From NCBI GenBank assembly GCA_963281255.1, contig OY725495.1, forward strand, positions 806,001-870,000: a stretch of DNA of 64,000 nucleotides, in the 5' to 3' direction. Origin of the DNA: Aphrocallistes beatrix (taxonomy: Eukaryota > Porifera > Hexactinellida > Sceptrulophora > Aphrocallistidae). Made by a program: the position numbers and the translations under genes. Shown here one piece after another: positions 1 through 64,000 of the stretch (position 1 is its first letter; each line of letters opens with the position of its first letter). The notes beneath the pieces are model-generated. The model saw only the letters and a program-made list of their open reading frames with translations. It was not told where the DNA came from and searched no databases.

Positions 1-150
1 TATTTATATATGCTAGTGATACATTCCTAAGCTCTATTGTGCTTTGTTAATGATTTAAGGCAGCTCATGTATTAGTTCAACTATCTTCTACCGCATCCCT
101 AGTCCCAAATCCGCAAGTTACTGTGAGGCCTTATATACAGTAGGCTATGC
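1..150 (+). repeat. Family-1 repeat copy (ends CAGTAGGCTATG)
   Basis: Copy of a dispersed repeat (family 1) that recurs in this window in both orientations at 3300-3374, 4118-4297, 30422-30514, 54640-55198, 62743-62808 and 63398-64000, with a diverged variant at 24287-24413, 30281-30421 and 55199-55345. The outer end reads CATAGCCTACTGTATATAAGG on the opposite strand. No coding capacity is seen. The copy is cut by the window edge. Confidence 0.8.
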
Positions 151-2298
151 TATTTTTTATTTTTTATTAAGATAATTATTTCAGAAACCTATATTTACTA
201 ACAGGCTCGAATACAAAATGATCCATTAAAACTGAATAAAACATTATCTCGGCTTATATTGTCAGATATCAGTTCAAACTACAGTCAGGGTCGCTTATTA
301 TGAACCCGCTTAATATGAACATTCGTTTATTATGAACTAACCTCCTGGTCCCAATTTCATTTTTAGATATGATTTGTATTGAATCAAGTTCGCTTAATAT
401 GAAGTACGTATCTCTATTATGAACATATTTTTTGATCCCCTGGTGGTTCACAATAAGCGACCCTTAACAGTAGTCATAGCTCTTAAAGAATATTTGAATA
501 GTTTGCCGGGATTTTAATGAAAAAATGTATTTAATAGATTTTGATTTTGAGTTTGTTACAAATGAAATAAATATATTGCTGACCTGTATTTGATGATCCA
601 CAAATTGAGACCTAAATAACGTGGTTGGGTGTGCAGTTTTCTCTTATACAAAAATCTAACCTATTTAACAACTGATAAACGATGTAAGTATCAAGTGATG
701 CAGGATCCCAATAAATTATCGTAGATTTATTAGACAGGGGTCACATATGTATCCATATATTGCTGTTATCGACTGCGTTACTACTTGTATTATCCATAAA
801 ACTTTCATCAAATTGCTAACTCTGAAATTCTTCGAAAACAGTTTTTTCCCGGTTCAACTCGTACTAAATTACTAGTATTAATTTTAATCATAGTTGATGA
901 CAAATGGATTGATACATGGAGAGAGAATTGTGTTGCTGTGATGTATGACGATATATTCATAAAAATGGTAAAAACCATGTCCAACCGTATCCCCGCTAAA
1001 AATTTAGGAATTATAATGCTCTTATGTCAAAAACAACTCAAAACTTCAAAAGTATAATAGTTCTTCTCTTTCTTAGGAAATGGTATGACAAGACCGGATA
1101 AAGGATGAGGAAAGAGAAGTAATGTCTAACGGAATAACAACGTTTTGATCTTCCTTAATCTTAGAATATTATCTTCTCTTCATAACATCCCTCAGTTTAC
1201 TAATTTTAATTAATATAATTCACCATTTCAATAATGATTATTCGTAATTAGTATCTAATTGTTAGTCTTGCCGTGCTGTGCTATGAATCTATTTCGAATG
1301 TATTTGTTTGTTTGCTAATTAAAATTGAACTAATTATGAATATAAACGCTCATTTATTAAGTATTTAACCTTTTGAACCCAATTATATGACTTTAGTAAG
1401 TGTGGTGCACAAATAGAAAGCGAATAAATGTTATATTGATAATTAGTGAAAAATTCACTTAGCTCGTTTAACCAATCCATGGTCCAGAAAAAAAGGTCTG
1501 CGCCATTGCCTTAGTGTACTAGAATGCTATGTCCACATTAGGCTAGAGGGTGATTATAATATATTGTATATGTTCATTGAGTTACGTATAACTCCTATTA
1601 ATCAATAAAATCAAAGCCAACTGTAATGTTAAATTCCTGGATTTTGATTGGCTAGTACATTTTTACACCTTTCGTGGAAAGGTGTGGAATTATTTTAGAA
1701 TTCGGACCTGGGTTCGAATCTCCACCATATAAAAAATATATTGTCCAAATTTTGTGCAATCTGGTCCAAAAGAATTTCCAGGAGCGAACAGGCGGACGTA
1801 CGTTCGTACGCATGGACAGACGTCGCACGCCGATAGTGACATAAGGCATCTCCTATACTAGGAGCTGCACTAAAAACTGGAAGAGTCAGAGTGTCCAGAC
1901 ATCCCGATTTCGTCGGGAATATCCCGATTTTTTTAGTACATTGTGTCATTATCTCTTGCGATCTTATCTAAAATACGTAGATATTATTTTTTGTAGAAAA
2001 GAGAAACTGTTTAATAACCCTGCTAAAATACAAATGGTTGGAGTATAATATGGATGCATGAATGAGATCATAAATTCAACTTTCTAATTCAATAAGATTT
2101 GGAAAAATATCTCAAATGCTACAAGAATTTTAGATGGGTATGTGTGAAAGTGTAAATTGTAAATGACGGTTACACTTATATTTTTTATAATATTATTATT
2201 AATCTTAATTTTGTTGTTATTGTTTTACTCCTTTAGTAAATTGTTTTGATCTCTTTATCTTCCGACTAATATCGTGTGTATTTTTAGATTTATTCAGT
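151..2298. other. Gene-free AT-rich stretch
   Basis: No supported gene. At 295-470 there is a degenerate stretch with the phrases CTTAATATGAAC and TATTATGAAC repeated at irregular spacing, which resembles the end of a decayed DNA transposon. A dispersed repeat lies at 1640-1885 (separate entry). The rest shows no recognisable structure. Confidence 0.5.
1640..1885 (+). repeat. Family-4 dispersed repeat, possibly SINE-like
   Basis: Holds a B-box-like GGTTCGAATCTCC near 1711 and an A-box-like TGGCTAGTAC near 1650, then an AT-rich tract and a tail (about 1735-1880) with ACGTACG-type short repeats and the phrase CATAAGGCATCTCCTATACTA. The tail recurs as fragments at 22290-22460, 23985-24160, 32655-32770, 36110-36280, 41390-41550, 43025-43195 and 48340-48510. 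The tRNA-derived SINE reading is inference: no folded tRNA is visible and the A/B spacing is long. Confidence 0.45.
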
Positions 2299-2823
2299 AT
2301 GTATCTCAAGAATAAACATGCCAAACGTATATTCTTCGCAATCCTCTTCTTCGACATAACAACATATTTACTCACAGGAATGTCTATCCTCATATCCTTC
2401 AAATTCATCCAGATACCTCACTTCCCCATAAACATGATTCTCTTCTCTATCGGTACACTCATGATGGGATTAGTGGGGGTGTTAGTTCTATTTGGAACTG
2501 TCTGTGAGAACAAACACATCAGAGGAGACTTGGTTCCAGTTTACTGGATGCTCTACTCACTGCTGAGCGGGTTAGCGCTATTTTTAGGCATTTCGGAACT
2601 AATTTACGTTCTCAACACGCCTGACCAAACCAATGTGGTACTTCTGCCGATGTCGATTCTAATTTTAGTAACAACGTTTGATACGACAGTTTTCTCGTAT
2701 GTGATTCATTTCTATTTTAAAGATCCGGTTCTAAATATAGAACAGGAAAAAACACCGATTTACAATGACGTCATCGAGAAGAGAATCTCCACTGCACCAC
2801 CGAAATATAGTTCGGTGTCATAA
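2299..2823 (+). CDS. Four-span membrane protein with C-terminal PPKY motif
   Basis: A 174-residue protein with four hydrophobic segments at about 11-34, 44-67, 79-104 and 112-139, short loops and a polar tail. The tail ends in PPKYSSVS. PPxY motifs (residues 167-170) are known ligands of WW-domain ubiquitin ligases, and four spans plus such a tail recall LAPTM-type endolysosomal proteins, but sequence resemblance is too weak to assign the family. The ATG at 2299 sits two bases after TTTATTCAG, a possible splice acceptor, so an upstream exon cannot be excluded. A canonical AATAAA lies about 140 bases after the stop, near 2963. It is unrelated to the neighbouring zinc-finger and NHL genes and has no second copy in the window. 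Confidence 0.65.
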   Translation: MYLKNKHAKRIFFAILFFDITTYLLTGMSILISFKFIQIPHFPINMILFSIGTLMMGLVGVLVLFGTVCENKHIRGDLVPVYWMLYSLLSGLALFLGISELIYVLNTPDQTNVVLLPMSILILVTTFDTTVFSYVIHFYFKDPVLNIEQEKTPIYNDVIEKRISTAPPKYSSVS

Positions 2824-3299
2824 ACTGGAACTAAGATTGTTTTGATTCTAACCACCTTTAGAATTCTGTTGATATTGTTATTGTCTTTTGAGTTGTTTAC
2901 TGCTCGTTTACATTATTTGTATATAATTTAATCTGTATTATTCATATTAAATTGATTATACTGAATAAACTGTATCTCTCCTAATCTTAAATCTTATACT
3001 ACTACAGTAGAAAGATGGGAATATCCAATAGTAAATGAGGAATAATATAATTAGTTTATCACAGGTAAAGAATGCGAAACGGAAGTATTAGTTGAATAGA
3101 ATCAAAACATTATAAAGTGATTGAGACATAAATACAAATAAATAGTTTAAGAATTAAGAATAGCTTAGAAAACTGATAAAGCTACTCAAAATCAGATTTG
3201 AGATCAATTTTTTCATTTTACTCCAGAATTTGTTGCATTCTCGTTCCTTTATTGATATAGCCTTACTATTAAAACTTGATTAATGTTTGTTTGTATATC
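2824..3299. other. Intergenic; 3' end of the four-span gene
   Basis: AT-rich. Contains the likely poly(A) signal near 2963. Nothing else recognised. Confidence 0.5.
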
Positions 3300-4297
3300 C
3301 ATAGCCTACTGTATATAAAGCCTCACAGTAACTTGCGGATTTGGGACTAGGGATGCGGTAGAAGATGGTTGAACTGTTGCGTGAAATTCTGAGGCACTTA
3401 TATAACAGGAACCATGGATGTACAACTTGCGTGAAATTCTGAGGGGGGAGTTGCATTTGTCAGAATTTTGAGGTTGCCATTTGTCAGAATTATCCTAGCT
3501 GTCACTTGTCATAATATTTTTTAGGACTGCTGTCACTTGTCAGAATGGTTTTTAGGACTGCTGTCACTTGTCAGAATGGTTTTTAAGGAATGGCGGATGT
3601 TTCGTCGCTGATATTTTAGAATCGAATTACAAACTGTTGGGAAACATGAATTTGTTATAAAGCTGAATAGAATTGATAGGAGAGTGGGAGTGGGCATTTT
3701 GGAGAATATTTTGTATACGTAAGAGCAAAGAGAAAGTGGGTATTTTGAGTTTGAAATAATATAAAATGGCACGCGAGAGTGGTATTTTTATTTCGTGAGG
3801 GGGTGGGTGATTGTCATTTATTATTTGGTAGAATGAATGGGAGAATCAAAGTGAGGATTCGATTCAATAATTTCATTCAAAGAAATATCAGCGACGAAAC
3901 ATATGCCATTCCTTAAAAACCATTCTGACAAATGACAGCAGTCCTAAAAACCATTCTGACAAATGACAGCAGTCCTAAAAACCATTCTGACAAGTGACAG
4001 CAGTCCTAAAAACCATTCTGACAAGTGACAGCAGTCCTAAAAACATTCTGACAAGTGACTACTAGGATAATTCTGACAAATGACCTCAAAATTCTGACAA
4101 ATGCATGCACCTCATAACCTATTCAGCAAACCCATATGGTTGCGCAATAAAACACCATCTTTATATATGCTGGTAATACATTCCTAAGCTCTATTGTGCT
4201 TGTTAATGATTTAAGGCAGTTAGTTCAACCATCTTCTACCGCATCCCTAGTCCCAAATCCGCAAGTTACTGTGAGGCCTTATATACAGTAGGCTATG
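3300..4297. mobile_element. Composite foldback element with 31-bp repeat arms inside a family-1 inverted pair
   Basis: Outer arms of about 75 bp are family-1 ends in inverted orientation (3300-3374 and 4227-4297). Inside, about 3443-4113, is a second palindromic element. Its arms begin GGGGGGAGTTGCATTTGTC on the left and the inverted equivalent on the right, and carry tandem copies of a 31-bp unit containing CAGAATGG, TTTTTAGGACTGCTGTCACT: about three on the left, about five on the right (3900-4080). The arms end with an inverted GGAATGGC...GCTGATATTT (3595 and 3880). The 280-bp core has no ORF of note. A second copy lies at 62809-63397. Confidence 0.8.
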
Positions 4298-4301
4298 GTA
4301 T

Positions 4302-4635
4302 TCTTATATATTAAAACGGTAGGATTTTTTTGTTTGTTTGTCCGAATTGATTGAAGAATTGGCAAGTCATAGAGATACGAAAATTGCCATGTAGGTGTCA
4401 AAAGATGAATTTACGATTATGTTCGAAGATCTAAGGGAAATTTTCACTTCATTGGTCAGCACAATTTGTCGCCTATCTCGGCGAGGTGTGAAGATTTCGC
4501 TTAGATCTTCGAACTTAATCGTAGACTCATTATGATTTACCTGTGCGCCAAATTTCACATTTCTAGCACCTCCCAGTTCCTCAATCAATTCTGGACAAAC
4601 AAACAAAAAAACCATTGAGTTTTAATATATAAGAT
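4302..4635. mobile_element. Palindromic MITE, family 2 (full copy)
   Basis: A 334-bp element with exact 16-bp terminal inverted repeats TCTTATATATTAAAAC. Inside these are the matching arms TTTGTTTGTTTGTCC and GATTGAAGAATTG and their complements. It does not encode a protein. Related half copies are at 15754-15968, 17046-17240 and 46595-46853. Confidence 0.85.
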
Positions 4636-4704
4636 GATTCGACAATTTCGAAGCTATTTCCTTATGCCTCACAAATCCGTGTCGGTATTGTTACCGTAGA
4701 GGAA

Positions 4705-5085
4705 CAGTATCAATGTACGAGTTGTTCTAGTTCTCATTTCGTTTATCTCTCAATATACATATGTACAGAGTCCAACTTGTTCAATATCATTTTCTAGGTT
4801 TTCAAATCTTAAGGCACACATTTATACTCATATTGGGGAAATGTCGTATAAATGTACTATTTGTAACAAATCCTTCCCTATTTCATCATCTCTTAATGTA
4901 TACATTTGTTTTTATACAGGAGAAAGGGATTTTGAATGCTCTACAATGTGTTCAAAATCCTTTTTACTTTTTTAGATCTTAAAAATACATTCGTGTTGAC
5001 ACTGGATAGAAGCCATATACTAAATGCACTATCTGTAATAAAGCCTTCTCTATTTCATTTTCATCTTCATCTGTACCTTCACTGA
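4705..5085 (+). pseudogene. Decayed C2H2 zinc-finger gene fragment
   Basis: Several C2H2 units remain readable on the + strand once frame breaks are allowed. From about 4708: YQCTSC; then PTCSISFSRFSNLKAHIYTH; then YKCTICNKSFPISSSLN; then FECST with an extra residue before CSKSF; then DLK followed by a TG.KPY linker and CTICNKAFSIS near 5050. There are at least two frameshifts and a stop (after LLF), and no N-terminal module. It is a dead relative of the 5423 gene just downstream, probably left by tandem duplication. Confidence 0.75.
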
Positions 5086-5422
5086 GTCAAACTCGATTAA
5101 AAGAAAATAGATTTGATAGGACTTATTGGTCACCCTGTAGTTGTAGTTTTGCTGATTAGTATTTTGATCGCAATAAAATCTAGCAATTGATAGAAAAATC
5201 CAATAGCTATGGTTTGACTGTAAATCAGCCTTAGATTTTCAGAAAAATTAATATGAAATATTCTAAATATGTCGGTCAACAGACTGATATTGAAGTTTCA
5301 GAGAAATACTTCAATCCGGAGGATACCATCTTTTTGTAACAACCTTTTTAGATATTTAGGCTAAACCAGTTATAATAATATTCCTTTGTACTAGCTAGTT
5401 CAGTAGTTTGAAATAAAGAATT
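5086..5422. promoter_or_regulatory. 5' flank conserved among zinc-finger-A genes
   Basis: The 5110-5420 stretch can be aligned by eye with 7530-8144 and partly with 12880-13453 and 60840-60929. Shared phrases include TATTGGTCA..CCTGTAG, CAACAGACTGATA, TCAATCCGGAGG and, just before the ATG, ACTAGCTAGTTCAGTAG then AATAAAGAA. This conserved leader probably contains promoter or 5' UTR sequence. No TATA box stands out. Confidence 0.45.
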
Positions 5423-6418
5423 ATGATGGAAGTGAATAACGATACTGATTCAGAATTTTCAAATGAAGAGGGATCTGAGTACTTTAGTGTGACAGATGGT
5501 AGAGAGGAGACACAGTTCCAGCAGTTAGACTGGGATGATGGTGATTCTGATGATTATGATGAACAAAGAGATGATACTCCTGCGGAAGATTCATCAGGTG
5601 GACATCCATCTAGACGTTCTAATCGTATCATGATCAAGAGAAGAAAAGAAATTCTACTTTCTAAACTCTCCGAATGTCCCACTAATTCTATGCATTATCC
5701 TGAATCTTCGCGAGTACACTTGCGAATTCATTCTAGAAAAAAGTCTCAAAACTATCCGGCATGTTCTAAATCATTTTCTCAGAATTCAACTCTTATCCCA
5801 CGCATTCATACTCATACAGGAGAGAAACCCTTTGAATGCTTGACTTGTTCTAAATCTTTCATTTCTTCCTCCGCTCTTAAGAGGCACATTCGTATTCACA
5901 CTGGAGAGAGGCCCTTTGAATGTCATACTTGTCTCAAATCGTTTTCTCAAGTCCCACACCTAAATTATCACATTCGTACTCATACTTGGGAGAAACCGTA
6001 TAAATGTTTGACTTGTTCTAAATCTTTCATTCATTCCTCCAATCTTCAAAAGCACATTATTATTCATACTGGAGAAAACCCCTTTGAATGTCCAACTTGT
6101 CACAAATCATTTTCTCAAAGATCATCTCTTAATCGACACATCCGTATTCACACAGGAGAGAAACCGTATCAATGTCAGACTTGCCACAAATCATTTTCTC
6201 AAAATTCAACTCTAAGCCGACACATTCGAATTCACACTGGAGAGAGACCTTATAAGTGCATTACTTGTTCTAAATCCTTCTCTCAATCATCCGATCTTAG
6301 AAACCACATTCGAATTCATACAGGGGAGAAGCCGTATGAGTGTGTTATTTGTTTTAAATCTTTCTCTCTTCTTGGAAGTCTTAAGGCACATTGTGGCATG
6401 CATGTAACAACTAAATGA
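5423..6418 (+). CDS. C2H2 zinc-finger protein, subfamily A (7 good fingers)
   Basis: A putative DNA-binding nuclear protein of 331 residues. Residues 1-55 form an acidic module with the core EGSEYFSVTD and DWDDGDSDDYDEQ, followed by a basic patch RRSNRIMIKRRKE (about 64-76). Finger 1 (from about 110) is degenerate: its first Cys is Tyr and the first His is Arg. Seven regular C2H2 fingers follow with TGE-type linkers. Predicted base-contact residues (-1,2,3,6) for fingers 2-8 are SSAR, QPHY, HSNK, QSSR, QSTR, QSDN and LGSA. Two ATGs are adjacent (5423, 5426); homologues begin MEx, so 5426 is the more likely start. The coding region is intronless. No KRAB, BTB or SCAN domain is visible; the function of the acidic module is unknown. 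Confidence 0.9.
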   Translation: MMEVNNDTDSEFSNEEGSEYFSVTDGREETQFQQLDWDDGDSDDYDEQRDDTPAEDSSGGHPSRRSNRIMIKRRKEILLSKLSECPTNSMHYPESSRVHLRIHSRKKSQNYPACSKSFSQNSTLIPRIHTHTGEKPFECLTCSKSFISSSALKRHIRIHTGERPFECHTCLKSFSQVPHLNYHIRTHTWEKPYKCLTCSKSFIHSSNLQKHIIIHTGENPFECPTCHKSFSQRSSLNRHIRIHTGEKPYQCQTCHKSFSQNSTLSRHIRIHTGERPYKCITCSKSFSQSSDLRNHIRIHTGEKPYECVICFKSFSLLGSLKAHCGMHVTTK

Positions 6419-6702
6419 GAATTTCTTTATTCATGGATGACAGTCTTTCATTAACTAATAATTTAACGGTTACGTTTAGGTTTTACAAATTTAATTATTT
6501 GCTTGTTGATTATACTACTATTTTTTTTTTTGTCATATTTTTGTTAGGTATAGTGACTGCTATTAGTACTCGGATGGTCTAAATCAGATTTACACTCATT
6601 TGCTGTGTTTGGCAGTTTGACCGTGATTTAATATCTCTCCAGTATTCGTATCTTATTTGCCTTCATCGTTTCCTCTTGCCAAACTTTGCAGCTCCCATCT
6701 CT

Positions 6703-6749
<47 letters not shown>

Positions 6750-7450
6750 CACAAACATTAATCGAGTTTTAATAGTAAGGATAATTAGCAAACTTATTGG
6801 TGCCCATATTTTTTATCAATGGAGTAGTGCATAATCTTGTAAAAATGTAAAACAAGAAATATAAACTATTTGATAAGAATAGGCTCTCTTACTTGTACAT
6901 TTAGTTCCATAGCGTAGATAATTCAATCAATCCGGTTATTCGGAATCGAATCAATTATTTCAAATTGTCAATCACTGCCACTTTGTACCATATATGTCGC
7001 TATTTACCACATGATGGTGATGAATTATGGTAAATTATTGTGCCACATATTGATAATTTACTTGTTGGGTTGAGCAACCTATTAGAATTCTACAACTTTT
7101 ACTAATTCGAATGCGTAGATTTACATCTTCCTTCATGAAAAGACCCAATTTAGTACTATTTATATGCGAAATAATGTAGTGTACAAATACTTTTGTCCGG
7201 TTAGTATAGGTCTCTCACCCTCTGGAATCATGGAGATAATTGATTATAAAAATTCTAATTCAATACTAATAACCCATGATTCCTAACTAAAAAAAATGAC
7301 CATTGTAGTAAAACAGATGGGAGGCTGTGGTCATATTATTTGTTTATAAAACAGTCTTTTAATCCATTAATTAATATAATATTTACCTTTCTTATTGATT
7401 TATTATAATTATTATTTTCATATTATTTGCTCTGAATGAAAAGAATTAAA
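6419..7450. other. Intergenic with (AT)n microsatellite
   Basis: The first ~150 bases are a 3' flank shared with the 8145 gene (TTTATTCATG.ATGACA, TTAACTAAT). A perfect (AT)n run of about 37 bases lies at 6707-6743. The rest is AT-rich without recognisable genes. Confidence 0.6.
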
Positions 7451-7510
7451 ATGGAACTGAAGATGAAAACAAACCCAGATTACGAATCATTTGAAAAATC
7501 CGAATACTTG
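7451..7510 (+). pseudogene. N-terminal stub of a zinc-finger-B gene
   Basis: AAGAATTAAAATGGAACTG and the following codons (MELK, then NPDYESFEKSEY) match the leader and first ~20 residues of the subfamily B genes at 10968, 27939 and 52428 (MELE, then DSNYESAEDGSEY). The frame ends at about 7529 and no fingers follow. It is a truncated relic. Confidence 0.6.
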
Positions 7511-8144
7511 AAGGAAAATAAGACTTGATCGGACAGAGCAGATTGGTCATCCTATACAGATGTATGTAGTTTTGCTCATTTGCGTTTTTGATTAAAATCA
7601 AATCTAAGCGGGCCAGCCTAATTTCCAGGACGGGACGGATCAAGATACCTAACTTTGGGATGGGACCAAAGTACCTGATGATACAGTCGAGTCGATTCAG
7701 TATAATTGTGACACCGATTAATCACGTCAACCATTTAAGTAACTACATCTAAATACAGCGTTTTCGTGATTTATGGTTATATGGAGGGACCCCCGAGATG
7801 CGACAACCTCAGAGATTTGGCACTAGCATCTACTCCCAAATGATATATAGCATCTCGGAGGTTTACACATTAGAAAAGTGTTTCACAATTTTTATTTGTA
7901 TGCACAAGTATTTTAGGGAATGAGAGATTGGAACTGATTATATTGGTAAATAATCAAATTAAATTCGATCAATTGACTGATAATGATACTTCGGAGGAAA
8001 ACACCTCAATCCGGAGGGCATCATTGTGTACGACTTCCTTTTCAGTTTAAAAATAGTAAAATTCAATACAATCAATGGTATTTTAAACTCAAATTTTGTT
8101 ATTATCCTTGGTACTAGCAAGTTCGTTAGATTAAAAAAAGGATA
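7511..8144. promoter_or_regulatory. 5' flank of the 8145 zinc-finger gene
   Basis: Shares the conserved leader seen before 5423: TTGGTCATCC, TGTAGTTTTGCT, ATTGACTGATAATGA, TCAATCCGGAGG and GTACTAGCAAGTTCG just before the ATG. An inverted pair CCGAGATGC / GCATCTCGG sits at 7792-7862. No gene is seen. Confidence 0.4.
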
Positions 8145-9161
8145 ATGGAAAGAAACGAAAATAATTCAGACTTCGAATCAGCTGAAGAGGGATCTGAGTA
8201 CTTTAGTGTGACAGATGATAGAGAGGAGACACAGTTCCAGCAGTTAGACTGGGATGATGGTGATTCTGATGATTATGATGAACAAAGAGAAGATGCTCCT
8301 GCGGAAGCTTCATCAGGTGGACATCCATCTAGACGTTCTAATCGCATCATGATCAAGAGAAGAAAAGAAATTCTACTTTCTAAACTCTCCAAATGTCCCA
8401 CTAATTCTAAGCACTATTCTGAATCTTCGCGGAAACACCTGTACATTGATGCTAGAAAAACGTCTCAAAACTGTCCGACATGTTCTAGATCATTTTCCAA
8501 TTCCTCACATCTTAATCTGCACCTTCGAGTTCATACTGGAGAGAAACTTTATCAATGTTCTACTTGTTCTAAATCGTTTTCTCAAAGTGGAAACCTCAAG
8601 CAACACATGTGTATTCATACAGGAGAGAAGCCGTATCAATGCGTTGTTTGTTCTAAATCCTTTTCTAGTTCTACTGATCTTAAAAGACATGTTCGAATTC
8701 ATACAGGTGAAAAGCCGTATCAATGCGTTATTTGTTCTAAATCCTTCTCTATTTCATCTACTCTTAATACACACATTCGAGTTCACACAGGAGAGAAGCC
8801 ATATCAATGCGTTGCTTGTTCTAAATCCTTCTCTAGTTCTACTGATCTTAAAAGACACATTCGAGTTCATACAGGTGAAAAGCCGTATCAATGCGTGACT
8901 TGTTCGAAATCCTTCTCTCTTTCATCTGATCTTAAAAAACACGTTCGAGTTCACACAGGAGAGAAGCCGTATCAATGCGTTACTTGTTCTAAGTCCTTCT
9001 CTCTTTCATTTGATCTTAAAAGACACATTCGAGTTCACACAGGAGAGAAGCCGTATCAATGCGCTATTTGTTCAAAATCCTTATCTCAGCTTTCAAGTCT
9101 TAAGAGGCACATTGTGTCCATGCATAAAATAAATAAAGAGAATATCTTTATTCATGAATGA
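8145..9161 (+). CDS. C2H2 zinc-finger protein, subfamily A (8 fingers)
   Basis: A 338-residue putative DNA-binding protein. The acidic module (1-55) and basic patch (65-77) nearly match those of the 5423 gene. Eight regular C2H2 fingers follow from about residue 108. Contact residues (-1,2,3,6) are NSHL, QGNQ, STDR, ISTT, STDR, LSDK, LFDR and QSSR. Fingers 3 and 5 share the same contacts and nearly the same sequence, which points to recent internal duplication. The C-terminus has extra residues NKENIFIHE: relative to the 13454 gene, whose ORF stops with AAATGA at the same place, one T is missing, so the frame runs into former 3' UTR. Intronless. Confidence 0.92.
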   Translation: MERNENNSDFESAEEGSEYFSVTDDREETQFQQLDWDDGDSDDYDEQREDAPAEASSGGHPSRRSNRIMIKRRKEILLSKLSKCPTNSKHYSESSRKHLYIDARKTSQNCPTCSRSFSNSSHLNLHLRVHTGEKLYQCSTCSKSFSQSGNLKQHMCIHTGEKPYQCVVCSKSFSSSTDLKRHVRIHTGEKPYQCVICSKSFSISSTLNTHIRVHTGEKPYQCVACSKSFSSSTDLKRHIRVHTGEKPYQCVTCSKSFSLSSDLKKHVRVHTGEKPYQCVTCSKSFSLSFDLKRHIRVHTGEKPYQCAICSKSLSQLSSLKRHIVSMHKINKENIFIHE

Positions 9162-9667
9162 CAATCTTCCATTAACTAATGATTGAACGGTTGCGTTTAG
9201 ATATCACAAAAGATAACTTTTGTATTAGCTTGCCTCCTTACTACGATGATTTTTTTGTTTCTTTTGTGGATCATATTTTTGTTAGGTATACTGAGTGCTT
9301 TTACTCTGAAGGTCCCGATTGTTGAATATGATGACAGCTTTCTAGATACTTTATCAATCATATGTCCATTTCTATAACAAACCGTTTTTTCTTACTTATC
9401 GGTTTTTTTCTTACTATTTCAGAAAATTTATTTTGTCAAAAATTCCAAATCGAAATTATTTTTCATCGGATTTTTTCTTACTGTTTGAACCTGTAAAGAA
9501 ATAGTAAGAAAAAACGATTTCGGATGTGTTGAGTCTTTCGCAACTAATTTGAATTTATGACACAACCTGATTCGAACACAAATAGGTTACTGGCGATAGA
9601 GAGTTAGATTGAAGTGGGATTAAAATAAACGAAACATGTGATAACCTTCTATATACATTTCAAGGTG
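9162..9667. other. Intergenic with small inverted repeat
   Basis: 3' flank of the 8145 gene, then a decayed foldback at about 9383-9520 in which TTTTTTCTTACTATTTC on the left pairs with GAAATAGTAAGAAAAAA on the right. No gene. Confidence 0.5.
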
Positions 9668-9816
9668 ATAGTGTGACAGATGGAAAGAGGAGACACTTCC
9701 AGCAGTTAGACTGGGATGATGGTGATTCTGATTATTATGATGGGCAAAGCGAAGATACTCCTGCGGAGGCTTCATCAGATAGATATCCATCTAGACGTTC
9801 TAATCGTATCATGACC
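9668..9816 (+). pseudogene. N-terminal module fragment of a zinc-finger-A gene
   Basis: The nucleotide sequence follows the acidic module of the 5423 and 8145 genes from GTGTGACAGATGG to the basic patch TCTAGACGTTCTAATCG, with a missing base after ACAGATGG and a lost CA in the ACACAGTTCC region that change the frame. Sequence before codon ~22 and all fingers are missing. It is a third dead copy in this cluster. Confidence 0.8.
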
Positions 9817-10276
9817 TACTTGTAGATAAGAAAGTTTCTTAACGGTTGTAAATGGCTAGAGTTTCTTGCATATAAGGAAATAATAGACAGAAGGAATTCG
9901 ATCGTATTACGTTCACATATCCAAATTTTTCCAAATCCGCAAGTCCAAATACACATTTTGTCAGTGCGGCACAATTTATAAAGAATTCTTACTAATAATC
10001 CTTCTCTACTTCCCTAAGAAAAATCCTCAGTCGTTTCAGGTGGCAGGTGGCCTTGATGTTTCCGGCAATCACAGTACTATCTACAACCAATCCAAGACAA
10101 GTAAACAAACTGAAATTATCTTCTCTTTTGTTTTAATCCAATATCCGTAAGTCGTAACCACAGTTCATACATAGTATAGTAGTGATCTGGCAGTTAAATT
10201 CACCGAATTCTACATTTTCACAAATACCTGTTTTATCTGTACAACCAAAGAATCCGAACTGAACATTCGGTGTTAA
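9817..10276. other. Intergenic
   Basis: No supported gene or repeat. Could contain upstream remains of the Cys-rich fragment that follows, but no frame is convincing. Confidence 0.35.
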
Positions 10277-10492
10277 TGCGTGATCTCAACTCCGATTCCC
10301 ACAGACCAACCTCCTGCTCCCTGGAAATTAATATATTTTAACAGTTGCCCATGCATTAAAAGTTGTGGGAAAGCATGCGGACGTAAGAAAGTAAGAATGG
10401 TGCGTTCAGAAATGTGTATTAATTGCAAAGGTATATCATGCTGTAATACACCTGAGCCAGAGTTCGATGTTGACATCGAAGGAACTCCTTAA
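10277..10492 (+). pseudogene. Cys-rich C-terminal domain remnant (CxC / TSO1-like pattern)
   Basis: A 71-codon open stretch preceded by an in-frame TAA at 10274 and with no in-frame ATG before the domain. It reads TDQPPAP, then CPCIKSCGKACGRKK, then CINCKGISCCNTPEPE, and ends DVDIEGTP. A proline-rich lead, a C.C.K.C...CG.RK block and a final C..C.G..C.N, followed by an acidic tail, match a C-terminal Cys-rich domain that I recall from many uncharacterised, often transposon-linked, invertebrate proteins. Two expected cysteines are replaced (GRKK and MVRS positions). It is likely the last exon or a broken end of such a gene. Confidence 0.5.
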
Positions 10493-10967
10493 TCCCATTA
10501 AATGAATATATTTTATCCCATTTTGTAATTTATTAGACAGTCCCTTTCAAAATGAGAAAATTATATTTTTGATAAAACCGAAAAATATTCACCTTGGGTA
10601 GCCTGAAGGCTTAAAAGCTATTTTTTAAATCAATTTTGAGCATAATTTTTGACTTCTTACTAGTATAAATCTATTTTGCTAAATCTCAGCGATTAAGGAT
10701 TTGGGAGATATTGAATTTTTATTATTATTATTATTATTATTATACAAATTTTTTTGAACATCAGAAAAATGAAAAAAGATAAAAATGCTAAAAAAACTTT
10801 TGCATAGGATACTTGTGGACTCTTAATACATTGCTCAATAAGGTATTTAGTAACTATCTTGGAAAAATTTTTGGGTACTATTTATTTCCATATTATTCAA
10901 TGTTATCCTATACTTTACTAGGCTGCTTAGGCTGCTTACTCGGTGTGTACAAATTTGAAGAATCAAA
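10493..10967. other. Intergenic with (ATT)n microsatellite
   Basis: AT-rich. A short (ATT)n run lies at 10720-10743. The leader GAAGAATCAAAATGGAACTG before the next ATG is shared with subfamily B genes. Confidence 0.5.
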
Positions 10968-11990
10968 ATGGAACTGGAGTTCGAAACTGATTCCAATTAC
11001 GATTCAGCTAAAGATGGATCTGAGTACTTTAGTGTGACAGATAATAGAGAGGAGACACAGTTCCAGCAATCCAATTGGGATGATGGTGAATTTGTTGATC
11101 ATGATGTTCAGAGTGAAATTGAGATTAGTAGCGATAGACAAGATACAATGCTAGCTTCTAGACGTTCTATTCGCATCATGAAATATAAAGGGAATCCATC
11201 TGTAAGTGTGTTGTGTTTTGGAGGGAGGAAAGAGATGACTCAAAAATCAGGAGTTCACTTTTGTCCAAAAATTAAGAAAAACTTTCCTCGTACCTCGCAA
11301 AGGGGCGTTAAAACCATTGAGAGGCGTACGACTTGTTCTAAATCGTTCTTATTTTCTTCATCACTCAAGAGACACATTCAAACATACGCTGGAGATAATT
11401 ATGAGTGCATTAATTGTTCAAAATATTTTTCTATGTACTCAACTCTAAATGCACACATTCATACTCATACAGTGGAAAAGCCGTATCAATGTAAGACTTG
11501 TTCGAAATCGTTTCCACGTCGTTCATCCCTCAATATGCACAATCGGATTCATACTGGCGATAAGCCATTTAAATGCTCTAATTGTCTCAAATCATTTTAT
11601 TATTTGTCATATCTTATAATACACAATCGAGTTCACACAGGAGAGAAGCCATATGTTTGCGCTACTTGTTCCAAATCCTTTTATACCTCCTCAAAACTTA
11701 AGAATCACAGTCGCACTCATACTGGCGAGAAGCCTTATCAATGCCAAACTTGTCGCAAGTCATTTTCTATGATCTCAAATCTTAAAGTACATATTCGAAC
11801 ACATACTGGAGAAAAACCTTATGGATGTCCTACTTGTTCAAAGTTCTTCTGTATATCTTCGGATCTAAAGAAACACATTCGTACTCATACGGGAGAAAAG
11901 CCGTATAAATGCTCTACGTGTTTCAAAGCCTTTTCTCAATCATCAAATCTAAATAAGCACTATTTTCGCCTGCATAGTAAAGAAGAGTAG
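10968..11990 (+). CDS. C2H2 zinc-finger protein, subfamily B (7 good fingers)
   Basis: A 340-residue putative DNA-binding protein. Its module starts MELEFETDSNYDSAKDGSEY, continues FSVTDNREETQFQQ and then diverges from subfamily A with SNWDDGEFVDHD. A weak basic patch RRSIRIM (65-71) and a ~45-residue linker with no match elsewhere in subfamily A follow. Finger 1 (about residue 121) is degenerate: it lacks the first Cys and its last His is Tyr. Seven canonical fingers follow with contacts MSTA, RSSM, YSYI, TSKN, MSNV, ISDK and QSNK. The last finger has a four-residue His spacing (HYFRLH). It is the oldest-looking B copy: the fingers differ throughout from those of the 27939 and 52428 genes. 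Confidence 0.9.
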   Translation: MELEFETDSNYDSAKDGSEYFSVTDNREETQFQQSNWDDGEFVDHDVQSEIEISSDRQDTMLASRRSIRIMKYKGNPSVSVLCFGGRKEMTQKSGVHFCPKIKKNFPRTSQRGVKTIERRTTCSKSFLFSSSLKRHIQTYAGDNYECINCSKYFSMYSTLNAHIHTHTVEKPYQCKTCSKSFPRRSSLNMHNRIHTGDKPFKCSNCLKSFYYLSYLIIHNRVHTGEKPYVCATCSKSFYTSSKLKNHSRTHTGEKPYQCQTCRKSFSMISNLKVHIRTHTGEKPYGCPTCSKFFCISSDLKKHIRTHTGEKPYKCSTCFKAFSQSSNLNKHYFRLHSKEE

Positions 11991-13453
11991 AGACACTCAT
12001 ACCTGTACCACTGTTCCATATGATTATAGCTGAATTGGTGCTTTTAGATTTCTGAGAAATGATCTTATATTTGCCTTTTTGTGTTTTGTTTTTCTTGTAG
12101 TCATTTAGATACCATAATCTATTCTAATAATATTTTTATCAAATTTCTTGCGAATGCCGATGATAAATACATTTGGTTTCTAAGAACTTGAACCATATTA
12201 TTCCTAAAAAGACGAATGCCAGTTCTAACAACATTCTTCATCTCACTTAGTGAACTATGATGATTGTTAGGTTATAAGACAGGGGTTTTCAACCTTTTCG
12301 TACAAGGGGCCAAAATCAACTTTTTTTTCACTTAAAACCCTTAGATTACCTGGGGTCATTTCTATTTATAGTAAAGACCCCACACTTCTAAGGTTTCCCC
12401 GCCCAAAATGACTTAACCGGAAATGAGTTAGCAAAAATCTAGCACCATTTAAGGGTTATTAAAATTAAAATTAAAGTTGATAAATAAATGTGGACTGATA
12501 GTTTATTTGCGATTACATAAATAAAAGTCTAATTATAGCTATAGATATGATTACTTTATACTTGAATTCAGCGAGATATCTGCCATTTGTATATAGTGTT
12601 TGTCATATCTTTTTTGCTCCTAAATTTTCGGATGTTTGAGAGGCAAACAATTTCTTAACACACTGTATTGTGGTTTCAATTTTCTGTTTTAGTTATTAAG
12701 TTACCCTCACACACAAACCCGGGAACTCGTACTTTTTACTTGTAAGTTGTGAATAGATGTAAATTAATTGATTAGTTATTCTGAACGAACAAATAAAATC
12801 TTATTCTAATTGCTTGCAGCTAATAGAAGAATTAACTAGACATTGTCTACTGTAAATTCGTTTTTCAGACGATAAAATTTTGAAATTCGAAAAATGTTAG
12901 TCAGCAGACTGACAGTGAAACTTCTCACTGAGATATTTTTAATTAATTGAAGGGATTGTTTGAATAAAGAAGACTATAAAACTTGCAAAAAGGCTCAATT
13001 TCAACACATTTTCACATTTACTTGGGTGAAAAATATTAAAAATATGAACTAATGATGAGCAAGCATTAGTAAAATAGAGTAGTAAAGCATTAAGACTGCC
13101 ATCCCCGGAGAAACACTATTTTTTGGATAAGATTAAATTTGGTGTATGGATTTATCGTCATTTCATAAATAATTTGTAATTTGGAAATAAATTATATTTT
13201 GTCATTCAAAACCCCATTTTTCCCCCTTTTTTATAATTTTTGTCCAAATGATCCCCCCAGGGCATCCCCAAATCAGTGTGAAATTCGCCTTTTCTTGAAA
13301 AGGGAACCCTCGTATATCCTTTAAAATACCTAAACTAAATATAGCATATCGTTATTAATAATGTTAATTCAATGAAGTCAGGTATTTTGAGATCAAAATA
13401 TGTCAATTATCCTTGATATTAGAAAGTTCGATAAATTAAAATAAGAAGTTAAT
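11991..13453. other. Intergenic; hAT-like repeat end and zinc-finger leader
   Basis: At 12281-12425 lies a repeat beginning CAGGGGTTTTCAACCTTTT, a form typical of hAT terminal repeats. Its inner part (CTATTTATAGTAAA, CCCGCCCAAAATG, CTTAACCGG) recurs in reverse at 48750-48855. At 12890-12920 is the phrase GTCAGCAGACTGACAGTGA, found in variants before other genes (5280, 34375, 39510). C-rich short runs occur at 13210-13265. No gene. Confidence 0.5.
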
Positions 13454-14275
13454 ATGGAAAAGAATAGCGACAATGATTCAGACTTCGAATCAGCTGAAGA
13501 GGGATCTGAGTACTTTAGTGTGACAGAGGAGACACAGTTCCAGCAGTTAGACTGGGATGATGGTGATTCTGATCGTTGTAATGAACAAAGAGATGATACT
13601 CCTGCGGATGCTTCATCAGGTGGACGTCCATCTATACGTTTTAATAGTATCATGATCAAGGGGAGAAAAAAAGTTCGACTTACTGAACTCTCCAAATGTT
13701 CCACTAATTCTAAGCATTATGCTGAATCTTCACAAATAAACCTGCTTATTCTTTCTAGAAAAAAGTTTCATAACTGTTCGACATGTTCTAAATCATTTTC
13801 TGAAGAATCAACTCTTAATCGACACATTCTTACCCATACTGGAGAGAGACCCTTTGAGTGCACAACTTGTTCTAAATCTTTTATATCTTCCTTCAATCTT
13901 ACCAGACACACTCGTACTCATACTGGAGAGAAGCCTTATGAATGTATTACTTGTCATAAATCATTTTCTCAAAATTCAACTCTTAATCTGCACATTCGTA
14001 CTCATACTGGAGAGAGGCCTTATAAATGTTTTATTTGTTCCAGATTGTTTTCTCAAAATGGACATCTCAGGAGACACATGTGTCTCCACACAGGAGAGAA
14101 GCCATATCGATGCGTTACTTGTCCTAAATCCTTCTCCAATTCTACAGAGCTTAAAAAACACACTCGTATTCATACAGGAGAGAAACCGTATCATTGTGGT
14201 ACTTGTTCTAAATCCTTCTCTCAGCTTGCAAGTCTTAAGAAGCACATTATGTGCCTGCATAAAAGAAATAAATGA
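13454..14275 (+). CDS. C2H2 zinc-finger protein, subfamily A (6 fingers)
   Basis: A 273-residue putative DNA-binding protein, the shortest of the complete family members. The acidic module keeps EGSEYFSVT but has lost four residues (DGRE) by in-frame deletion, joining T directly to EETQFQQ. The basic patch is weakened (FNSIMIKGRKK). Six regular C2H2 fingers follow from about residue 102; contacts (-1,2,3,6) are ESTR, SFNR, QSTL, QGHR, NTEK and QASK. The ATG at 13454 is the only one that includes the module. The 3' end is like that of the 8145 gene but with the stop codon kept. Intronless. Confidence 0.9.
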   Translation: MEKNSDNDSDFESAEEGSEYFSVTEETQFQQLDWDDGDSDRCNEQRDDTPADASSGGRPSIRFNSIMIKGRKKVRLTELSKCSTNSKHYAESSQINLLILSRKKFHNCSTCSKSFSEESTLNRHILTHTGERPFECTTCSKSFISSFNLTRHTRTHTGEKPYECITCHKSFSQNSTLNLHIRTHTGERPYKCFICSRLFSQNGHLRRHMCLHTGEKPYRCVTCPKSFSNSTELKKHTRIHTGEKPYHCGTCSKSFSQLASLKKHIMCLHKRNK

Positions 14276-15416
14276 GAATATCTTTATGCTTGGATTAGAT
14301 ATCACAAAATTTATTCTTTAGTTTTCCGACTTTGCTACTATGTATTGTGGCGAAGTGCGTACCTCCTTATATTTTTTACAGATTTTTTGTTTCTTTTGTA
14401 GGTTATATTTTTGTTAGGTATCGTGACTGCTATTCCTCGGATAGTTGCAGTCTAAATCAGATTTTACACTAATTATCCATTCAAATTCTCCTTTTCGAAT
14501 TAACTTACTCTTTGTTGTGTTTAGCAACTAATTAGATTATATGACATAACTTGATTTGTGCAAAAAAAGGGTAGCGATACATATTTTGATTGAAGTGGGA
14601 TTAAAATGGACGAAATTTATGAAAATAATTCATATAGCTTTTAGGTGGTAGGGTGAAATTTACGAGTCCCTTGATTTCTTTCTGTGTCATCATGATATTG
14701 GTATGCTGGCATCAACATAATATGAAGCTTATTACGCGATTTTTCGAAATTACTAATGTGAAAAATGTCTTTATAAACTAATAAAGGACAAGCATTTGTA
14801 ATAATAGCGTTAAAAAACATTAAAATATTCTAAAGTATTGGGAGAGTGTAACTACTTTTCTGGGATAAAGAATCAATTTACCTCAAATCGGTCATTACAT
14901 TCTGAAAAAACCCCCCAGATATCACAGAAGAATTCAGAGAGAATACCCGAATAAAAAGCCCCCACAGACGGGCTAGAAGTGTGCTTACACATTCCTTGGA
15001 TGATGACACAATACTTGTCATCCAAGGAATTTGGAAGCACACTTCTAGCTCGTCTGTGAGGGGCTGAGGAATATTTCCCCCACTAATCAGAGCATAGTCA
15101 TTCTGAAGAAAGGAAGGTGCCCACGGAATTAATTTATATTTTTAGAAAATAAGAAGAATCTTGGAAAATTATGAAACAAATGTTGTCAGCATCCAGGAAC
15201 AAAGCCCTGAATACCATTGGGGCTTATAGAGCCTTCCAGACCCCTAGCTGGCTGCTAGGTCTCTCCAATAGGGAATCCTGACTACGCCACTGCAATAAAG
15301 GTTTTTCTGCAAACTATGAGGGTTAATTACGTGGATTTTCTTATTCTAGTTCATTTACTTAATACGCTACCACAAAATTTATACGTACTACAAAAAGATT
15401 CCAGATTTTCTATATA
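14276..15416. other. Intergenic with a long perfect-type hairpin
   Basis: 3' flank of the 13454 gene (TTTTTGTTAGGTAT.GTGACTGCTATT, also after 5423), then AT-rich sequence. A strong hairpin is described separately at 14964-15062. No gene. Confidence 0.5.
14964..15062. repeat. Hairpin with ~42-bp arms
   Basis: CCCACAGACGGGCTAGAAGT on the left pairs with ACTTCTAGCTCGTCTGTGAGG on the right, continuing through ATTCCTTGGATGA / TCATCCAAGGAAT with few mismatches around a short loop (ACACAATACT). Probably a tiny foldback element. Confidence 0.75.
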
Positions 15417-15603
15417 CAGTCGACTCCGCTTAGTAGGGTCACATCGGTCAGAGGACATTTTGCCCTCATTAAGTGGAGAGCCCTATTAACTGAAAATATT
15501 CTGTATTAGCTTCTATTTATGAGAGCTATTCCGGTCCTGCCAAAAGTGTCCCGATTAAGCGGTTGACCCGATTAAACAGTGACCCTATTAAGCGGGTCGA
15601 CTG
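15417..15603. mobile_element. pogo/Tigger-like MITE
   Basis: Starts CAGTCGACTCCGCTTAGTAG and ends with the complement of CAGTCGACCCGCTTAATAG, giving ~25-bp terminal inverted repeats. TA precedes the left end. Internal copies of CCGATTAAGCGG and CCTATTAAGCGG are present. Length 187 bp, no ORF. CAGT-start ends and a TA target fit the Tc1/mariner superfamily; the pogo assignment is from end sequence only. Confidence 0.7.
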
Positions 15604-15753
15604 GGTATTTTTCCTAATTTAATCGAAAACTATAGTTAGAAATTTACCAAGTTGGCGTACTTATCGTTTAGTCTACCAGTTATAGTAATCGAGTGTTATC
15701 ATATCATGAGAAAATGATACTTCAAATACGATAGGATTACTGATTGTTATACA

Positions 15754-15968
15754 TCTTATATATTAAAACTCTAGGATTTTTGTTTTTGTTTGTTTGTTTG
15801 TCCGAATTGATTGAAGAATTGCCAAGTCGTAGAGATACGAAAATTGGCATGTAGGTGTCAAATGATGAATCTAGGATTAAGTTCGAAGATCTAAGCGAAA
15901 TGTTCACACCTCGCTGTGATAGGTGACAAAATGTGCTGACCAATCAAATTCGATTATTTTATAATGCA
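15754..15968 (+). mobile_element. Family-2 MITE, left part
   Basis: Starts with the same TCTTATATATTAAAAC end as the 4302 element, then GTTTGTTTGTCCGAATTG and GATTGAAGAATTG. The right terminus is missing; the next element begins at 15971. The middle (15920-15945) reads in the opposite direction relative to the 4302 copy. Confidence 0.75.
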
Positions 15969-15970
15969 AA

Positions 15971-16403
15971 TACCGTATTGCTTCGAATAAGCGCCCGGGC
16001 GCTTATTTATTTCGTGCACCCTTTAGACCCGGCGCTTATTCAAACCGGCGCTTATTCAAGCCCCGGCGCTTATTTTTTTTCATTCGCTATTTTGACCCGG
16101 CGCTCTTTTTTTGCTTACTACATTGACTGGCACTTTTATTTTTGACACAACTGAGAATGTTAGTTCTATTAAAAAAGGATATTGTAATGTTTCAAAAAGC
16201 ACTTCTATCTATGCCACTACTGAGAATACTAGTTTGATATGATTTTCAGAGAACTAAAATGCCCCGGCGTCCGACGCTTATTCGAGCCCCGGCGCTTATT
16301 CAAGCCCCGGCGCTTATTTATTTCGCTCACCCTTTAGACCCGGCGCTTATTCAAACCGGCGCTTATTCAATCCCCCGGCGCTTATTCAAATGGAAATACG
16401 GTA
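15971..16403. mobile_element. MITE built of GGCGCTTATTC repeats
   Basis: Terminal inverted repeats TACCGTATTGCTTCGAATAA on the left and the complement of TACCGTATTTCCATTTGAAT on the right. The 433 bp contain about ten copies of a (C)CGGCGCTTATTCAA motif in two clusters around a ~180-bp AT-rich middle. GC-rich clusters stand out against the AT-rich background. No ORF. Similar GGCGCTTATTC repeats occur in many invertebrate genomes. Confidence 0.75.
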
Positions 16404-16948
16404 CATTGAAATAAAATAGTAGTGACTTATGCCTACAATCCAAAGGACTTTTTGTGATTGAAATTCATTGGTTTATGTGAGAACCAATCAATTATCAGCC
16501 TTTTATAATGCCATTCACACGATTCTATTTCATATAAATGATTGAATACTGCTATTTTGAGTTTATAATTTGATTGTTAACAACAATTAAAGTGTGTTAT
16601 ATGCTACGATTAATCAATTCGATCATAAAATAACTTTTAACGACATGGATGGAGTTGATTATTCAAGTACAATAATCTTTAGCAATGTGAACTTTGTGTA
16701 TTCAAATTGAGCTTACATTCAGGATTAGTTGACTTAATACGAAGTAAATTATATTTATCACGAAACAAAATTTCTGCTACAGTTCTGATTTCATAAATGT
16801 AACCGTAGACAAATGACAATCCAGCGTACTTAGTATAAAACAGGAAAGCGACATATTGTTTCTCTAATATCCGCAAGCGTCCACTGGGGAATCTGCAGAT
16901 ACGTAGTGTCTGCAAGCCGCGCAGCGCAAGCAAGCGAAGCGCACTTGA
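16404..16948. other. Intergenic with GC-rich motif
   Basis: No gene. At 16866-16945 lies a GC-rich motif (GCAAGCCGCGCAGCGCAAGC then AAGCGAAGCGCACTTG) that recurs at 17825-17900 and, degraded, at 21918-21962. Confidence 0.5.
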
Positions 16949-17046
16949 ATAATTATATAATAATTATATAATTATTATATAATTATTATATAATTATTTT
17001 ATAATTATTTTATAATTATTGTATAATTATTATATAATTATTATAT
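16949..17046. repeat. TATAATTAT tandem repeat
   Basis: About ten tandem copies of a 9-11-bp AT unit (ATAATTATTAT / ATAATTATTTT). Pure AT for almost 100 bases. Confidence 0.9.
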
Positions 17047-17240
17047 TGGATTGAAGAAAAGTCGTAGAGATATGAAAATTGGCATGTAGGTGTCAAATGA
17101 TATGACTACGATTAAGTTCTAAGATCTAAGCGAAATTTTCACATCTCTGCAAAAAAAATGGAAAACAATTTTTCACACCTTTTCTATACTAAATAAAGGA
17201 CTACACTATCACAATAGTAATCATTGTACGACACTACAAT
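17047..17240 (+). mobile_element. Family-2 MITE fragment, subfamily with CACACCTTTTCTATA
   Basis: GATTGAAGAAAAGTCGTAGA and GGCATGTAGGTGTCAAATGA match the family-2 MITEs. The following GAAAACAATTTTTCACACC and ACTATCACAATAG are found in reverse at 46600-46685, so these two copies form a subfamily. The left end has been replaced by the AT tandem repeat. Confidence 0.7.
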
Positions 17241-17390
17241 AGATCGTCATTGTTTTTAGTACTTCAAAGCCACAATTTATGTTTGATATCTTAAATGTAT
17301 TATAGTGTATAGCAATAAAAAAGATTATGTGCATATTTTCACACCTTCATATACATATTTCACACCATTTGATGAATTTTGAAAATAATG

Positions 17391-17808
17391 CTAGAGACTA
17401 GCTTCCAACGGGTGACATGGGGTTTTTAGGGGAGTAGATTTCGAATAACATATTTTCAGATGTATATGATAAATTATTTGTTTACTTTTGTTTACGTTAG
17501 ATACATAAAGTAAACAAATCTCAAAAATATGCCAGAAACTTGCTTTACACGTTTGACATGGGGTTTTCAGGGGTGTAGATTTCGAATATCATATTTTCGA
17601 GTAAATTTGATCAATTTGTTTACTTTTGTTTATAATAGATACATAAAGTAAACAAATTACAAAAATGGGCTAGAGTCTAGCTTCCAACGGTTGAAATGGG
17701 GTTTTTAGTGCTGTAGATTTTGAATATTATATTTTCGGATCCATATGAGAAATTATTCGTCGACCTTTGTTTACAATATTTATATAAAGGAAAAAAATTC
17801 CAAAATAT
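17391..17808 (+). repeat. Three tandem ~140-bp repeats
   Basis: Units start at about 17391, 17531 and 17670. Each has an AGCTTCCAACGG-type start, ACATGGGGTTTTTAGGGG (variants), GTAGATTTCGAATA, ATATTTTC, then a TTTGTTTACTTTTGTTTA / TACATAAAGTAAACAAAT inverted pair. Unit 3 is the most diverged. The inverted pair in each unit could form a hairpin. Confidence 0.85.
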
Positions 17809-17824
17809 GTTTGATTGAGTAACT

Positions 17825-17900
17825 CCAGGCGCCCGCAGGGCGACTCTGCGGACACAGTGTCCGCAAGCCGCGCAGCGCAAGCAAGCGAAGCGTGCTTGTA
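17825..17900. repeat. GC-rich dispersed motif
   Basis: Second copy of the motif at 16866-16945: CTGCGGACACAGTGTCCGCA is itself palindromic and is followed by AGCCGCGCAGCGCAAGCAAG and CGAAGCG. Strong GC contrast to its surroundings. Function unknown. Confidence 0.65.
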
Positions 17901-18064
17901 TGTAATAACAATGAATTAACAATGAATTAACCTTCATTCTAAATTTTCAAAAATTAGATTTGCATAATTTTCAAAAGATTTCAATTTCAATCAACTCACA
18001 AAGCTGAATATATGGCTACACAATTCCAGAACCTCTACAGCTTATATACGCCATTGAAGATTAA

Positions 18065-19253
18065 ATAAATCATTTTTTTGATGGAGTAGTAGCATGTGTT
18101 GATTACAGAAGAAGACTCATCGATGAGGTGAATGAGAAGAGAGAAGAAAAGAGAGACAAATTGGCGAGAAAGGAACAGAGCGAGCAACAGTTACTAGCGT
18201 TTAAATCAGAAACAGAACGCAACCTGAAAGAGAACTTCCTTCAAGAAACTCAAGAAATAGTCTTGAAAGAATTAGAAGATAGACTAGCAGAGGTGCAGCT
18301 CCATCAACCAGAGACACGTCTGAAGTTTAAGGGAGACTCGGGATACCTGGAACAACTGATCCTAGGTCTGGGAGAAATTATCGGGCAGGAAGTACCAGCA
18401 GTCCCCCGCTACCAGGATATGAGAGTAACGGTAGCTGTGGAGAAGAAAGGACTAGAAAATAGGGAGATCTCATATCCTCAAGCTATAACAATTGACAAGA
18501 ACACAGGTATGTATGATATATATAACACAAGGAACAGAATCTATCCCAAACAGTGGAAGAATATTCATCTTCTCTGAGTTAGGATATTTCCTATATCAGG
18601 GATACATAAATGCCCCAAGCGGCATATCTATACATGGGAACTACGTGTATGTGTCAGATATTGCTACTAATGAAGTATTCCAATTCAAACAAAGAACTGA
18701 CATCGGTCTAGTCAAGAGTGTAGGGGGATACGGATCTCAAGATGGAAAGTTCTTGATCCCAACACAAATATGCGATCCACGATTGGAAATTTGTATGTAG
18801 CTGATTGATCAAATAATCAGATACAAATCCTGGATAGTTTCTCTATTTCCTATGCAAGATATCTCACCAATCATTGACTATGCCACATGACATTAAACTA
18901 ACAGAAGATGAAGTGTATGTACTCAGTACTCAATGCAACTGTTGCTGTATCCATATATTCTCTCATAACGGAGAGAAGTTACGTTCTTTGATAACACAAG
19001 GGTTAAACCAGTGCGTTAAGATTGCATGTTCCTTCTGTTTGGATGCAAACAAGAAGATAATAATCAGTGATATAGGGAAGATAACTGCTTTAAAGTCTTT
19101 TCTGCTGAAGGAACAATCCTGCACACGATAGGAGAACAAGGTGATGAGAAAGGAATGTTTCAATGTCCTAAAGGAATAGCATTGACGAAAGATCTCAAGT
19201 TAGTGGTTGTATCTGATAACAATAATTATGGGCTACAAATATTTTCTTTTTGA
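18065..19253 (+). pseudogene. Broken coiled-coil/NHL protein (NHL-C)
   Basis: An open stretch starts after a TAA at 18062 and reads FFDGVVACVDYRRRLIDEV, then a charged coiled coil (EKREEKRDKLARKEQSEQQ and on to about codon 80) and the first NHL strand (ISYPQAITID). A frameshift near 18530 moves the reading frame: GRIFIFSELGYFLYQGYINA, APSGISIHGNYVYVSDIATN. Further breaks follow at about 18775-18870 (LYVADxxxNQIQIL, stop) and 19085. The last readable part, GEQGDEKGMFQCPKGIALT, ends at TGA 19251. No ATG fits the family start. Domain order is that of TRIM-like NHL proteins lacking RING and B-box, but the sequence differs much from NHL-A and NHL-B. Inactive. Confidence 0.75.
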
Positions 19254-19640
19254 CTTCATCAGACGTATGATTTTAGTGTTATACCTCTGTAGTATATTAT
19301 AGCAAACCATTTCCAATATTGAATAACATGCGTAAGGAACACGAAATAATAATATCTTTCTAAATATACTGAAGTATTTATACTAATTATTACTAATTAA
19401 CTTTACTAACGAATTACGTCTATCGATCATAGCCTAATTCTCTCTTTAACTTATTAATAGTATTGTTAATCTATTTAAACTATCCGTATATATTGCATTC
19501 GTTATAATATACCTATTGATATGATTCAGAGATAAAAAATGTGCTAGTTTAAAAGTTCTAATTTATTGAATATTTAGAAACACAATATGTAGTAGGTCTA
19601 CACTAGTGCGCCAAACTGCCGGACTATTTACCAAGGTAGG
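19254..19640. other. Intergenic
   Basis: AT-rich. Nothing recognised. Confidence 0.5.
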
Positions 19641-20061
19641 CAAGGTAGGCTTCTCCAAGTGCAGATTTATAATGGGATTTTTCCGGTTTAGGGATAAAAA
19701 TGCAAAAAGAGTACTCCTGATATAAGCAAAGGATCTAGCAACTTTGTATTGAGATATTTGTGTGTGGTTTTATATCAGCTAATAATACATTTTGATGGGC
19801 TAAAATCTACCGGTTTGGAGTTATTGGTGAAATCAGTTGGGGCCATTAATAATTACAAGTACGAAGGCTGGTACCAACTGATTTCACCAATATCTCCAAA
19901 CTGGTAGATGTTAGCCCTTCAAAATGTATTATTAGCTGATATAAAACCACCCCCAAATATCTCAATACATCCTTTGCTTATATCAGGAGTACTCTTTTTG
20001 CAATTTTATCCCTAAACGGGAAAAATCCCATTAAAATCTGCACTTGGAGAAGCCTACCTTG
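19641..20061. mobile_element. 421-bp foldback element with ~195-bp arms
   Basis: CAAGGTAGGCTTCTCCAAGT on the left pairs with ACTTGGAGAAGCCTACCTTG on the right. The arms stay complementary for almost 200 bases (to GAAATCAGTTGG / CCAACTGATTTC), leaving a ~33-base loop at 19841-19873. Arm divergence is a few percent. No ORF. Confidence 0.85.
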
Positions 20062-20429
20062 CGCGACCACAAAATCATCTCCAAATTGCTTCAATTTTTT
20101 ATGATGAACATTTGGTGATCAAAGTAAACTACTTGAAGGGTAAGCATCTAAAGATTCAAACTTTTGAATTTTTTGAAACACTCAATCTACACCCACTTCC
20201 CACCCAGGAACGTTCTCCCCCAGGTTTGGATGGGTTGTTTATCCCTGTTTGATGATCTCACATGCTGGCACACGCATGCATGCCAACCTGAGCCATGATA
20301 AATGCGGGACGCAGCTTTGAATTTCGCGGGATATTGCGGGACGCAATAGAAAAGTATTATACATAGAATAAAAAGCGGGACGCTTGGTCGTGCTCCTGTA
20401 TCCAGTAGAGCTGGCAAAATATATCTCCT
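20062..20429. other. Intergenic with GCGGGACGC motif
   Basis: Repeated GCGGGACGC phrases lie at 20304-20380. No convincing gene. Confidence 0.4.
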
Positions 20430-21010
20430 TACGTCTACTTCGATTCCCTATTACCGAGGACGAAAACTCGATCTTTTCGTTCTTGAACCTTCTCACTCCT
20501 AGAGTTTGGCCCGTATTGGGGTTGAATCTGAAGCACCCAGTCATCCACAAACCCCGCATTGTTTATCCGGACATTTCCTGTAACCATGGCCCATCTTGCG
20601 ACAAATGTTATCATGTTATCATATGATAGCGAGGAGTTCCTCCGATACTGAGGTTCTTCCTAACAACCTGGATCCTTTCTGTCTCAGTAGGAGAATCAGA
20701 TTGACATATACCTCGAGGGAAATAACCTTCCATGGGGCCTTTTTTTTGAGGAACCTTCTCGGGACCTTGGTCACAATGTTCAGGACTGCGTGCTTGAGAG
20801 CTAGCAGGCTTTCTTGAATGGATTTGACTTGAGCAAATCCCATCAATTCCCCGGTTGTGACACCGTTGTGTGGAAAAAGGCCTGTGATATAAATAATTCC
20901 CGAATTTTAATGGCGAATAACATCCCGTCTAGTTCTGTGAACTCTTCACCTTTGGGTTGTATCCACGCTTTCGCCGCCTGTTATACATCACTCATACATC
21001 CCAAGTGACC
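20430..21010 (-). pseudogene. Gag-like retroelement remnant with zinc knuckle
   Basis: On the minus strand several frames join into a protein-like sequence. From 20985 downward: AAKAWIQPKGEEFTELDGML, then FAIKIRELFISQAFF, then (new frame) MGFAQVKSIQESLLALKHAV, KKKAPWKVISLEVYVNL. After another frame change near 20610, CRKMGHGYRKCP and KQCGVCG appear, which is the Cys/Gly-His/Cys pattern of a nucleocapsid-type zinc knuckle. Stops follow. Knuckle after a helical region suggests the gag or ORF1 protein of a retrotransposon. No reverse transcriptase was found nearby. Family not determined. Confidence 0.45.
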
Positions 21011-21160
21011 AGTCAAATGCTGGTCTAGCCAGCATTATCAGTGTGACTATAAAAATAATTTTACTCAATTTTAGTTTAGTTTACTAATTCAATATCGTAA
21101 AAACTTAATTCTTACAATAAATTAATCACTTTTGATAGCAATCTATTCCTTCATTCCAAT

Positions 21161-21755
21161 GGTGGAGTCGATCAAGGTGCAAGGGAAACAGAACCGAGTG
21201 TGTCTAGACTCGACTCAGACACAACTCCCCCAACCAATGTTTCCAGATAACTTAACTGAGACAGAGAGTGTACTGGAGCAGCAGATACAGAAGAAGGACA
21301 GGTGGAAGAATCGGCATCGAATTTTTACAAATCTCAACCTAAAAGCTTCCCAGCAGCAGCGAACTTCTACAATCAATAACTTAAAATTCTCTGATCCCTA
21401 CTCCATTTTTATTTAAATTACAGACATCAGTTCTTTCCCAAGTGGCTGTGTGTCCTGGACTCCTGGCTCTCCTCCACGCCGGACTTCCACGAGGTATCTC
21501 GCTGGTATCTGGGCTGGAAAGAGAGGTTTGATTCTGAGTTGCTCAACTATCCTCCGATACAGCAGAACTTCCTACGAGCTCTAGACATGATGAACTCAGC
21601 CGTGAAATGGAATCCCAGCACTTGTCTCCGAGAAGACATATCTCGGTTCACAATAGAAGAGCGTCATTCCTCGTTTCCTCACAGCATCCAACCACAAACG
21701 CGAATTCTTCCTCCCATCTCATTCCAGAACTCTTGCTCAGATCCTACAGACTAGC
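21161..21755 (+). pseudogene. TFIP11 fragment with large internal deletion
   Basis: Two blocks match the complete TFIP11 genes. Block 1 (21165-21313) covers codons ~147-195 (IKVQGKQNRVCLDSTQTQLP, SVLEQQIQKKDRW). Block 2 (21422-21755) covers the C-terminal part from FFPKWLCVLDSWLSS to the SSFPHSIQPQTR region. About 1.2 kb of coding sequence is missing between them, replaced by ~108 unrelated bases. Not functional. It shows that a fifth TFIP11 copy once stood upstream of unit 1. Confidence 0.9.
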
Positions 21756-21960
21756 TTCCAACTGTTTGTATCATTGGTAATAGATTTTAAAAGTTTGGAA
21801 AGGATATTATACGACCCGAATACATTTGTGCGAAATATGCATTTTGAGTTAGCTAGTGAGATTATTGGAGAGGAAATATTTTCTCAATGTTACTGATTTG
21901 GACACAAAAATACGTCTCCGCAAGCTGCACACCCCACCCCAAGCAAGCGATGCGCGCTGG

Positions 21961-22014
21961 GCATGCCTAATTTACGGGACGGGATGCCGTCCCGTCCCCG
22001 TAAATTAGGCATGC
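21961..22014. repeat. Short GC-rich hairpin
   Basis: GCATGCCTAATTTACGGGAC pairs with GTCCCCGTAAATTAGGCATG (a one-base bulge) around the loop GGGATGCCGTCC, itself complementary. Embedded in AT-rich DNA. Confidence 0.7.
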
Positions 22015-22520
22015 TCATGTGCGCTTACTTAAGTGAAATGCTATTTTTCGTTGAATTGCGGCTGTTTGTGTAGATTTTCGCCTATCCTTACATTTCTGAT
22101 ATTGCTAAATCATCATTATTCGGGCTCAAGGAAGCTGTGCATATTTTGAATGCTGATTTTTTCAGTTTTCAGATAAATCAGTACAAACAGTAAATTTGTC
22201 TAAGTTAATTAAAAAGTTGAAAACTTGACTGTCATTATCCAACTAGTATTTGTATACTAATCTATAAAATAATAGAATCTAGTCCTAGTAAAATATCTCA
22301 ACGAAACTTATCTAACATCCCTGGTATCGAGTGCCTTTTCTGCATGCTAATTTCAAACCCCGTAGAATAGCGCGCGTACGGACATACATACCTACATACA
22401 GACGTACGTAGAACGCCGTCCATGTCATAAGACAGAGCTTCCCAGCTCATGAGCCCATAGACCCACTAATATATCCTGTGTACAAAAGGGTGGGAACCAC
22501 TGATCTAATGCAATACTACT

Positions 22521-22549
22521 TTTCTTGTAGATTTTATTTTTGTTTTGTT
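22521..22549 (+). promoter_or_regulatory. Predicted 5' UTR splice acceptor before NHL-A
   Basis: Pyrimidine-rich TACTTTTCTTGTAG, 19 bases before the ATG, is conserved in all four NHL-A copies (34691-34700, 41619-41628, 46893-46902). It suggests an intron in the 5' UTR. The donor was not identified. Confidence 0.5.
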
Positions 22550-23797
22550 ATGGCCACAGTTCTGCCAATTCCTTCTGAAGAAGTGAGATTCGAGAACCAA
22601 GTCGCTAAAGTGAAGAGTGAAATTGAATCTCGTTTCCGTGAACTAATGAACTGTGTGAGAGAGAGGGAAAGAGAACTTTTGAACGAATTGGAAGATCTTC
22701 TAAATACTTACAAGAGAGAGAGAGATAAACACAAAAAATCTCTCTCAGAACTTGAAACGGGATTGAATTTTGCGAAAGAAAATCTCAACTCAAATGATCT
22801 CAAACAATTTCAAGATTCTATAATCAAACAAACGACAGAAAAACAGAAAGAATTTGAATCTCAGTTCCGATCGGAGCATATCAGTCTCTACTTTGACAAG
22901 AAAATATTGGAGATAGCTGGTACCATTGGACGACTTAATGTGACTAACTCCACTGCTGTAGTATCTAGCCTACCTGTAGTAGATTATATTGCAAAAGTGA
23001 CTCCTGTACGCAGTATAGGAGAAACATTTGGGTGTAAAGAAGGACATATCAATTATCCTTATGGAATAACAGTGCACTACCAGACTGGTAAAGTCTTTGT
23101 AGGAGATTATAATAACAACAGGATACAAGTATTTGATGAAGTTGGAAAGTATTTGTTCAAGTTTGGAGATAGAGATGGAGCTGGTAAGATGAAGAGACCT
23201 CATTATATTGCTGTATTCCAAGACAAAGTGTTTGTATCTCAAAGCGGAGTTAGTTGCTTGCTAGTTTACGATTTTAATGGAACATTTCTCGAACAGATAG
23301 GAACTCCAGGGAATGGAGAAGGACAGTTTAACAGACCACATGGCATTACTATCAATGAATTGAATGGAGATATATTTGTGTGTGATTCTTATAATAACCG
23401 AATCCAAATATTTTCAAAGGATTTACTATTTAAGTCTCAGTTTGGACATAAAATACTGAAGTGTCCTCGTGACATAAAACTAACTAACGAGTGTATTTAT
23501 GTACTCTGCTCCTCTAATCCATTCCTCTGTTCTTTCAACTATGATCTAACTCAGGTACAGAATTCTGTTTCCAATTCTTTTTCTAAACATCTGAACAATT
23601 CCTATTCATTTTGCATAGATGGTGCTGGTAACTTTATTATTGCAGATTATTCAGGAAGTTTTATTGTTCTATTCAATCAAGAAGGAGATTTAGTTCATAA
23701 AATTACTGATAGCTTACAAGGTCCATTTGGTATCTCAGTAGATGCAAGAGGGAGAATCATCGTTGTAGGTGACAACCAGCGTGTTCTGTTCTTTTAG
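22550..23797 (+). CDS. Coiled-coil/NHL repeat protein NHL-A, unit 1
   Basis: A 415-residue protein starting MATVLPIPSEEVRFENQV. Residues ~12-115 are a highly charged helical coiled coil (RERERELLNELEDLL). From ~150 to 415 there are six NHL-type blades, with strands such as YPYGITVHYQTGKVFVGDYN (169-188), RPHYIAV (216-222), RPHGITINELNGDIFVCD (262-279), CPRDIKL (305-311), NSYSFCIDGAGNFIIAD (350-366) and GPFGISVDARGRIIVV (391-406). The fold expected is a six-bladed propeller that binds protein or RNA. Coiled coil plus NHL is the C-terminal half of TRIM2/3/71-type proteins; RING and B-box are absent here. The upstream in-frame codons have no ATG, so 22550 is the start. AATAAA lies at 23802, giving a very short 3' UTR. 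Confidence 0.92.
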   Translation: MATVLPIPSEEVRFENQVAKVKSEIESRFRELMNCVRERERELLNELEDLLNTYKRERDKHKKSLSELETGLNFAKENLNSNDLKQFQDSIIKQTTEKQKEFESQFRSEHISLYFDKKILEIAGTIGRLNVTNSTAVVSSLPVVDYIAKVTPVRSIGETFGCKEGHINYPYGITVHYQTGKVFVGDYNNNRIQVFDEVGKYLFKFGDRDGAGKMKRPHYIAVFQDKVFVSQSGVSCLLVYDFNGTFLEQIGTPGNGEGQFNRPHGITINELNGDIFVCDSYNNRIQIFSKDLLFKSQFGHKILKCPRDIKLTNECIYVLCSSNPFLCSFNYDLTQVQNSVSNSFSKHLNNSYSFCIDGAGNFIIADYSGSFIVLFNQEGDLVHKITDSLQGPFGISVDARGRIIVVGDNQRVLFF

Positions 23798-24939
23798 TTT
23801 GAATAAATATTAAAATGAGCTAGTTTATTCTCAAGGATGTTTTCTATTACAAATTTGTATCTTTCTTGATTTAGTTATTGCTCTCTCTTTTTAGATTTTA
23901 TTTTTCCAATATTATACCTTTTTTTTCAGTCTATTTGACATTATTGGTTATCATTTAATTTTAATTTCGGATTTTCTATTTTTAGTGCATGTGCAGCTCT
24001 TGTAATCTAAATATCCTATTGACACGGACGATGTACGCTGTTCTTTATCTGTCCTGTCGTTCTTGAGAAATTTACTGGACCGATTTACCAAACGTGTGAC
24101 ACATTTCTCATATAGTAGTATAGGTTTGTACCCGATGTAACGATTATTCATATTTTCACACCTCAATGAATTAAATACTTGTTCATCATAACTGGAGTCC
24201 TAAAGCTCAAAAATGGATCCTTTATATTAAAAATATTCAGAAGTGTCCTTAATTCGGCTCTGAAAATCACAAATTATGTTACTTCGGCACCATATTTATA
24301 TATGCTGGTAATACATTCCTAAGCTCTATTCTGTGTGGTTAATTATTTTAGGCAGATAATGTATTAGTTCAACCATCTTCGACAGTATCCCTGGTCCATT
24401 TTTGAGATTTAGATGCCAGGTTGTTTCATGGTAACTTGACACGACCATGGATAAACATTATCTATGGCAACTTTCTTATATACGTATATTATCTCCAAAA
24501 TGTTGAATTTCATTCTCCCATTCATTCTGAAAGCTAAAATGCCACTCAACCAGCTTCTCACGAAACTAGAGTAGAACTCGCATTCTGACAAAGTCAGAAC
24601 TCGATAAAACTTACTCTGACAAACGCCAGCAAAGGAAATTCTGACTAATGATTACTTCAAGATCCTGAAAAATACAGCGTCCCAATTCGGACAAGTGACA
24701 TTATTACAAATTACGATTCGGACATATGATAATATTCCAAATTACGAAACGGACAACTTAGAAATTCGGACAAATGATGCGTGTAAAGTTACCATGAAAC
24801 AGTACTATGCTATATCCAATATCTCTGTATTTTGACCATGTTTCATGACAAGCTGAATACGGTCAGGAATATTTCAATAGGTGATACCATACACAGTTAT
24901 TTTATACTAACCTAAATATCAATTTACTCATAGCAGCTA
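23798..24939. other. Intergenic between NHL-A and TFIP11, unit 1
   Basis: Poly(A) signal at 23802, family-4 repeat at 23985-24160, variant family-1 repeat at 24287-24413, and an inserted element at 24417-24804. The final 40 bases hold TACTAAC (24906-24912), a perfect branch-point consensus, and CATAGCAG ending at 24937, a splice acceptor just before the TFIP11 ATG. Confidence 0.6.
24417..24804. mobile_element. 388-bp insertion with TGTTTCATGGTAAC ends
   Basis: CAGGTTGTTTCATGGTAACT on the left and the complement of TACTGTTTCATGGTAACTTT on the right form ~20-bp terminal inverted repeats. The right half holds short degenerate repeats of ATTCGGACAA and TCTGACAA, reminiscent of the 31-bp unit of the foldback element at 3443. 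It interrupts the variant family-1 repeat at ATTTAGATG. The unit 4 intergenic region (48175-48987) lacks it. Confidence 0.7.
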
Positions 24940-27258
24940 ATGAATTTTGAAGATGATGGTAACATTGACTTCTCGATCAGCCAACAAGATTTGGAGGAAG
25001 CTCTGGACCCTGTGAGTACAGGTGTGAAAAAACTTAGAAAACAGACGAGAGAGCAGCGGATCTACGGAGTATGGACTAACAGCTCCGGTTCAGAAGAAGA
25101 GGCTAGCTTCTCGAGTGAGAGACATCACGGCAAGAGGAAGAAGGACTACTCTGCTCCTGTTTCATTCGTGAACTCGAATCTTGGTGGTGTGGACACGGGG
25201 AGGAATGTGAGCAGGAGAGAGAGGCGTGACTATCCGCGTGCCTCTACCTCCGCCAGATCCAATAGCAACATTGGAAGCTGGGAGAAGTATACGAAAGGCT
25301 TTGGTAGCAAGATGCTGCAGATGATGGGCTACAAAGAAGGGCAAGGGCTGGGACCAGATGGCAGCGGAATAGTGGAGCCGATCAAGGTGCAAGGGAAACA
25401 GAACCGAGTGTGTCTAGACTCTACTCAGCCACAACTCCCCCAACCAATGTTTCCAGAGAACTTGACTGAGGCAGAGAGTGTACTGGAGCAGCAGATACAG
25501 AAGAAGGACAGGTGGAAGAAGAACAGGTCTGAAGCAAGACTGGCAGACAGGAGTCGATTCAAGAGTGTGAATGAAGTGATGGAGTCTGCCAAGTATCCTC
25601 GTAAGCTGAGTAAGCCCAAGCCTCAGTCCTTTCTCTCCTCAGATCGTCCCGAAGTGAAGACCAAGGTGATCAACATGACAGGGCCCGAGTGCCAGGAGTT
25701 CGACAGCTTGGAAGAGTACGTGCAGAAGTCAGGTCGGAAGAGAGAGGTCGACTTCCTACCAGAGCTGGCGCAGAACGTGGACCTACTGGTGGAGAACACT
25801 GAGAGTAGCATCGTGAAGCTGAACAGACAGATGGAGTATGACAGCGACATGCTAGTGCAGCTGAAGCACGAACGGAGTGAGCTGGAGTTGAAGAGGTCTG
25901 CTTCAAGCAACAAACTCTCTCACATGAGCAAGCTGCTCCAAACCCTGGAGATGATAGAGCAGAGGTCTCTCTCTGGCATCATCGACTTAGAGATGTGCCA
26001 GCAATGGTTCAGAGACCTTTTGGCCGACTTCTCAGCGGAGTACACACAAATGCGGGTCTGCCTCCTCGCACGTCCGATCGTCTTCCCTCTCATTCAGAAG
26101 GAGATTTCGGACTGGGATCTGGTCCGTGACCCGACCGACGAAGCGGTCCAGTCCCTCTTCCAGACCTGGAGGGAGCTGCTGGAGGTAGAGCCGCTCCCAT
26201 CTCCGGGACAGACCGTGTACGAGCAACTCTTGCTCGAGGTCTGGTTACCCAAGTTCGCCTCTCACCTCAGTGCGCAATCTCTCCGCCAGCCGCTGCCACT
26301 TATCCAGCTGCTGGAGGCGTGGCGCGACCACTTCACACCTCTCATCTCATCCCAGATAGAGCTGCATCTCGTGGTCCCTGCCCTCAGGAGAGAGATCGGC
26401 TGCTGGGACCCTACACAGGACAGACAGCCACTGCACTACTGGGTGCACCCGTGGCTGTCCATCACGCGAGAGGGTCTGGAGTCTGTGTATCCGGACATCC
26501 GACGCAAACTGTCCGCTGCCCTCATGCAATGGCATCCCTCAGACCCTTCCGCCTACCACGTGATCAAACCATGGATGGGCGTATTCAGTCAGGGCGAGTT
26601 CGCGGCTTTCCTCGCGACTGCCATCCTACCGAAGCTCAGCGTAGCTCTGCAGCATCTGGTCGTAGACCCGAGCGACCAGAAACTAGAACCGTTCTCTGAC
26701 ACGATGCGGTGGAGAGACCTCCTCACCACTTCACACCTCTCCGACCTTCTCTGCCATCAGTTCTTCCCCAAGTGGCTGTGTGTCCTGGACTCCTGGCTCT
26801 CCTCCACGCCGGACTTCCACGAGGTATCTCGCTGGTATCTGGGCTGGAAAGAGAGGTTTGATTCTGAGTTGCTCAACTATCCTCCGATACAGCAGAACTT
26901 CCTACGAGCTCTAGACATGATGAACTCAGCCGTGAAATGGAATCCCAGCACTTGTCTCCGAGAAGACATATCTCGGTTCACAATAGAAGAGCGTCAGTCT
27001 TCGTTTCCTCACACCATCCAGCCACAAACGCGAACTCTCCATCCCACTCCCGAACTCTCATTCAGAGAGATGCTGCAGAAGTATGCGCAGAGAGATGACA
27101 TCGTATACATTCCTCTGAACAAGCAAGGTCCCAAGGGTAACTTCCTCTACAAGTTCGGGATATGCACCATCTTCATCGAGAAGAATGTTATATTCACTGC
27201 TAAGGACAATTCCTGGTTGCCGATTTCCATTGACGATCTCCTGGCCACTTGCAATTAA
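24940..27258 (+). CDS. TFIP11: TFIP11 / Ntr1-like spliceosome disassembly factor, unit 1
   Basis: A 772-residue homologue of tuftelin-interacting protein 11 (yeast Ntr1/Spp382), which recruits and activates the helicase DHX15/Prp43 to release the spliced-out lariat. Residues 1-105 match the TIP N-terminal domain (MNFEDDGNIDFSISQQDLEE, then YGVWTNSSGSEEE). A G-patch follows at about 118-163 (TKGFGSKMLQMMGYKEGQGL). Residues ~370-660 are rich in Trp and Leu and fit the GCFC domain (SDWDLVRDPTDEAVQSLFQT). The C-terminus ends PISIDDLLATCN. The vertebrate protein is somewhat longer (about 840). The ATG follows an AG acceptor by three bases, so an upstream noncoding exon is likely. AATAAA at 27280. 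The gene is much more GC-rich than its surroundings. Confidence 0.95.
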   Translation: MNFEDDGNIDFSISQQDLEEALDPVSTGVKKLRKQTREQRIYGVWTNSSGSEEEASFSSERHHGKRKKDYSAPVSFVNSNLGGVDTGRNVSRRERRDYPRASTSARSNSNIGSWEKYTKGFGSKMLQMMGYKEGQGLGPDGSGIVEPIKVQGKQNRVCLDSTQPQLPQPMFPENLTEAESVLEQQIQKKDRWKKNRSEARLADRSRFKSVNEVMESAKYPRKLSKPKPQSFLSSDRPEVKTKVINMTGPECQEFDSLEEYVQKSGRKREVDFLPELAQNVDLLVENTESSIVKLNRQMEYDSDMLVQLKHERSELELKRSASSNKLSHMSKLLQTLEMIEQRSLSGIIDLEMCQQWFRDLLADFSAEYTQMRVCLLARPIVFPLIQKEISDWDLVRDPTDEAVQSLFQTWRELLEVEPLPSPGQTVYEQLLLEVWLPKFASHLSAQSLRQPLPLIQLLEAWRDHFTPLISSQIELHLVVPALRREIGCWDPTQDRQPLHYWVHPWLSITREGLESVYPDIRRKLSAALMQWHPSDPSAYHVIKPWMGVFSQGEFAAFLATAILPKLSVALQHLVVDPSDQKLEPFSDTMRWRDLLTTSHLSDLLCHQFFPKWLCVLDSWLSSTPDFHEVSRWYLGWKERFDSELLNYPPIQQNFLRALDMMNSAVKWNPSTCLREDISRFTIEERQSSFPHTIQPQTRTLHPTPELSFREMLQKYAQRDDIVYIPLNKQGPKGNFLYKFGICTIFIEKNVIFTAKDNSWLPISIDDLLATCN

Positions 27259-27938
27259 ATATATCAATGATGATACTTTAATAAATTGAATTGATCTCTT
27301 CTATTATCTATTTTGATTGGGAATTTCAATTTTTATGTTCAAATTTCCCGAATTATATCGATACAATGCTGTCTAAGCAGGGTACTGTACACACCATAGA
27401 CTACTTTACTTATATACAAGTACTACAGACTGCAGGTCAAGTAGATTACTCTACAATATTGTGCGAATTTAATTAGATAAGTCAGCAAAAATTCTAAAAT
27501 CAGGGTAGAGTGACTCTGTAACAGAACCTTTCACATGTTTATTCATACAACAAGTTGGAAGCACACTCCAATCCCCGTTAGGAGTTTTTATCTGTCTTAT
27601 CAGAAATATTTTACTTGCTATAATTTCTTTCCCCAAAATAAAAAATGTGACTTATGGCAAGTAAGAAATAAGGCGAGTAAACTGTGATATTAACGGATTT
27701 CTTATTCAGAACTGATAATTATATAAATGAGAAAAAAACATAACATGGGATTTTTAATTCACTGATAAGCGCAGAAACGCTGGAACCGTATCGAAACTAA
27801 CTTAAGTTCCATGATACTGTGTTCTTTATATTTTACCTTTTGTAAATGTAAAGTATATACGTACTTATTCAAAATTAGTATTTAATTCATTAAAGATTCC
27901 TTAAAACTACTACTCTTGTAAAATCAGAAGAATTAAAA
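27259..27938. other. Intergenic between TFIP11 and zinc-finger-B, unit 1
   Basis: Homologous to 51313-52427 but without the 425-bp foldback inserted there. Poly(A) signal of TFIP11 at 27280. No gene. Confidence 0.6.
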
Positions 27939-29075
27939 ATGGAACTGGAGCACGAAACTGATTCCAATTACGAATCTGCTGAAGATGGATCTGAGTACTT
28001 TAGTGTGACAGATAATAGAGAGGAGACACAGTTCCAGCAATCCAATTGGGATGATGGTGAATTTGTTGATCATGATGATGAAAGTGAAATTAAGATTATT
28101 AACGATGGACACGATACAATGTTAATTTCAAGACGTTCCATTCGTATAATGGAGAATAGTGGGAAACAGAATCCATCTGTCAGTGTGTTGTGTTCTGAGG
28201 AGAAAAGGGAACTTACCCAAAAACCAGGAATTCACATTTTTCCAACAATTTCAAAAAAATCCTATCATACCTCATATAGCAGCATTAAAAACATTGGGAA
28301 ACAGTATCAGTGTACGACTTGTTCTAAATCATATTCTCATAGTTCATCTCACATTCGTACACATATTGGGAAGAAACCTCATGAATGCCATACTTGTTCT
28401 AAACTCTTTCTTACATCTTCAACTCTTAAAAGACACCTGATTACTCATACTTGTGAAAAGCCGTATAAATGCAATACTTGTCCGAAATCCTTTTCTCAAT
28501 CAGTACATCTGAAAGGACACATCCGTATTCATACTGGAGAGAAGCCGTTTAAGTGCATTACTTGTTCCAGATATTTTTTTCAATCCTCAGACCTTAAGAA
28601 ACACATTCGTACACATACTGGAAAGAAGCCTTATGAATGCTTTACTTGTTCTAAATCATTTTGTCTTCGCTCATATCTAAATATACACATTCGTACACAT
28701 ACTGGAGAGAAACCGTATCAATGTACTACTTGCTCCAAATCTTTTGTTTCATCTTCACCGCTTAATAGACACATTCGTGTTCATACTGGAGAGAAGCCGT
28801 TTAAATGCGTAACTTGTTCAAAAACTTTTTCGCAATCTTCACAGCTTAGTAGACACCGTCGTACTCATACTGGTGAGAAACCGTATAAATGCGTAACTTG
28901 TTTGAAATCTTTTTCTCAATCGACACATCTGAAAACACATATTCGTATTCATACTGGCGAGAAGCCGTATAAATGCTCTGTTTGTCCTAAATCCTTCTCC
29001 CAGCTCTCAAGAGTTAAGGAACATACTTTACGCATTCATAGGAAGAGACACGTGGAGAATACCGCCACTATTTAA
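27939..29075 (+). CDS. C2H2 zinc-finger protein, subfamily B, unit 1
   Basis: A 378-residue putative DNA-binding protein. The acidic module reads MELEHETDSNYESAEDGSEY then FSVTDNREETQFQQ and WDDGEFVDHDDESEI; a weak basic patch RRSIRIM follows at about 65-71. A ~50-residue linker precedes the fingers. Finger 1 (QYQCTTC, about 122) is three residues short between Cys and His. Eight canonical fingers follow with contacts TSTR, QVHG, QSDK, LSYI, SSPR, QSQR, QTHT and QSRE. The last finger has HTLRIH spacing. It differs from the unit 4 copy (52428) by residue 5, His versus Tyr. Intronless; leader GAAGAATTAAAAATGGAACT is shared with the other B genes. Confidence 0.93.
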   Translation: MELEHETDSNYESAEDGSEYFSVTDNREETQFQQSNWDDGEFVDHDDESEIKIINDGHDTMLISRRSIRIMENSGKQNPSVSVLCSEEKRELTQKPGIHIFPTISKKSYHTSYSSIKNIGKQYQCTTCSKSYSHSSSHIRTHIGKKPHECHTCSKLFLTSSTLKRHLITHTCEKPYKCNTCPKSFSQSVHLKGHIRIHTGEKPFKCITCSRYFFQSSDLKKHIRTHTGKKPYECFTCSKSFCLRSYLNIHIRTHTGEKPYQCTTCSKSFVSSSPLNRHIRVHTGEKPFKCVTCSKTFSQSSQLSRHRRTHTGEKPYKCVTCLKSFSQSTHLKTHIRIHTGEKPYKCSVCPKSFSQLSRVKEHTLRIHRKRHVENTATI

Positions 29076-30514
29076 ACATGTTGCAGTTCCCCGTATGTAT
29101 ACCAGTATCAGTTACCGTAGATAGTACAGCTAAATACTTTTAGGTTGTTATTTTTGTTAGTCAGATTAGCTAACAATCTAATCTAATATCTTTATCAAAC
29201 TAGTACATTTAATCATGTTTCTTTCCTTTGCGGCTAACATTATGTTTGCATCAGATCCCCCTCTGGCGTATATCATAATTCCACTACTAAATATACGGCT
29301 ATATACGTATGTTCCCGAAGAATGCCAGTTTTAACGCAGTTATACTATGATACATCAAATGCCGTACTTTTGAAGTGCATCACATTCTATTAAAATTTCA
29401 GCCTGGTGATAGAAAGCTGAAATATTAATAGATTGTATCTTTATATGTGGGGAATTACATTACAAAAAACCAATCATTTCACCACCATCAACCGATTGGT
29501 CTGAAATTTGCTGTGCGACAGGGCACTGATATGTCTTTACTTTTGTGAAAATTTCAGATCAATCGGTCATGTGGTTTTTGAGTTATAACGTCACAAATTT
29601 TTGAATTTTTGCTGTTTGACCAAGGATTTTCACAATGGGAAAATCACCATCCCATTTTAAACTCGAATAACTCGAAAAATATTCATCAAATTCTTTCATA
29701 AATTGCAATACTTATGTTTTTACATATGGAGAATACGAAAAACTTGAGTAAATTAAGTTTTGAGTTCCTTTTCTTTGTGAAAACTGGAACTGAAACCAAC
29801 TCCCGAAGCAAACCGGAACTATGACGTAACAAAACTGTATATTTTGGAAACTGTTTTATTTTTGGATATTTTACTGTTTATATTCATAATTCATTGTATA
29901 AAAAAGTTAATTTGGTTTCCATATGTTCTCTTTGAGTTATTCACATTTTTGTACCTGTAAACGCTTTCTATATACGTATAACTTAAAATTTTATGCCTTT
30001 TGTAAAAATATAAAATTGACCTGACAACTCTCAATTTCTGCAATTTTGAAAATGCTTTTATGTCTTCCTCTATAATATCACTCATTCTTACAACATTCTG
30101 CTATTGATATGTGCATTCGGAATTATAAGTCTGTTGTATATTTGACCGCAGACAGACTAAACATAAACAGTGCAATGCTGTTGTTGCTATGTAATAGGAA
30201 TGCGATAAATGTCAATAATGAGTTGAAAAGTTAATTTTAGAGGACTAATATTTGCTAAACAATCCGATATTTAGTCCGACCATAGCACTCTGTATATAAG
30301 GGCTTCCATCTAAATCTCAAAAATGGACCAGGGATGCGGTCGAAGATGGTTGATCAAATACATGATCTGCCAAAAATCATGAACAACGCAGAATAGAGCT
30401 TCGAAATGTATTACCAGCATCATAGCCTACTGTATATAAGGCCTCACAGTAACTTGCGGATTTGGGACTAGGGATGCGGAGGAAGACCGTTGAACTAATA
30501 CATGAGCTGCCTTA
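29076..30514. repeat. 3' flank and one arm of a large palindromic element, unit 1
   Basis: Colinear without indels with 53565-54439 up to the gap there (constant offset of 24489). From about 29441 onward it is the arm of a large palindrome whose inverted copy is at 55106-56180 (position pairs add to 85620). Its outer part includes the family-1 variant (30281-30421) and family-1 end (30422-30514), both reversed. The gap at 30515 removes whatever followed. Confidence 0.85.
29891..30085 (-). other. Small ORF inside palindromic element
   Basis: 64 codons with an ATG: MSDIIEEDIKAFSKLQKLRV, then basic and Tyr-rich sequence to NQINFFIQ. No recognisable domain. An identical ORF occurs in the inverted copy at 55535-55729, but since the whole DNA is identical this says nothing about selection. 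Probably chance, or the worn end of an element-encoded gene. Confidence 0.2.
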
Positions 30515-30714
30515 NNNNNNNNNNNNNNNNNNNNNNNNNNNNNNNNNNNNNNNNNNNNNNNNNNNNNNNNNNNNNNNNNNNNNNNNNNNNNNNNNNNNNN
30601 NNNNNNNNNNNNNNNNNNNNNNNNNNNNNNNNNNNNNNNNNNNNNNNNNNNNNNNNNNNNNNNNNNNNNNNNNNNNNNNNNNNNNNNNNNNNNNNNNNNN
30701 NNNNNNNNNNNNNN
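30515..30714. other. Assembly gap (200 N)
   Basis: Exactly 200 N, presumably a placeholder length. It falls at the end of the large palindromic arm. Confidence 0.98.
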
Positions 30715-31557
30715 TTCCTAAAACAAGTTGGAAGTTCCATATATTTATGTACAGTGTCTTAATCAGATATCTACAGTACAGATATGAGAAGCTTGCTTGA
30801 AGTATGACTCATTCCTAATACAAAAGAAATAGAGTAGTTTGATTATTTCTAGGCAGATATATCCACAAAAACAATGCTTAAAGTATGACTCATTCCTAAA
30901 AATAATTTTATTAAGTTAACATATTATAAATAGAAGGAGACTTTTATGTGTTACTTATATAATTACAAAAATCAACAATATTCTACATTCACTAGGCATC
31001 TCAAGACAATTCAAACAGTATAGTTCACTGTCTATCCTCTTGATAATCCTTAAAATTTCGTAGACAGTTGCGCATATCTGCACTACAATAATTGTGAAAA
31101 TTGCGTTCTACCATAATTCGAGAATAAGATTCTGTCAAAATTTGAGATTTGATAGAGGATATTATTATTCTATAATATAATATCACATAACATATTATTT
31201 TGCAACGTATATAATGAAAGTAATAAGACACAAATATTACTTTGAAACGTCCATCCAAGAGAGTTTGCTGGAAATTAGTAAGTAATGATTGGGTTAAAGT
31301 TTATGTGAGTATTTATTGATTTTAAATTGGCAAATTAGGCTTCAATCATCATCCCGAGTCTACACTCCTGATTATACGTATATAACTTCACTCTCACAAT
31401 AATAGTAGATTATTGTAAGACAAATTTTTGGCAAACATCAAAGTGTGTCTGTTAATGCTCATTTTAGAAATATCGAATCGAAAATTTTAGTACATACTAG
31501 AAACTGACATTACGTTCTAGTTATACTTTTTAGAGATATATCTTCTATTAGTGTCTT
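30715..31557. other. Intergenic
   Basis: AT-rich. GAAGTATGACTCATTCCTAA occurs near 30797 and, as AAAGTATGACTCATTCCTAA, near 30879. Nothing else recognised. Confidence 0.5.
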
Positions 31558-31758
31558 ATGTCGGAAAATGACTCTGTGGGAAATGTCGTAGCTGCAGTTG
31601 GTGTTGTGGGTGGTGCTGCAGGAGGGGCAGGAATTGGAGCAGTCGTGGGAGTGATAGGTGGACCAGTTGGCGTGGTGGCAGGTGGAGTTGTTGGTGGAGC
31701 TGTTGGTAGTGTAGTTGGTGGAGTTATTGCACTCATTGGATTACTTTCATGGAATTAA
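31558..31758 (+). CDS. Small glycine-zipper peptide, hypothetical
   Basis: 66 codons from an ATG: a short polar start (MSENDSVGN), then an almost pure Gly/Val/Ala stretch with many GxxxG and AxxxG spacings (GGAAGGAGIGAVVGVIGG, GGVVGGAVGSVVGG) and an end in IALIGLLSWN. This would make two tightly packed membrane helices with a Gly-Gly-Pro turn near residue 36. Glycine-zipper proteins insert in membranes, some as pores or channel subunits, but no family is identified. The unusual composition in AT-rich DNA supports a real coding stretch, or else the last exon of a longer gene: TTTTTAG lies 27 bases upstream. Confidence 0.4.
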   Translation: MSENDSVGNVVAAVGVVGGAAGGAGIGAVVGVIGGPVGVVAGGVVGGAVGSVVGGVIALIGLLSWN

Positions 31759-33009
31759 AAAAAGTAAATTTTTGATTGAATAATTTCTCTATAGCATGTT
31801 TAATTTTCCTTTCAACTTATGTACTAAATTACTAAGACTTTTTACTATGATTCTTTCCTCTAGTATAGTTCTATTGAACTTGTGTGCTTAATTATATTTT
31901 TTCTTATTATGTTATCTCTTCAAATGATGTATTACATCTCTTTTGTACGCTGAATCGTCCAAACCATGGTGCGATTAAATGTCTAATTTCTCCAATGAGT
32001 TTTCCTTTCTGCCATCTAAACTAATAGGAATTATATTGTGAGATTAATTCCTTTGCAAATGCAAATACCATTAATTTTAGCCTCAATGTGTGATAAACTT
32101 CAAACACAGTCTATTTCAAATGTATTGGCACTAAATTAATCAGCAAATCATTCGAAAGTTTTGTATAGACAGACAAACTAACTGATTAACTATTTTTTAT
32201 GTAAATGTATACATGTTTTACTCGGATAGACATTGAAAAAATAAATATTTCGAGGAAATTAGGTATAAAAGTTTCCCACTCGTTTGAAATTGCAGTTTCC
32301 AATTCAGTCAGACAAGAGAAATAAAATTTGATAGCCGTTGTTTGAGAACTCCCAAAAATGTTTCCGAAGGGATTTAGATCGGGTTAAAAACTTGGCCAAA
32401 GCATTACTTCGATATTTCTTCTCTCTTCCCAAGTCATGCTCAATTTCGAGGTGTGAATTAGAGTGCAAATATATTTATGTAGAATAGACATAACCGAAAC
32501 ATAAGCATGATATGGCAAGTAAATTCAATTTAGAAATTATAAAAAGTTAGAAAAGAATTTTTTTAGCGAAGTAGTATATTAAAGTTCAGTTAATTAGGAG
32601 ATGTAGGAAACCTTATTCTCCTAAATTTTCTTTTCTTTCTATTTAAATAACTCATTTTTAGTGCAGCACATAGTATAGGAGATGCCTTATGTCATGATCG
32701 ACGTCCGTACATACATAAGTAAGTCTGTATGCTCGCTCCTGGAAATTCTATTGGAATGGTGGAGTCAACTTAATATTTTAGTCTTCCTTTCTGAACACCA
32801 AAAACTTTATCGATTATTGCTCAGTTATTGATCCGTTGTCTATAATAATCATTATTATTGTCTTATGAAGCAGTGCGGATTTTTCTAAACTCTATTTGTG
32901 GAAGATACTTATACAGGGGATTTGAAAACTGTATTCCATATCCGGAGTTAAGCATTAACCATTTTTGTACTAACGAGAGTCTCCTGCAGGGTACGCAACA
33001 TTTGGTACA
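31759..33009. other. Intergenic
   Basis: AT-rich, no supported gene. A reversed family-4 fragment is at 32655-32770 (GCACATAGTATAGGAGATGC then GACGTCCGTACATACATA). Confidence 0.5.
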
Positions 33010-33230
33010 CTATTTGCCAGGCTTTCATCCAGGCGTACTGTGCGCGCCTAGAGGCGCGTATTTGATCCCATGGATCATAATTAGGCGTATGATTTAGGTG
33101 CGCGGCATACGCCTACTTAGGCGCGTTGAATTAAATATATATAAACATGCAGAGTCTAGGCGCGTAGAAAAATTGTGGCACCCATTTAGGCGTATGACTT
33201 CGGAAAGCTGGATGAAACCCTGCTATTTGC
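33010..33230. mobile_element. hAT-type MITE with 8-bp target duplication
   Basis: A 205-bp element at 33018-33222 with ends CAGGCTTTCATCCAG and the complement of CAGGGTTTCATCCAG. It is flanked by the direct repeat CTATTTGC (33010-33017 and 33223-33230). The related sequence at 39020-39060 has the uninterrupted site ACGCTATTTGCCTTG, which proves the insertion. Interior rich in AGGCGCG and GGCGTATG motifs. CAGGG-type ends with 8-bp duplications are diagnostic for hAT elements. Confidence 0.92.
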
Positions 33231-33420
33231 CTTGTTTGTATGTATTTCTTTGATATCAAACTTTGAGGAAGCTTAGTGGGAGTTCAGAAGTTGTCTCGAA
33301 AGACTAGTGCATTACTGGTATGCGAGGGGTGCTATGTAATTTGTCGTTCGGATATACGAAACCTAGAGTATAATTTAGTGTTGAATGCTAAGTTCTAAGA
33401 GTTAATACACAAAGTACAAA
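33223..33420. repeat. Dispersed repeat, second copy at 39040-39215
   Basis: TTTGTATGTATTTCTTTGAT, GAGGAAGCTTAGTGGGAGTT, AGTGTTGAATGCTAAGTT and the sequence between match 39052-39210. No coding capacity. In the second locus the repeat starts inside the 3' flank of NHL-B, at GTGCAACATTTGG. Confidence 0.8.
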
Positions 33421-33776
33421 ATTTTACTGTCATCAATGTAATACCTGTGAGACAGACTGACTGTGTAGTATATACGTACATACGTATGTACTATACAAGG
33501 GCGGAACAACAGGTTCGGCGGGTATGTGAGAGCCGTGTCACTTTTTGGAGTGGTCTTACTATAGCATAATGATTGAGGATGCTAGTTTACACGGACCCAA
33601 GATTATTTCCATTAAAATGCTTTGTTTTTGTCACGAGCTATTCTAACTTGATACAGTACATCTAATCACTCGAAAACCAGGCGCCCAGCTCTGGTCCCGA
33701 GGTGCCCGGGTTTTTGAAGTGGACTCTACGACTACTAGTAAAATTAACCATGGATTTTCTTCGTGGTATTGTGAGA
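33421..33776. other. Intergenic
   Basis: Nothing recognised apart from a short TATACGTACATACGTATG palindrome near 33471. Confidence 0.4.
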
Positions 33777-34220
33777 TAACACTAATCCTGTGATCATGAT
33801 GCCATCATTTCCATAGTTCTATTTTATACAATGACTTTTCATTTGAGTGGTAATACTATATTTTCCCTCCTCTAAATAGTGTATTGTGCTTCACGACCTG
33901 CAGGGACCTGGTTATTCACTAAAATACTTAAACTTAAGTTTTGCTTAAACCAATGAGTCAAAACTAAGTTCAAACTAAGTTTGAAACTAAGCTGGTATTC
34001 ACAAACCAAAACCAGGTCAAAACTAAGTTTTGACTTAGTAGTATAAACAAAACTTGAGTTTAAGTAGTCTAGTGAATAATCAGGCCCCTGCAGGTCATGA
34101 AGCACAATACACTATTTAGAGGAAGGAGATACATGCAAGTATCACCACTCAAACGAAAGGTCATTGTATGAATTAGAAGTATGTGTAAATTATCGCATCA
34201 TGATCACAGGATTATTGTTA
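33777..34220. mobile_element. 444-bp foldback element
   Basis: TAACACTAATCCTGTGATCA on the left pairs with TGATCACAGGATTATTGTTA on the right. Complementarity continues through CCTCTAAATAGTG / CACTATTTAGAGG and GTATTGTGCTTCA / TGAAGCACAATAC to a loop near 33985-34005. The middle repeats AAACTAAGTTT-type phrases. No ORF. Confidence 0.85.
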
Positions 34221-34719
34221 CCCCAGAATACCTTGCAGACCCTTGCCCTCACAGACCATCCCCCGGACTCCGCACTGTTTAGGCTGTGAATAGATGTGAA
34301 TTAGTGAATAGTTTTTTAGACGCCTCTTAAAATCTTATTTTTAAAAGTTTATAGATTTTTGAAATTCAAAAATGCTGGTCAGCAGACCAGTATTTTTTTG
34401 AAAAGATTATACTAAATGCAACATTTTGTTATTAATAATTATCACGCAGCACACCAAGGTGGCTAACCCTCCTGATGATATAACTACCAAAAACTCCTGA
34501 ATTAGATGGTGTAATTCATACAGTCGAATTTCTTAATCTATTGCAGCAGTTTGAACTTTTTTGGTAATTGTAAGATTTTTAGACATTCTGCTGACTTCCT
34601 CCCGATAACCTGCTTATTTCAGACCCCATAGACTCACCAATATATCCTGTATGCTCCTGAGAGGGAATACTGATCTATTTCAATGCTTCATTTCTTGTAG
34701 ATATTATTTTAGTTTTGCT
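34221..34719. other. Intergenic upstream of NHL-A unit 2
   Basis: Contains GTCAGCAGACCAGTA (34378), a phrase also seen before the zinc-finger genes. Then CTCACCAATATATCCTGTAT and TTTCTTGTAG, the conserved NHL-A leader with splice acceptor at 34691-34700. Confidence 0.45.
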
Positions 34720-35967
34720 ATGGCAACAGTTCTGCCAATTCCTTCTGAAGAAGTGAGATTCGAGAACCAAGTCGCTAAAGTGAAAAGTGAAATTGAATCT
34801 CGTTTCCTTGAATTAATGAACTGTGTGAGAGAGAGGGAAAGAGAACTTTTGAACGAATTGGAAGATCTTCTAAATACTTACAAGAGAGAGAGAGATAAAC
34901 ACAAACAATCTCTCTCAGAACTTGAAACGGGATTGAATTTTGTGAAAGAAAATCTCAACTCAAATGATCTCAAACAATTTCAAGATTCTATAATCAAACA
35001 AACGACAGAAAAAAAGAAAGAATTTGAATCTCAGTTCCGATCGAAGCATATCAGTCTCGACTTTGACAAGAAAATATTGGAGTTAGCTGGTACCATTGGA
35101 CGACTTAATGTTACTAACTCTACTACTGTAGTATCTAGCCTACCTGTAGTAGATTATAATGGAAAAGTGACTCCTGTACTCAGTATAGGAGGGACACAAG
35201 GGAGTAAAGAAAGACAATTCAATTATCCTTATGGAATAGCAGTGCACTACCAGACTGGTAAAATATTCGTAGGAGATCATAATAACAGCAGGATTCAAGT
35301 ATTTGATGAAGATGGAAAGTATCTGTACAAGTTTGGAGATAGAGATGGAGCTGGTAAGATGAAGAGACCTCATTATATTGCTGTATCCCAAGACAAAGTG
35401 TTTGTATCTCAAAGCGGAGTTAGTTGTTTGTTAGTTTACTATTTAAATGGAACATTTCTCGAACAGATAGGAACTCCAGGGAATGGAGAAGGACAGTTTA
35501 ACAGACCACATGGCATTACTATCAATGAATCGAATGGAGATATATTTGTGTGTGACACTTATAATAACCGTGTCCAAATATTTTCAAAAGATTTACTATT
35601 CAAGTCTCAGTTTGGACATAAAATACTGAAGTATCCTCGTGACATAAAACTAACTAACGAGTGTATTTATGTACTGTGCTCCCCTAAGCCCTTCCTCTAT
35701 TCTTTCAACTATGATCTAACTCAGGTACAGAATTCTGTTTCCAATTATATTTCTAAACATTTGAACAATTCCTATTCCTTTTGCATAGATGGTGCTGGTA
35801 ACTTTATTATTGCAGATTATTCAAGAAGCGTTATTGTTCTATTCAATCAAGAAGGAGATTTAGTTCATAAAATTACTAATAGCTTACAAGGTCCATTTGG
35901 TATCTCAGTAGATGCAAGAGGGAGAATCATCGTTGTAGGTGATAACCATCGTGTTTTGTTCTTCTAG
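34720..35967 (+). CDS. Coiled-coil/NHL protein NHL-A, unit 2
   Basis: A 415-residue paralogue of the unit 1 NHL-A (22550) with the same start, coiled coil (12-115) and six NHL blades (150-415). Differences are scattered substitutions, for example FLELMN for FRELMN and SIGGTQGSKERQFNYPYGIA for SIGETFGCKEGHINYPYGIT in blade 1. The reading frame is intact and the FNYPYGIA form fits the NHL consensus better than unit 1. The 3' end has AATAAG instead of AATAAA at the matching position, so poly(A) use may differ. Followed by a TFIP11 stub and NHL-B rather than a full TFIP11. Confidence 0.92.
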   Translation: MATVLPIPSEEVRFENQVAKVKSEIESRFLELMNCVRERERELLNELEDLLNTYKRERDKHKQSLSELETGLNFVKENLNSNDLKQFQDSIIKQTTEKKKEFESQFRSKHISLDFDKKILELAGTIGRLNVTNSTTVVSSLPVVDYNGKVTPVLSIGGTQGSKERQFNYPYGIAVHYQTGKIFVGDHNNSRIQVFDEDGKYLYKFGDRDGAGKMKRPHYIAVSQDKVFVSQSGVSCLLVYYLNGTFLEQIGTPGNGEGQFNRPHGITINESNGDIFVCDTYNNRVQIFSKDLLFKSQFGHKILKYPRDIKLTNECIYVLCSPKPFLYSFNYDLTQVQNSVSNYISKHLNNSYSFCIDGAGNFIIADYSRSVIVLFNQEGDLVHKITNSLQGPFGISVDARGRIIVVGDNHRVLFF

Positions 35968-36631
35968 TTTGAATAAGTATTAAAATGAGCTAGTTTATTC
36001 TCAAGGATGTTTTTTATCACAAATGTATTCGTATCAAGTTTTTGACTGTTTATTCCAGTCTATTTATTAGTGTGCGTTATCATCAAATATTTATTTAGAA
36101 TTTTATATTTTTAGTACAGCTCTTATTATCGCAATCCTATTCACATGGACGGTATACAACGTCGTTCCGTCGTCCGTCCAGTCCTTGAGGAAGTTAATGA
36201 ACCGATTTTTATCAAATTGTAACATCATTTCTTATTTGGTGTAGATTTGTACCTGATGTAACGATTATTCATATTTTCGCAGCTCAATGCGTTAGATAAT
36301 TATTGCATATATTGACTTCATAAAACTCTAAAATGAATACTTCCCTGAATTAGAATATTCACAATCTGTATCTTTCCAGTCACTTAATGGAGCTGCACTA
36401 TCGGTCTGACAATAATATTTTAGACTTCCATTCTGAACGCTTAAAACTTCAACGATTATTGCTCAGTTATTCACCTCGTAGTCCGTAATATTAATCTTAA
36501 TATTAATTAGCAAAATAATTTCAGAATATTTTGGCCATGTCTCATGATGGACTCAATATGATAAGGAATTATCAGTAGATGATACAATCACAATTATTTT
36601 CTATCCACCTAAATATTACTCTTAGCAGCTA
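35968..36631. other. Intergenic NHL-A to TFIP11 stub, unit 2
   Basis: Homologous to 42886-43705 and more distantly to 23798-24939 and 48175-48987. Contains a family-4 repeat at 36110-36280. ACTCTTAGCAG just before 36632 is the conserved TFIP11 splice acceptor. Confidence 0.6.
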
Positions 36632-36690
36632 ATGAATTTTGGAGATGATTGTAACATTGACTTCTCTATCAACATAAACCTCAATTCTAG
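36632..36690 (+). pseudogene. TFIP11 5' stub, unit 2
   Basis: GCAGCTAATGAATTTTGGAG and the following codons (MNFGDDCNIDFSI) match the first 13 codons of TFIP11, after which the sequence is unrelated. The ORF continues for 89 codons by chance. The rest of TFIP11 is missing. The same stub exists in unit 3. Confidence 0.8.
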
Positions 36691-37785
36691 TGACCCACAA
36701 AGTGATTTAAAAAATATCATAAAGATACCCCAGTTTGCCTCTTTTATTTTTATTTTCTTATCTGATATTCAATTAATTAAAATATCAACAAAGTTACTTA
36801 GATGGCGAAATCTTGGTTTTAGAATTTATTTCATTGTTAACAAAAAAAGGCTTAAGACTTTGGCTATTTTAGGAGGAAATTTTCCAAAATTTGTGATTTA
36901 AATAAGCGTATTTCTCAGAATTTAGCCTGAAAAGTGGTGAATTTGATACATTCATTACAATTCTAATTAATGAGTATAGAATTGAGATGTGTCAGCCGTT
37001 TTTAGCGCATGAGGGCGAAGACCAAACATTCCCTTAGGTTACTACTGTTACGAGCCTAGAAATCGTCCGTACTCCATCCATCCAAGAGTGCCTGGTCCTC
37101 TTCCTGTCCTCTAGCTCTTAAGGGGTGTTACGGTGACCGGTTTGGTCCCATCTCAAGACCCATCAGGAGGTACCCCTCTCGACCACTCTAGATAATGTTC
37201 TAGCACCTGCTACCACTTCGTACTGTCCGTCTGACTCCAGACACTCCTCATCCTGTGTCCCTCTCAGACTTGCATAGACATGCCTAGTACGAATTAACCA
37301 ATAACTTTTCAGTGTTTAAGCCGTCTCAATGTCTGTGACGAACAAACCTCGTGAAACTATTGGAATTCCTTAATTGTGATAGATCAGAAATTCTGAGAAA
37401 CTTGTAACTCCAAATTCTGAACAACAGAGTTTCCCTTTTAGTTTGAAAATAGTCACATGTGTGTTCCTATTTTGCTCCACGTGCATGGTAGCGTTCAAGA
37501 GCATTTCGATCTGAATGGAATTAAGCATAACTGAAAGTCATTATGCAACCATTCATCTGTATAGGACAAATACAATTAATATTCCTTTCTAAAACTGAAA
37601 CTTTACTCGCACACAAAGAAACAAAAGACACAACAACTTCCATGCTCACATCCTCCTAACCACTTCACACTTTCACTTCCAATGCCTCATCTCATTCCAA
37701 TACTCACATTACAACCAGAGATCATATAAATACATTATCATCAACTTGTGTTCTATCTAACAAAACGACACAATTCTAACACGTA
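36691..37785. other. Intergenic upstream of NHL-B unit 2
   Basis: A GC-richer block at 37040-37300 is shared with 43995-44130 (CCACTCTAGATA, TACCACTTCGTACTGTCCGT and on). Then a colinear stretch shared with 44330-44935. A TATA box TATAAATA at 37725-37732 is followed by a short leader. Confidence 0.6.
37725..37785 (+). promoter_or_regulatory. Predicted TATA box and leader of NHL-B
   Basis: TCATATAAATACATT, 54 bases before the ATG, is conserved at 44873-44887 before the second copy. A start site about 30 bases downstream would leave a leader of about 25-30 bases. No splice acceptor is seen here, unlike NHL-A. Confidence 0.5.
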
Positions 37786-38950
37786 ATGGCGTCAAGATTC
37801 CAACAAATGAATCCAACCAACAATCCACTGGACAAATTTATAAGAGTGGAAGAAGAGATCCGAACATACTTCGACACCATTATCAGGGTAGTGACCATCA
37901 GAAGAGATGAGCTGCTCCAGCAACTCAACGACCTGAAACAAGACTACTTGAGCAAGGAGGATCTGAGGAAGAAACTTGTCCAGGGGTTGGAAAAGATTAT
38001 CGGAGGGCTTGACGATATGAGTGTTCATCAAAATCCAAATTGGAAACTCCACGAAGAAAATATCAACAGAACAAAAGAAGAACTGAAAAAGACTGAACAA
38101 CCAACTCCCGTCCCTGTCCCTCACTTCTGCTCAGATCTCCAATCTCTCCTGCAATAGCGAAGAGGATAGGAACTGTTCATGAAATGAGAAGACTCTACTC
38201 TGACAAACTGGAACCTGTCAGGAGTATCATCGGGAAGAAAGGAGAGTTCAACTATCCTCATGGCGTCAGAATAGAGGGAGAGAAGATCTATGTCTGTGAT
38301 AGCAGCAACAGCAGAGTTCAAGTATTCTCTAACGACGGCAAATTCCTAACAGAATTTGGTAAGGGACAGATAGATTTTCTTTATGACATAGCACTGTGTG
38401 ATAAATGGGCGTTTGTAAGCGATATGATACAAAATACAGTTGCAAAATTCCAAATATCTAATTTTAAGTTAATTAATATGAGTGTAGAAGGAATGCTTAG
38501 TTACCCTAGAGGTCTAGCAGTGGATTGGAATGTTGTGTTAGTTGCAGATTATTATAACCACAGAATAGCAGTTCTGAGTTTAGATTTACACTATTTAAGA
38601 GAGATGGAAAGAGGAAAGCTTAAATTTGCATGTGATGTAAAAACTAATTCAAACAAAATATTTGTAGCTAATAAAAATAGCTCTCCTAATATCCATGTAT
38701 TCTCAAAATCAGCTGATCTGTTGTACAGTATGACAAGTGTGAAAAGTGGAACATTGGCAGATATGTTTCTGTGTTTAGATCAGTTTAGTAATATTCTAAT
38801 TAGCAATGCAGAAGATAACTCAATACAAATATTTACTTCAGAGGACAGTTAATACATTCCATTCAGTGTGGAGGATCTCCTATGGGAATAACAGTGACTA
38901 ATAATAATACTATTGTGTGTACTATTGATATTTCAGTTAAATTCTATTAA
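37786..38950 (+). pseudogene. Coiled-coil/NHL protein NHL-B, unit 2, with three lesions
   Basis: Compared with the unit 3 copy it reads MASRFQQMNPTNNPLDKFIR and a coiled coil (about 15-115), then hits CAATAG at 38153: one substitution makes a stop and one base is missing two codons on (GCGAAG versus GCTGAAG). The NHL part is open again from about 38160 (LYSDKLEPVRSIIGKKGEFN; blades at NYPHGVRIEGEKIYVCDSSN, SYPRGLAVDWNVVLVADYYN). A lost base near 38843 shifts the last ~35 codons. The middle frame, broken in unit 3, is intact here. Domain plan as NHL-A, but with little sequence identity. Likely a pseudogene, although a short protein from the NHL part cannot be excluded. Confidence 0.8.
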
Positions 38951-39821
38951 CACTGATATGAAAGTTTTTGTACATTTCTTATATTTTCTTCTCAATTTGT
39001 TATTGTCATTATTATTTGTGGGTGCAACATTTGGTACGCTATTTGCCTTGTTTGTATGTATTTCTTTGATATCCAACTTTGAGGAAGCTTAGTGGGAGTT
39101 CAGAAGTTGTCTAGAAAGACTAGATCATTCCTGTTATGTGAGGGATGTAAGTTTTGTCGTTCGGATATATAAAACCTGGAGTATGTATTTAGTGTTGAAT
39201 GCTAAGTTATAATGGGGCTTCTGAGTTTTTGACGAAATTGAACCATTAGATCGGACTTTGTGGGAAACAAAATGAAAGTGAGATTTAGACACCTTCACAC
39301 CTACATTTTTCATAGCCATTTTCAATTTGATTTAATTTTAAGAATTGGAACTTAGTAAAGATCGTAGAATTGCCTAAAAGCTGTGCTGGTTTCAGAATTG
39401 AACACACGCCAGTTATTTTTGCATGGTATCTTGCTTAATGATTAGAAAACTAGAAAAATACACCACAATTTAGCATCACATTTCCCTTCAAATAGAAATT
39501 AATAAATATGTCAATCGGCAGACTGATAGTGCAACTCCAGTAAGAGAGTTGATACGTGAGATATGAATATCGTAATACATCGGGAACTATTCATTTTATG
39601 AAAACTCCATAGATTCACATTCTCACGTTCAACGTACTAAAATCGGATTCTACACATTGTAATACCCTAATTAGTTGTTGAGATCTCGTTTTCAAACTTA
39701 AAATAAGATTTTTTTATAAGGTTTGAAAATATGTATATATTACATGGTGTCACAAAGGTTTTTCCGGTTGTACAAATACAAATACAACTACAACTAGTCA
39801 ACTACAGTATAGAAATCTACA
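38951..39821. other. Intergenic with dispersed repeat copy
   Basis: The repeat of 33223-33420 is at 39020-39215 without the hAT insertion. ATCGGCAGACTGATAGTG at 39514 is the recurrent upstream phrase. ATGGTGTCACAAAGGTTTTT at 39746 resembles the end of a Tc1-type transposon and could be the terminus of the next feature. Confidence 0.5.
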
Positions 39822-40380
39822 CTATTTGCCAATTTTATCTCCTCTAAGTTTGATACAAGAATTAATTCGAGCAGGCATCCCTGAGATTAAATTATCCAAA
39901 ATCGAAAGTGTGAGCCAATTCCAGATATTTTTCAGGTAATTAGCGAGCTCTGACAAGTTGGTGGCTGCTCTTTTCTTGTCAAGCTCTGCTTGAATAATCA
40001 CCCAAAGATTTTCAATGGGATTTAAATCTGGCGTTTTGCTAGGCCAAATTCCTTTTGCCCTGTAGCCTGGAATATGATTGGAAAGCGAAGGTTTGCGTCT
40101 TTATGAACTCTAATCACTAGAAAGAACCCTTTTCCAATCCTGTTCACCCCAAGATTTATGACCAAGACAGAATTGTAGCCTCTGTTCCTTCAGTTTTTAC
40201 GACAATTTTGGATGCGAAGGTGTTTTGTATGGCTTTGCTCCGATGGTATTTCTTAAATATCTTTAATAACTCTCTGAATTGTTCGAAACGATACAAGCAA
40301 TTTTTCGTGTAGACTGCCAACGTTTGCCAAGAGATTTTCTGATAATGATTTTAGAAATGTTGGACACCCATACCCCATTG
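39822..40380 (-). pseudogene. Tc1/mariner-type transposase, decayed
   Basis: Minus strand. The 3' part is an open frame of 75 codons ending at TAG (39822-39824): IWPSKTPDLNPIENLWVIIQ, AELDKKRAATNLSELANYL and on to KLRGDKIGK. PDLNPIENLW carries the last catalytic acid region of Tc1 transposases. Upstream, in another frame, RLQFCLGHKSWGEQDWKRVL then SSD matches the second catalytic Asp region (RL.FC..H..W...DWK.VLFSD). Stops and frameshifts break the middle. The N-terminal helix-turn-helix part is not convincing. Long dead. Confidence 0.88.
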
Positions 40381-40439
40381 TATCTACGACATACTTAATT
40401 AATAACTCATAAAAAATACATCATACTACTTTCAAAGTA

Positions 40440-41256
40440 CAGTAGAACTCGAATATACTCGTAGCACGTACTTGGGATTATATAGGGGTTTCCTCAGTTG
40501 AGCGAAACTAAATTGAGCAAAACCTAACTGGGCGAGACTTAATTTTGCGAAACCTAATTTAGTCAAACTCAATCAAATTAAATTATTTCAATACTACTGG
40601 AACTCTAAACCATGATATTTGTTCGCCGACAACTTAAAATTGGAGGGAGAACGAATATGAGCATTTTGATGAGTGATATGAATAAGAACTTAGTGATAGG
40701 GAGCATTTTAGGTTTGAGATAGTTTCCAACTGAGCGTAAAAGTGGCATTTTTGTTTCATGAGACCAATTTTGGCGACCAAAACTGGTCCAGGGGGTGACC
40801 AAATTTAGCCAGGGGGGACCAATTTTGACTGCCAAAACTGGTCCCCCGGACCAATTTTGGCCTGACAGTACTGTGTGGTATTTTAGTTCTTATTCTTATT
40901 TGCAGGTTTAGGTATTATTCCTACTTCAAATTAGGCCTTATTCCGTCGATTCGACAGAATATATAATAGGAAAGTTGTCGGACAAATGCATGCGTACCAC
41001 ACGCAGCAGAGAATTCAAGTCTAGTCCTGACTATCAATCAATTTAATACTTCGGCTAATTAAGTTCGCTCAGTTCGGTTTCGCTCAACTGGGGACAAATC
41101 TTATAATAATATAATTAATTAATACAACTTCGGATTAGTACGTACTCATTCCTCTGAACCAAAATGCATTTAATATATAGATTCCTACGTACTTACGGAT
41201 AGTACGTACCTTTTCCGTTTCCCGGAGGGGTACATCTTATCTGAGTTCCACTACTG
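40440..41256. mobile_element. pogo-like element with nested insertion
   Basis: CAGTAGAACTCGAATATACT on the left and the complement of CAGTAGTGGAACTCAGATAA on the right, each flanked by TA (40438-40439, 41257-41258). Inside, at about 40490-41105, a second inverted pair (TTTCCTCAGTTGAGCGAAAC / GGTTTCGCTCAACTGGGGA) marks another element, within which ACCAATTTTGG.GACCAAAAC phrases repeat (40782-40862). No transposase ORF. Confidence 0.7.
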
Positions 41257-41646
41257 TATATCGGACTCTACATAGCTAAATACCTTACATTATTTGTTGA
41301 GATCTGACTAATTTCTTCACACAAAGCTTTGCAGTAGAGGTGTTAAAATATAAATATACTCTTATAAAAAGTGATGAGATTTCACGAAAAATATTGACAG
41401 TGCACATCTACACCATAAAGTGATCCTACATATAAAATTTGGTAAAATCGGACAATTAGATTTCGCAGTAGCGCATACCGACATACATACCTACATACAT
41501 ACAGACGGACGCAGAACGCCGTCCATGTCATAAGAGCTTCCCAGCTCATGATCCCTAGACCCACTAATATATCCTGTGTACTCCAGGGTGGGACCACTGA
41601 TCTAATGCAATACTACTTTTCTTGTAGATTTTATTTTTGTTTTGTT
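41257..41646. other. Intergenic upstream of NHL-A unit 3
   Basis: Family-4 repeat at 41390-41550 (AATTTGGTAAAATCGGACAA, ACATACATACCTACATACAT, GAACGCCGTCCATGTCATAA) in the same orientation as before unit 1. The NHL-A leader with TTTCTTGTAG follows at 41619-41628. Confidence 0.6.
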
Positions 41647-42885
41647 ATGGCCACAGTTCTGCCAATTCCTTCTGAAGAAGTGAGATTCGAGAACCAAGTC
41701 GCTAAAGTGAAAAGTGAAATTGAATCTCGTTTCCTTGAATTAATGAACTGTGTGAGAGAGAGGGAAAGAGAACTTTTGAACGAATTGGAAGATCTTCTAA
41801 ATAATTACAAGAGAGAGAGAGATAAACACAAACAATCTCTCTCAGAACTTGAAACGGGATTGAATTTTGTAAAAGAAAATTTCAAATCAAATGATCTCAA
41901 ACAATTTCAAGATTCTATAATCAAACAAACGACAGAAAAACAGAAAGAATTTGAATCTCAGTTCCGATCGGAGCATATCAGTCTCGACTTTGACAAGAAA
42001 ATATTGGAGTTAGCTGGTACCATTGGACGACTTGTTACTAACTCTACTACTGTAGTATCTAGCCTACCTGTAGTAGATTATAATGGAAAAGTGACTCCTG
42101 TACTCAGTATAGGAGGAACATTAGGGAGTAAAGAAGGACAATTCAATTATCCTTATGGAATAGCAGTGCACTACCAGACTGGTGAAATCTTTGTAGGAGA
42201 TCATAATAACAACAGGATACAAGTATTTGATGAAGATGGAAAGTATCTGTACAAGTTTGGAGGTGGAGCTGGTAAGATGAAGAGACCTCATTATATTGCT
42301 GTATCCCAAGACAAAGTGTTTGTATCTCAAAGCGGAGTTAGTTGTTTGTTAGTTTACTATTTAAATGGAACATTTCTCGAACAGATAGGAACTCCAGGGA
42401 ATGGAAAAGAACAATTTAACAGACCACATGGCATTACTATCAATGAATCGAATGGAGATATATTTGTGTGCGACACTTATAATAACCGTGTCCAAATATT
42501 TTCAAAAGATTTACTATTCAAGTCTCAGTTTGGACATAAAATACTGAAGAATCCTTGTGACATAAAACTAACTAACGAGTATATTTATGTACTGTGCTCC
42601 TCTAAGCCCTTCCTCTGTTCTTTCAACTATGATCTAACTCAGGTACAGAATTCTGTTTCCAATTCTATTTCCAAACATTTGAATGATTCCCATTCATTTT
42701 GCATAGATGGTGCTGGTAACTTTATTATTGCAGATTATTCAAGAAGCGTCATTGTTCTATTCAATCAAGAAGGAGATTTAGTTCATAAAATTACTAATGG
42801 CTTACAAGGTCCATTTGGTGTCTCAGTAGATGCAAGAGGGAGAATCATCGTTGTAGGTGATAACCATCGTGTTTTGTTCTTTTAG
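41647..42885 (+). CDS. Coiled-coil/NHL protein NHL-A, unit 3
   Basis: A 412-residue paralogue of NHL-A at 22550 and 34720. Frame intact. Two in-frame deletions distinguish it: one codon in GRLVTNST (GRLNVTNST elsewhere) and two codons in the loop FGGGAGKMK (FGDRDGAGKMK elsewhere). Coiled coil 12-115, six blades from ~149. The deletions sit in a linker and a loop between blades, which suggests the fold is kept. It shares the upstream family-4 repeat and leader with unit 1 and the downstream region with unit 2, so it looks like a mosaic. 3' signal AATAAG as in unit 2. Confidence 0.92.
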   Translation: MATVLPIPSEEVRFENQVAKVKSEIESRFLELMNCVRERERELLNELEDLLNNYKRERDKHKQSLSELETGLNFVKENFKSNDLKQFQDSIIKQTTEKQKEFESQFRSEHISLDFDKKILELAGTIGRLVTNSTTVVSSLPVVDYNGKVTPVLSIGGTLGSKEGQFNYPYGIAVHYQTGEIFVGDHNNNRIQVFDEDGKYLYKFGGGAGKMKRPHYIAVSQDKVFVSQSGVSCLLVYYLNGTFLEQIGTPGNGKEQFNRPHGITINESNGDIFVCDTYNNRVQIFSKDLLFKSQFGHKILKNPCDIKLTNEYIYVLCSSKPFLCSFNYDLTQVQNSVSNSISKHLNDSHSFCIDGAGNFIIADYSRSVIVLFNQEGDLVHKITNGLQGPFGVSVDARGRIIVVGDNHRVLFF

Positions 42886-43705
42886 TTTGAATAAGTATTC
42901 AAATGAGCTAGTTTATTCTCAAGGATGTTTTTATCACAAATTTATACGTATCAAGTTTTTGACTGTTTTTCCAGTTTATTTATTAGTATGCGTTATCATC
43001 AAATATTTATTTCGGATTTTCTATTTTTAGTACAGCTCTTAGTATAGAGATCCTATTCACATGGACGTTATACAACGTCGTTCCTTCGTCCGTCCAGTCC
43101 TTGAGGAAGTTAATGAACCGATTTTTATCAAATTGTAACACCATTTCTTATTTGGTGTAGATTTGTACCTGATGTAACGATTATTCAATTTTTTGCAGCT
43201 CAATGCGTTAGATAATTATTGACTTCCTAAAACTCTAAAATGAATATTCACCTGAATTAGAATATTCACAATCTGTATCTTTCCAGTCACTTACGTAGTG
43301 GAGCTACACTATTGGTATGTTGACCGACATTTTTGTAGCTTGGCGTAGTCAACATTAATATTTTAGATTTCCATTCTGAACTCCTAAAACTTCAACGATT
43401 ATTGCTTAGTTATTTATCTCGTAGTGCGTAATATTAATCTTAATATGAATTAGCAAAAGAATTTCAAATATTTGGCCCCTGTCTCATGATGTACTCAATA
43501 TGGTAAGGAATTATCAATAGATGATACAATCGCAATTATTTTCTGCCCACCTAAGTAGATAGTGATCATTTTTTTGGGTTTGACTTGTCCCCGTTGATGA
43601 TATTCCATACTAACTTGATTGGATATATTGATAATTTGACCCAAAATTTCCTGTCCCCGGCACTATCACTATATTCGATATATACTGTATTACTCTTAGC
43701 AGCTA
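42886..43705. other. Intergenic NHL-A to TFIP11 stub, unit 3
   Basis: Homologous to 35968-36631. Family-4 repeat at 43025-43195. A ~135-bp stretch at 43553-43690 (AGATAGTGATCATTTTTTTG to TACTGTAT), not seen in unit 2, interrupts the sequence before ACTCTTAGCAGCTAATG. Confidence 0.55.
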
Positions 43706-43765
43706 ATGAATTTTGGAGATGATATAACATTGTCTTCTCTATCAACATACACCTCAATTCAAGTA
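43706..43765 (+). pseudogene. TFIP11 5' stub, unit 3
   Basis: GCAGCTAATGAATTTTGGAG then GATGATATAACATTGTCTTC: same stub as 36632, with a 4-base loss (TTGT) that shifts the frame after codon 6. No other part of TFIP11 follows. Confidence 0.8.
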
Positions 43766-43979
43766 ACTAGCCAAATGATGGTTTGACCATCATTTGCGAT
43801 TCAAAACCAGCTGACCAGCAAAGTGATTTAAAATATAAAGTTACCCCAGTTTTCCTCCTCCTTTATGATCCAATCGCCACCCAGACATCCCACAAATACG
43901 CCAGAATACCGAGTGAGTAGTCTAGTCTGAGTCAATTATTAATCCTTAAATAAGTCCCACTGTACTAGATGAGACTCAC

Positions 43980-44250
43980 TTGGTATTCCGGTGCATTTGT
44001 GTACCGTAGGTACTCCTCTCGACCACTCTAGATAGTGTCCTAGCACCTGCTACCACTTCGTACTGTCCGTCTGACTCCAGACACTCCTCATCCTGTGTCC
44101 CTCTCAGACTTGCATAGACATGCCTAGTCTATGCATTCCTGAGGATCTGGTATCCTAGCAACGCCTTTGTGTCCGTAGGCAGGAGTGCCACTTGGAGGGA
44201 TCTCGTGGGGTGACTGGTAGATTCCTTTGAGTGAAGTATTTGAATTCTGA
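43980..44250 (-). other. Possible exon remnant of an unidentified gene
   Basis: On the minus strand a protein-like sequence reads SLQVALLPTDTKALLGYQIL then RNA and a stop. It resumes one frame over as RHVYASLRGTQDEECLESDG and QYEVVAGARTLSRVVERSTY, ending NTK just before GTGAGT (a donor consensus at 43974-43979). GC content is higher than around it. I do not recognise the protein. Caution: the GTGAGT lies within an inverted repeat arm, so it may not be a real donor. Confidence 0.25.
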
Positions 44251-44597
44251 TCAAGGTGCTAGATCAGTTTCACAACACCCAAAAGGAATCCTCTTTCTAT
44301 CCTTCAATAGGGAAGTGAATGATACGAATTAACCAATCACTTTTCAGCGTTTAATTAAGCCGTCTCAAATGTCTGTGACGAACAAACCTCGTGAAACTAT
44401 TGGAATTCCTTATTTGTGATAGATCAGAAATTCTGAGAAGCTTGTAACTCCAAATTCTGAACAACAGAGTTTCCCTTTTAGTTTGAGACTAGTTACATGT
44501 GAGTTCCTCCTTTGCTCCATGTACGTATATGATAGCGTTCAAGAGCGTTTCGATCTGAATGGAATTAAGCATAACTGAAAGTCATTATGCAACCATT

Positions 44598-44709
44598 AAA
44601 ACCCTACTTGGACTTGGGGTACAAGGTATAAATTGAAAATTCCCACTTTCATTTTCACTTTCAATTAACTTTCACTTTCACTTCAACATTCCGAGTCCAA
44701 GTAGGGTTT
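44598..44709. mobile_element. ~110-bp MITE absent from the unit 2 paralogue
   Basis: AAACCCTACTTGGACT on the left and AGTCCAAGTAGGGTTT on the right form perfect 16-bp terminal inverted repeats, flanked by TTA. The interior repeats TTTCACTTTCA. The paralogous site at 37545-37565 reads through without it, so it inserted after the NHL-B duplication or was lost from unit 2. A 3-bp TTA/TAA duplication fits PIF/Harbinger-type elements. Confidence 0.85.
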
Positions 44710-44935
44710 AATCTGGATAGGACAAATACAATTAATCTTCCTTTCTAAAACTGAAACTTTACTCGCAAACAAAAAACAAGACACAACAACTTCCATGCTC
44801 ACATCCTCCTAACCACTTCACACTTTCACTTCCAATGCCACATCTCATTCCAATACTCATACAACCAGATATCATATAAATACATTCTCATCAACTTGTG
44901 TTCTATCTAACAAAACGACACAATTCTAACACGTA

Positions 44936-46101
44936 ATGGCGTCAAGATTCCAACAAATGAATCCAACCAACAATCCACTGGACAAATTTATAAAAGTGGA
45001 AGAAGAGATCCGAACGTACTTCGACACCATTATCAGTGTAGTGACCATCAGAAGAGATGAGCTGCTCCAGCAACTCAACGATCTGAAGCAGGACTACCTG
45101 AGCAAGGAGGATCTGAGGAAGAAACTTGTCCAGGGGTTGGAAAAGATTATCGGAGGGCTTGACGATATGAGTGTTCATCAAAATCCAAATTTGAAACTCC
45201 ACGAAGAAAATATCAACAGAACGAAAGAAGAACTGAAAAAGGCTGAACAACCAACTCCCGTCCCTGTCCCTCACTTCAGCTCAGATCTCCAATCTCTCCT
45301 GCAACAGCTGAAGAGGATAGGAACTGTTCATGAAATGAGAAGACTCTACTCTGACAAACTGGAACCTGTCAGGAGTATCATCGGGAAGAAAGGAGAGTTC
45401 AACTATCCTCATGGCGTCAGAATAGATGGAGAGAAGATCTATGTCTGTGATAGCAGCAACAGCAGAGTTCAAGTATTCTCTAACGACGGCAAATTCCTAA
45501 CAGAATTTGGTAAGGGACAGATAGATTTTCTTTATGACATAGCACTGTGTGATAAATGGGCGTTTGTAAGCGATATGATACAAAATACAGTTGCAAAATT
45601 CCAAATATCTAATTTTAAGTTAATTAATAAGAGTGTGAAGGAATGCTTAGTTACCCTAGAGGTCTAGCAGTGGATTGGAATGTTGTGTTAGTTGCAGATT
45701 ATTATAACCACAGAATAGCAGTTCTGAGTTTAGATTTACAATATTTAAGAGAGATGGGAAGAGGAAAGCTTAAATTTGCATGTGATGTAAAAACTTTTTC
45801 AAACAAAATATTTGTAGCTAATAAAAATAGCTCTCCTAATATCCATGTATTCTCAAAATCAGCTGATCTGTTGTACAGTATGACAAGTGTGAAAAGTGGA
45901 ACATTGGCAGATATGTTTCTGTGTTTAGATCAGTTTAGTAATATTCTAATTAGCAATGCAGAAGATAACTCAATACAAATATTTACGTCAGAAGGACAGT
46001 TAATACATTCCATTCAGTGTGGAGGATCTCCTATGGGAATAGCAGTGGCTAATAATAATACTATTGTGTGTACTATTGATAATTCAGTTAAATTCTATTA
46101 A
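44936..46101 (+). pseudogene. Coiled-coil/NHL protein NHL-B, unit 3, one frameshift
   Basis: Open for 243 codons: MASRFQQMNPTNNPLDKFIK, a coiled coil (about 15-115, with TIRRDELLQQLNDLKQDYL), a Pro-rich link (EQPTPVPVPHF) and the first NHL blades (NYPHGVRIDGEKIYVCDSSN; FLYDIALCDKWAFVSD). One base is missing near 45638 (AGTGTGAAGG versus AGTGTAGAAGG in unit 2), which leads to a stop in TLEV. The remaining 152 codons (SYPRGLAVDWNVVLVADYYN to VKFY) are open in another frame up to TAA 46099. The expected full protein would be about 388 residues. A sequencing error at one base is possible; otherwise the product lacks half the propeller. Confidence 0.8.
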
Positions 46102-46594
46102 CATTGATATGCAACTTTTTGTGTATTTCTTATATTTTTTTCTCAATTTGATATTGTCATTATTATTTGTGAGTGTCAATTAACGAACTATTTCATTTTT
46201 ATTTGCCACTTCTTTTCGCGAACATTCTTAGTCTGAAGATAATTTTAAATAATCGATTGCTAGCATTTGAATAATTCCCTATACTCACTCATATTATGTA
46301 TAAGTACTCCACGATTACAGTTCACAGCTGAGAACTCCTTACTAATACTAATATGTCGTCCTTGTTGGCTGATGGTCCATATAAGGAACACAAGAGCATA
46401 AGCTCGGGAGAGGATTGGTAAGACTTGGGACAGAACTAAGGATTGGAGGCCATTTCGTGAAACTAGTATTATGAGTAACAGAAGATAATACTTTTCTCAG
46501 TGGGACTTATTTGAGTAATAACTGAGCCAGACTATGCTCACTTGGTATCAGGGGCAGTCACACAGGAATTTTCCAAACCGGGGCGAGGCGGGGC
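46102..46594. other. Intergenic
   Basis: AT-rich, with ACTGAGCCAGACTATGCTCA and GTGGGACTTATTTGAG-type phrases (46500-46555) that resemble the inverted pair at 43900-43990. No gene. Confidence 0.45.
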
Positions 46595-46853
46595 AAATTT
46601 TTCATACTTGTACAATGATTTCTATTGTGATAGTATAGTCATTTATTTTGTATAGAAAAGGTGTGAAAAATTGTTTTCCATTTTTTTTGCAGAGATGTGA
46701 AAATTTCGCTTAGATCTTGGAACTTAATCGTAGTCATATCATTTGACACCTACATGCCAATTTTCACACCTCTATGACTTCCCAATTCTTCAATCAATTC
46801 GGACAAACACATAAAATAAATAAATAAAAATCCTAGCATTTTAATATATAAGA
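46595..46853. mobile_element. Family-2 MITE directly upstream of NHL-A unit 4
   Basis: Ends GTTTGTCC..., ...TTTTAATATATAAGA as in the 4302 element. CAATTCTTCAATCAATTCGG and GACACCTACATGCCAATTTT are family-2 arms. GGTGTGAAAAATTGTTTTCC links it to 17047-17240. Its right end abuts ACTCCTGAGAGGGAATACTG, the NHL-A leader, cutting off the CCAATATATCCTG sequence that precedes units 1-3. Confidence 0.85.
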
Positions 46854-46921
46854 TACTCCTGAGAGGGAATACTGATCTATTTCAATGCTTCATTTCTTGT
46901 AGATATTATTTTAGTTTTGTT

Positions 46922-48174
46922 ATGGCCACAGTTCTGCCAATTCCTTCTGAAGAAATGAGATTCGAGAACCAAGTCGCTAAAGTAAAGAGTGAAATTGAAT
47001 CTCGTTTCCGTGAACTAATGAACTGTGTGAGAGAGAGGGAAAGAGAACTTTTGAACGAATTGGAAGATCTTCTAAATACTTACAAGAGAGAGAGAGATAA
47101 ACACAAACAATCTCTCTCAGAACTTGAAACGGGATTGAATTTTGCGAAAGAAAATTTCAAATCAAATGATCTCAAACAATTTCAAGATTCTATAATCAAA
47201 CAAACGACAGAAAAACAGAAAGAATTTGTATCTCAGTTCCGATCGAAAAATATCAGTCTCGACTTTGACAGGAAAATATTGGAGTTAGCTGGTACCATTG
47301 GACGACTTAATGTTACTAACTCTACTGCTGTAGTATCTAGCCTACCTGTAGTAGATTATATTGGAAAAGTGACTCCTGTACTCAGTATAGGAGAAACACA
47401 AGGGAGTAAAGAAGGACAATTCAATTTTCCTTATGGAATAGCAATACACTACCAGACTGGTAAAGTCTTTGTAGGAGATCATAATAACAACAGGATACAA
47501 GTATTTGATGAAGATGGAAAGTATTTGTTCAAGTTTGGAGATAGAGATGGAGATGGAGATGGTAAGATGGAGTATCCTCATTATATTGCTGTATCCCAAA
47601 ACAAAGTGTTTGTAGCTCAATTCGGAGTTCATTGGTTGTTAGTTTACAATTTAAATGGAACATTTCTCGAACAGATAGGAACTCCAGGGAATGGAGAAGG
47701 ACAATTTAACGAACCACATGGCATTACTATCAATGAATCGAATGGAGATATATTTGTGTGTGACTCTTATAATAACCGTGTCCAGATATTTTCAAAAGAT
47801 TTACTATTCAAGTCTCAGTTTGGACATAAAATACTGAAGTATCCTTGTGTCATAAAACTAACTAACGAGTGTATTATGTACTGTGCTCCTCTAAGCCCTT
47901 CCTCTATTCTTTCAACTACGATCTAACTCAGGTACATAATTCTGTTTCCAATTCTATCTCCAAACATTTGAAGATGTCCTATTCATTTTGCATAGATGGT
48001 GCTGGTAACTTTATTATTGCAGATTATAAAGGAAGCTTTATTGTTCTATTCAATCAAGAAGGAGATTTAGTTCATAAAATTACTAATAGCATACAAGGTC
48101 CATTTGGTATCTCAGTAGATGCAAGAGGGAGAATCATCGTTGTAGGTGACAACCATCGTGTTCTGTTCTTCTAG
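46922..48174 (+). pseudogene. Coiled-coil/NHL protein NHL-A, unit 4, frameshifted
   Basis: Matches NHL-A of units 1-3 over its whole length. Open for 334 codons, then a one-base deletion near 47874 (GAGTGTATTATG; other copies GAGTGTATTTATG) at codon ~317 shifts the frame, and translation ends at 47926 inside blade 4. Blades 4-6 continue in the original frame from 47869 to TAG 48172. The loop after blade 1 has an extra GDGDG duplication. Upstream sequence beyond the leader has been replaced by a MITE. Probably inactive; a single-base sequencing error is the alternative. Confidence 0.85.
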
Positions 48175-48987
48175 TTTGAATAAGTATTAAAATGAGCTAG
48201 TTTATTCTCAAGGATGTTTTTGTCACAAATTTATACTATTACTGATTCTGTTATTATTTATTAATCTTTATGACATCAGTTTATTCCTGTCTATTTTTTC
48301 TGTGGATTATTATGATATATTAATTTCAGATTTTGTATTTTTTGCTGCTCTCATTATGGCAAATTTCTCATTGACATGGATGGTGTACGAAGTCCTTTTT
48401 CCATCCGTCTAGTCTTGTTGAGCTAGTTTCTGTAACTATTTTACCAAACTTATAGCAGAAATTTCTTATATGGTATAGATTTGTACCTGTTGTAACGATT
48501 ATTCATATTTCCACACCTCAATGCGTTAGATAATTCATAATTAACTGGAGTCCTAAAACCCTAAAACGAGAATCTTCACAATGCGTATCTCTCAAACCAC
48601 TTCATGGTGCTTCAATTTCGGTTTGTTGATCAACTTTTTTTGTAGCATGCCGGAATCAACGATAATATTTATTCCTCCACTCTGAACACCAAAACTTCAT
48701 TGATTATTGCTCAGTTATTTATCCCGTTATCCACAATATTAATCTTAATATCCATTGATTCCCGGTTTAAGCCATTTTGGGCGGGAAAGCCATAAAAATT
48801 CGGGGTATTTACTATAAATAGCAAAAACCTCATGCCATCCGGGGGATTATTAATAAAAGAATGTCAAGATATTTTGGCCATGTCTCATGATGGACTCAAT
48901 ACGGTTAGGATTATTTCAATAGATGATACAATACACCATTATTTTCTATTTTATACTCACCTAAATATCGTTCACTCTTAGCAGCTA
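48175..48987. other. Intergenic NHL-A to TFIP11, unit 4
   Basis: Family-4 repeat at 48340-48510. At 48750-48855 a repeat (CCCGGTTTAAGCCATTTTGG, GCGGGAAAGCC, TTTACTATAAATAG) is the reverse of the hAT-like one at 12345-12425. TACTCACC and TCTTAGCAG before the TFIP11 start mirror the branch point and acceptor of unit 1. Confidence 0.6.
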
Positions 48988-51312
48988 ATGAATTTTGAGG
49001 ATGATGGTAACATTGACTTCTCTATCAGCCAACAAGATTTGGAGGAAGCTCTGGACCCTGTGAGTACAGGTGTGAAAAAACTTAGAAAACAGACGAGAGA
49101 GCAGCGGATCTACGGAGTATGGGCTAACAGCTCCGGTTCAGAAGAAGAGGCTAGCTTCTCGAGTGAGAGACATCACGGCAAGAGGAAGAAGGACTACTCT
49201 GCTCCTGTCTCATTCGTGAACTCGAATATTGGTAGTGTGGACACGGGGAGGAATGTGAGCAGGAGAGAGAGGCGTGACTATCCGCGTGCATCTACCTCCA
49301 CCAGATCCAATAGCAACATTGGAAGCTGGGAGAAGTATACGAAAGGCTTTGGCAGCAAGATGCTCCAGATGATGGGCTACAAAGAAGGGCAGGGACTGGG
49401 ACCAGATGGCAGCGGAATAGTGGAGCCGATCAAGGTACAAGGGAAACAGAACAGAGTGTGTCTAGACTCTACTCAGCCACAACTCCCCCAACCAATGTTT
49501 CCAGAGAACGTAACTGAGACAGAGAGTGTACTGGAGCAGCAGATACAGAAGAAGGACAGGTGGAAGAAGAACAGGTCTGAAGCAAGACTGGCAGACAGGA
49601 GTCGATTCAAGAGTGTGAATGAAGTGATGGAGTCTGCCAAGTATCCTCGTAAGCTGAGTAAGCCCAAGCCTCAGTCCTTTCTCTCCTCAGATCGTCCCGA
49701 AGTGAAGACTAAGGTGATCAACATGACAGGGCCCGAGTGCCAGGAGTTCGACAGCTTGGAAGAGTACGTGCAGAAGTCAGGCCGGAAGAGAGAGGTCGAC
49801 TTCCTACCAGAGCTGGCGCAGAACGTGGACCTACTGGTGGAGAACACTGAGAGTAGCATCGTGAAGCTGAACAGACAGATGGAGTATGACAGTGACATGC
49901 TAGTGCAGCTGAAGCACGAACGGAGTGAACTGGAGTTGAAGAGGGCTGCTTCAAGCAACAAACTCTCTCACATGAGCAAGCTGCTCCAAACCCTGGAGAT
50001 GATAGAGCAGAGGTCTCTCTCTGGCATCATCGACTTAGAGATGTGCCAGCAATGGTTCAGAGACTTGTTGGCCGATTTCTCAGCGGAGTACACACAAATG
50101 CGGGTCTGCCTCCTCGCACGTCCGATCGTCTTCCCTCTCATTCAGAAGGAGATTTCGGACTGGGATCTGGTCCGTGACCCGACCGACGAAGCGGTCCAGT
50201 CCCTCTTTCAGACCTGGAGGGAGCTGCTGGAGGTAGAGCCACTCCCATCTCCGGGACAGACCGTGTACGAGCAACTCTTGCTCGAGGTCTGGTTACCCAA
50301 GTTCGCCTCTCACCTCAGTGCCCAATCTCTCCGCCAGCCGCTGCCACTTATCCAGCTGCTGGAGGCGTGGCGCGACCACTTCACACCTCTCATCTCATCC
50401 CAGATAGAGCTGCATCTCGTGGTCCCTGCCCTCAGGAGAGAGATCGGCTGTTGGGACCCTACACAGGACAGACAGCCACTGCACTACTGGGTGCACCCGT
50501 GGCTGTCCATCACACGACAGGGTCTGGAGTCTGTGTATCCGGACATCCGACGCAAACTGTCCGCTGCCCTCATGCAATGGCATCCCTCAGACCCTTCCGC
50601 CTACCACGTGATCAAACCATGGATGGGCGTGTTCAGTCAGGGCGAGTTCGCGGCTTTCCTCGCTACTGCCATCCTACCGAAGCTCAGCGTAGCGCTGCAG
50701 CATCTGGTCGTAGACCCGAGCGACCAGAAACTAGAACCGTTCTCTGACACGATGCGGTGGAGAGACCTCCTCACCACTTCGCAACTCTCCGACCTTCTCT
50801 GCCATCAGTTCTTCCCCAAGTGGCTGTGTGTCCTGGACTCCTGGCTCTCCTCCACGCCGGACTTCCACGAGGTATCTCGCTGGTATCTGGGCTGGAAAGA
50901 GAGGTTTGATTCTGAGTTGCTCAACTATCCTCCGATACAGCAGAACTTCCTACGAGCTCTAGACATGATGAACTCAGCCGTGAAATGGAATCCCAGCACT
51001 TGTCTCCGAGAAGACATATCTCGGTTCACAATAGAAGAGCGTCAGTCTTCGTTTCCTCACAGCATCCAGCCACAAACGCGAACTCTCCCTCTCCATCCCA
51101 CTCCAGAACTCTCGTTCAGAGAGATGCTGCAGAAGTATGCGCAGAGAGATGACATCGTATACATTCCTCTGAACAAGCAAGGTCCCAAGGGTAACTTCCT
51201 CTACAAGTTCGGGATATGCACCATCTTCATCGAGAAGAATGTTATATTCACTGCTAAGGACAATTCCTGGTTGCCTATTTCCATTGACGATCTCCTGGCC
51301 ACTTGCAATTAA
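48988..51312 (+). CDS. TFIP11: TFIP11 / Ntr1-like spliceosome disassembly factor, unit 4
   Basis: A 774-residue copy almost identical to the unit 1 gene (24940). Seen differences are about ten substitutions plus two extra residues near the C-terminus (RTLPLHPTPELS versus RTLHPTPELS). Domains are the same: TIP N-terminal part 1-105, G-patch ~118-163, GCFC-like region ~370-660. Substitutions fall mostly in the linkers (for example positions 46, 81-83 and 105) and none hits a Gly of the G-patch. Both copies are therefore likely functional. AATAAA at 51334. Splice acceptor TTAGCAG just before the ATG. As an essential general splicing factor, two intact copies plus fragments in one region is unusual. 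Confidence 0.95.
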   Translation: MNFEDDGNIDFSISQQDLEEALDPVSTGVKKLRKQTREQRIYGVWANSSGSEEEASFSSERHHGKRKKDYSAPVSFVNSNIGSVDTGRNVSRRERRDYPRASTSTRSNSNIGSWEKYTKGFGSKMLQMMGYKEGQGLGPDGSGIVEPIKVQGKQNRVCLDSTQPQLPQPMFPENVTETESVLEQQIQKKDRWKKNRSEARLADRSRFKSVNEVMESAKYPRKLSKPKPQSFLSSDRPEVKTKVINMTGPECQEFDSLEEYVQKSGRKREVDFLPELAQNVDLLVENTESSIVKLNRQMEYDSDMLVQLKHERSELELKRAASSNKLSHMSKLLQTLEMIEQRSLSGIIDLEMCQQWFRDLLADFSAEYTQMRVCLLARPIVFPLIQKEISDWDLVRDPTDEAVQSLFQTWRELLEVEPLPSPGQTVYEQLLLEVWLPKFASHLSAQSLRQPLPLIQLLEAWRDHFTPLISSQIELHLVVPALRREIGCWDPTQDRQPLHYWVHPWLSITRQGLESVYPDIRRKLSAALMQWHPSDPSAYHVIKPWMGVFSQGEFAAFLATAILPKLSVALQHLVVDPSDQKLEPFSDTMRWRDLLTTSQLSDLLCHQFFPKWLCVLDSWLSSTPDFHEVSRWYLGWKERFDSELLNYPPIQQNFLRALDMMNSAVKWNPSTCLREDISRFTIEERQSSFPHSIQPQTRTLPLHPTPELSFREMLQKYAQRDDIVYIPLNKQGPKGNFLYKFGICTIFIEKNVIFTAKDNSWLPISIDDLLATCN

Positions 51313-52427
51313 ATATATCAATGATGATACTTTAATAAATTGAATTAATCTCTTCTATTATTTATTTTGATTGGGAATTTCAATTTTATGTTCAAATTTT
51401 CCGAATTATATCGATACAATGCTGTCTAAGCAGGGCACTGTTGCATGAAAAAATGCCCCCCCCGTGAAAAAATGCCCCCACCATGGATATTCATGTAATA
51501 TGGGGGGGGACAAAATTTCATGGAGTTAGCGTGAAAAATTGCCCCCCCGTGAAAAAATGCCCCCACCATGGATATTCTTGAGTTTAACACTAAATATTGC
51601 TGATACTATTTATATACGATACATTTATGAAAGTCATTGTTATTACTTCACACGACTAGTTTGTTGATTTGCAATGCTTTAGTAAACGAATAGAAGCCAA
51701 ATAGCATTCAAAATGTTTTGTATAAGCATTGGCATACTTTAGAATATCCATGGTGGGGGGCATTTTTTCACGGGGGGGCAATTTTTCACGCTAACTCCAT
51801 GAAATTTTGCCCCCCCCCCCATATTACATGAATATCCATGGTGGGGGCATTTTTCCATGCAACAGCACTACACACCATAGACTACTTTATATACAAGTAC
51901 TACAGACTGCAGTTCAAGTAGATAACTATTCAATATTGTGCGAATTTTATTAGGATGGCGTCATGATGAGTCAGCAAAAATCAGGATAGAGTGACTCAGT
52001 AACATAACCCTTCGCATGTTTATTCAAGTTGGAAGCACACTCCCGTTAGTGAGGTTTATCTGTCTTATCAGAAATATTTTCTATAATTATTTTCCCAAAA
52101 ATAAAAATGTGACTTATGGCAAGTAAAAAATAAAGGCGAGTAGACCGTGATATTAACGGATTTCTTATTCAGAACTGATTGTGATATAAATGAGAAAAAA
52201 ATTAGAAAAAACCCATAACATAACCGTCAGGGGATTTTGTAATTCACTGATAAGCGCAGAAACGCTGGAACCGTATCGAAACTAATTTAGGTTCCATGGT
52301 ACTGTGTTCTTTATATTTTACCTTTTGTAAATGTAAAGTATATATTTATTCAAAATTAGTATTTAATTCATTAAAGATTCCTTAAAAACTACTTACTCAG
52401 TAGCGTGTAAAATCAGAAGAATTAAAA
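51313..52427. other. Intergenic TFIP11 to zinc-finger-B, unit 4
   Basis: Homologous to 27259-27938 with many small indels, and interrupted by the foldback at 51440-51864. Poly(A) signal at 51334. Confidence 0.6.
51440..51864. mobile_element. 425-bp foldback element with C-rich arms
   Basis: GTTGCATGAAAAAATGCCCC on the left pairs with a complementary GGGGGCATTTTTCCATGCAAC on the right. Each arm (~140 bp) contains CCATGGATATTC, a GGGGGGG run, CATGGAGTTAGCGTGAAAAA and GTGAAAAAATGCCCCCACC twice. The loop (51580-51727) is AT-rich. Flanks carry GCACT on both sides (51435-51439, 51865-51869). The unit 1 paralogue reads across the site without it. Confidence 0.9.
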
Positions 52428-53564
52428 ATGGAACTGGAGTACGAAACTGATTCCAATTACGAATCTGCTGAAGATGGATCTGAGTACTTTAGTGTGACAG
52501 ATAATAGAGAGGAGACACAGTTCCAGCAATCCAATTGGGATGATGGTGAATTTGTTGATCATGATGATGAAAGTGAAATTAAGATTATTAACGATGGACA
52601 CGATACAATGTTAATTTCAAGACGTTCCATTCGTATAATGGAGAATAGTGGGAAACAGAATCCATCTGTCAGTGTGTTGTGTTCTGAGGAGAAAAGGGAA
52701 CTTACCCAAAAACCAGGAATTCACATTTTTCCAACAATTTCAAAAAAATCCTATCATACCTCATATAGCAGCATTAAAAACATTGGGAAACAGTATCAGT
52801 GTACGACTTGTTCTAAATCATATTCTCATAGTTCATCTCACATTCGTACACATATTGGGAAGAAACCTCATGAATGCCATACTTGTTCTAAACTCTTTCT
52901 TACATCTTCAACTCTTAAAAGACACCTGATTACTCATACTTGTGAAAAGCCGTATAAATGCAATACTTGTCCGAAATCCTTTTCTCAATCAGTACATCTG
53001 AAAGGACACATCCGTATTCATACTGGAGAGAAGCCGTTTAAGTGCATTACTTGTTCCAGATATTTTTTTCAATCCTCAGACCTTAAGAAACACATTCGTA
53101 CACATACTGGAAAGAAGCCTTATGAATGCTTTACTTGTTCTAAATCATTTTGTCTTCGCTCATATCTAAATATACACATTCGTACACATACTGGAGAGAA
53201 ACCGTATCAATGTACTACTTGCTCCAAATCTTTTGTTTCATCTTCACCGCTTAATAGACACATTCGTGTTCATACTGGAGAGAAGCCGTTTAAATGCGTA
53301 ACTTGTTCAAAAACTTTTTCGCAATCTTCACAGCTTAGTAGACACCGTCGTACTCATACTGGTGAGAAACCGTATAAATGCGTAACTTGTTTGAAATCTT
53401 TTTCTCAATCGACACATCTGAAAACACATATTCGTATTCATACTGGCGAGAAGCCGTATAAATGCTCTGTTTGTCCTAAATCCTTCTCCCAGCTCTCAAG
53501 AGTTAAGGAACATACTTTACGCATTCATAGGAAGAGACACGTGGAGAATACCGCCACTATTTAA
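52428..53564 (+). CDS. C2H2 zinc-finger protein, subfamily B, unit 4
   Basis: A 378-residue protein identical to the unit 1 gene (27939) but for residue 5 (Tyr for His). Acidic module 1-50, weak basic patch 65-71, one short finger and eight canonical fingers with the same contacts. DNA identity continues without indels through the 3' flank to the gap at 54440, yet ends abruptly ~20 bases before the ATG: upstream (TACTTACTCAGTAGCG) the copies differ. Such a sharp border is what gene conversion would leave. Intact frame. Confidence 0.93.
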   Translation: MELEYETDSNYESAEDGSEYFSVTDNREETQFQQSNWDDGEFVDHDDESEIKIINDGHDTMLISRRSIRIMENSGKQNPSVSVLCSEEKRELTQKPGIHIFPTISKKSYHTSYSSIKNIGKQYQCTTCSKSYSHSSSHIRTHIGKKPHECHTCSKLFLTSSTLKRHLITHTCEKPYKCNTCPKSFSQSVHLKGHIRIHTGEKPFKCITCSRYFFQSSDLKKHIRTHTGKKPYECFTCSKSFCLRSYLNIHIRTHTGEKPYQCTTCSKSFVSSSPLNRHIRVHTGEKPFKCVTCSKTFSQSSQLSRHRRTHTGEKPYKCVTCLKSFSQSTHLKTHIRIHTGEKPYKCSVCPKSFSQLSRVKEHTLRIHRKRHVENTATI

Positions 53565-54439
53565 ACATGTTGCAGTTCCCCGTATGTATACCAGTATCAG
53601 TTACCGTAGATAGTACAGCTAAATACTTTTAGGTTGTTATTTTTGTTAGTCAGATTAGCTAACAATCTAATCTAATATCTTTATCAAACTAGTACATTTA
53701 ATCATGTTTCTTTCCTTTGCGGCTAACATTATGTTTGCATCAGATCCCCCTCTGGCGTATATCATAATTCCACTACTAAATATACGGCTATATACGTATG
53801 TTCCCGAAGAATGCCAGTTTTAACGCAGTTATACTATGATACATCAAATGCCGTACTTTTGAAGTGCATCACATTCTATTAAAATTTCAGCCTGGTGATA
53901 GAAAGCTGAAATATTAATAGATTGTATCTTTATATGTGGGGAATTACATTACAAAAAACCAATCATTTCACCACCATCAACCGATTGGTCTGAAATTTGC
54001 TGTGCGACAGGGCACTGATATGTCTTTACTTTTGTGAAAATTTCAGATCAATCGGTCATGTGGTTTTTGAGTTATAACGTCACAAATTTTTGAATTTTTG
54101 CTGTTTGACCAAGGATTTTCACAATGGGAAAATCACCATCCCATTTTAAACTCGAATAACTCGAAAAATATTCATCAAATTCTTTCATAAATTGCAATAC
54201 TTATGTTTTTACATATGGAGAATACGAAAAACTTGAGTAAATTAAGTTTTGAGTTCCTTTTCTTTGTGAAAACTGGAACTGAAACCAACTCCCGAAGCAA
54301 ACCGGAACTATGACGTAACAAAACTGTATATTTTGGAAACTGTTTTATTTTTGGATATTTTACTGTTTATATTCATAATTCATTGTATAAAAAAGTTAAT
54401 TTGGTTTCCATATGTTCTCTTTGAGTTATTCACATTTTT
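53565..54439. repeat. 3' flank and left arm of large palindrome, unit 4
   Basis: Colinear with 29076-29950. From about 53930 it is complementary to 55670-56180 (right arm). Confidence 0.85.
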
Positions 54440-54639
54440 NNNNNNNNNNNNNNNNNNNNNNNNNNNNNNNNNNNNNNNNNNNNNNNNNNNNNNNNNNNNN
54501 NNNNNNNNNNNNNNNNNNNNNNNNNNNNNNNNNNNNNNNNNNNNNNNNNNNNNNNNNNNNNNNNNNNNNNNNNNNNNNNNNNNNNNNNNNNNNNNNNNNN
54601 NNNNNNNNNNNNNNNNNNNNNNNNNNNNNNNNNNNNNNN
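54440..54639. other. Assembly gap (200 N)
   Basis: 200 N placeholder within the interior of the large palindrome. Confidence 0.98.
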
Positions 54640-56180
54640 CGAAAAATTTGGAATTTTTTCATGGAATGTTGGTCTATTCCAGTGTTGCTATGGAAACGTG
54701 TTTTGGTCAATTGGGGTTATATCTTGAAAACTGCAATGGCTACACATTCAAATGTAATTCCATTTGATTGCGAATATATTACTTCCTATTAAGTGATAAT
54801 ATAATTTCGACCTCTAAATTCAATAGTTTATGAGATATTCGACAATGTACCATATTGGTCACATTTGATAATTTTTCGTATTAACCCAATCACATCTCAG
54901 TTCTATGCGAAAAATTTTACAATAAAAACACTTAGAAGTGCCCCTAAACGGCCTCTGAAAATGACCAAATTTGTCACAAATATAACCTATTCCGCAACCA
55001 TATGGTGACTAATCAAATTTTTAACAACGGATATGGGTACTTTGACACCATATTTATATATGCTGATAATACATTCTTAAGCTCTATTGTGCTTTGTAAA
55101 TGATTTAAGGCAGCTCATGTATTAGTTCAACGGTCTTCCTCCGCATCCCTAGTCCCAAATCCGCAAGTTACTGTGAGGCCTTATATACAGTAGGCTATGA
55201 TGCTGGTAATACATTTCGAAGCTCTATTCTGCGTTGTTCATGATTTTTGGCAGATCATGTATTTGATCAACCATCTTCGACCGCATCCCTGGTCCATTTT
55301 TGAGATTTAGATGGAAGCCCTTATATACAGAGTGCTATGGTCGGACTAAATATCGGATTGTTTAGCAAATATTAGTCCTCTAAAATTAACTTTTCAACTC
55401 ATTATTGACATTTATTGCATTCCTATTACATAGCAACAACAGCATTGCACTGTTTATGTTTAGTCTGTCTGCGGTCAAATATACAACAGACTTATAATTC
55501 CGAATGCACATATCAATAGCAGAATGTTGTAAGAATGAGTGATATTATAGAGGAAGACATAAAAGCATTTTCAAAATTGCAGAAATTGAGAGTTGTCAGG
55601 TCAATTTTATATTTTTACAAAAGGCATAAAATTTTAAGTTATACGTATATAGAAAGCGTTTACAGGTACAAAAATGTGAATAACTCAAAGAGAACATATG
55701 GAAACCAAATTAACTTTTTTATACAATGAATTATGAATATAAACAGTAAAATATCCAAAAATAAAACAGTTTCCAAAATATACAGTTTTGTTACGTCATA
55801 GTTCCGGTTTGCTTCGGGAGTTGGTTTCAGTTCCAGTTTTCACAAAGAAAAGGAACTCAAAACTTAATTTACTCAAGTTTTTCGTATTCTCCATATGTAA
55901 AAACATAAGTATTGCAATTTATGAAAGAATTTGATGAATATTTTTCGAGTTATTCGAGTTTAAAATGGGATGGTGATTTTCCCATTGTGAAAATCCTTGG
56001 TCAAACAGCAAAAATTCAAAAATTTGTGACGTTATAACTCAAAAACCACATGACCGATTGATCTGAAATTTTCACAAAAGTAAAGACATATCAGTGCCCT
56101 GTCGCACAGCAAATTTCAGACCAATCGGTTGATGGTGGTGAAATGACTGGTTGATTTGACATGGAATTCCCCATACCTAA
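54640..56180. mobile_element. Interior and right arm of large palindromic element
   Basis: 54640-55198 is a long family-1 repeat (CGAAAAATTTGG..., ending CAGTAGGCTATG), 55199-55345 its variant. 55106-56164 is an exact-looking inverted copy of 29456-30514. The last ~510 bases pair with 53930-54439. A 64-codon ORF at 55535-55729 equals that at 29891. With the gap the element spans at least 2.2 kb. Right end near AATTCCCCATACC. Confidence 0.85.
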
Positions 56181-57042
56181 ATGGCTGAGTTATAATCGAA
56201 AAATCAAAAACTGACATTTCTAATTATAAAAAGTTAACAATGACTTCATAATTCCATGATGAGTCGACATTTTCGCCTGAGATCAGAACTTAGTGGGGCC
56301 ATTGCCAAAAAACTTCAACATGCCAAAAATCAGTTTTCTGTGCAAGGTAGTGTTTACAAAATTGAAAGGGACTATTAGTATATTGGTTTTTTTTCGTAGA
56401 AACCAATATACTAATAGTCCTTTTCAATTTTATAATTAACTAATAGTTAGTAACACCAACATTTTACACAGGATATACCCAATATACTAATTGACGAAAT
56501 TACAGTTCGAATCGGATTTTTATAAAGGCTCTATTATATAATCTCCCTTATCACCAAAGGCCTTATATCCATCATAACAACTACAGCCATTTCAGAGCTG
56601 ACACATGTAGTTACTCAATTTCTCAACCCTTAAGTCTATTTCACGATTAATACAGACATATATATTATTGTTAATTGTCGAATAACGTGAATTTGTTTTG
56701 TTAAATAATGCAATTTACCCGAATAAAACACACAAAAATTGTAAAATTAACGCACTTTCCAATAATCCTGATAGAAACACGGAGGAGGGTGTCTAAATCA
56801 GATAATTTTGTGTTACGTAACGAATATATATAACTTCCCTAAATATCCGGATATCCGACTAATTACGATCCGGATACCTGATAGATGTAATAACTTTACT
56901 TTCCGGATATTACTATCCGGATTCCAAACCTAACACTAGTTTGAAAGAACCCCAAATAAGGCGAGTGAAACCCTGTGTCATAGGTAAACTGTTTATTGAA
57001 GTAGTATCTAGTTTTATGAACGTTATCCCATAGATCTATCCG
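56181..57042. other. Intergenic with strong hairpin
   Basis: A hairpin at 56358-56431: AAAATTGAAAGGGACTATTA pairs with TAATAGTCCTTTTCAATTTT around a ~11-base loop, continuing through GTATATTGGTTT / AAACCAATATAC. Then CCGGATA phrases repeat at 56847-56925. No gene. Confidence 0.65.
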
Positions 57043-58050
57043 ATGTTAAGTAGAATCATCGTCTTTATAATTGTGTCATTTCGCGTTGTACTATTCCTGG
57101 TCTTGGCACTGGTCTACTTTATCACACACCCTTCAGAATGGTTCCCTCGCCCGGAGACATCCATCGTGCCTCCCTGTTTGAATGATCCCGCCTATGGGAA
57201 ACACTGCTACATCTCCGTGAATGGAATACAGCTGCACTACGTTATAAGCGGACCTGAAGACGGACCGTTAATCCTGATGCTACACGGGGTTTTTGAGTTC
57301 TGGTACTCCTGGCGCTTCCAAATTAAAGAATTCTCTCGGAATTACAGAGTCGTGGCTCTTGACCTACCTGGTTATGGATATAGCGAAAAACCCAAGGAAT
57401 ACACTCACTATTCTATTTCTCAATTAACAAGCGACGTTACGGATTTTATCGCCGCACTCGGCCATAATAAATGCATTCTCATAGGACAGAGCCTAGGCGC
57501 AGTTATCGGCTGGAATGCAGTCAGGTCCAGACCAGATTTATTCTCGCATTTTGTTGTATTAGCTGGAACTGATTCTACAGCAGTGAGACAATCCCGATTT
57601 TCCATAAGAACCAAGTGCAAGTTCTGGTTCCTGTATGCCTTCCGCTTGCCTTGGATTCCTGAGTATATGATACGGCGTAATCGATTTCAATCGATTACTT
57701 ATATGTACCGCAGCAAGTGGGACGGACTTACAAATCAGGAAAATATGACAGGTGAAGACTTGGATGCTCATTTAGCAATGTTTAAGCAAGAATATGCACT
57801 CACTCCTGTATTCAACTTCTATCGCTGTAATATTCCGAGCAGAGTAGTGCCTAATAGGGAAAGAATCACTGTTCCGACTTTAATTTTGTGGGCGGAGAAT
57901 GACAGAATTCTTACAAAGGAAATTGCAGAGGAGTGCACCACTACAGTAAACCGGTTTGAGCTTAGATACCTCCCATGCAGCCATTGGGTGCAGCAAGACA
58001 TGCCACGAGATGTGAATGAGTCTATAAGAAACTTCTTAGCAGCTATCTAA
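57043..58050 (+). CDS. Alpha/beta hydrolase, EPHX-like, with Ser nucleophile
   Basis: A 335-residue protein. Residues 5-28 are an N-terminal membrane anchor, as in EPHX3/EPHX4-type epoxide hydrolases. HGVFEFWYSWRFQ (81-93) matches the HGFPEFWYSWR oxyanion motif but lacks the Pro. The nucleophile elbow is GQSLGA (148-153): Ser150 replaces the Asp of GHDWGG. The lid includes FNFYR (257-261), keeping a Tyr where epoxide hydrolases bind the epoxide oxygen. Asp287 (WAENDRI) and His314 (CSHWVQQD) complete a Ser-Asp-His triad. Membrane-bound serine hydrolase (esterase-like) activity is thus more likely than epoxide hydrolysis. Single ATG at 57043, no introns, AATAAA at 58205. No other copy in the window. 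Confidence 0.93.
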   Translation: MLSRIIVFIIVSFRVVLFLVLALVYFITHPSEWFPRPETSIVPPCLNDPAYGKHCYISVNGIQLHYVISGPEDGPLILMLHGVFEFWYSWRFQIKEFSRNYRVVALDLPGYGYSEKPKEYTHYSISQLTSDVTDFIAALGHNKCILIGQSLGAVIGWNAVRSRPDLFSHFVVLAGTDSTAVRQSRFSIRTKCKFWFLYAFRLPWIPEYMIRRNRFQSITYMYRSKWDGLTNQENMTGEDLDAHLAMFKQEYALTPVFNFYRCNIPSRVVPNRERITVPTLILWAENDRILTKEIAEECTTTVNRFELRYLPCSHWVQQDMPRDVNESIRNFLAAI

Positions 58051-58377
58051 CCGAGTTTACGGTTGGAGCTCAGAGGAATGGAGAATTCGTGTATTTTGAA
58101 ACTTATTCTGGTGTTTTCTGATTATTTTGTTTATTTTAGAGAAATTTGCTTCAAATCAGTTTAAATTAAACGAATTTAGGAATTTTTACACTATTTTTTC
58201 TTTAAATAAAGGGCAATTATAGTTTAAAATTTGATGTTTTAAAAACTCGGAAATGCCAACATACCGATACGGTTGACGTAGCACATCTCCCCAAAGTGAT
58301 TTGGCCATTGCCCATACTATAGTTTGTACCAAACAAAAGTGATATGATCATTCCCACACCGAATAATAAAGAAATGC
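58051..58377. terminator. 3' flank of the hydrolase gene
   Basis: Poly(A) signal AATAAA at 58205-58210, about 155 bases after the stop. Nothing else recognised. Confidence 0.5.
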
Positions 58378-58968
58378 GGCGGCCATGGCTAGGCTTGTCA
58401 AAAGGTCAGGTCATGACCTGATCTGACCTGACCTTTGAGTGATCTGAACCCATTTTCATGGTTTTATTGACCTATTCTGAACCCCTTGAGGTGACCTTTT
58501 CAGGTCATATCCAGGTAAACAATAAACCGGGAAAAATTATATTTGATTGGTTCCCTGTATCAATCTCATCATAACACATAAGGTAAATTCTAAGCGTATT
58601 CAATACTTTTGTCAATCAATTTCAACAGATTCCATAGTGAATCCAGCTAATACGTACTAGTAAATGAGAAAAGTTATAAATTTTCGACATTTATACAGTA
58701 ATTACGAATGCCAGTCAAATTGTACCCTTTACAACTTGTACCACAGACCAACTCGTCCCAAGTACCAACTTGTTTCCTAATTTGCAGGGAAATTTTTGAC
58801 TTTTAATATTTAGATATCAAATCGATCAAAAAAATAGGGACGAGTTGATTGGTCCCCTTAATTACTATGTAATAATGAAATTCTAAAGATCTACCCGCAA
58901 GTATTTTCCAATATGAACTGACCTGACCTTCACATTGGTGAACTTTGACAAGCCTGGCCATGGCCGCC
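58378..58968. mobile_element. 591-bp element with GGCGGCCATGG ends
   Basis: GGCGGCCATGGCTAGGCTTG on the left and the complement of GGCGGCCATGGCCAGGCTTG on the right; complementarity extends to TGTCAAA. Inside each end lies a cluster of CAGGTCA / TGACCTGACC repeats (58405-58515 and 58918-58932). No ORF. Confidence 0.8.
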
Positions 58969-59143
58969 ACACTTTGTCGTTTCTCTTTAGGAACTGTACT
59001 AAAATGTGTGCATATTTTTCATTATTGCTGGGTATTGGTCATTAGTACTTTTCAATTCTTCATTTATTAGCAATTGTGTGATACGTCGGAAGATATAATA
59101 TTCCCGGTATGTATACGTACATATGACTGTTTATAAGGTGTTA
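58969..59143. other. Short intergenic
   Basis: Nothing recognised. Confidence 0.4.
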
Positions 59144-60222
59144 CATGGCCTACATAATATACGGCTATATATGTCACCGAGGAGGCCATGAAACGAAGAG
59201 GCCAGTTTAACACAGTCAAAATTTAATTAAATCGATAGATCAATAACCGCTTCCGATAGACATTTGAAATGTATTACGTATTACCATATACAAACATTAT
59301 ATCAGAGTATCCAATTCCGCTGTCAAAAATTTGATATGTCATCATGTGATTCCGCAATAGGCTCTTTTTAGATCGGAAACTGTTGCTGTTATCTGCATTT
59401 CTAATGCTTGATTTTTTGATAGAGCAACAATAGGAAGATCTCAAGCCAAAAATCTGAAAATTTTAGTTGGAATATCTATGCATTCCTCAGTTGCTATGTA
59501 AACAAAAAATTGCATGTTTAAGCCATAACTCGAAAAGTATAGATCGTAGACACTAAGAAATTATACTATTTAATCCGTAAGCTATTACTTCCTATATAAG
59601 AATAATACTATTCACATGTTTATTTTCAATATGTTCTGAGTTATCTAGGATTTTATCACGATCTATAGAGAAGTAATGAGATGTGACAAAATCCTAGATA
59701 ACTCAGAAAATATTGAAAATAGACATATGAATAGTATCATTCTCATATAGGAAGTAATAGCTTACGGATTAAATGGTATACTTTCTTGGTGTCTACGATC
59801 TATACTTTTCGAGTTATGCCTTAAACATGCAATTTTTTGTTTCCATAGCAACTGAGGAATTTATAGACATTCCAGCTAAAATTTTAAGATTTTATGGCTT
59901 GAGGTCTTCCTATTGTTGCTCTATCAAAAAATCACATTAGAAATGCAGATAACGATGTTTAATATGAGCTAGAACAGCAACATTTTCCGCTCTAAAAAGA
60001 GCCTATTGCAGAATCACATGATGACATATCAAATTTTTGACAGCGGAATTGGATACTCTGATATAATGTTTGTATATGGTAATACGTAATACATTTCAAA
60101 TGTCTATCGGAAGCGGTTATTGATTTATCGATTTAATTAAATTTTGACTTTGTTAAAACTGGTCTCTTCGTTTTATGGCCTTCTCGGTGACATATATATA
60201 GCCGTATATTAAGTAGGCCATG
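59144..60222. mobile_element. 1.08-kb near-perfect palindrome
   Basis: CATGGCCTACATAATATACG on the left and CGTATATTAAGTAGGCCATG on the right. The ~515-bp arms stay complementary throughout (CAGTCAAAATTTAATTAAAT / ATTTAATTAAATTTTGACT; GTTATCTAGGATTTT / AAAATCCTAGATAAC) to a loop at about 59660-59682. A further end-like CATGGCCTGCTTAATATATG lies just outside at 60231. Ends resemble family 1 (CATAGCCTACTGTATATAAG), so the families may be related. No ORF. Confidence 0.92.
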
Positions 60223-60929
60223 GGTATCATCCATGGCCTGCTTAATATATGGCTATATGAGTGGACGGGAGGAAAGAGAGCACTTTTGCTTGCAATCTGC
60301 TTGAGAGATGAAGCTTAAACGCCACTGTAAACAAATTCCTTGCACCTGATTCTGATTGCAAAAATGACAATAATTATATTATATGCGGTAGCTAAATATT
60401 GATGCGGGCGGTGGAGCTGAACAAGTTTCAAACTAACAATGGCCTAAAATCATAATATAAGAAATGGTATTATGCACTTGTAATTCAAAGTTTAAACTAT
60501 TATGATAGATAATGTGAGAATGATACTCAAAAATTCATCAGTTTTTACTGCCAGATAGTATATAATCATTATTGTCATTATTGCAATTAGTATCATCACA
60601 TTATATTCCAGGTACAGGAAATTATTAGATACTTGTGGTTAGGTTATACAGTAGATCGATATATTAACGGTTTTGAGAGTCCAATGTACCAATTAGTTGT
60701 TTCTTTAAAATTCCGTACCCCTTAAGGTCTCTTTTGGAGTTAAGTTTCTAGGAAATAAGTTTCTATTAACAGTGGCCTAAAGTGTACAAATCAATACTAC
60801 GTATATTGATCCAAGTCCATTTCAGATCCTCAAAAAAAAGGTGTGATATTCTAATTCTAATGACTTATATTTAGTGGCATTATGCTCCTTCGTACTAGTT
60901 AATTCAGTAAATTAAAATAAAGAATTCGA
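60223..60929. other. Intergenic upstream of last zinc-finger gene
   Basis: No gene. The last ~70 bases are the subfamily A leader (TCGTACTAGTTAATTCAGTA, AATAAAGAATTCGA). Confidence 0.5.
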
Positions 60930-62381
60930 ATGGAAACGGATACCGATACTGATTCAGACTTCGAATCAGTTGAAGAGGGATCTGAGTACTTTAGTGTGAC
61001 AGATGGAGATGAGATGCAGTTAGACTGGGATGGTGAAGATTATGTTGATTATGATGAACAAAGCGGAGATAGAAGTGTTGGTGATGGAAATATTCCTGTG
61101 AAAACCTTTTCTAGTAAGAATGCATCTAGACGTTCTAATCGTATCAGGATTAAGAAGAGAAAAGAGGCTCTACCTCTTGTGAATACAATGTACTTTGAAC
61201 GGTTGAAAAGGACTAAAGTGGGAAAAATTAAAATCTACGAAAGTCATACTAATTCTAAAAGTTATTCTGAACCCTCGAGAATACACCGCCCCATTCATAC
61301 TAGAAAAATATCCCATAACTGTTCGATATGTTCTAAATCATTTTATAGTGCCTCACATCTTGAAGTACACATTCGTACTCATACGGAAGAAAAGCCCCAT
61401 AAATGTTCTACTTGTTCCCAATCGTTTTCACAAACTGGATACCTCAACCAACACATGCGTATCCATACAGGAGAGAAGCCGTATCAATGCCTTACTTGTT
61501 CTAAATCCTTCTCTCGTTTATTTAATCTTAAAAGTACACATTCGAGTTCACACAGGTGAAAAGCCATATCAATGCGTTACTTGTTCTAAATCTTATATGA
61601 CTTCCTCAGATCTTAATCGACACGTTCGTACTCACACTGGAGAGAGACCCTTTGTATGTCCGACTTGCCACAAACAATACGGTGAAGGATCATCTCTTAA
61701 TCGACACATTCATACTCATACTGGAGAGAAACCTTATGAATGTTTGACTTGTTCTAAATCTTTTTTTACTTCCTCCTATCTTAAAAGTCACATTCGAATT
61801 CATACTGGACAGAATCCCTATGATTGCACTACTTGTTCTAAATCTTTCCTTTTTCCATCTAGTCTTAAGACACATATACGAGTTCATACAGGAGATAAAC
61901 CATATCAATGCACTACTTTTTAATCTTATATAACTTCTTATATGACGTTTTAAATCTTATATGACTTCCTCCGATCTTAATCGACACGTTCGTACTCACA
62001 CTGGAGAGAGACCCTATGAATGCTTGACATGTTTTAAATCTTTTATTAGTTCCTCCGATCTTAAAAGGCACATCCGTATTCACACTGGAAAGAAACCCTA
62101 TGAATGTCCAACTTGCCACAAACAATACGGTGCGGGATCATCTCTTAATCGACACATTCATACTCATACTGGAGAGAAACCTTATGATGTTTGACTTGCT
62201 CTAAATCTTTTTTTACTTCCTCCAATCTTAAAAGGCACATTCATCTCATACTGGACAAAAATCCTATGATTGCACTACTTGTTCTAAATCCTTCCTTCAA
62301 CTCTCAAATTCTAAGATACATTTTGCATCCATGCATAGTGGAGATAAACAGACAATCCCTCAACTATTCATAATCTTATAA
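60930..62381 (+). pseudogene. C2H2 zinc-finger gene, subfamily A, frameshifted
   Basis: Begins METDTDTDSDFESVEEGSEY with a shorter, diverged acidic module (DGDEMQLDWDGEDYVDYDEQ) and a strong basic patch RRSNRIRIKKRKE. Two fingers are whole; within the third an extra T near 61532 (AAAAGTACACATTCG) shifts the frame, ending at 61559. Fingers 4-7 are open in the next frame (YQCVTCSKSYMTSSDLNRHV; CPTCHKQYGEGSSLNRHIHT) until TAA at 61921. A ~40-base AT-slippage region follows, then a duplicated finger block 61957-62190 and more breaks. The last finger ends near 62381. The internal duplication has finger pairs with CHKQYG in both copies. Confidence 0.85.
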
Positions 62382-62742
62382 CTTTCCATATTTAGAATAT
62401 CATGAATCATTTGCGATTTTGATTCTTGTTAGTATTTTAAGAAATATTTTACATATGTAAATTCGCTTATTTGCAATGGTTAGGTAAAAATACATTTGTA
62501 TATTCCCATTGTACTTGTACTTGTCCTCGAGGACAAATTACTACTGTAGGGTCTAAATAAAAATCAAACAAACAAAGGTCTAGATAAAAATTTTTAAATA
62601 AAAAATTTTAAAAATTTTGGCAAGAAACTTGTTGGAATTTGTTGTGTGCAATTAGCACAAAAATATCCTTTGGATGACTTTTTTCGTATAGTTATTGCCC
62701 ACATTGTTGGATAACTTAGTTGTATTTTACATACTGCTTCAG
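62382..62742. other. Intergenic with possible retroelement tail
   Basis: 62505-62580 reads TTGTACTTGTACTTGTCCTC, GAGGACAAATTACT, then GGGTCTAAATAAAAATCAAA and AAACAAAG. This resembles the 3' tail of a non-LTR element. No coding part is attached. Confidence 0.35.
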
Positions 62743-62808
62743 GCATAACCTACTATATATAAGGCCTCAGAGTAACTTGACTAGGGATGCGTTAGAAGAT
62801 GGTTGAAC
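62743..62808 (-). repeat. Family-1 end, interrupted by foldback insertion
   Basis: CATAACCTACTATATATAAG to GATGGTTGAAC is the family-1 terminus. Family 1 resumes at 63398 with GGTTGAACTAATACATGAGC. Confidence 0.85.
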
Positions 62809-63397
62809 GGGGTGCATGCATTTGTCAGAATTTTGAAGCTGTCACTTGTCAGAATTATCCTAGTTGTCACTTGTCAGAATGGTTTTTAGGACTGCTGTCA
62901 CTTGTCAGAATGGTTTTTAAGGAATGGCGGATGTTTCGTCACTGATATTTCTTTGAATGCAATTAAAGAATCACTACTTTCATTCTCCCATTCATTCTAC
63001 CAAATAATAAATGACAATCACCCACCCTCACGAAATAAAAAAACCACTCTCGCGTGCCACTTTATATTATTTCAAACTCAAAATGCCTACTCTCACTTTC
63101 CTACCAATTCTATTCAACTCCATGTTTGCCAAAAAACCATTCTGACAAGTGACAGCAGTCCTAAAAACCATTCTGACAAGTGACAGCATTCTTAAAAACC
63201 ATTCTGACAAGTGACAGCAGTCCTAAAAACCATTCTGACAAGTGACAGCATTCTTAAAAACCATTCTGACAAGTGACAGCATTCTTAAAAAACCATTCTG
63301 ACAAGTGACAGCAGTCCTAAAAACCATTCTGACAAGTGACAACTAGGAAAATTCTGACAAGTGACAGCTTCAAAATTCTGACAAATGCAACTCCCCC
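62809..63397. mobile_element. Foldback element with 31-bp tandem repeats and 8-bp target duplication
   Basis: A 589-bp element starting GGGGTGCATGCATTTGTCAG and ending with the complement of GGGGGAGTTGCATTTGTCAG, flanked by GGTTGAAC on both sides (62801-62808, 63398-63405). The left arm has about two copies of the 31-bp unit, the right arm about seven (63133-63330; CATTCTGACAAGTGACAGCA then GTCCTAAAAAC). The core (62940-63130) carries CATTCTCCCATTCATTCTAC and CACTCTCGCGTGCCAC, found reversed in the copy at 3443-4113. No transposase ORF. Confidence 0.92.
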
Positions 63398-64000
63398 GGT
63401 TGAACTAATACATGAGCTGCCTTAAATCATTAACAAAGCACAATAGAGTATAGGAATGTATTACCAACATATATAAATATGGTGTCAAAGTACTCATATC
63501 CGTTGTCAAAAATTTGATTAGTCACCATATGGTTGCGTAATAGGTTATATTTGTGACAAATTTGATTATTTTCAGAGGCCGTTTAGGGGCACTTCTAAGT
63601 GTTTTTATTATAAAACTTTACGCATAGAACTGAGATGTGCATGGGTTAATACGAAAAATTTGGATTTTTTCATGGAATGTTGATACATTCCAGTGTTGCT
63701 ATGGAAACGTGTTTTGGTTAGTTGAGGTTATATCTTGAAAACCGCGATAGCTAAACATTCGAAAGTAATTCCATTTGATAGCCAATAGACTATTTCTTAT
63801 TGAGTGATAATATAATTTATTTGTCTAAATTTAATGGTTTACGAGTTATTAGACAATTTATCATATTAGTCACATTCGGTAATTTGTCGAATATATCGTA
63901 AACCATTTAATTTAGACGTCGAAATTATATTATCGCTTAATACGAAGTAGTATATTTGCTATCAAATGGAATCACATTTGAATGTCTAGCTATCGCGGTT
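63398..64000 (-). repeat. Long family-1 element, palindromic inner part, cut by window end
   Basis: Reverse of 54640-55130, continuing through GTTTAGGGGCACTTCTAAGT and GAAAAATTTGG. From about 63735 the sequence folds back: CCGCGATAGCTA (63743) pairs with TAGCTATCGCGG (63987), and CCATTTGATAGC with GCTATCAAATGG. So this is one half or more of another palindromic element. Confidence 0.85.

Follow-up and report, generated by a model that had tools for sequence, protein, structure and literature searches.

One hallmark that PMC9516828 lists for false duplications is a gap separating the members of a duplicated pair on the same scaffold. At the locus analyzed here this hallmark, one of four, was found; the other three are read-based, and the assembly sequence alone was used in this study. 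Further points of likeness to the false heterotype duplications described there are copies that have diverged and lie, separated by gaps, on the same scaffold, and a second copy of a gene, TFIP11, that has no other full copy; the versions at the present locus differ also by a local tandem duplication. Foldback transposons, such as Galileo (PMC4168063) and Tm1 (PMC3169594), are resembled by a family in the window in its long near-identical inverted arms, several copies and short centre, but the window copy differs in that no target-site duplication of 6 bp or more was found for it. TFIP11/Ntr1 is described as a spliceosome disassembly factor. The window copies share its order of TIP_N, G-patch and GCFC domains, as found by domain search, and phmmer gave TFIP11 an E-value of 5.4e-116 against the PDB chain for tuftelin-interacting protein 11 (8ro2, 8ro0); that chain has 837 aa and window copy 1 is an uninterrupted frame of 772 aa. 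The NHL-A genes carry NHL repeats in their open frames (domain search) and resemble the TRIM-NHL proteins (TRIM2/3/71, Thin, Brat) in this part, over which NHL-A2 matched Thin with an E-value of 1.4e-44 and TRIM71 with 1.8e-41. They differ from class VII TRIM proteins in that no RING finger or B-box match was found in the open frames of NHL-A1, A2, A3 and A4, and TRIM and PML coiled-coil models match them weakly, below their cut-offs. The word "NHL" is absent from the available text of the glass-sponge genome papers PMC10282587 and PMC10280926.

The window, which is the whole stretch of 64,000 nucleotides that was analyzed, corresponds to C9:806001-870000 of a genome of 100.5 Mb in 28 scaffolds. 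Its TFIP11, NHL and C2H2 genes suggest an animal source. An earlier note on this DNA had described an amplified array of four units in the order full, stub, stub, full (1-2-2-1). The following features were located.

21158..21310 and 21425..21741, + strand: TFIP11 relic in two pieces that correspond to codons 144-196 and 604-707 in copy 1
22550..23797, + strand: NHL-A1, intact, 415 aa, NHL repeats (reading frames, domain search)
24940..27258, + strand: TFIP11 copy 1, single open frame of 772 aa with TIP_N, G-patch and GCFC (reading frame, domain search)
27939..29075, + strand: C2H2 zinc-finger gene B, copy 1
29440..30514, + strand: foldback transposon at the end of the left contig: left arm of about 981 bp, with 94 bp of the inner part
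30515..30714, no strand: assembly gap of 200 N (self-comparison of the window)
30715..54439, + strand: isolated contig of 23,725 bp that carries units 2 to 4; probably the second haplotype (haplotig)
34720..35967, + strand: NHL-A2, intact, 415 aa (reading frames, domain search)
36527..36671, + strand: unit 2 stub of the TFIP11 start (ATG at 36632), with about 13 codons and the 105 bp upstream of them
37786..39024, + strand: NHL-B1, frameshifted
41647..42885, + strand: NHL-A3, intact, 412 aa (reading frames, domain search)
43449..43744, + strand: unit 3 stub of the TFIP11 start (ATG at 43706), as in unit 2 but with a break of about 130 bp of other sequence
44936..46175, + strand: NHL-B2, frameshifted near 45650
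46922..48174, + strand: NHL-A4, frameshifted, frame of 334 aa versus about 415 (reading frames)
48988..51312, + strand: TFIP11 copy 4, single open frame of 774 aa (reading frame)
52428..53564, + strand: zinc-finger gene B, copy 4, which starting at 52441 is identical to copy 1
52441..54439, + strand: 1,999 bp identical to 27952-29950, to the last base of the contig, 511 bp into the transposon arm
54440..54639, no strand: assembly gap of 200 N (self-comparison of the window)
54640..56181, - strand: foldback transposon at the start of the right contig: inner part and right arm

The copies on which the array had been built are present. Self-comparison of the window, proposed as a check in the earlier note, recovered them: reading frames placed four NHL-A genes at 22550, 34720, 41647 and 46922, the full TFIP11 genes at 24940 and 48988 and the stub ATGs at 36632 and 43706, and two NHL-B genes (37786, 44936) and two zinc-finger-B genes (27939, 52428) were found as named. 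What did not hold was a single assembled array. The left contig contains the TFIP11 relic, NHL-A1, TFIP11 and zinc-finger-B and ends in the transposon arm, whereas the short contig contains, in this order, NHL-A2, stub, NHL-B1, NHL-A3, stub, NHL-B2, NHL-A4, TFIP11 and zinc-finger-B. Units 2, 3 and 4 are joined by continuous sequence, and unit 1 is separated from unit 2 by the gap at 30515-30714. The 1-2-2-1 order is thus a product of scaffolding, not of assembled sequence, and the locus illustrates clearly that a short contig isolated between gaps can be mistaken for a gene array. A gap of 200 N is usual for some Hi-C scaffolders. The earlier note mentioned neither the gaps nor the frameshifts in NHL-A4 and NHL-B.

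Units 1 and 4 are probably two haplotypes of one NHL-A/TFIP11/zinc-finger locus, the second of which would carry a tandemly duplicated stub unit, with the look of an array arising from scaffolding. This reading, drawn from sequence comparisons, is favoured by the position of the two gaps, the sole ones in the 264 kb fetched around the locus, both of which flank the 23.7-kb contig. It is favoured as well by an alignment, scored in bins of 200 bp, in which units 1 and 4 were compared from NHL-A as far as the end of the contig. Likeness was 89-96% within the coding sequence of NHL-A, 45-80% in the intergenic stretch that follows, 95.5-99.5% across TFIP11 and 88-95% from there to the zinc-finger gene; the bins just before the last difference, at 27951/52440, showed 5-12% divergence in aligned columns, and from there the 1,999 bp to the contig end are identical. 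Such an identical overlap at a contig end can be a trace of parallel assembly-graph paths. In the self-comparison, the zinc-finger-B blocks were 96.2% identical over 2,599 columns and the full TFIP11 copies 97.0% over 2,574 columns. At the protein level the identity of TFIP11 copy 4 to copy 1 is 98.7%, both frames are intact, and dN/dS is about 0.10, which indicates that TFIP11 is under constraint.

Near-equal synonymous divergence of the two genes also favours two haplotypes: dS is 0.059 ± 0.011 for the TFIP11 pair and 0.0625 ± 0.019 for NHL-A1/A4 (293 codons before the frameshift). The similar values would fit joint divergence of NHL-A and TFIP11, as a single block, between units 1 and 4, given wide errors. 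For NHL-A2/A3 the dS is 0.055 ± 0.015, and the remaining NHL-A pairs range from 0.054 to 0.099. Of the 25 sites that divide the four NHL-A genes into two pairs, 15 unite 1 with 4 and 2 with 3, the remaining two splits having 5 each, and this pairing is another point in favour. The phylogeny suggested in the earlier note agreed in grouping A2 with A3 (bootstrap 91) and did not place the root. A genome search with TFIP11 gave 8 matches, namely the 2 full copies, 2 relic pieces in the window and 4 weak matches to other frames; none of them was a third full TFIP11, which again fits two alleles of one gene.

The left contig ends in the foldback transposon, and the right contig opens with the same repeat, inverted. 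The two halves differ at 10 of 1,076 columns, 9 of which lie in the outer 35, and outside the tips the arm bodies are 99.9% alike over 1,041 columns. For the left arm at least 44 matches were found in the genome (40 of 2,281 candidates scored), the best outside the window at 96%; at least 39 of them lie outside the window and measure 0.84 kb or more, these being arms and hence fewer elements. The half on the right contig has its best match outside the window at 97%, among the matches listed, and the window halves are 94.9-96.3% identical to three other elements. Left and right halves are thus closer to each other than to other listed copies, which favours the two-haplotype reading, and the two contigs appear to hold two halves of one insertion, with the centre missing between them. 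The last 511 bp of the short contig belong to the same left arm and are identical to the left contig; the short contig seems to have been scaffolded into that transposon. In the 264 kb, counting matches over 200 bp, there are two left arms, one of them cut by the contig end, and a single right arm, another point in favour of two haplotypes. A palindromic transposon can in this way mark the place where two contigs probably join. Elements of the family are about 2.7 kb long with arms of 1.0-1.2 kb; an intact copy (L045, C3:4046374-4049258) has a 235-bp centre between arms of 1.2 kb, whose likeness is 99.35% over 1,227 columns.

Haplotype one would accordingly run from the left into the right contig as NHL-A1, TFIP11, zinc-finger-B and foldback transposon. 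Haplotype two, on the 23.7-kb contig, would comprise NHL-A4, TFIP11, zinc-finger-B and the same transposon insertion, with the duplicated NHL-A/TFIP11-stub/NHL-B unit ahead of the NHL-A4 block. The assembly would have broken inside the palindromic transposon, and the scaffolder would then have put the alternative-haplotype contig inside it. With units 1 and 4 on different contigs, one of them apparently inside a transposon, the duplication of a full unit proposed in the earlier note is doubtful; the arrangement fits two haplotypes better. On the two-haplotype reading the locus is most likely largely ordinary, with tandem copy-number variation of a very large NHL family beside a splicing gene without another full copy.

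Several observations weigh against two haplotypes. The two ends of the window copy showed no target-site duplication of at least 6 bp, and the arm tips differ; a further element of the family (L046) has a self-inverted identity of 93%, and near-identical arms are thus not universal in it. A dS of 0.06 would mean high heterozygosity. The sequence upstream of NHL-A1 does not match that upstream of NHL-A4 except for short dispersed repeats, and the matches listed for 30715-34600 elsewhere in the genome are no longer than about 0.5 kb, so the haplotypes would also need a large insertion difference. A 3-kb piece of the unplaced scaffold C24 gave no clean haplotig match and a piece of C22 matched itself alone; the C24 piece being unlike a simple haplotig, a haplotype retained elsewhere in the assembly is without an example. 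Separately, the short unplaced scaffold C22 holds at 12001-13868 (L048) a long frame that by eye is DNA-polymerase-like, with no match elsewhere in the genome among the matches listed; it may be a contaminant, or else an element of virus-like or Polinton-like kind.

If the four units truly formed an array on a single chromosome, a full unit would have been duplicated to either side of the stub units, and recent gene conversion or unequal crossing-over would have equalized the zinc-finger/transposon end. The contigs are adjacent in scaffold order, NHL-A relatives do form large clusters, such as that on C12 at 3.83-4.27 Mb, and the two intact, constrained TFIP11 frames (dN/dS as above) would be in keeping with such an array. 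Yet no sequence joins unit 1 to unit 2, the start of the middle contig has no match to the transposon arm, and such an array needs a second right arm, of which none was seen in the 264 kb; it is considered unlikely. If it did exist, a constrained splicing gene would be hitch-hiking on the amplification of a fast-growing NHL family, with two intact TFIP11 copies, start-region stubs and a 3' end kept identical by recent conversion, a picture that we regard as doubtful. That the middle contig stems from a genuine paralogous locus elsewhere in the genome and was mis-scaffolded here is very improbable. Its shortness and its isolation by gaps would suit a misplaced paralog, but the identity of its last 1,999 bp to this locus is hard to reconcile with an unlinked old paralog, and the genome search found no other full TFIP11.

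Units 2 and 3 represent the sole well-supported tandem duplication. The separate duplication of the stub unit that the earlier note had suggested is borne out by their location on one contig, by a common junction and by the A2+A3 grouping. The NHL-B regions share three matching blocks of 91.6-97.5% identity in the self-comparison. Both stubs continue into one common short sequence and then diverge, and the stub junction therefore probably arose once. One TFIP11/NHL-B junction, formed once and then copied, accounts for both stubs, and the several deletions that had been invoked to join TFIP11 to NHL-B are not needed; the junction may have arisen through a deletion or as a duplication edge, either being compatible. 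The closest relatives of NHL-B among the matches listed are on C14 (85%) and C1 (80%), which gives no sign that NHL-B is an old neighbour of TFIP11. The 3' flank of NHL-A was rejected as the source of the stubs, since none of five other NHL-A loci (L004, L006, L008, L016, L033) matches the stub region, which argues for their derivation from the TFIP11 start. A chimeric stub gene was likewise rejected, as its frame would stay open for 89 codons in unit 2 but for no more than 26 in unit 3. The frameshifted genes NHL-A4, NHL-B1 and NHL-B2 are all on the short contig, which makes low-depth sequence error possible, as is decay.

The TFIP11 fragment that the earlier note had placed near 21161 exists, but no unit was recognised there, and the hint of a fifth unit was not sustained. 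The relic shares 3 sites with copy 1 and 5 with copy 4 and takes no clear side.

The four NHL-A copies are 86-92% identical in pairs over 1.7-2.0 kb (blastn). NHL-A1 matched the three others with 2,129-2,282 bits, against a maximum of 33.7 bits (20/20) for a Markov-1 control of 20 resampled sequences of one unit (22451-24222). NHL-A is a member of a very large family in this genome, with at least 102 matches (100 of 2,117 candidates scored). In the C12 cluster, four copies of equal score are spaced by exactly 3,380 bp (starts C12:4253726, 4257106, 4260486 and 4263866), and a fifth, starting at 4250346, has the same spacing and a different score.

The C2H2 zinc-finger genes at 5423-14275, 27939, 52428 and 60930 have a common acidic N-terminus (GSEYFSVTD) outside the fingers and form a local family around the locus. 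Near-palindromic stretches of about 390-470 bp, 78-87% self-inverted, were observed at 19640-20062, 33765-34232 and 51465-51857, the last lying within extra sequence between TFIP11 and zinc-finger-B of unit 4 that is absent from unit 1.
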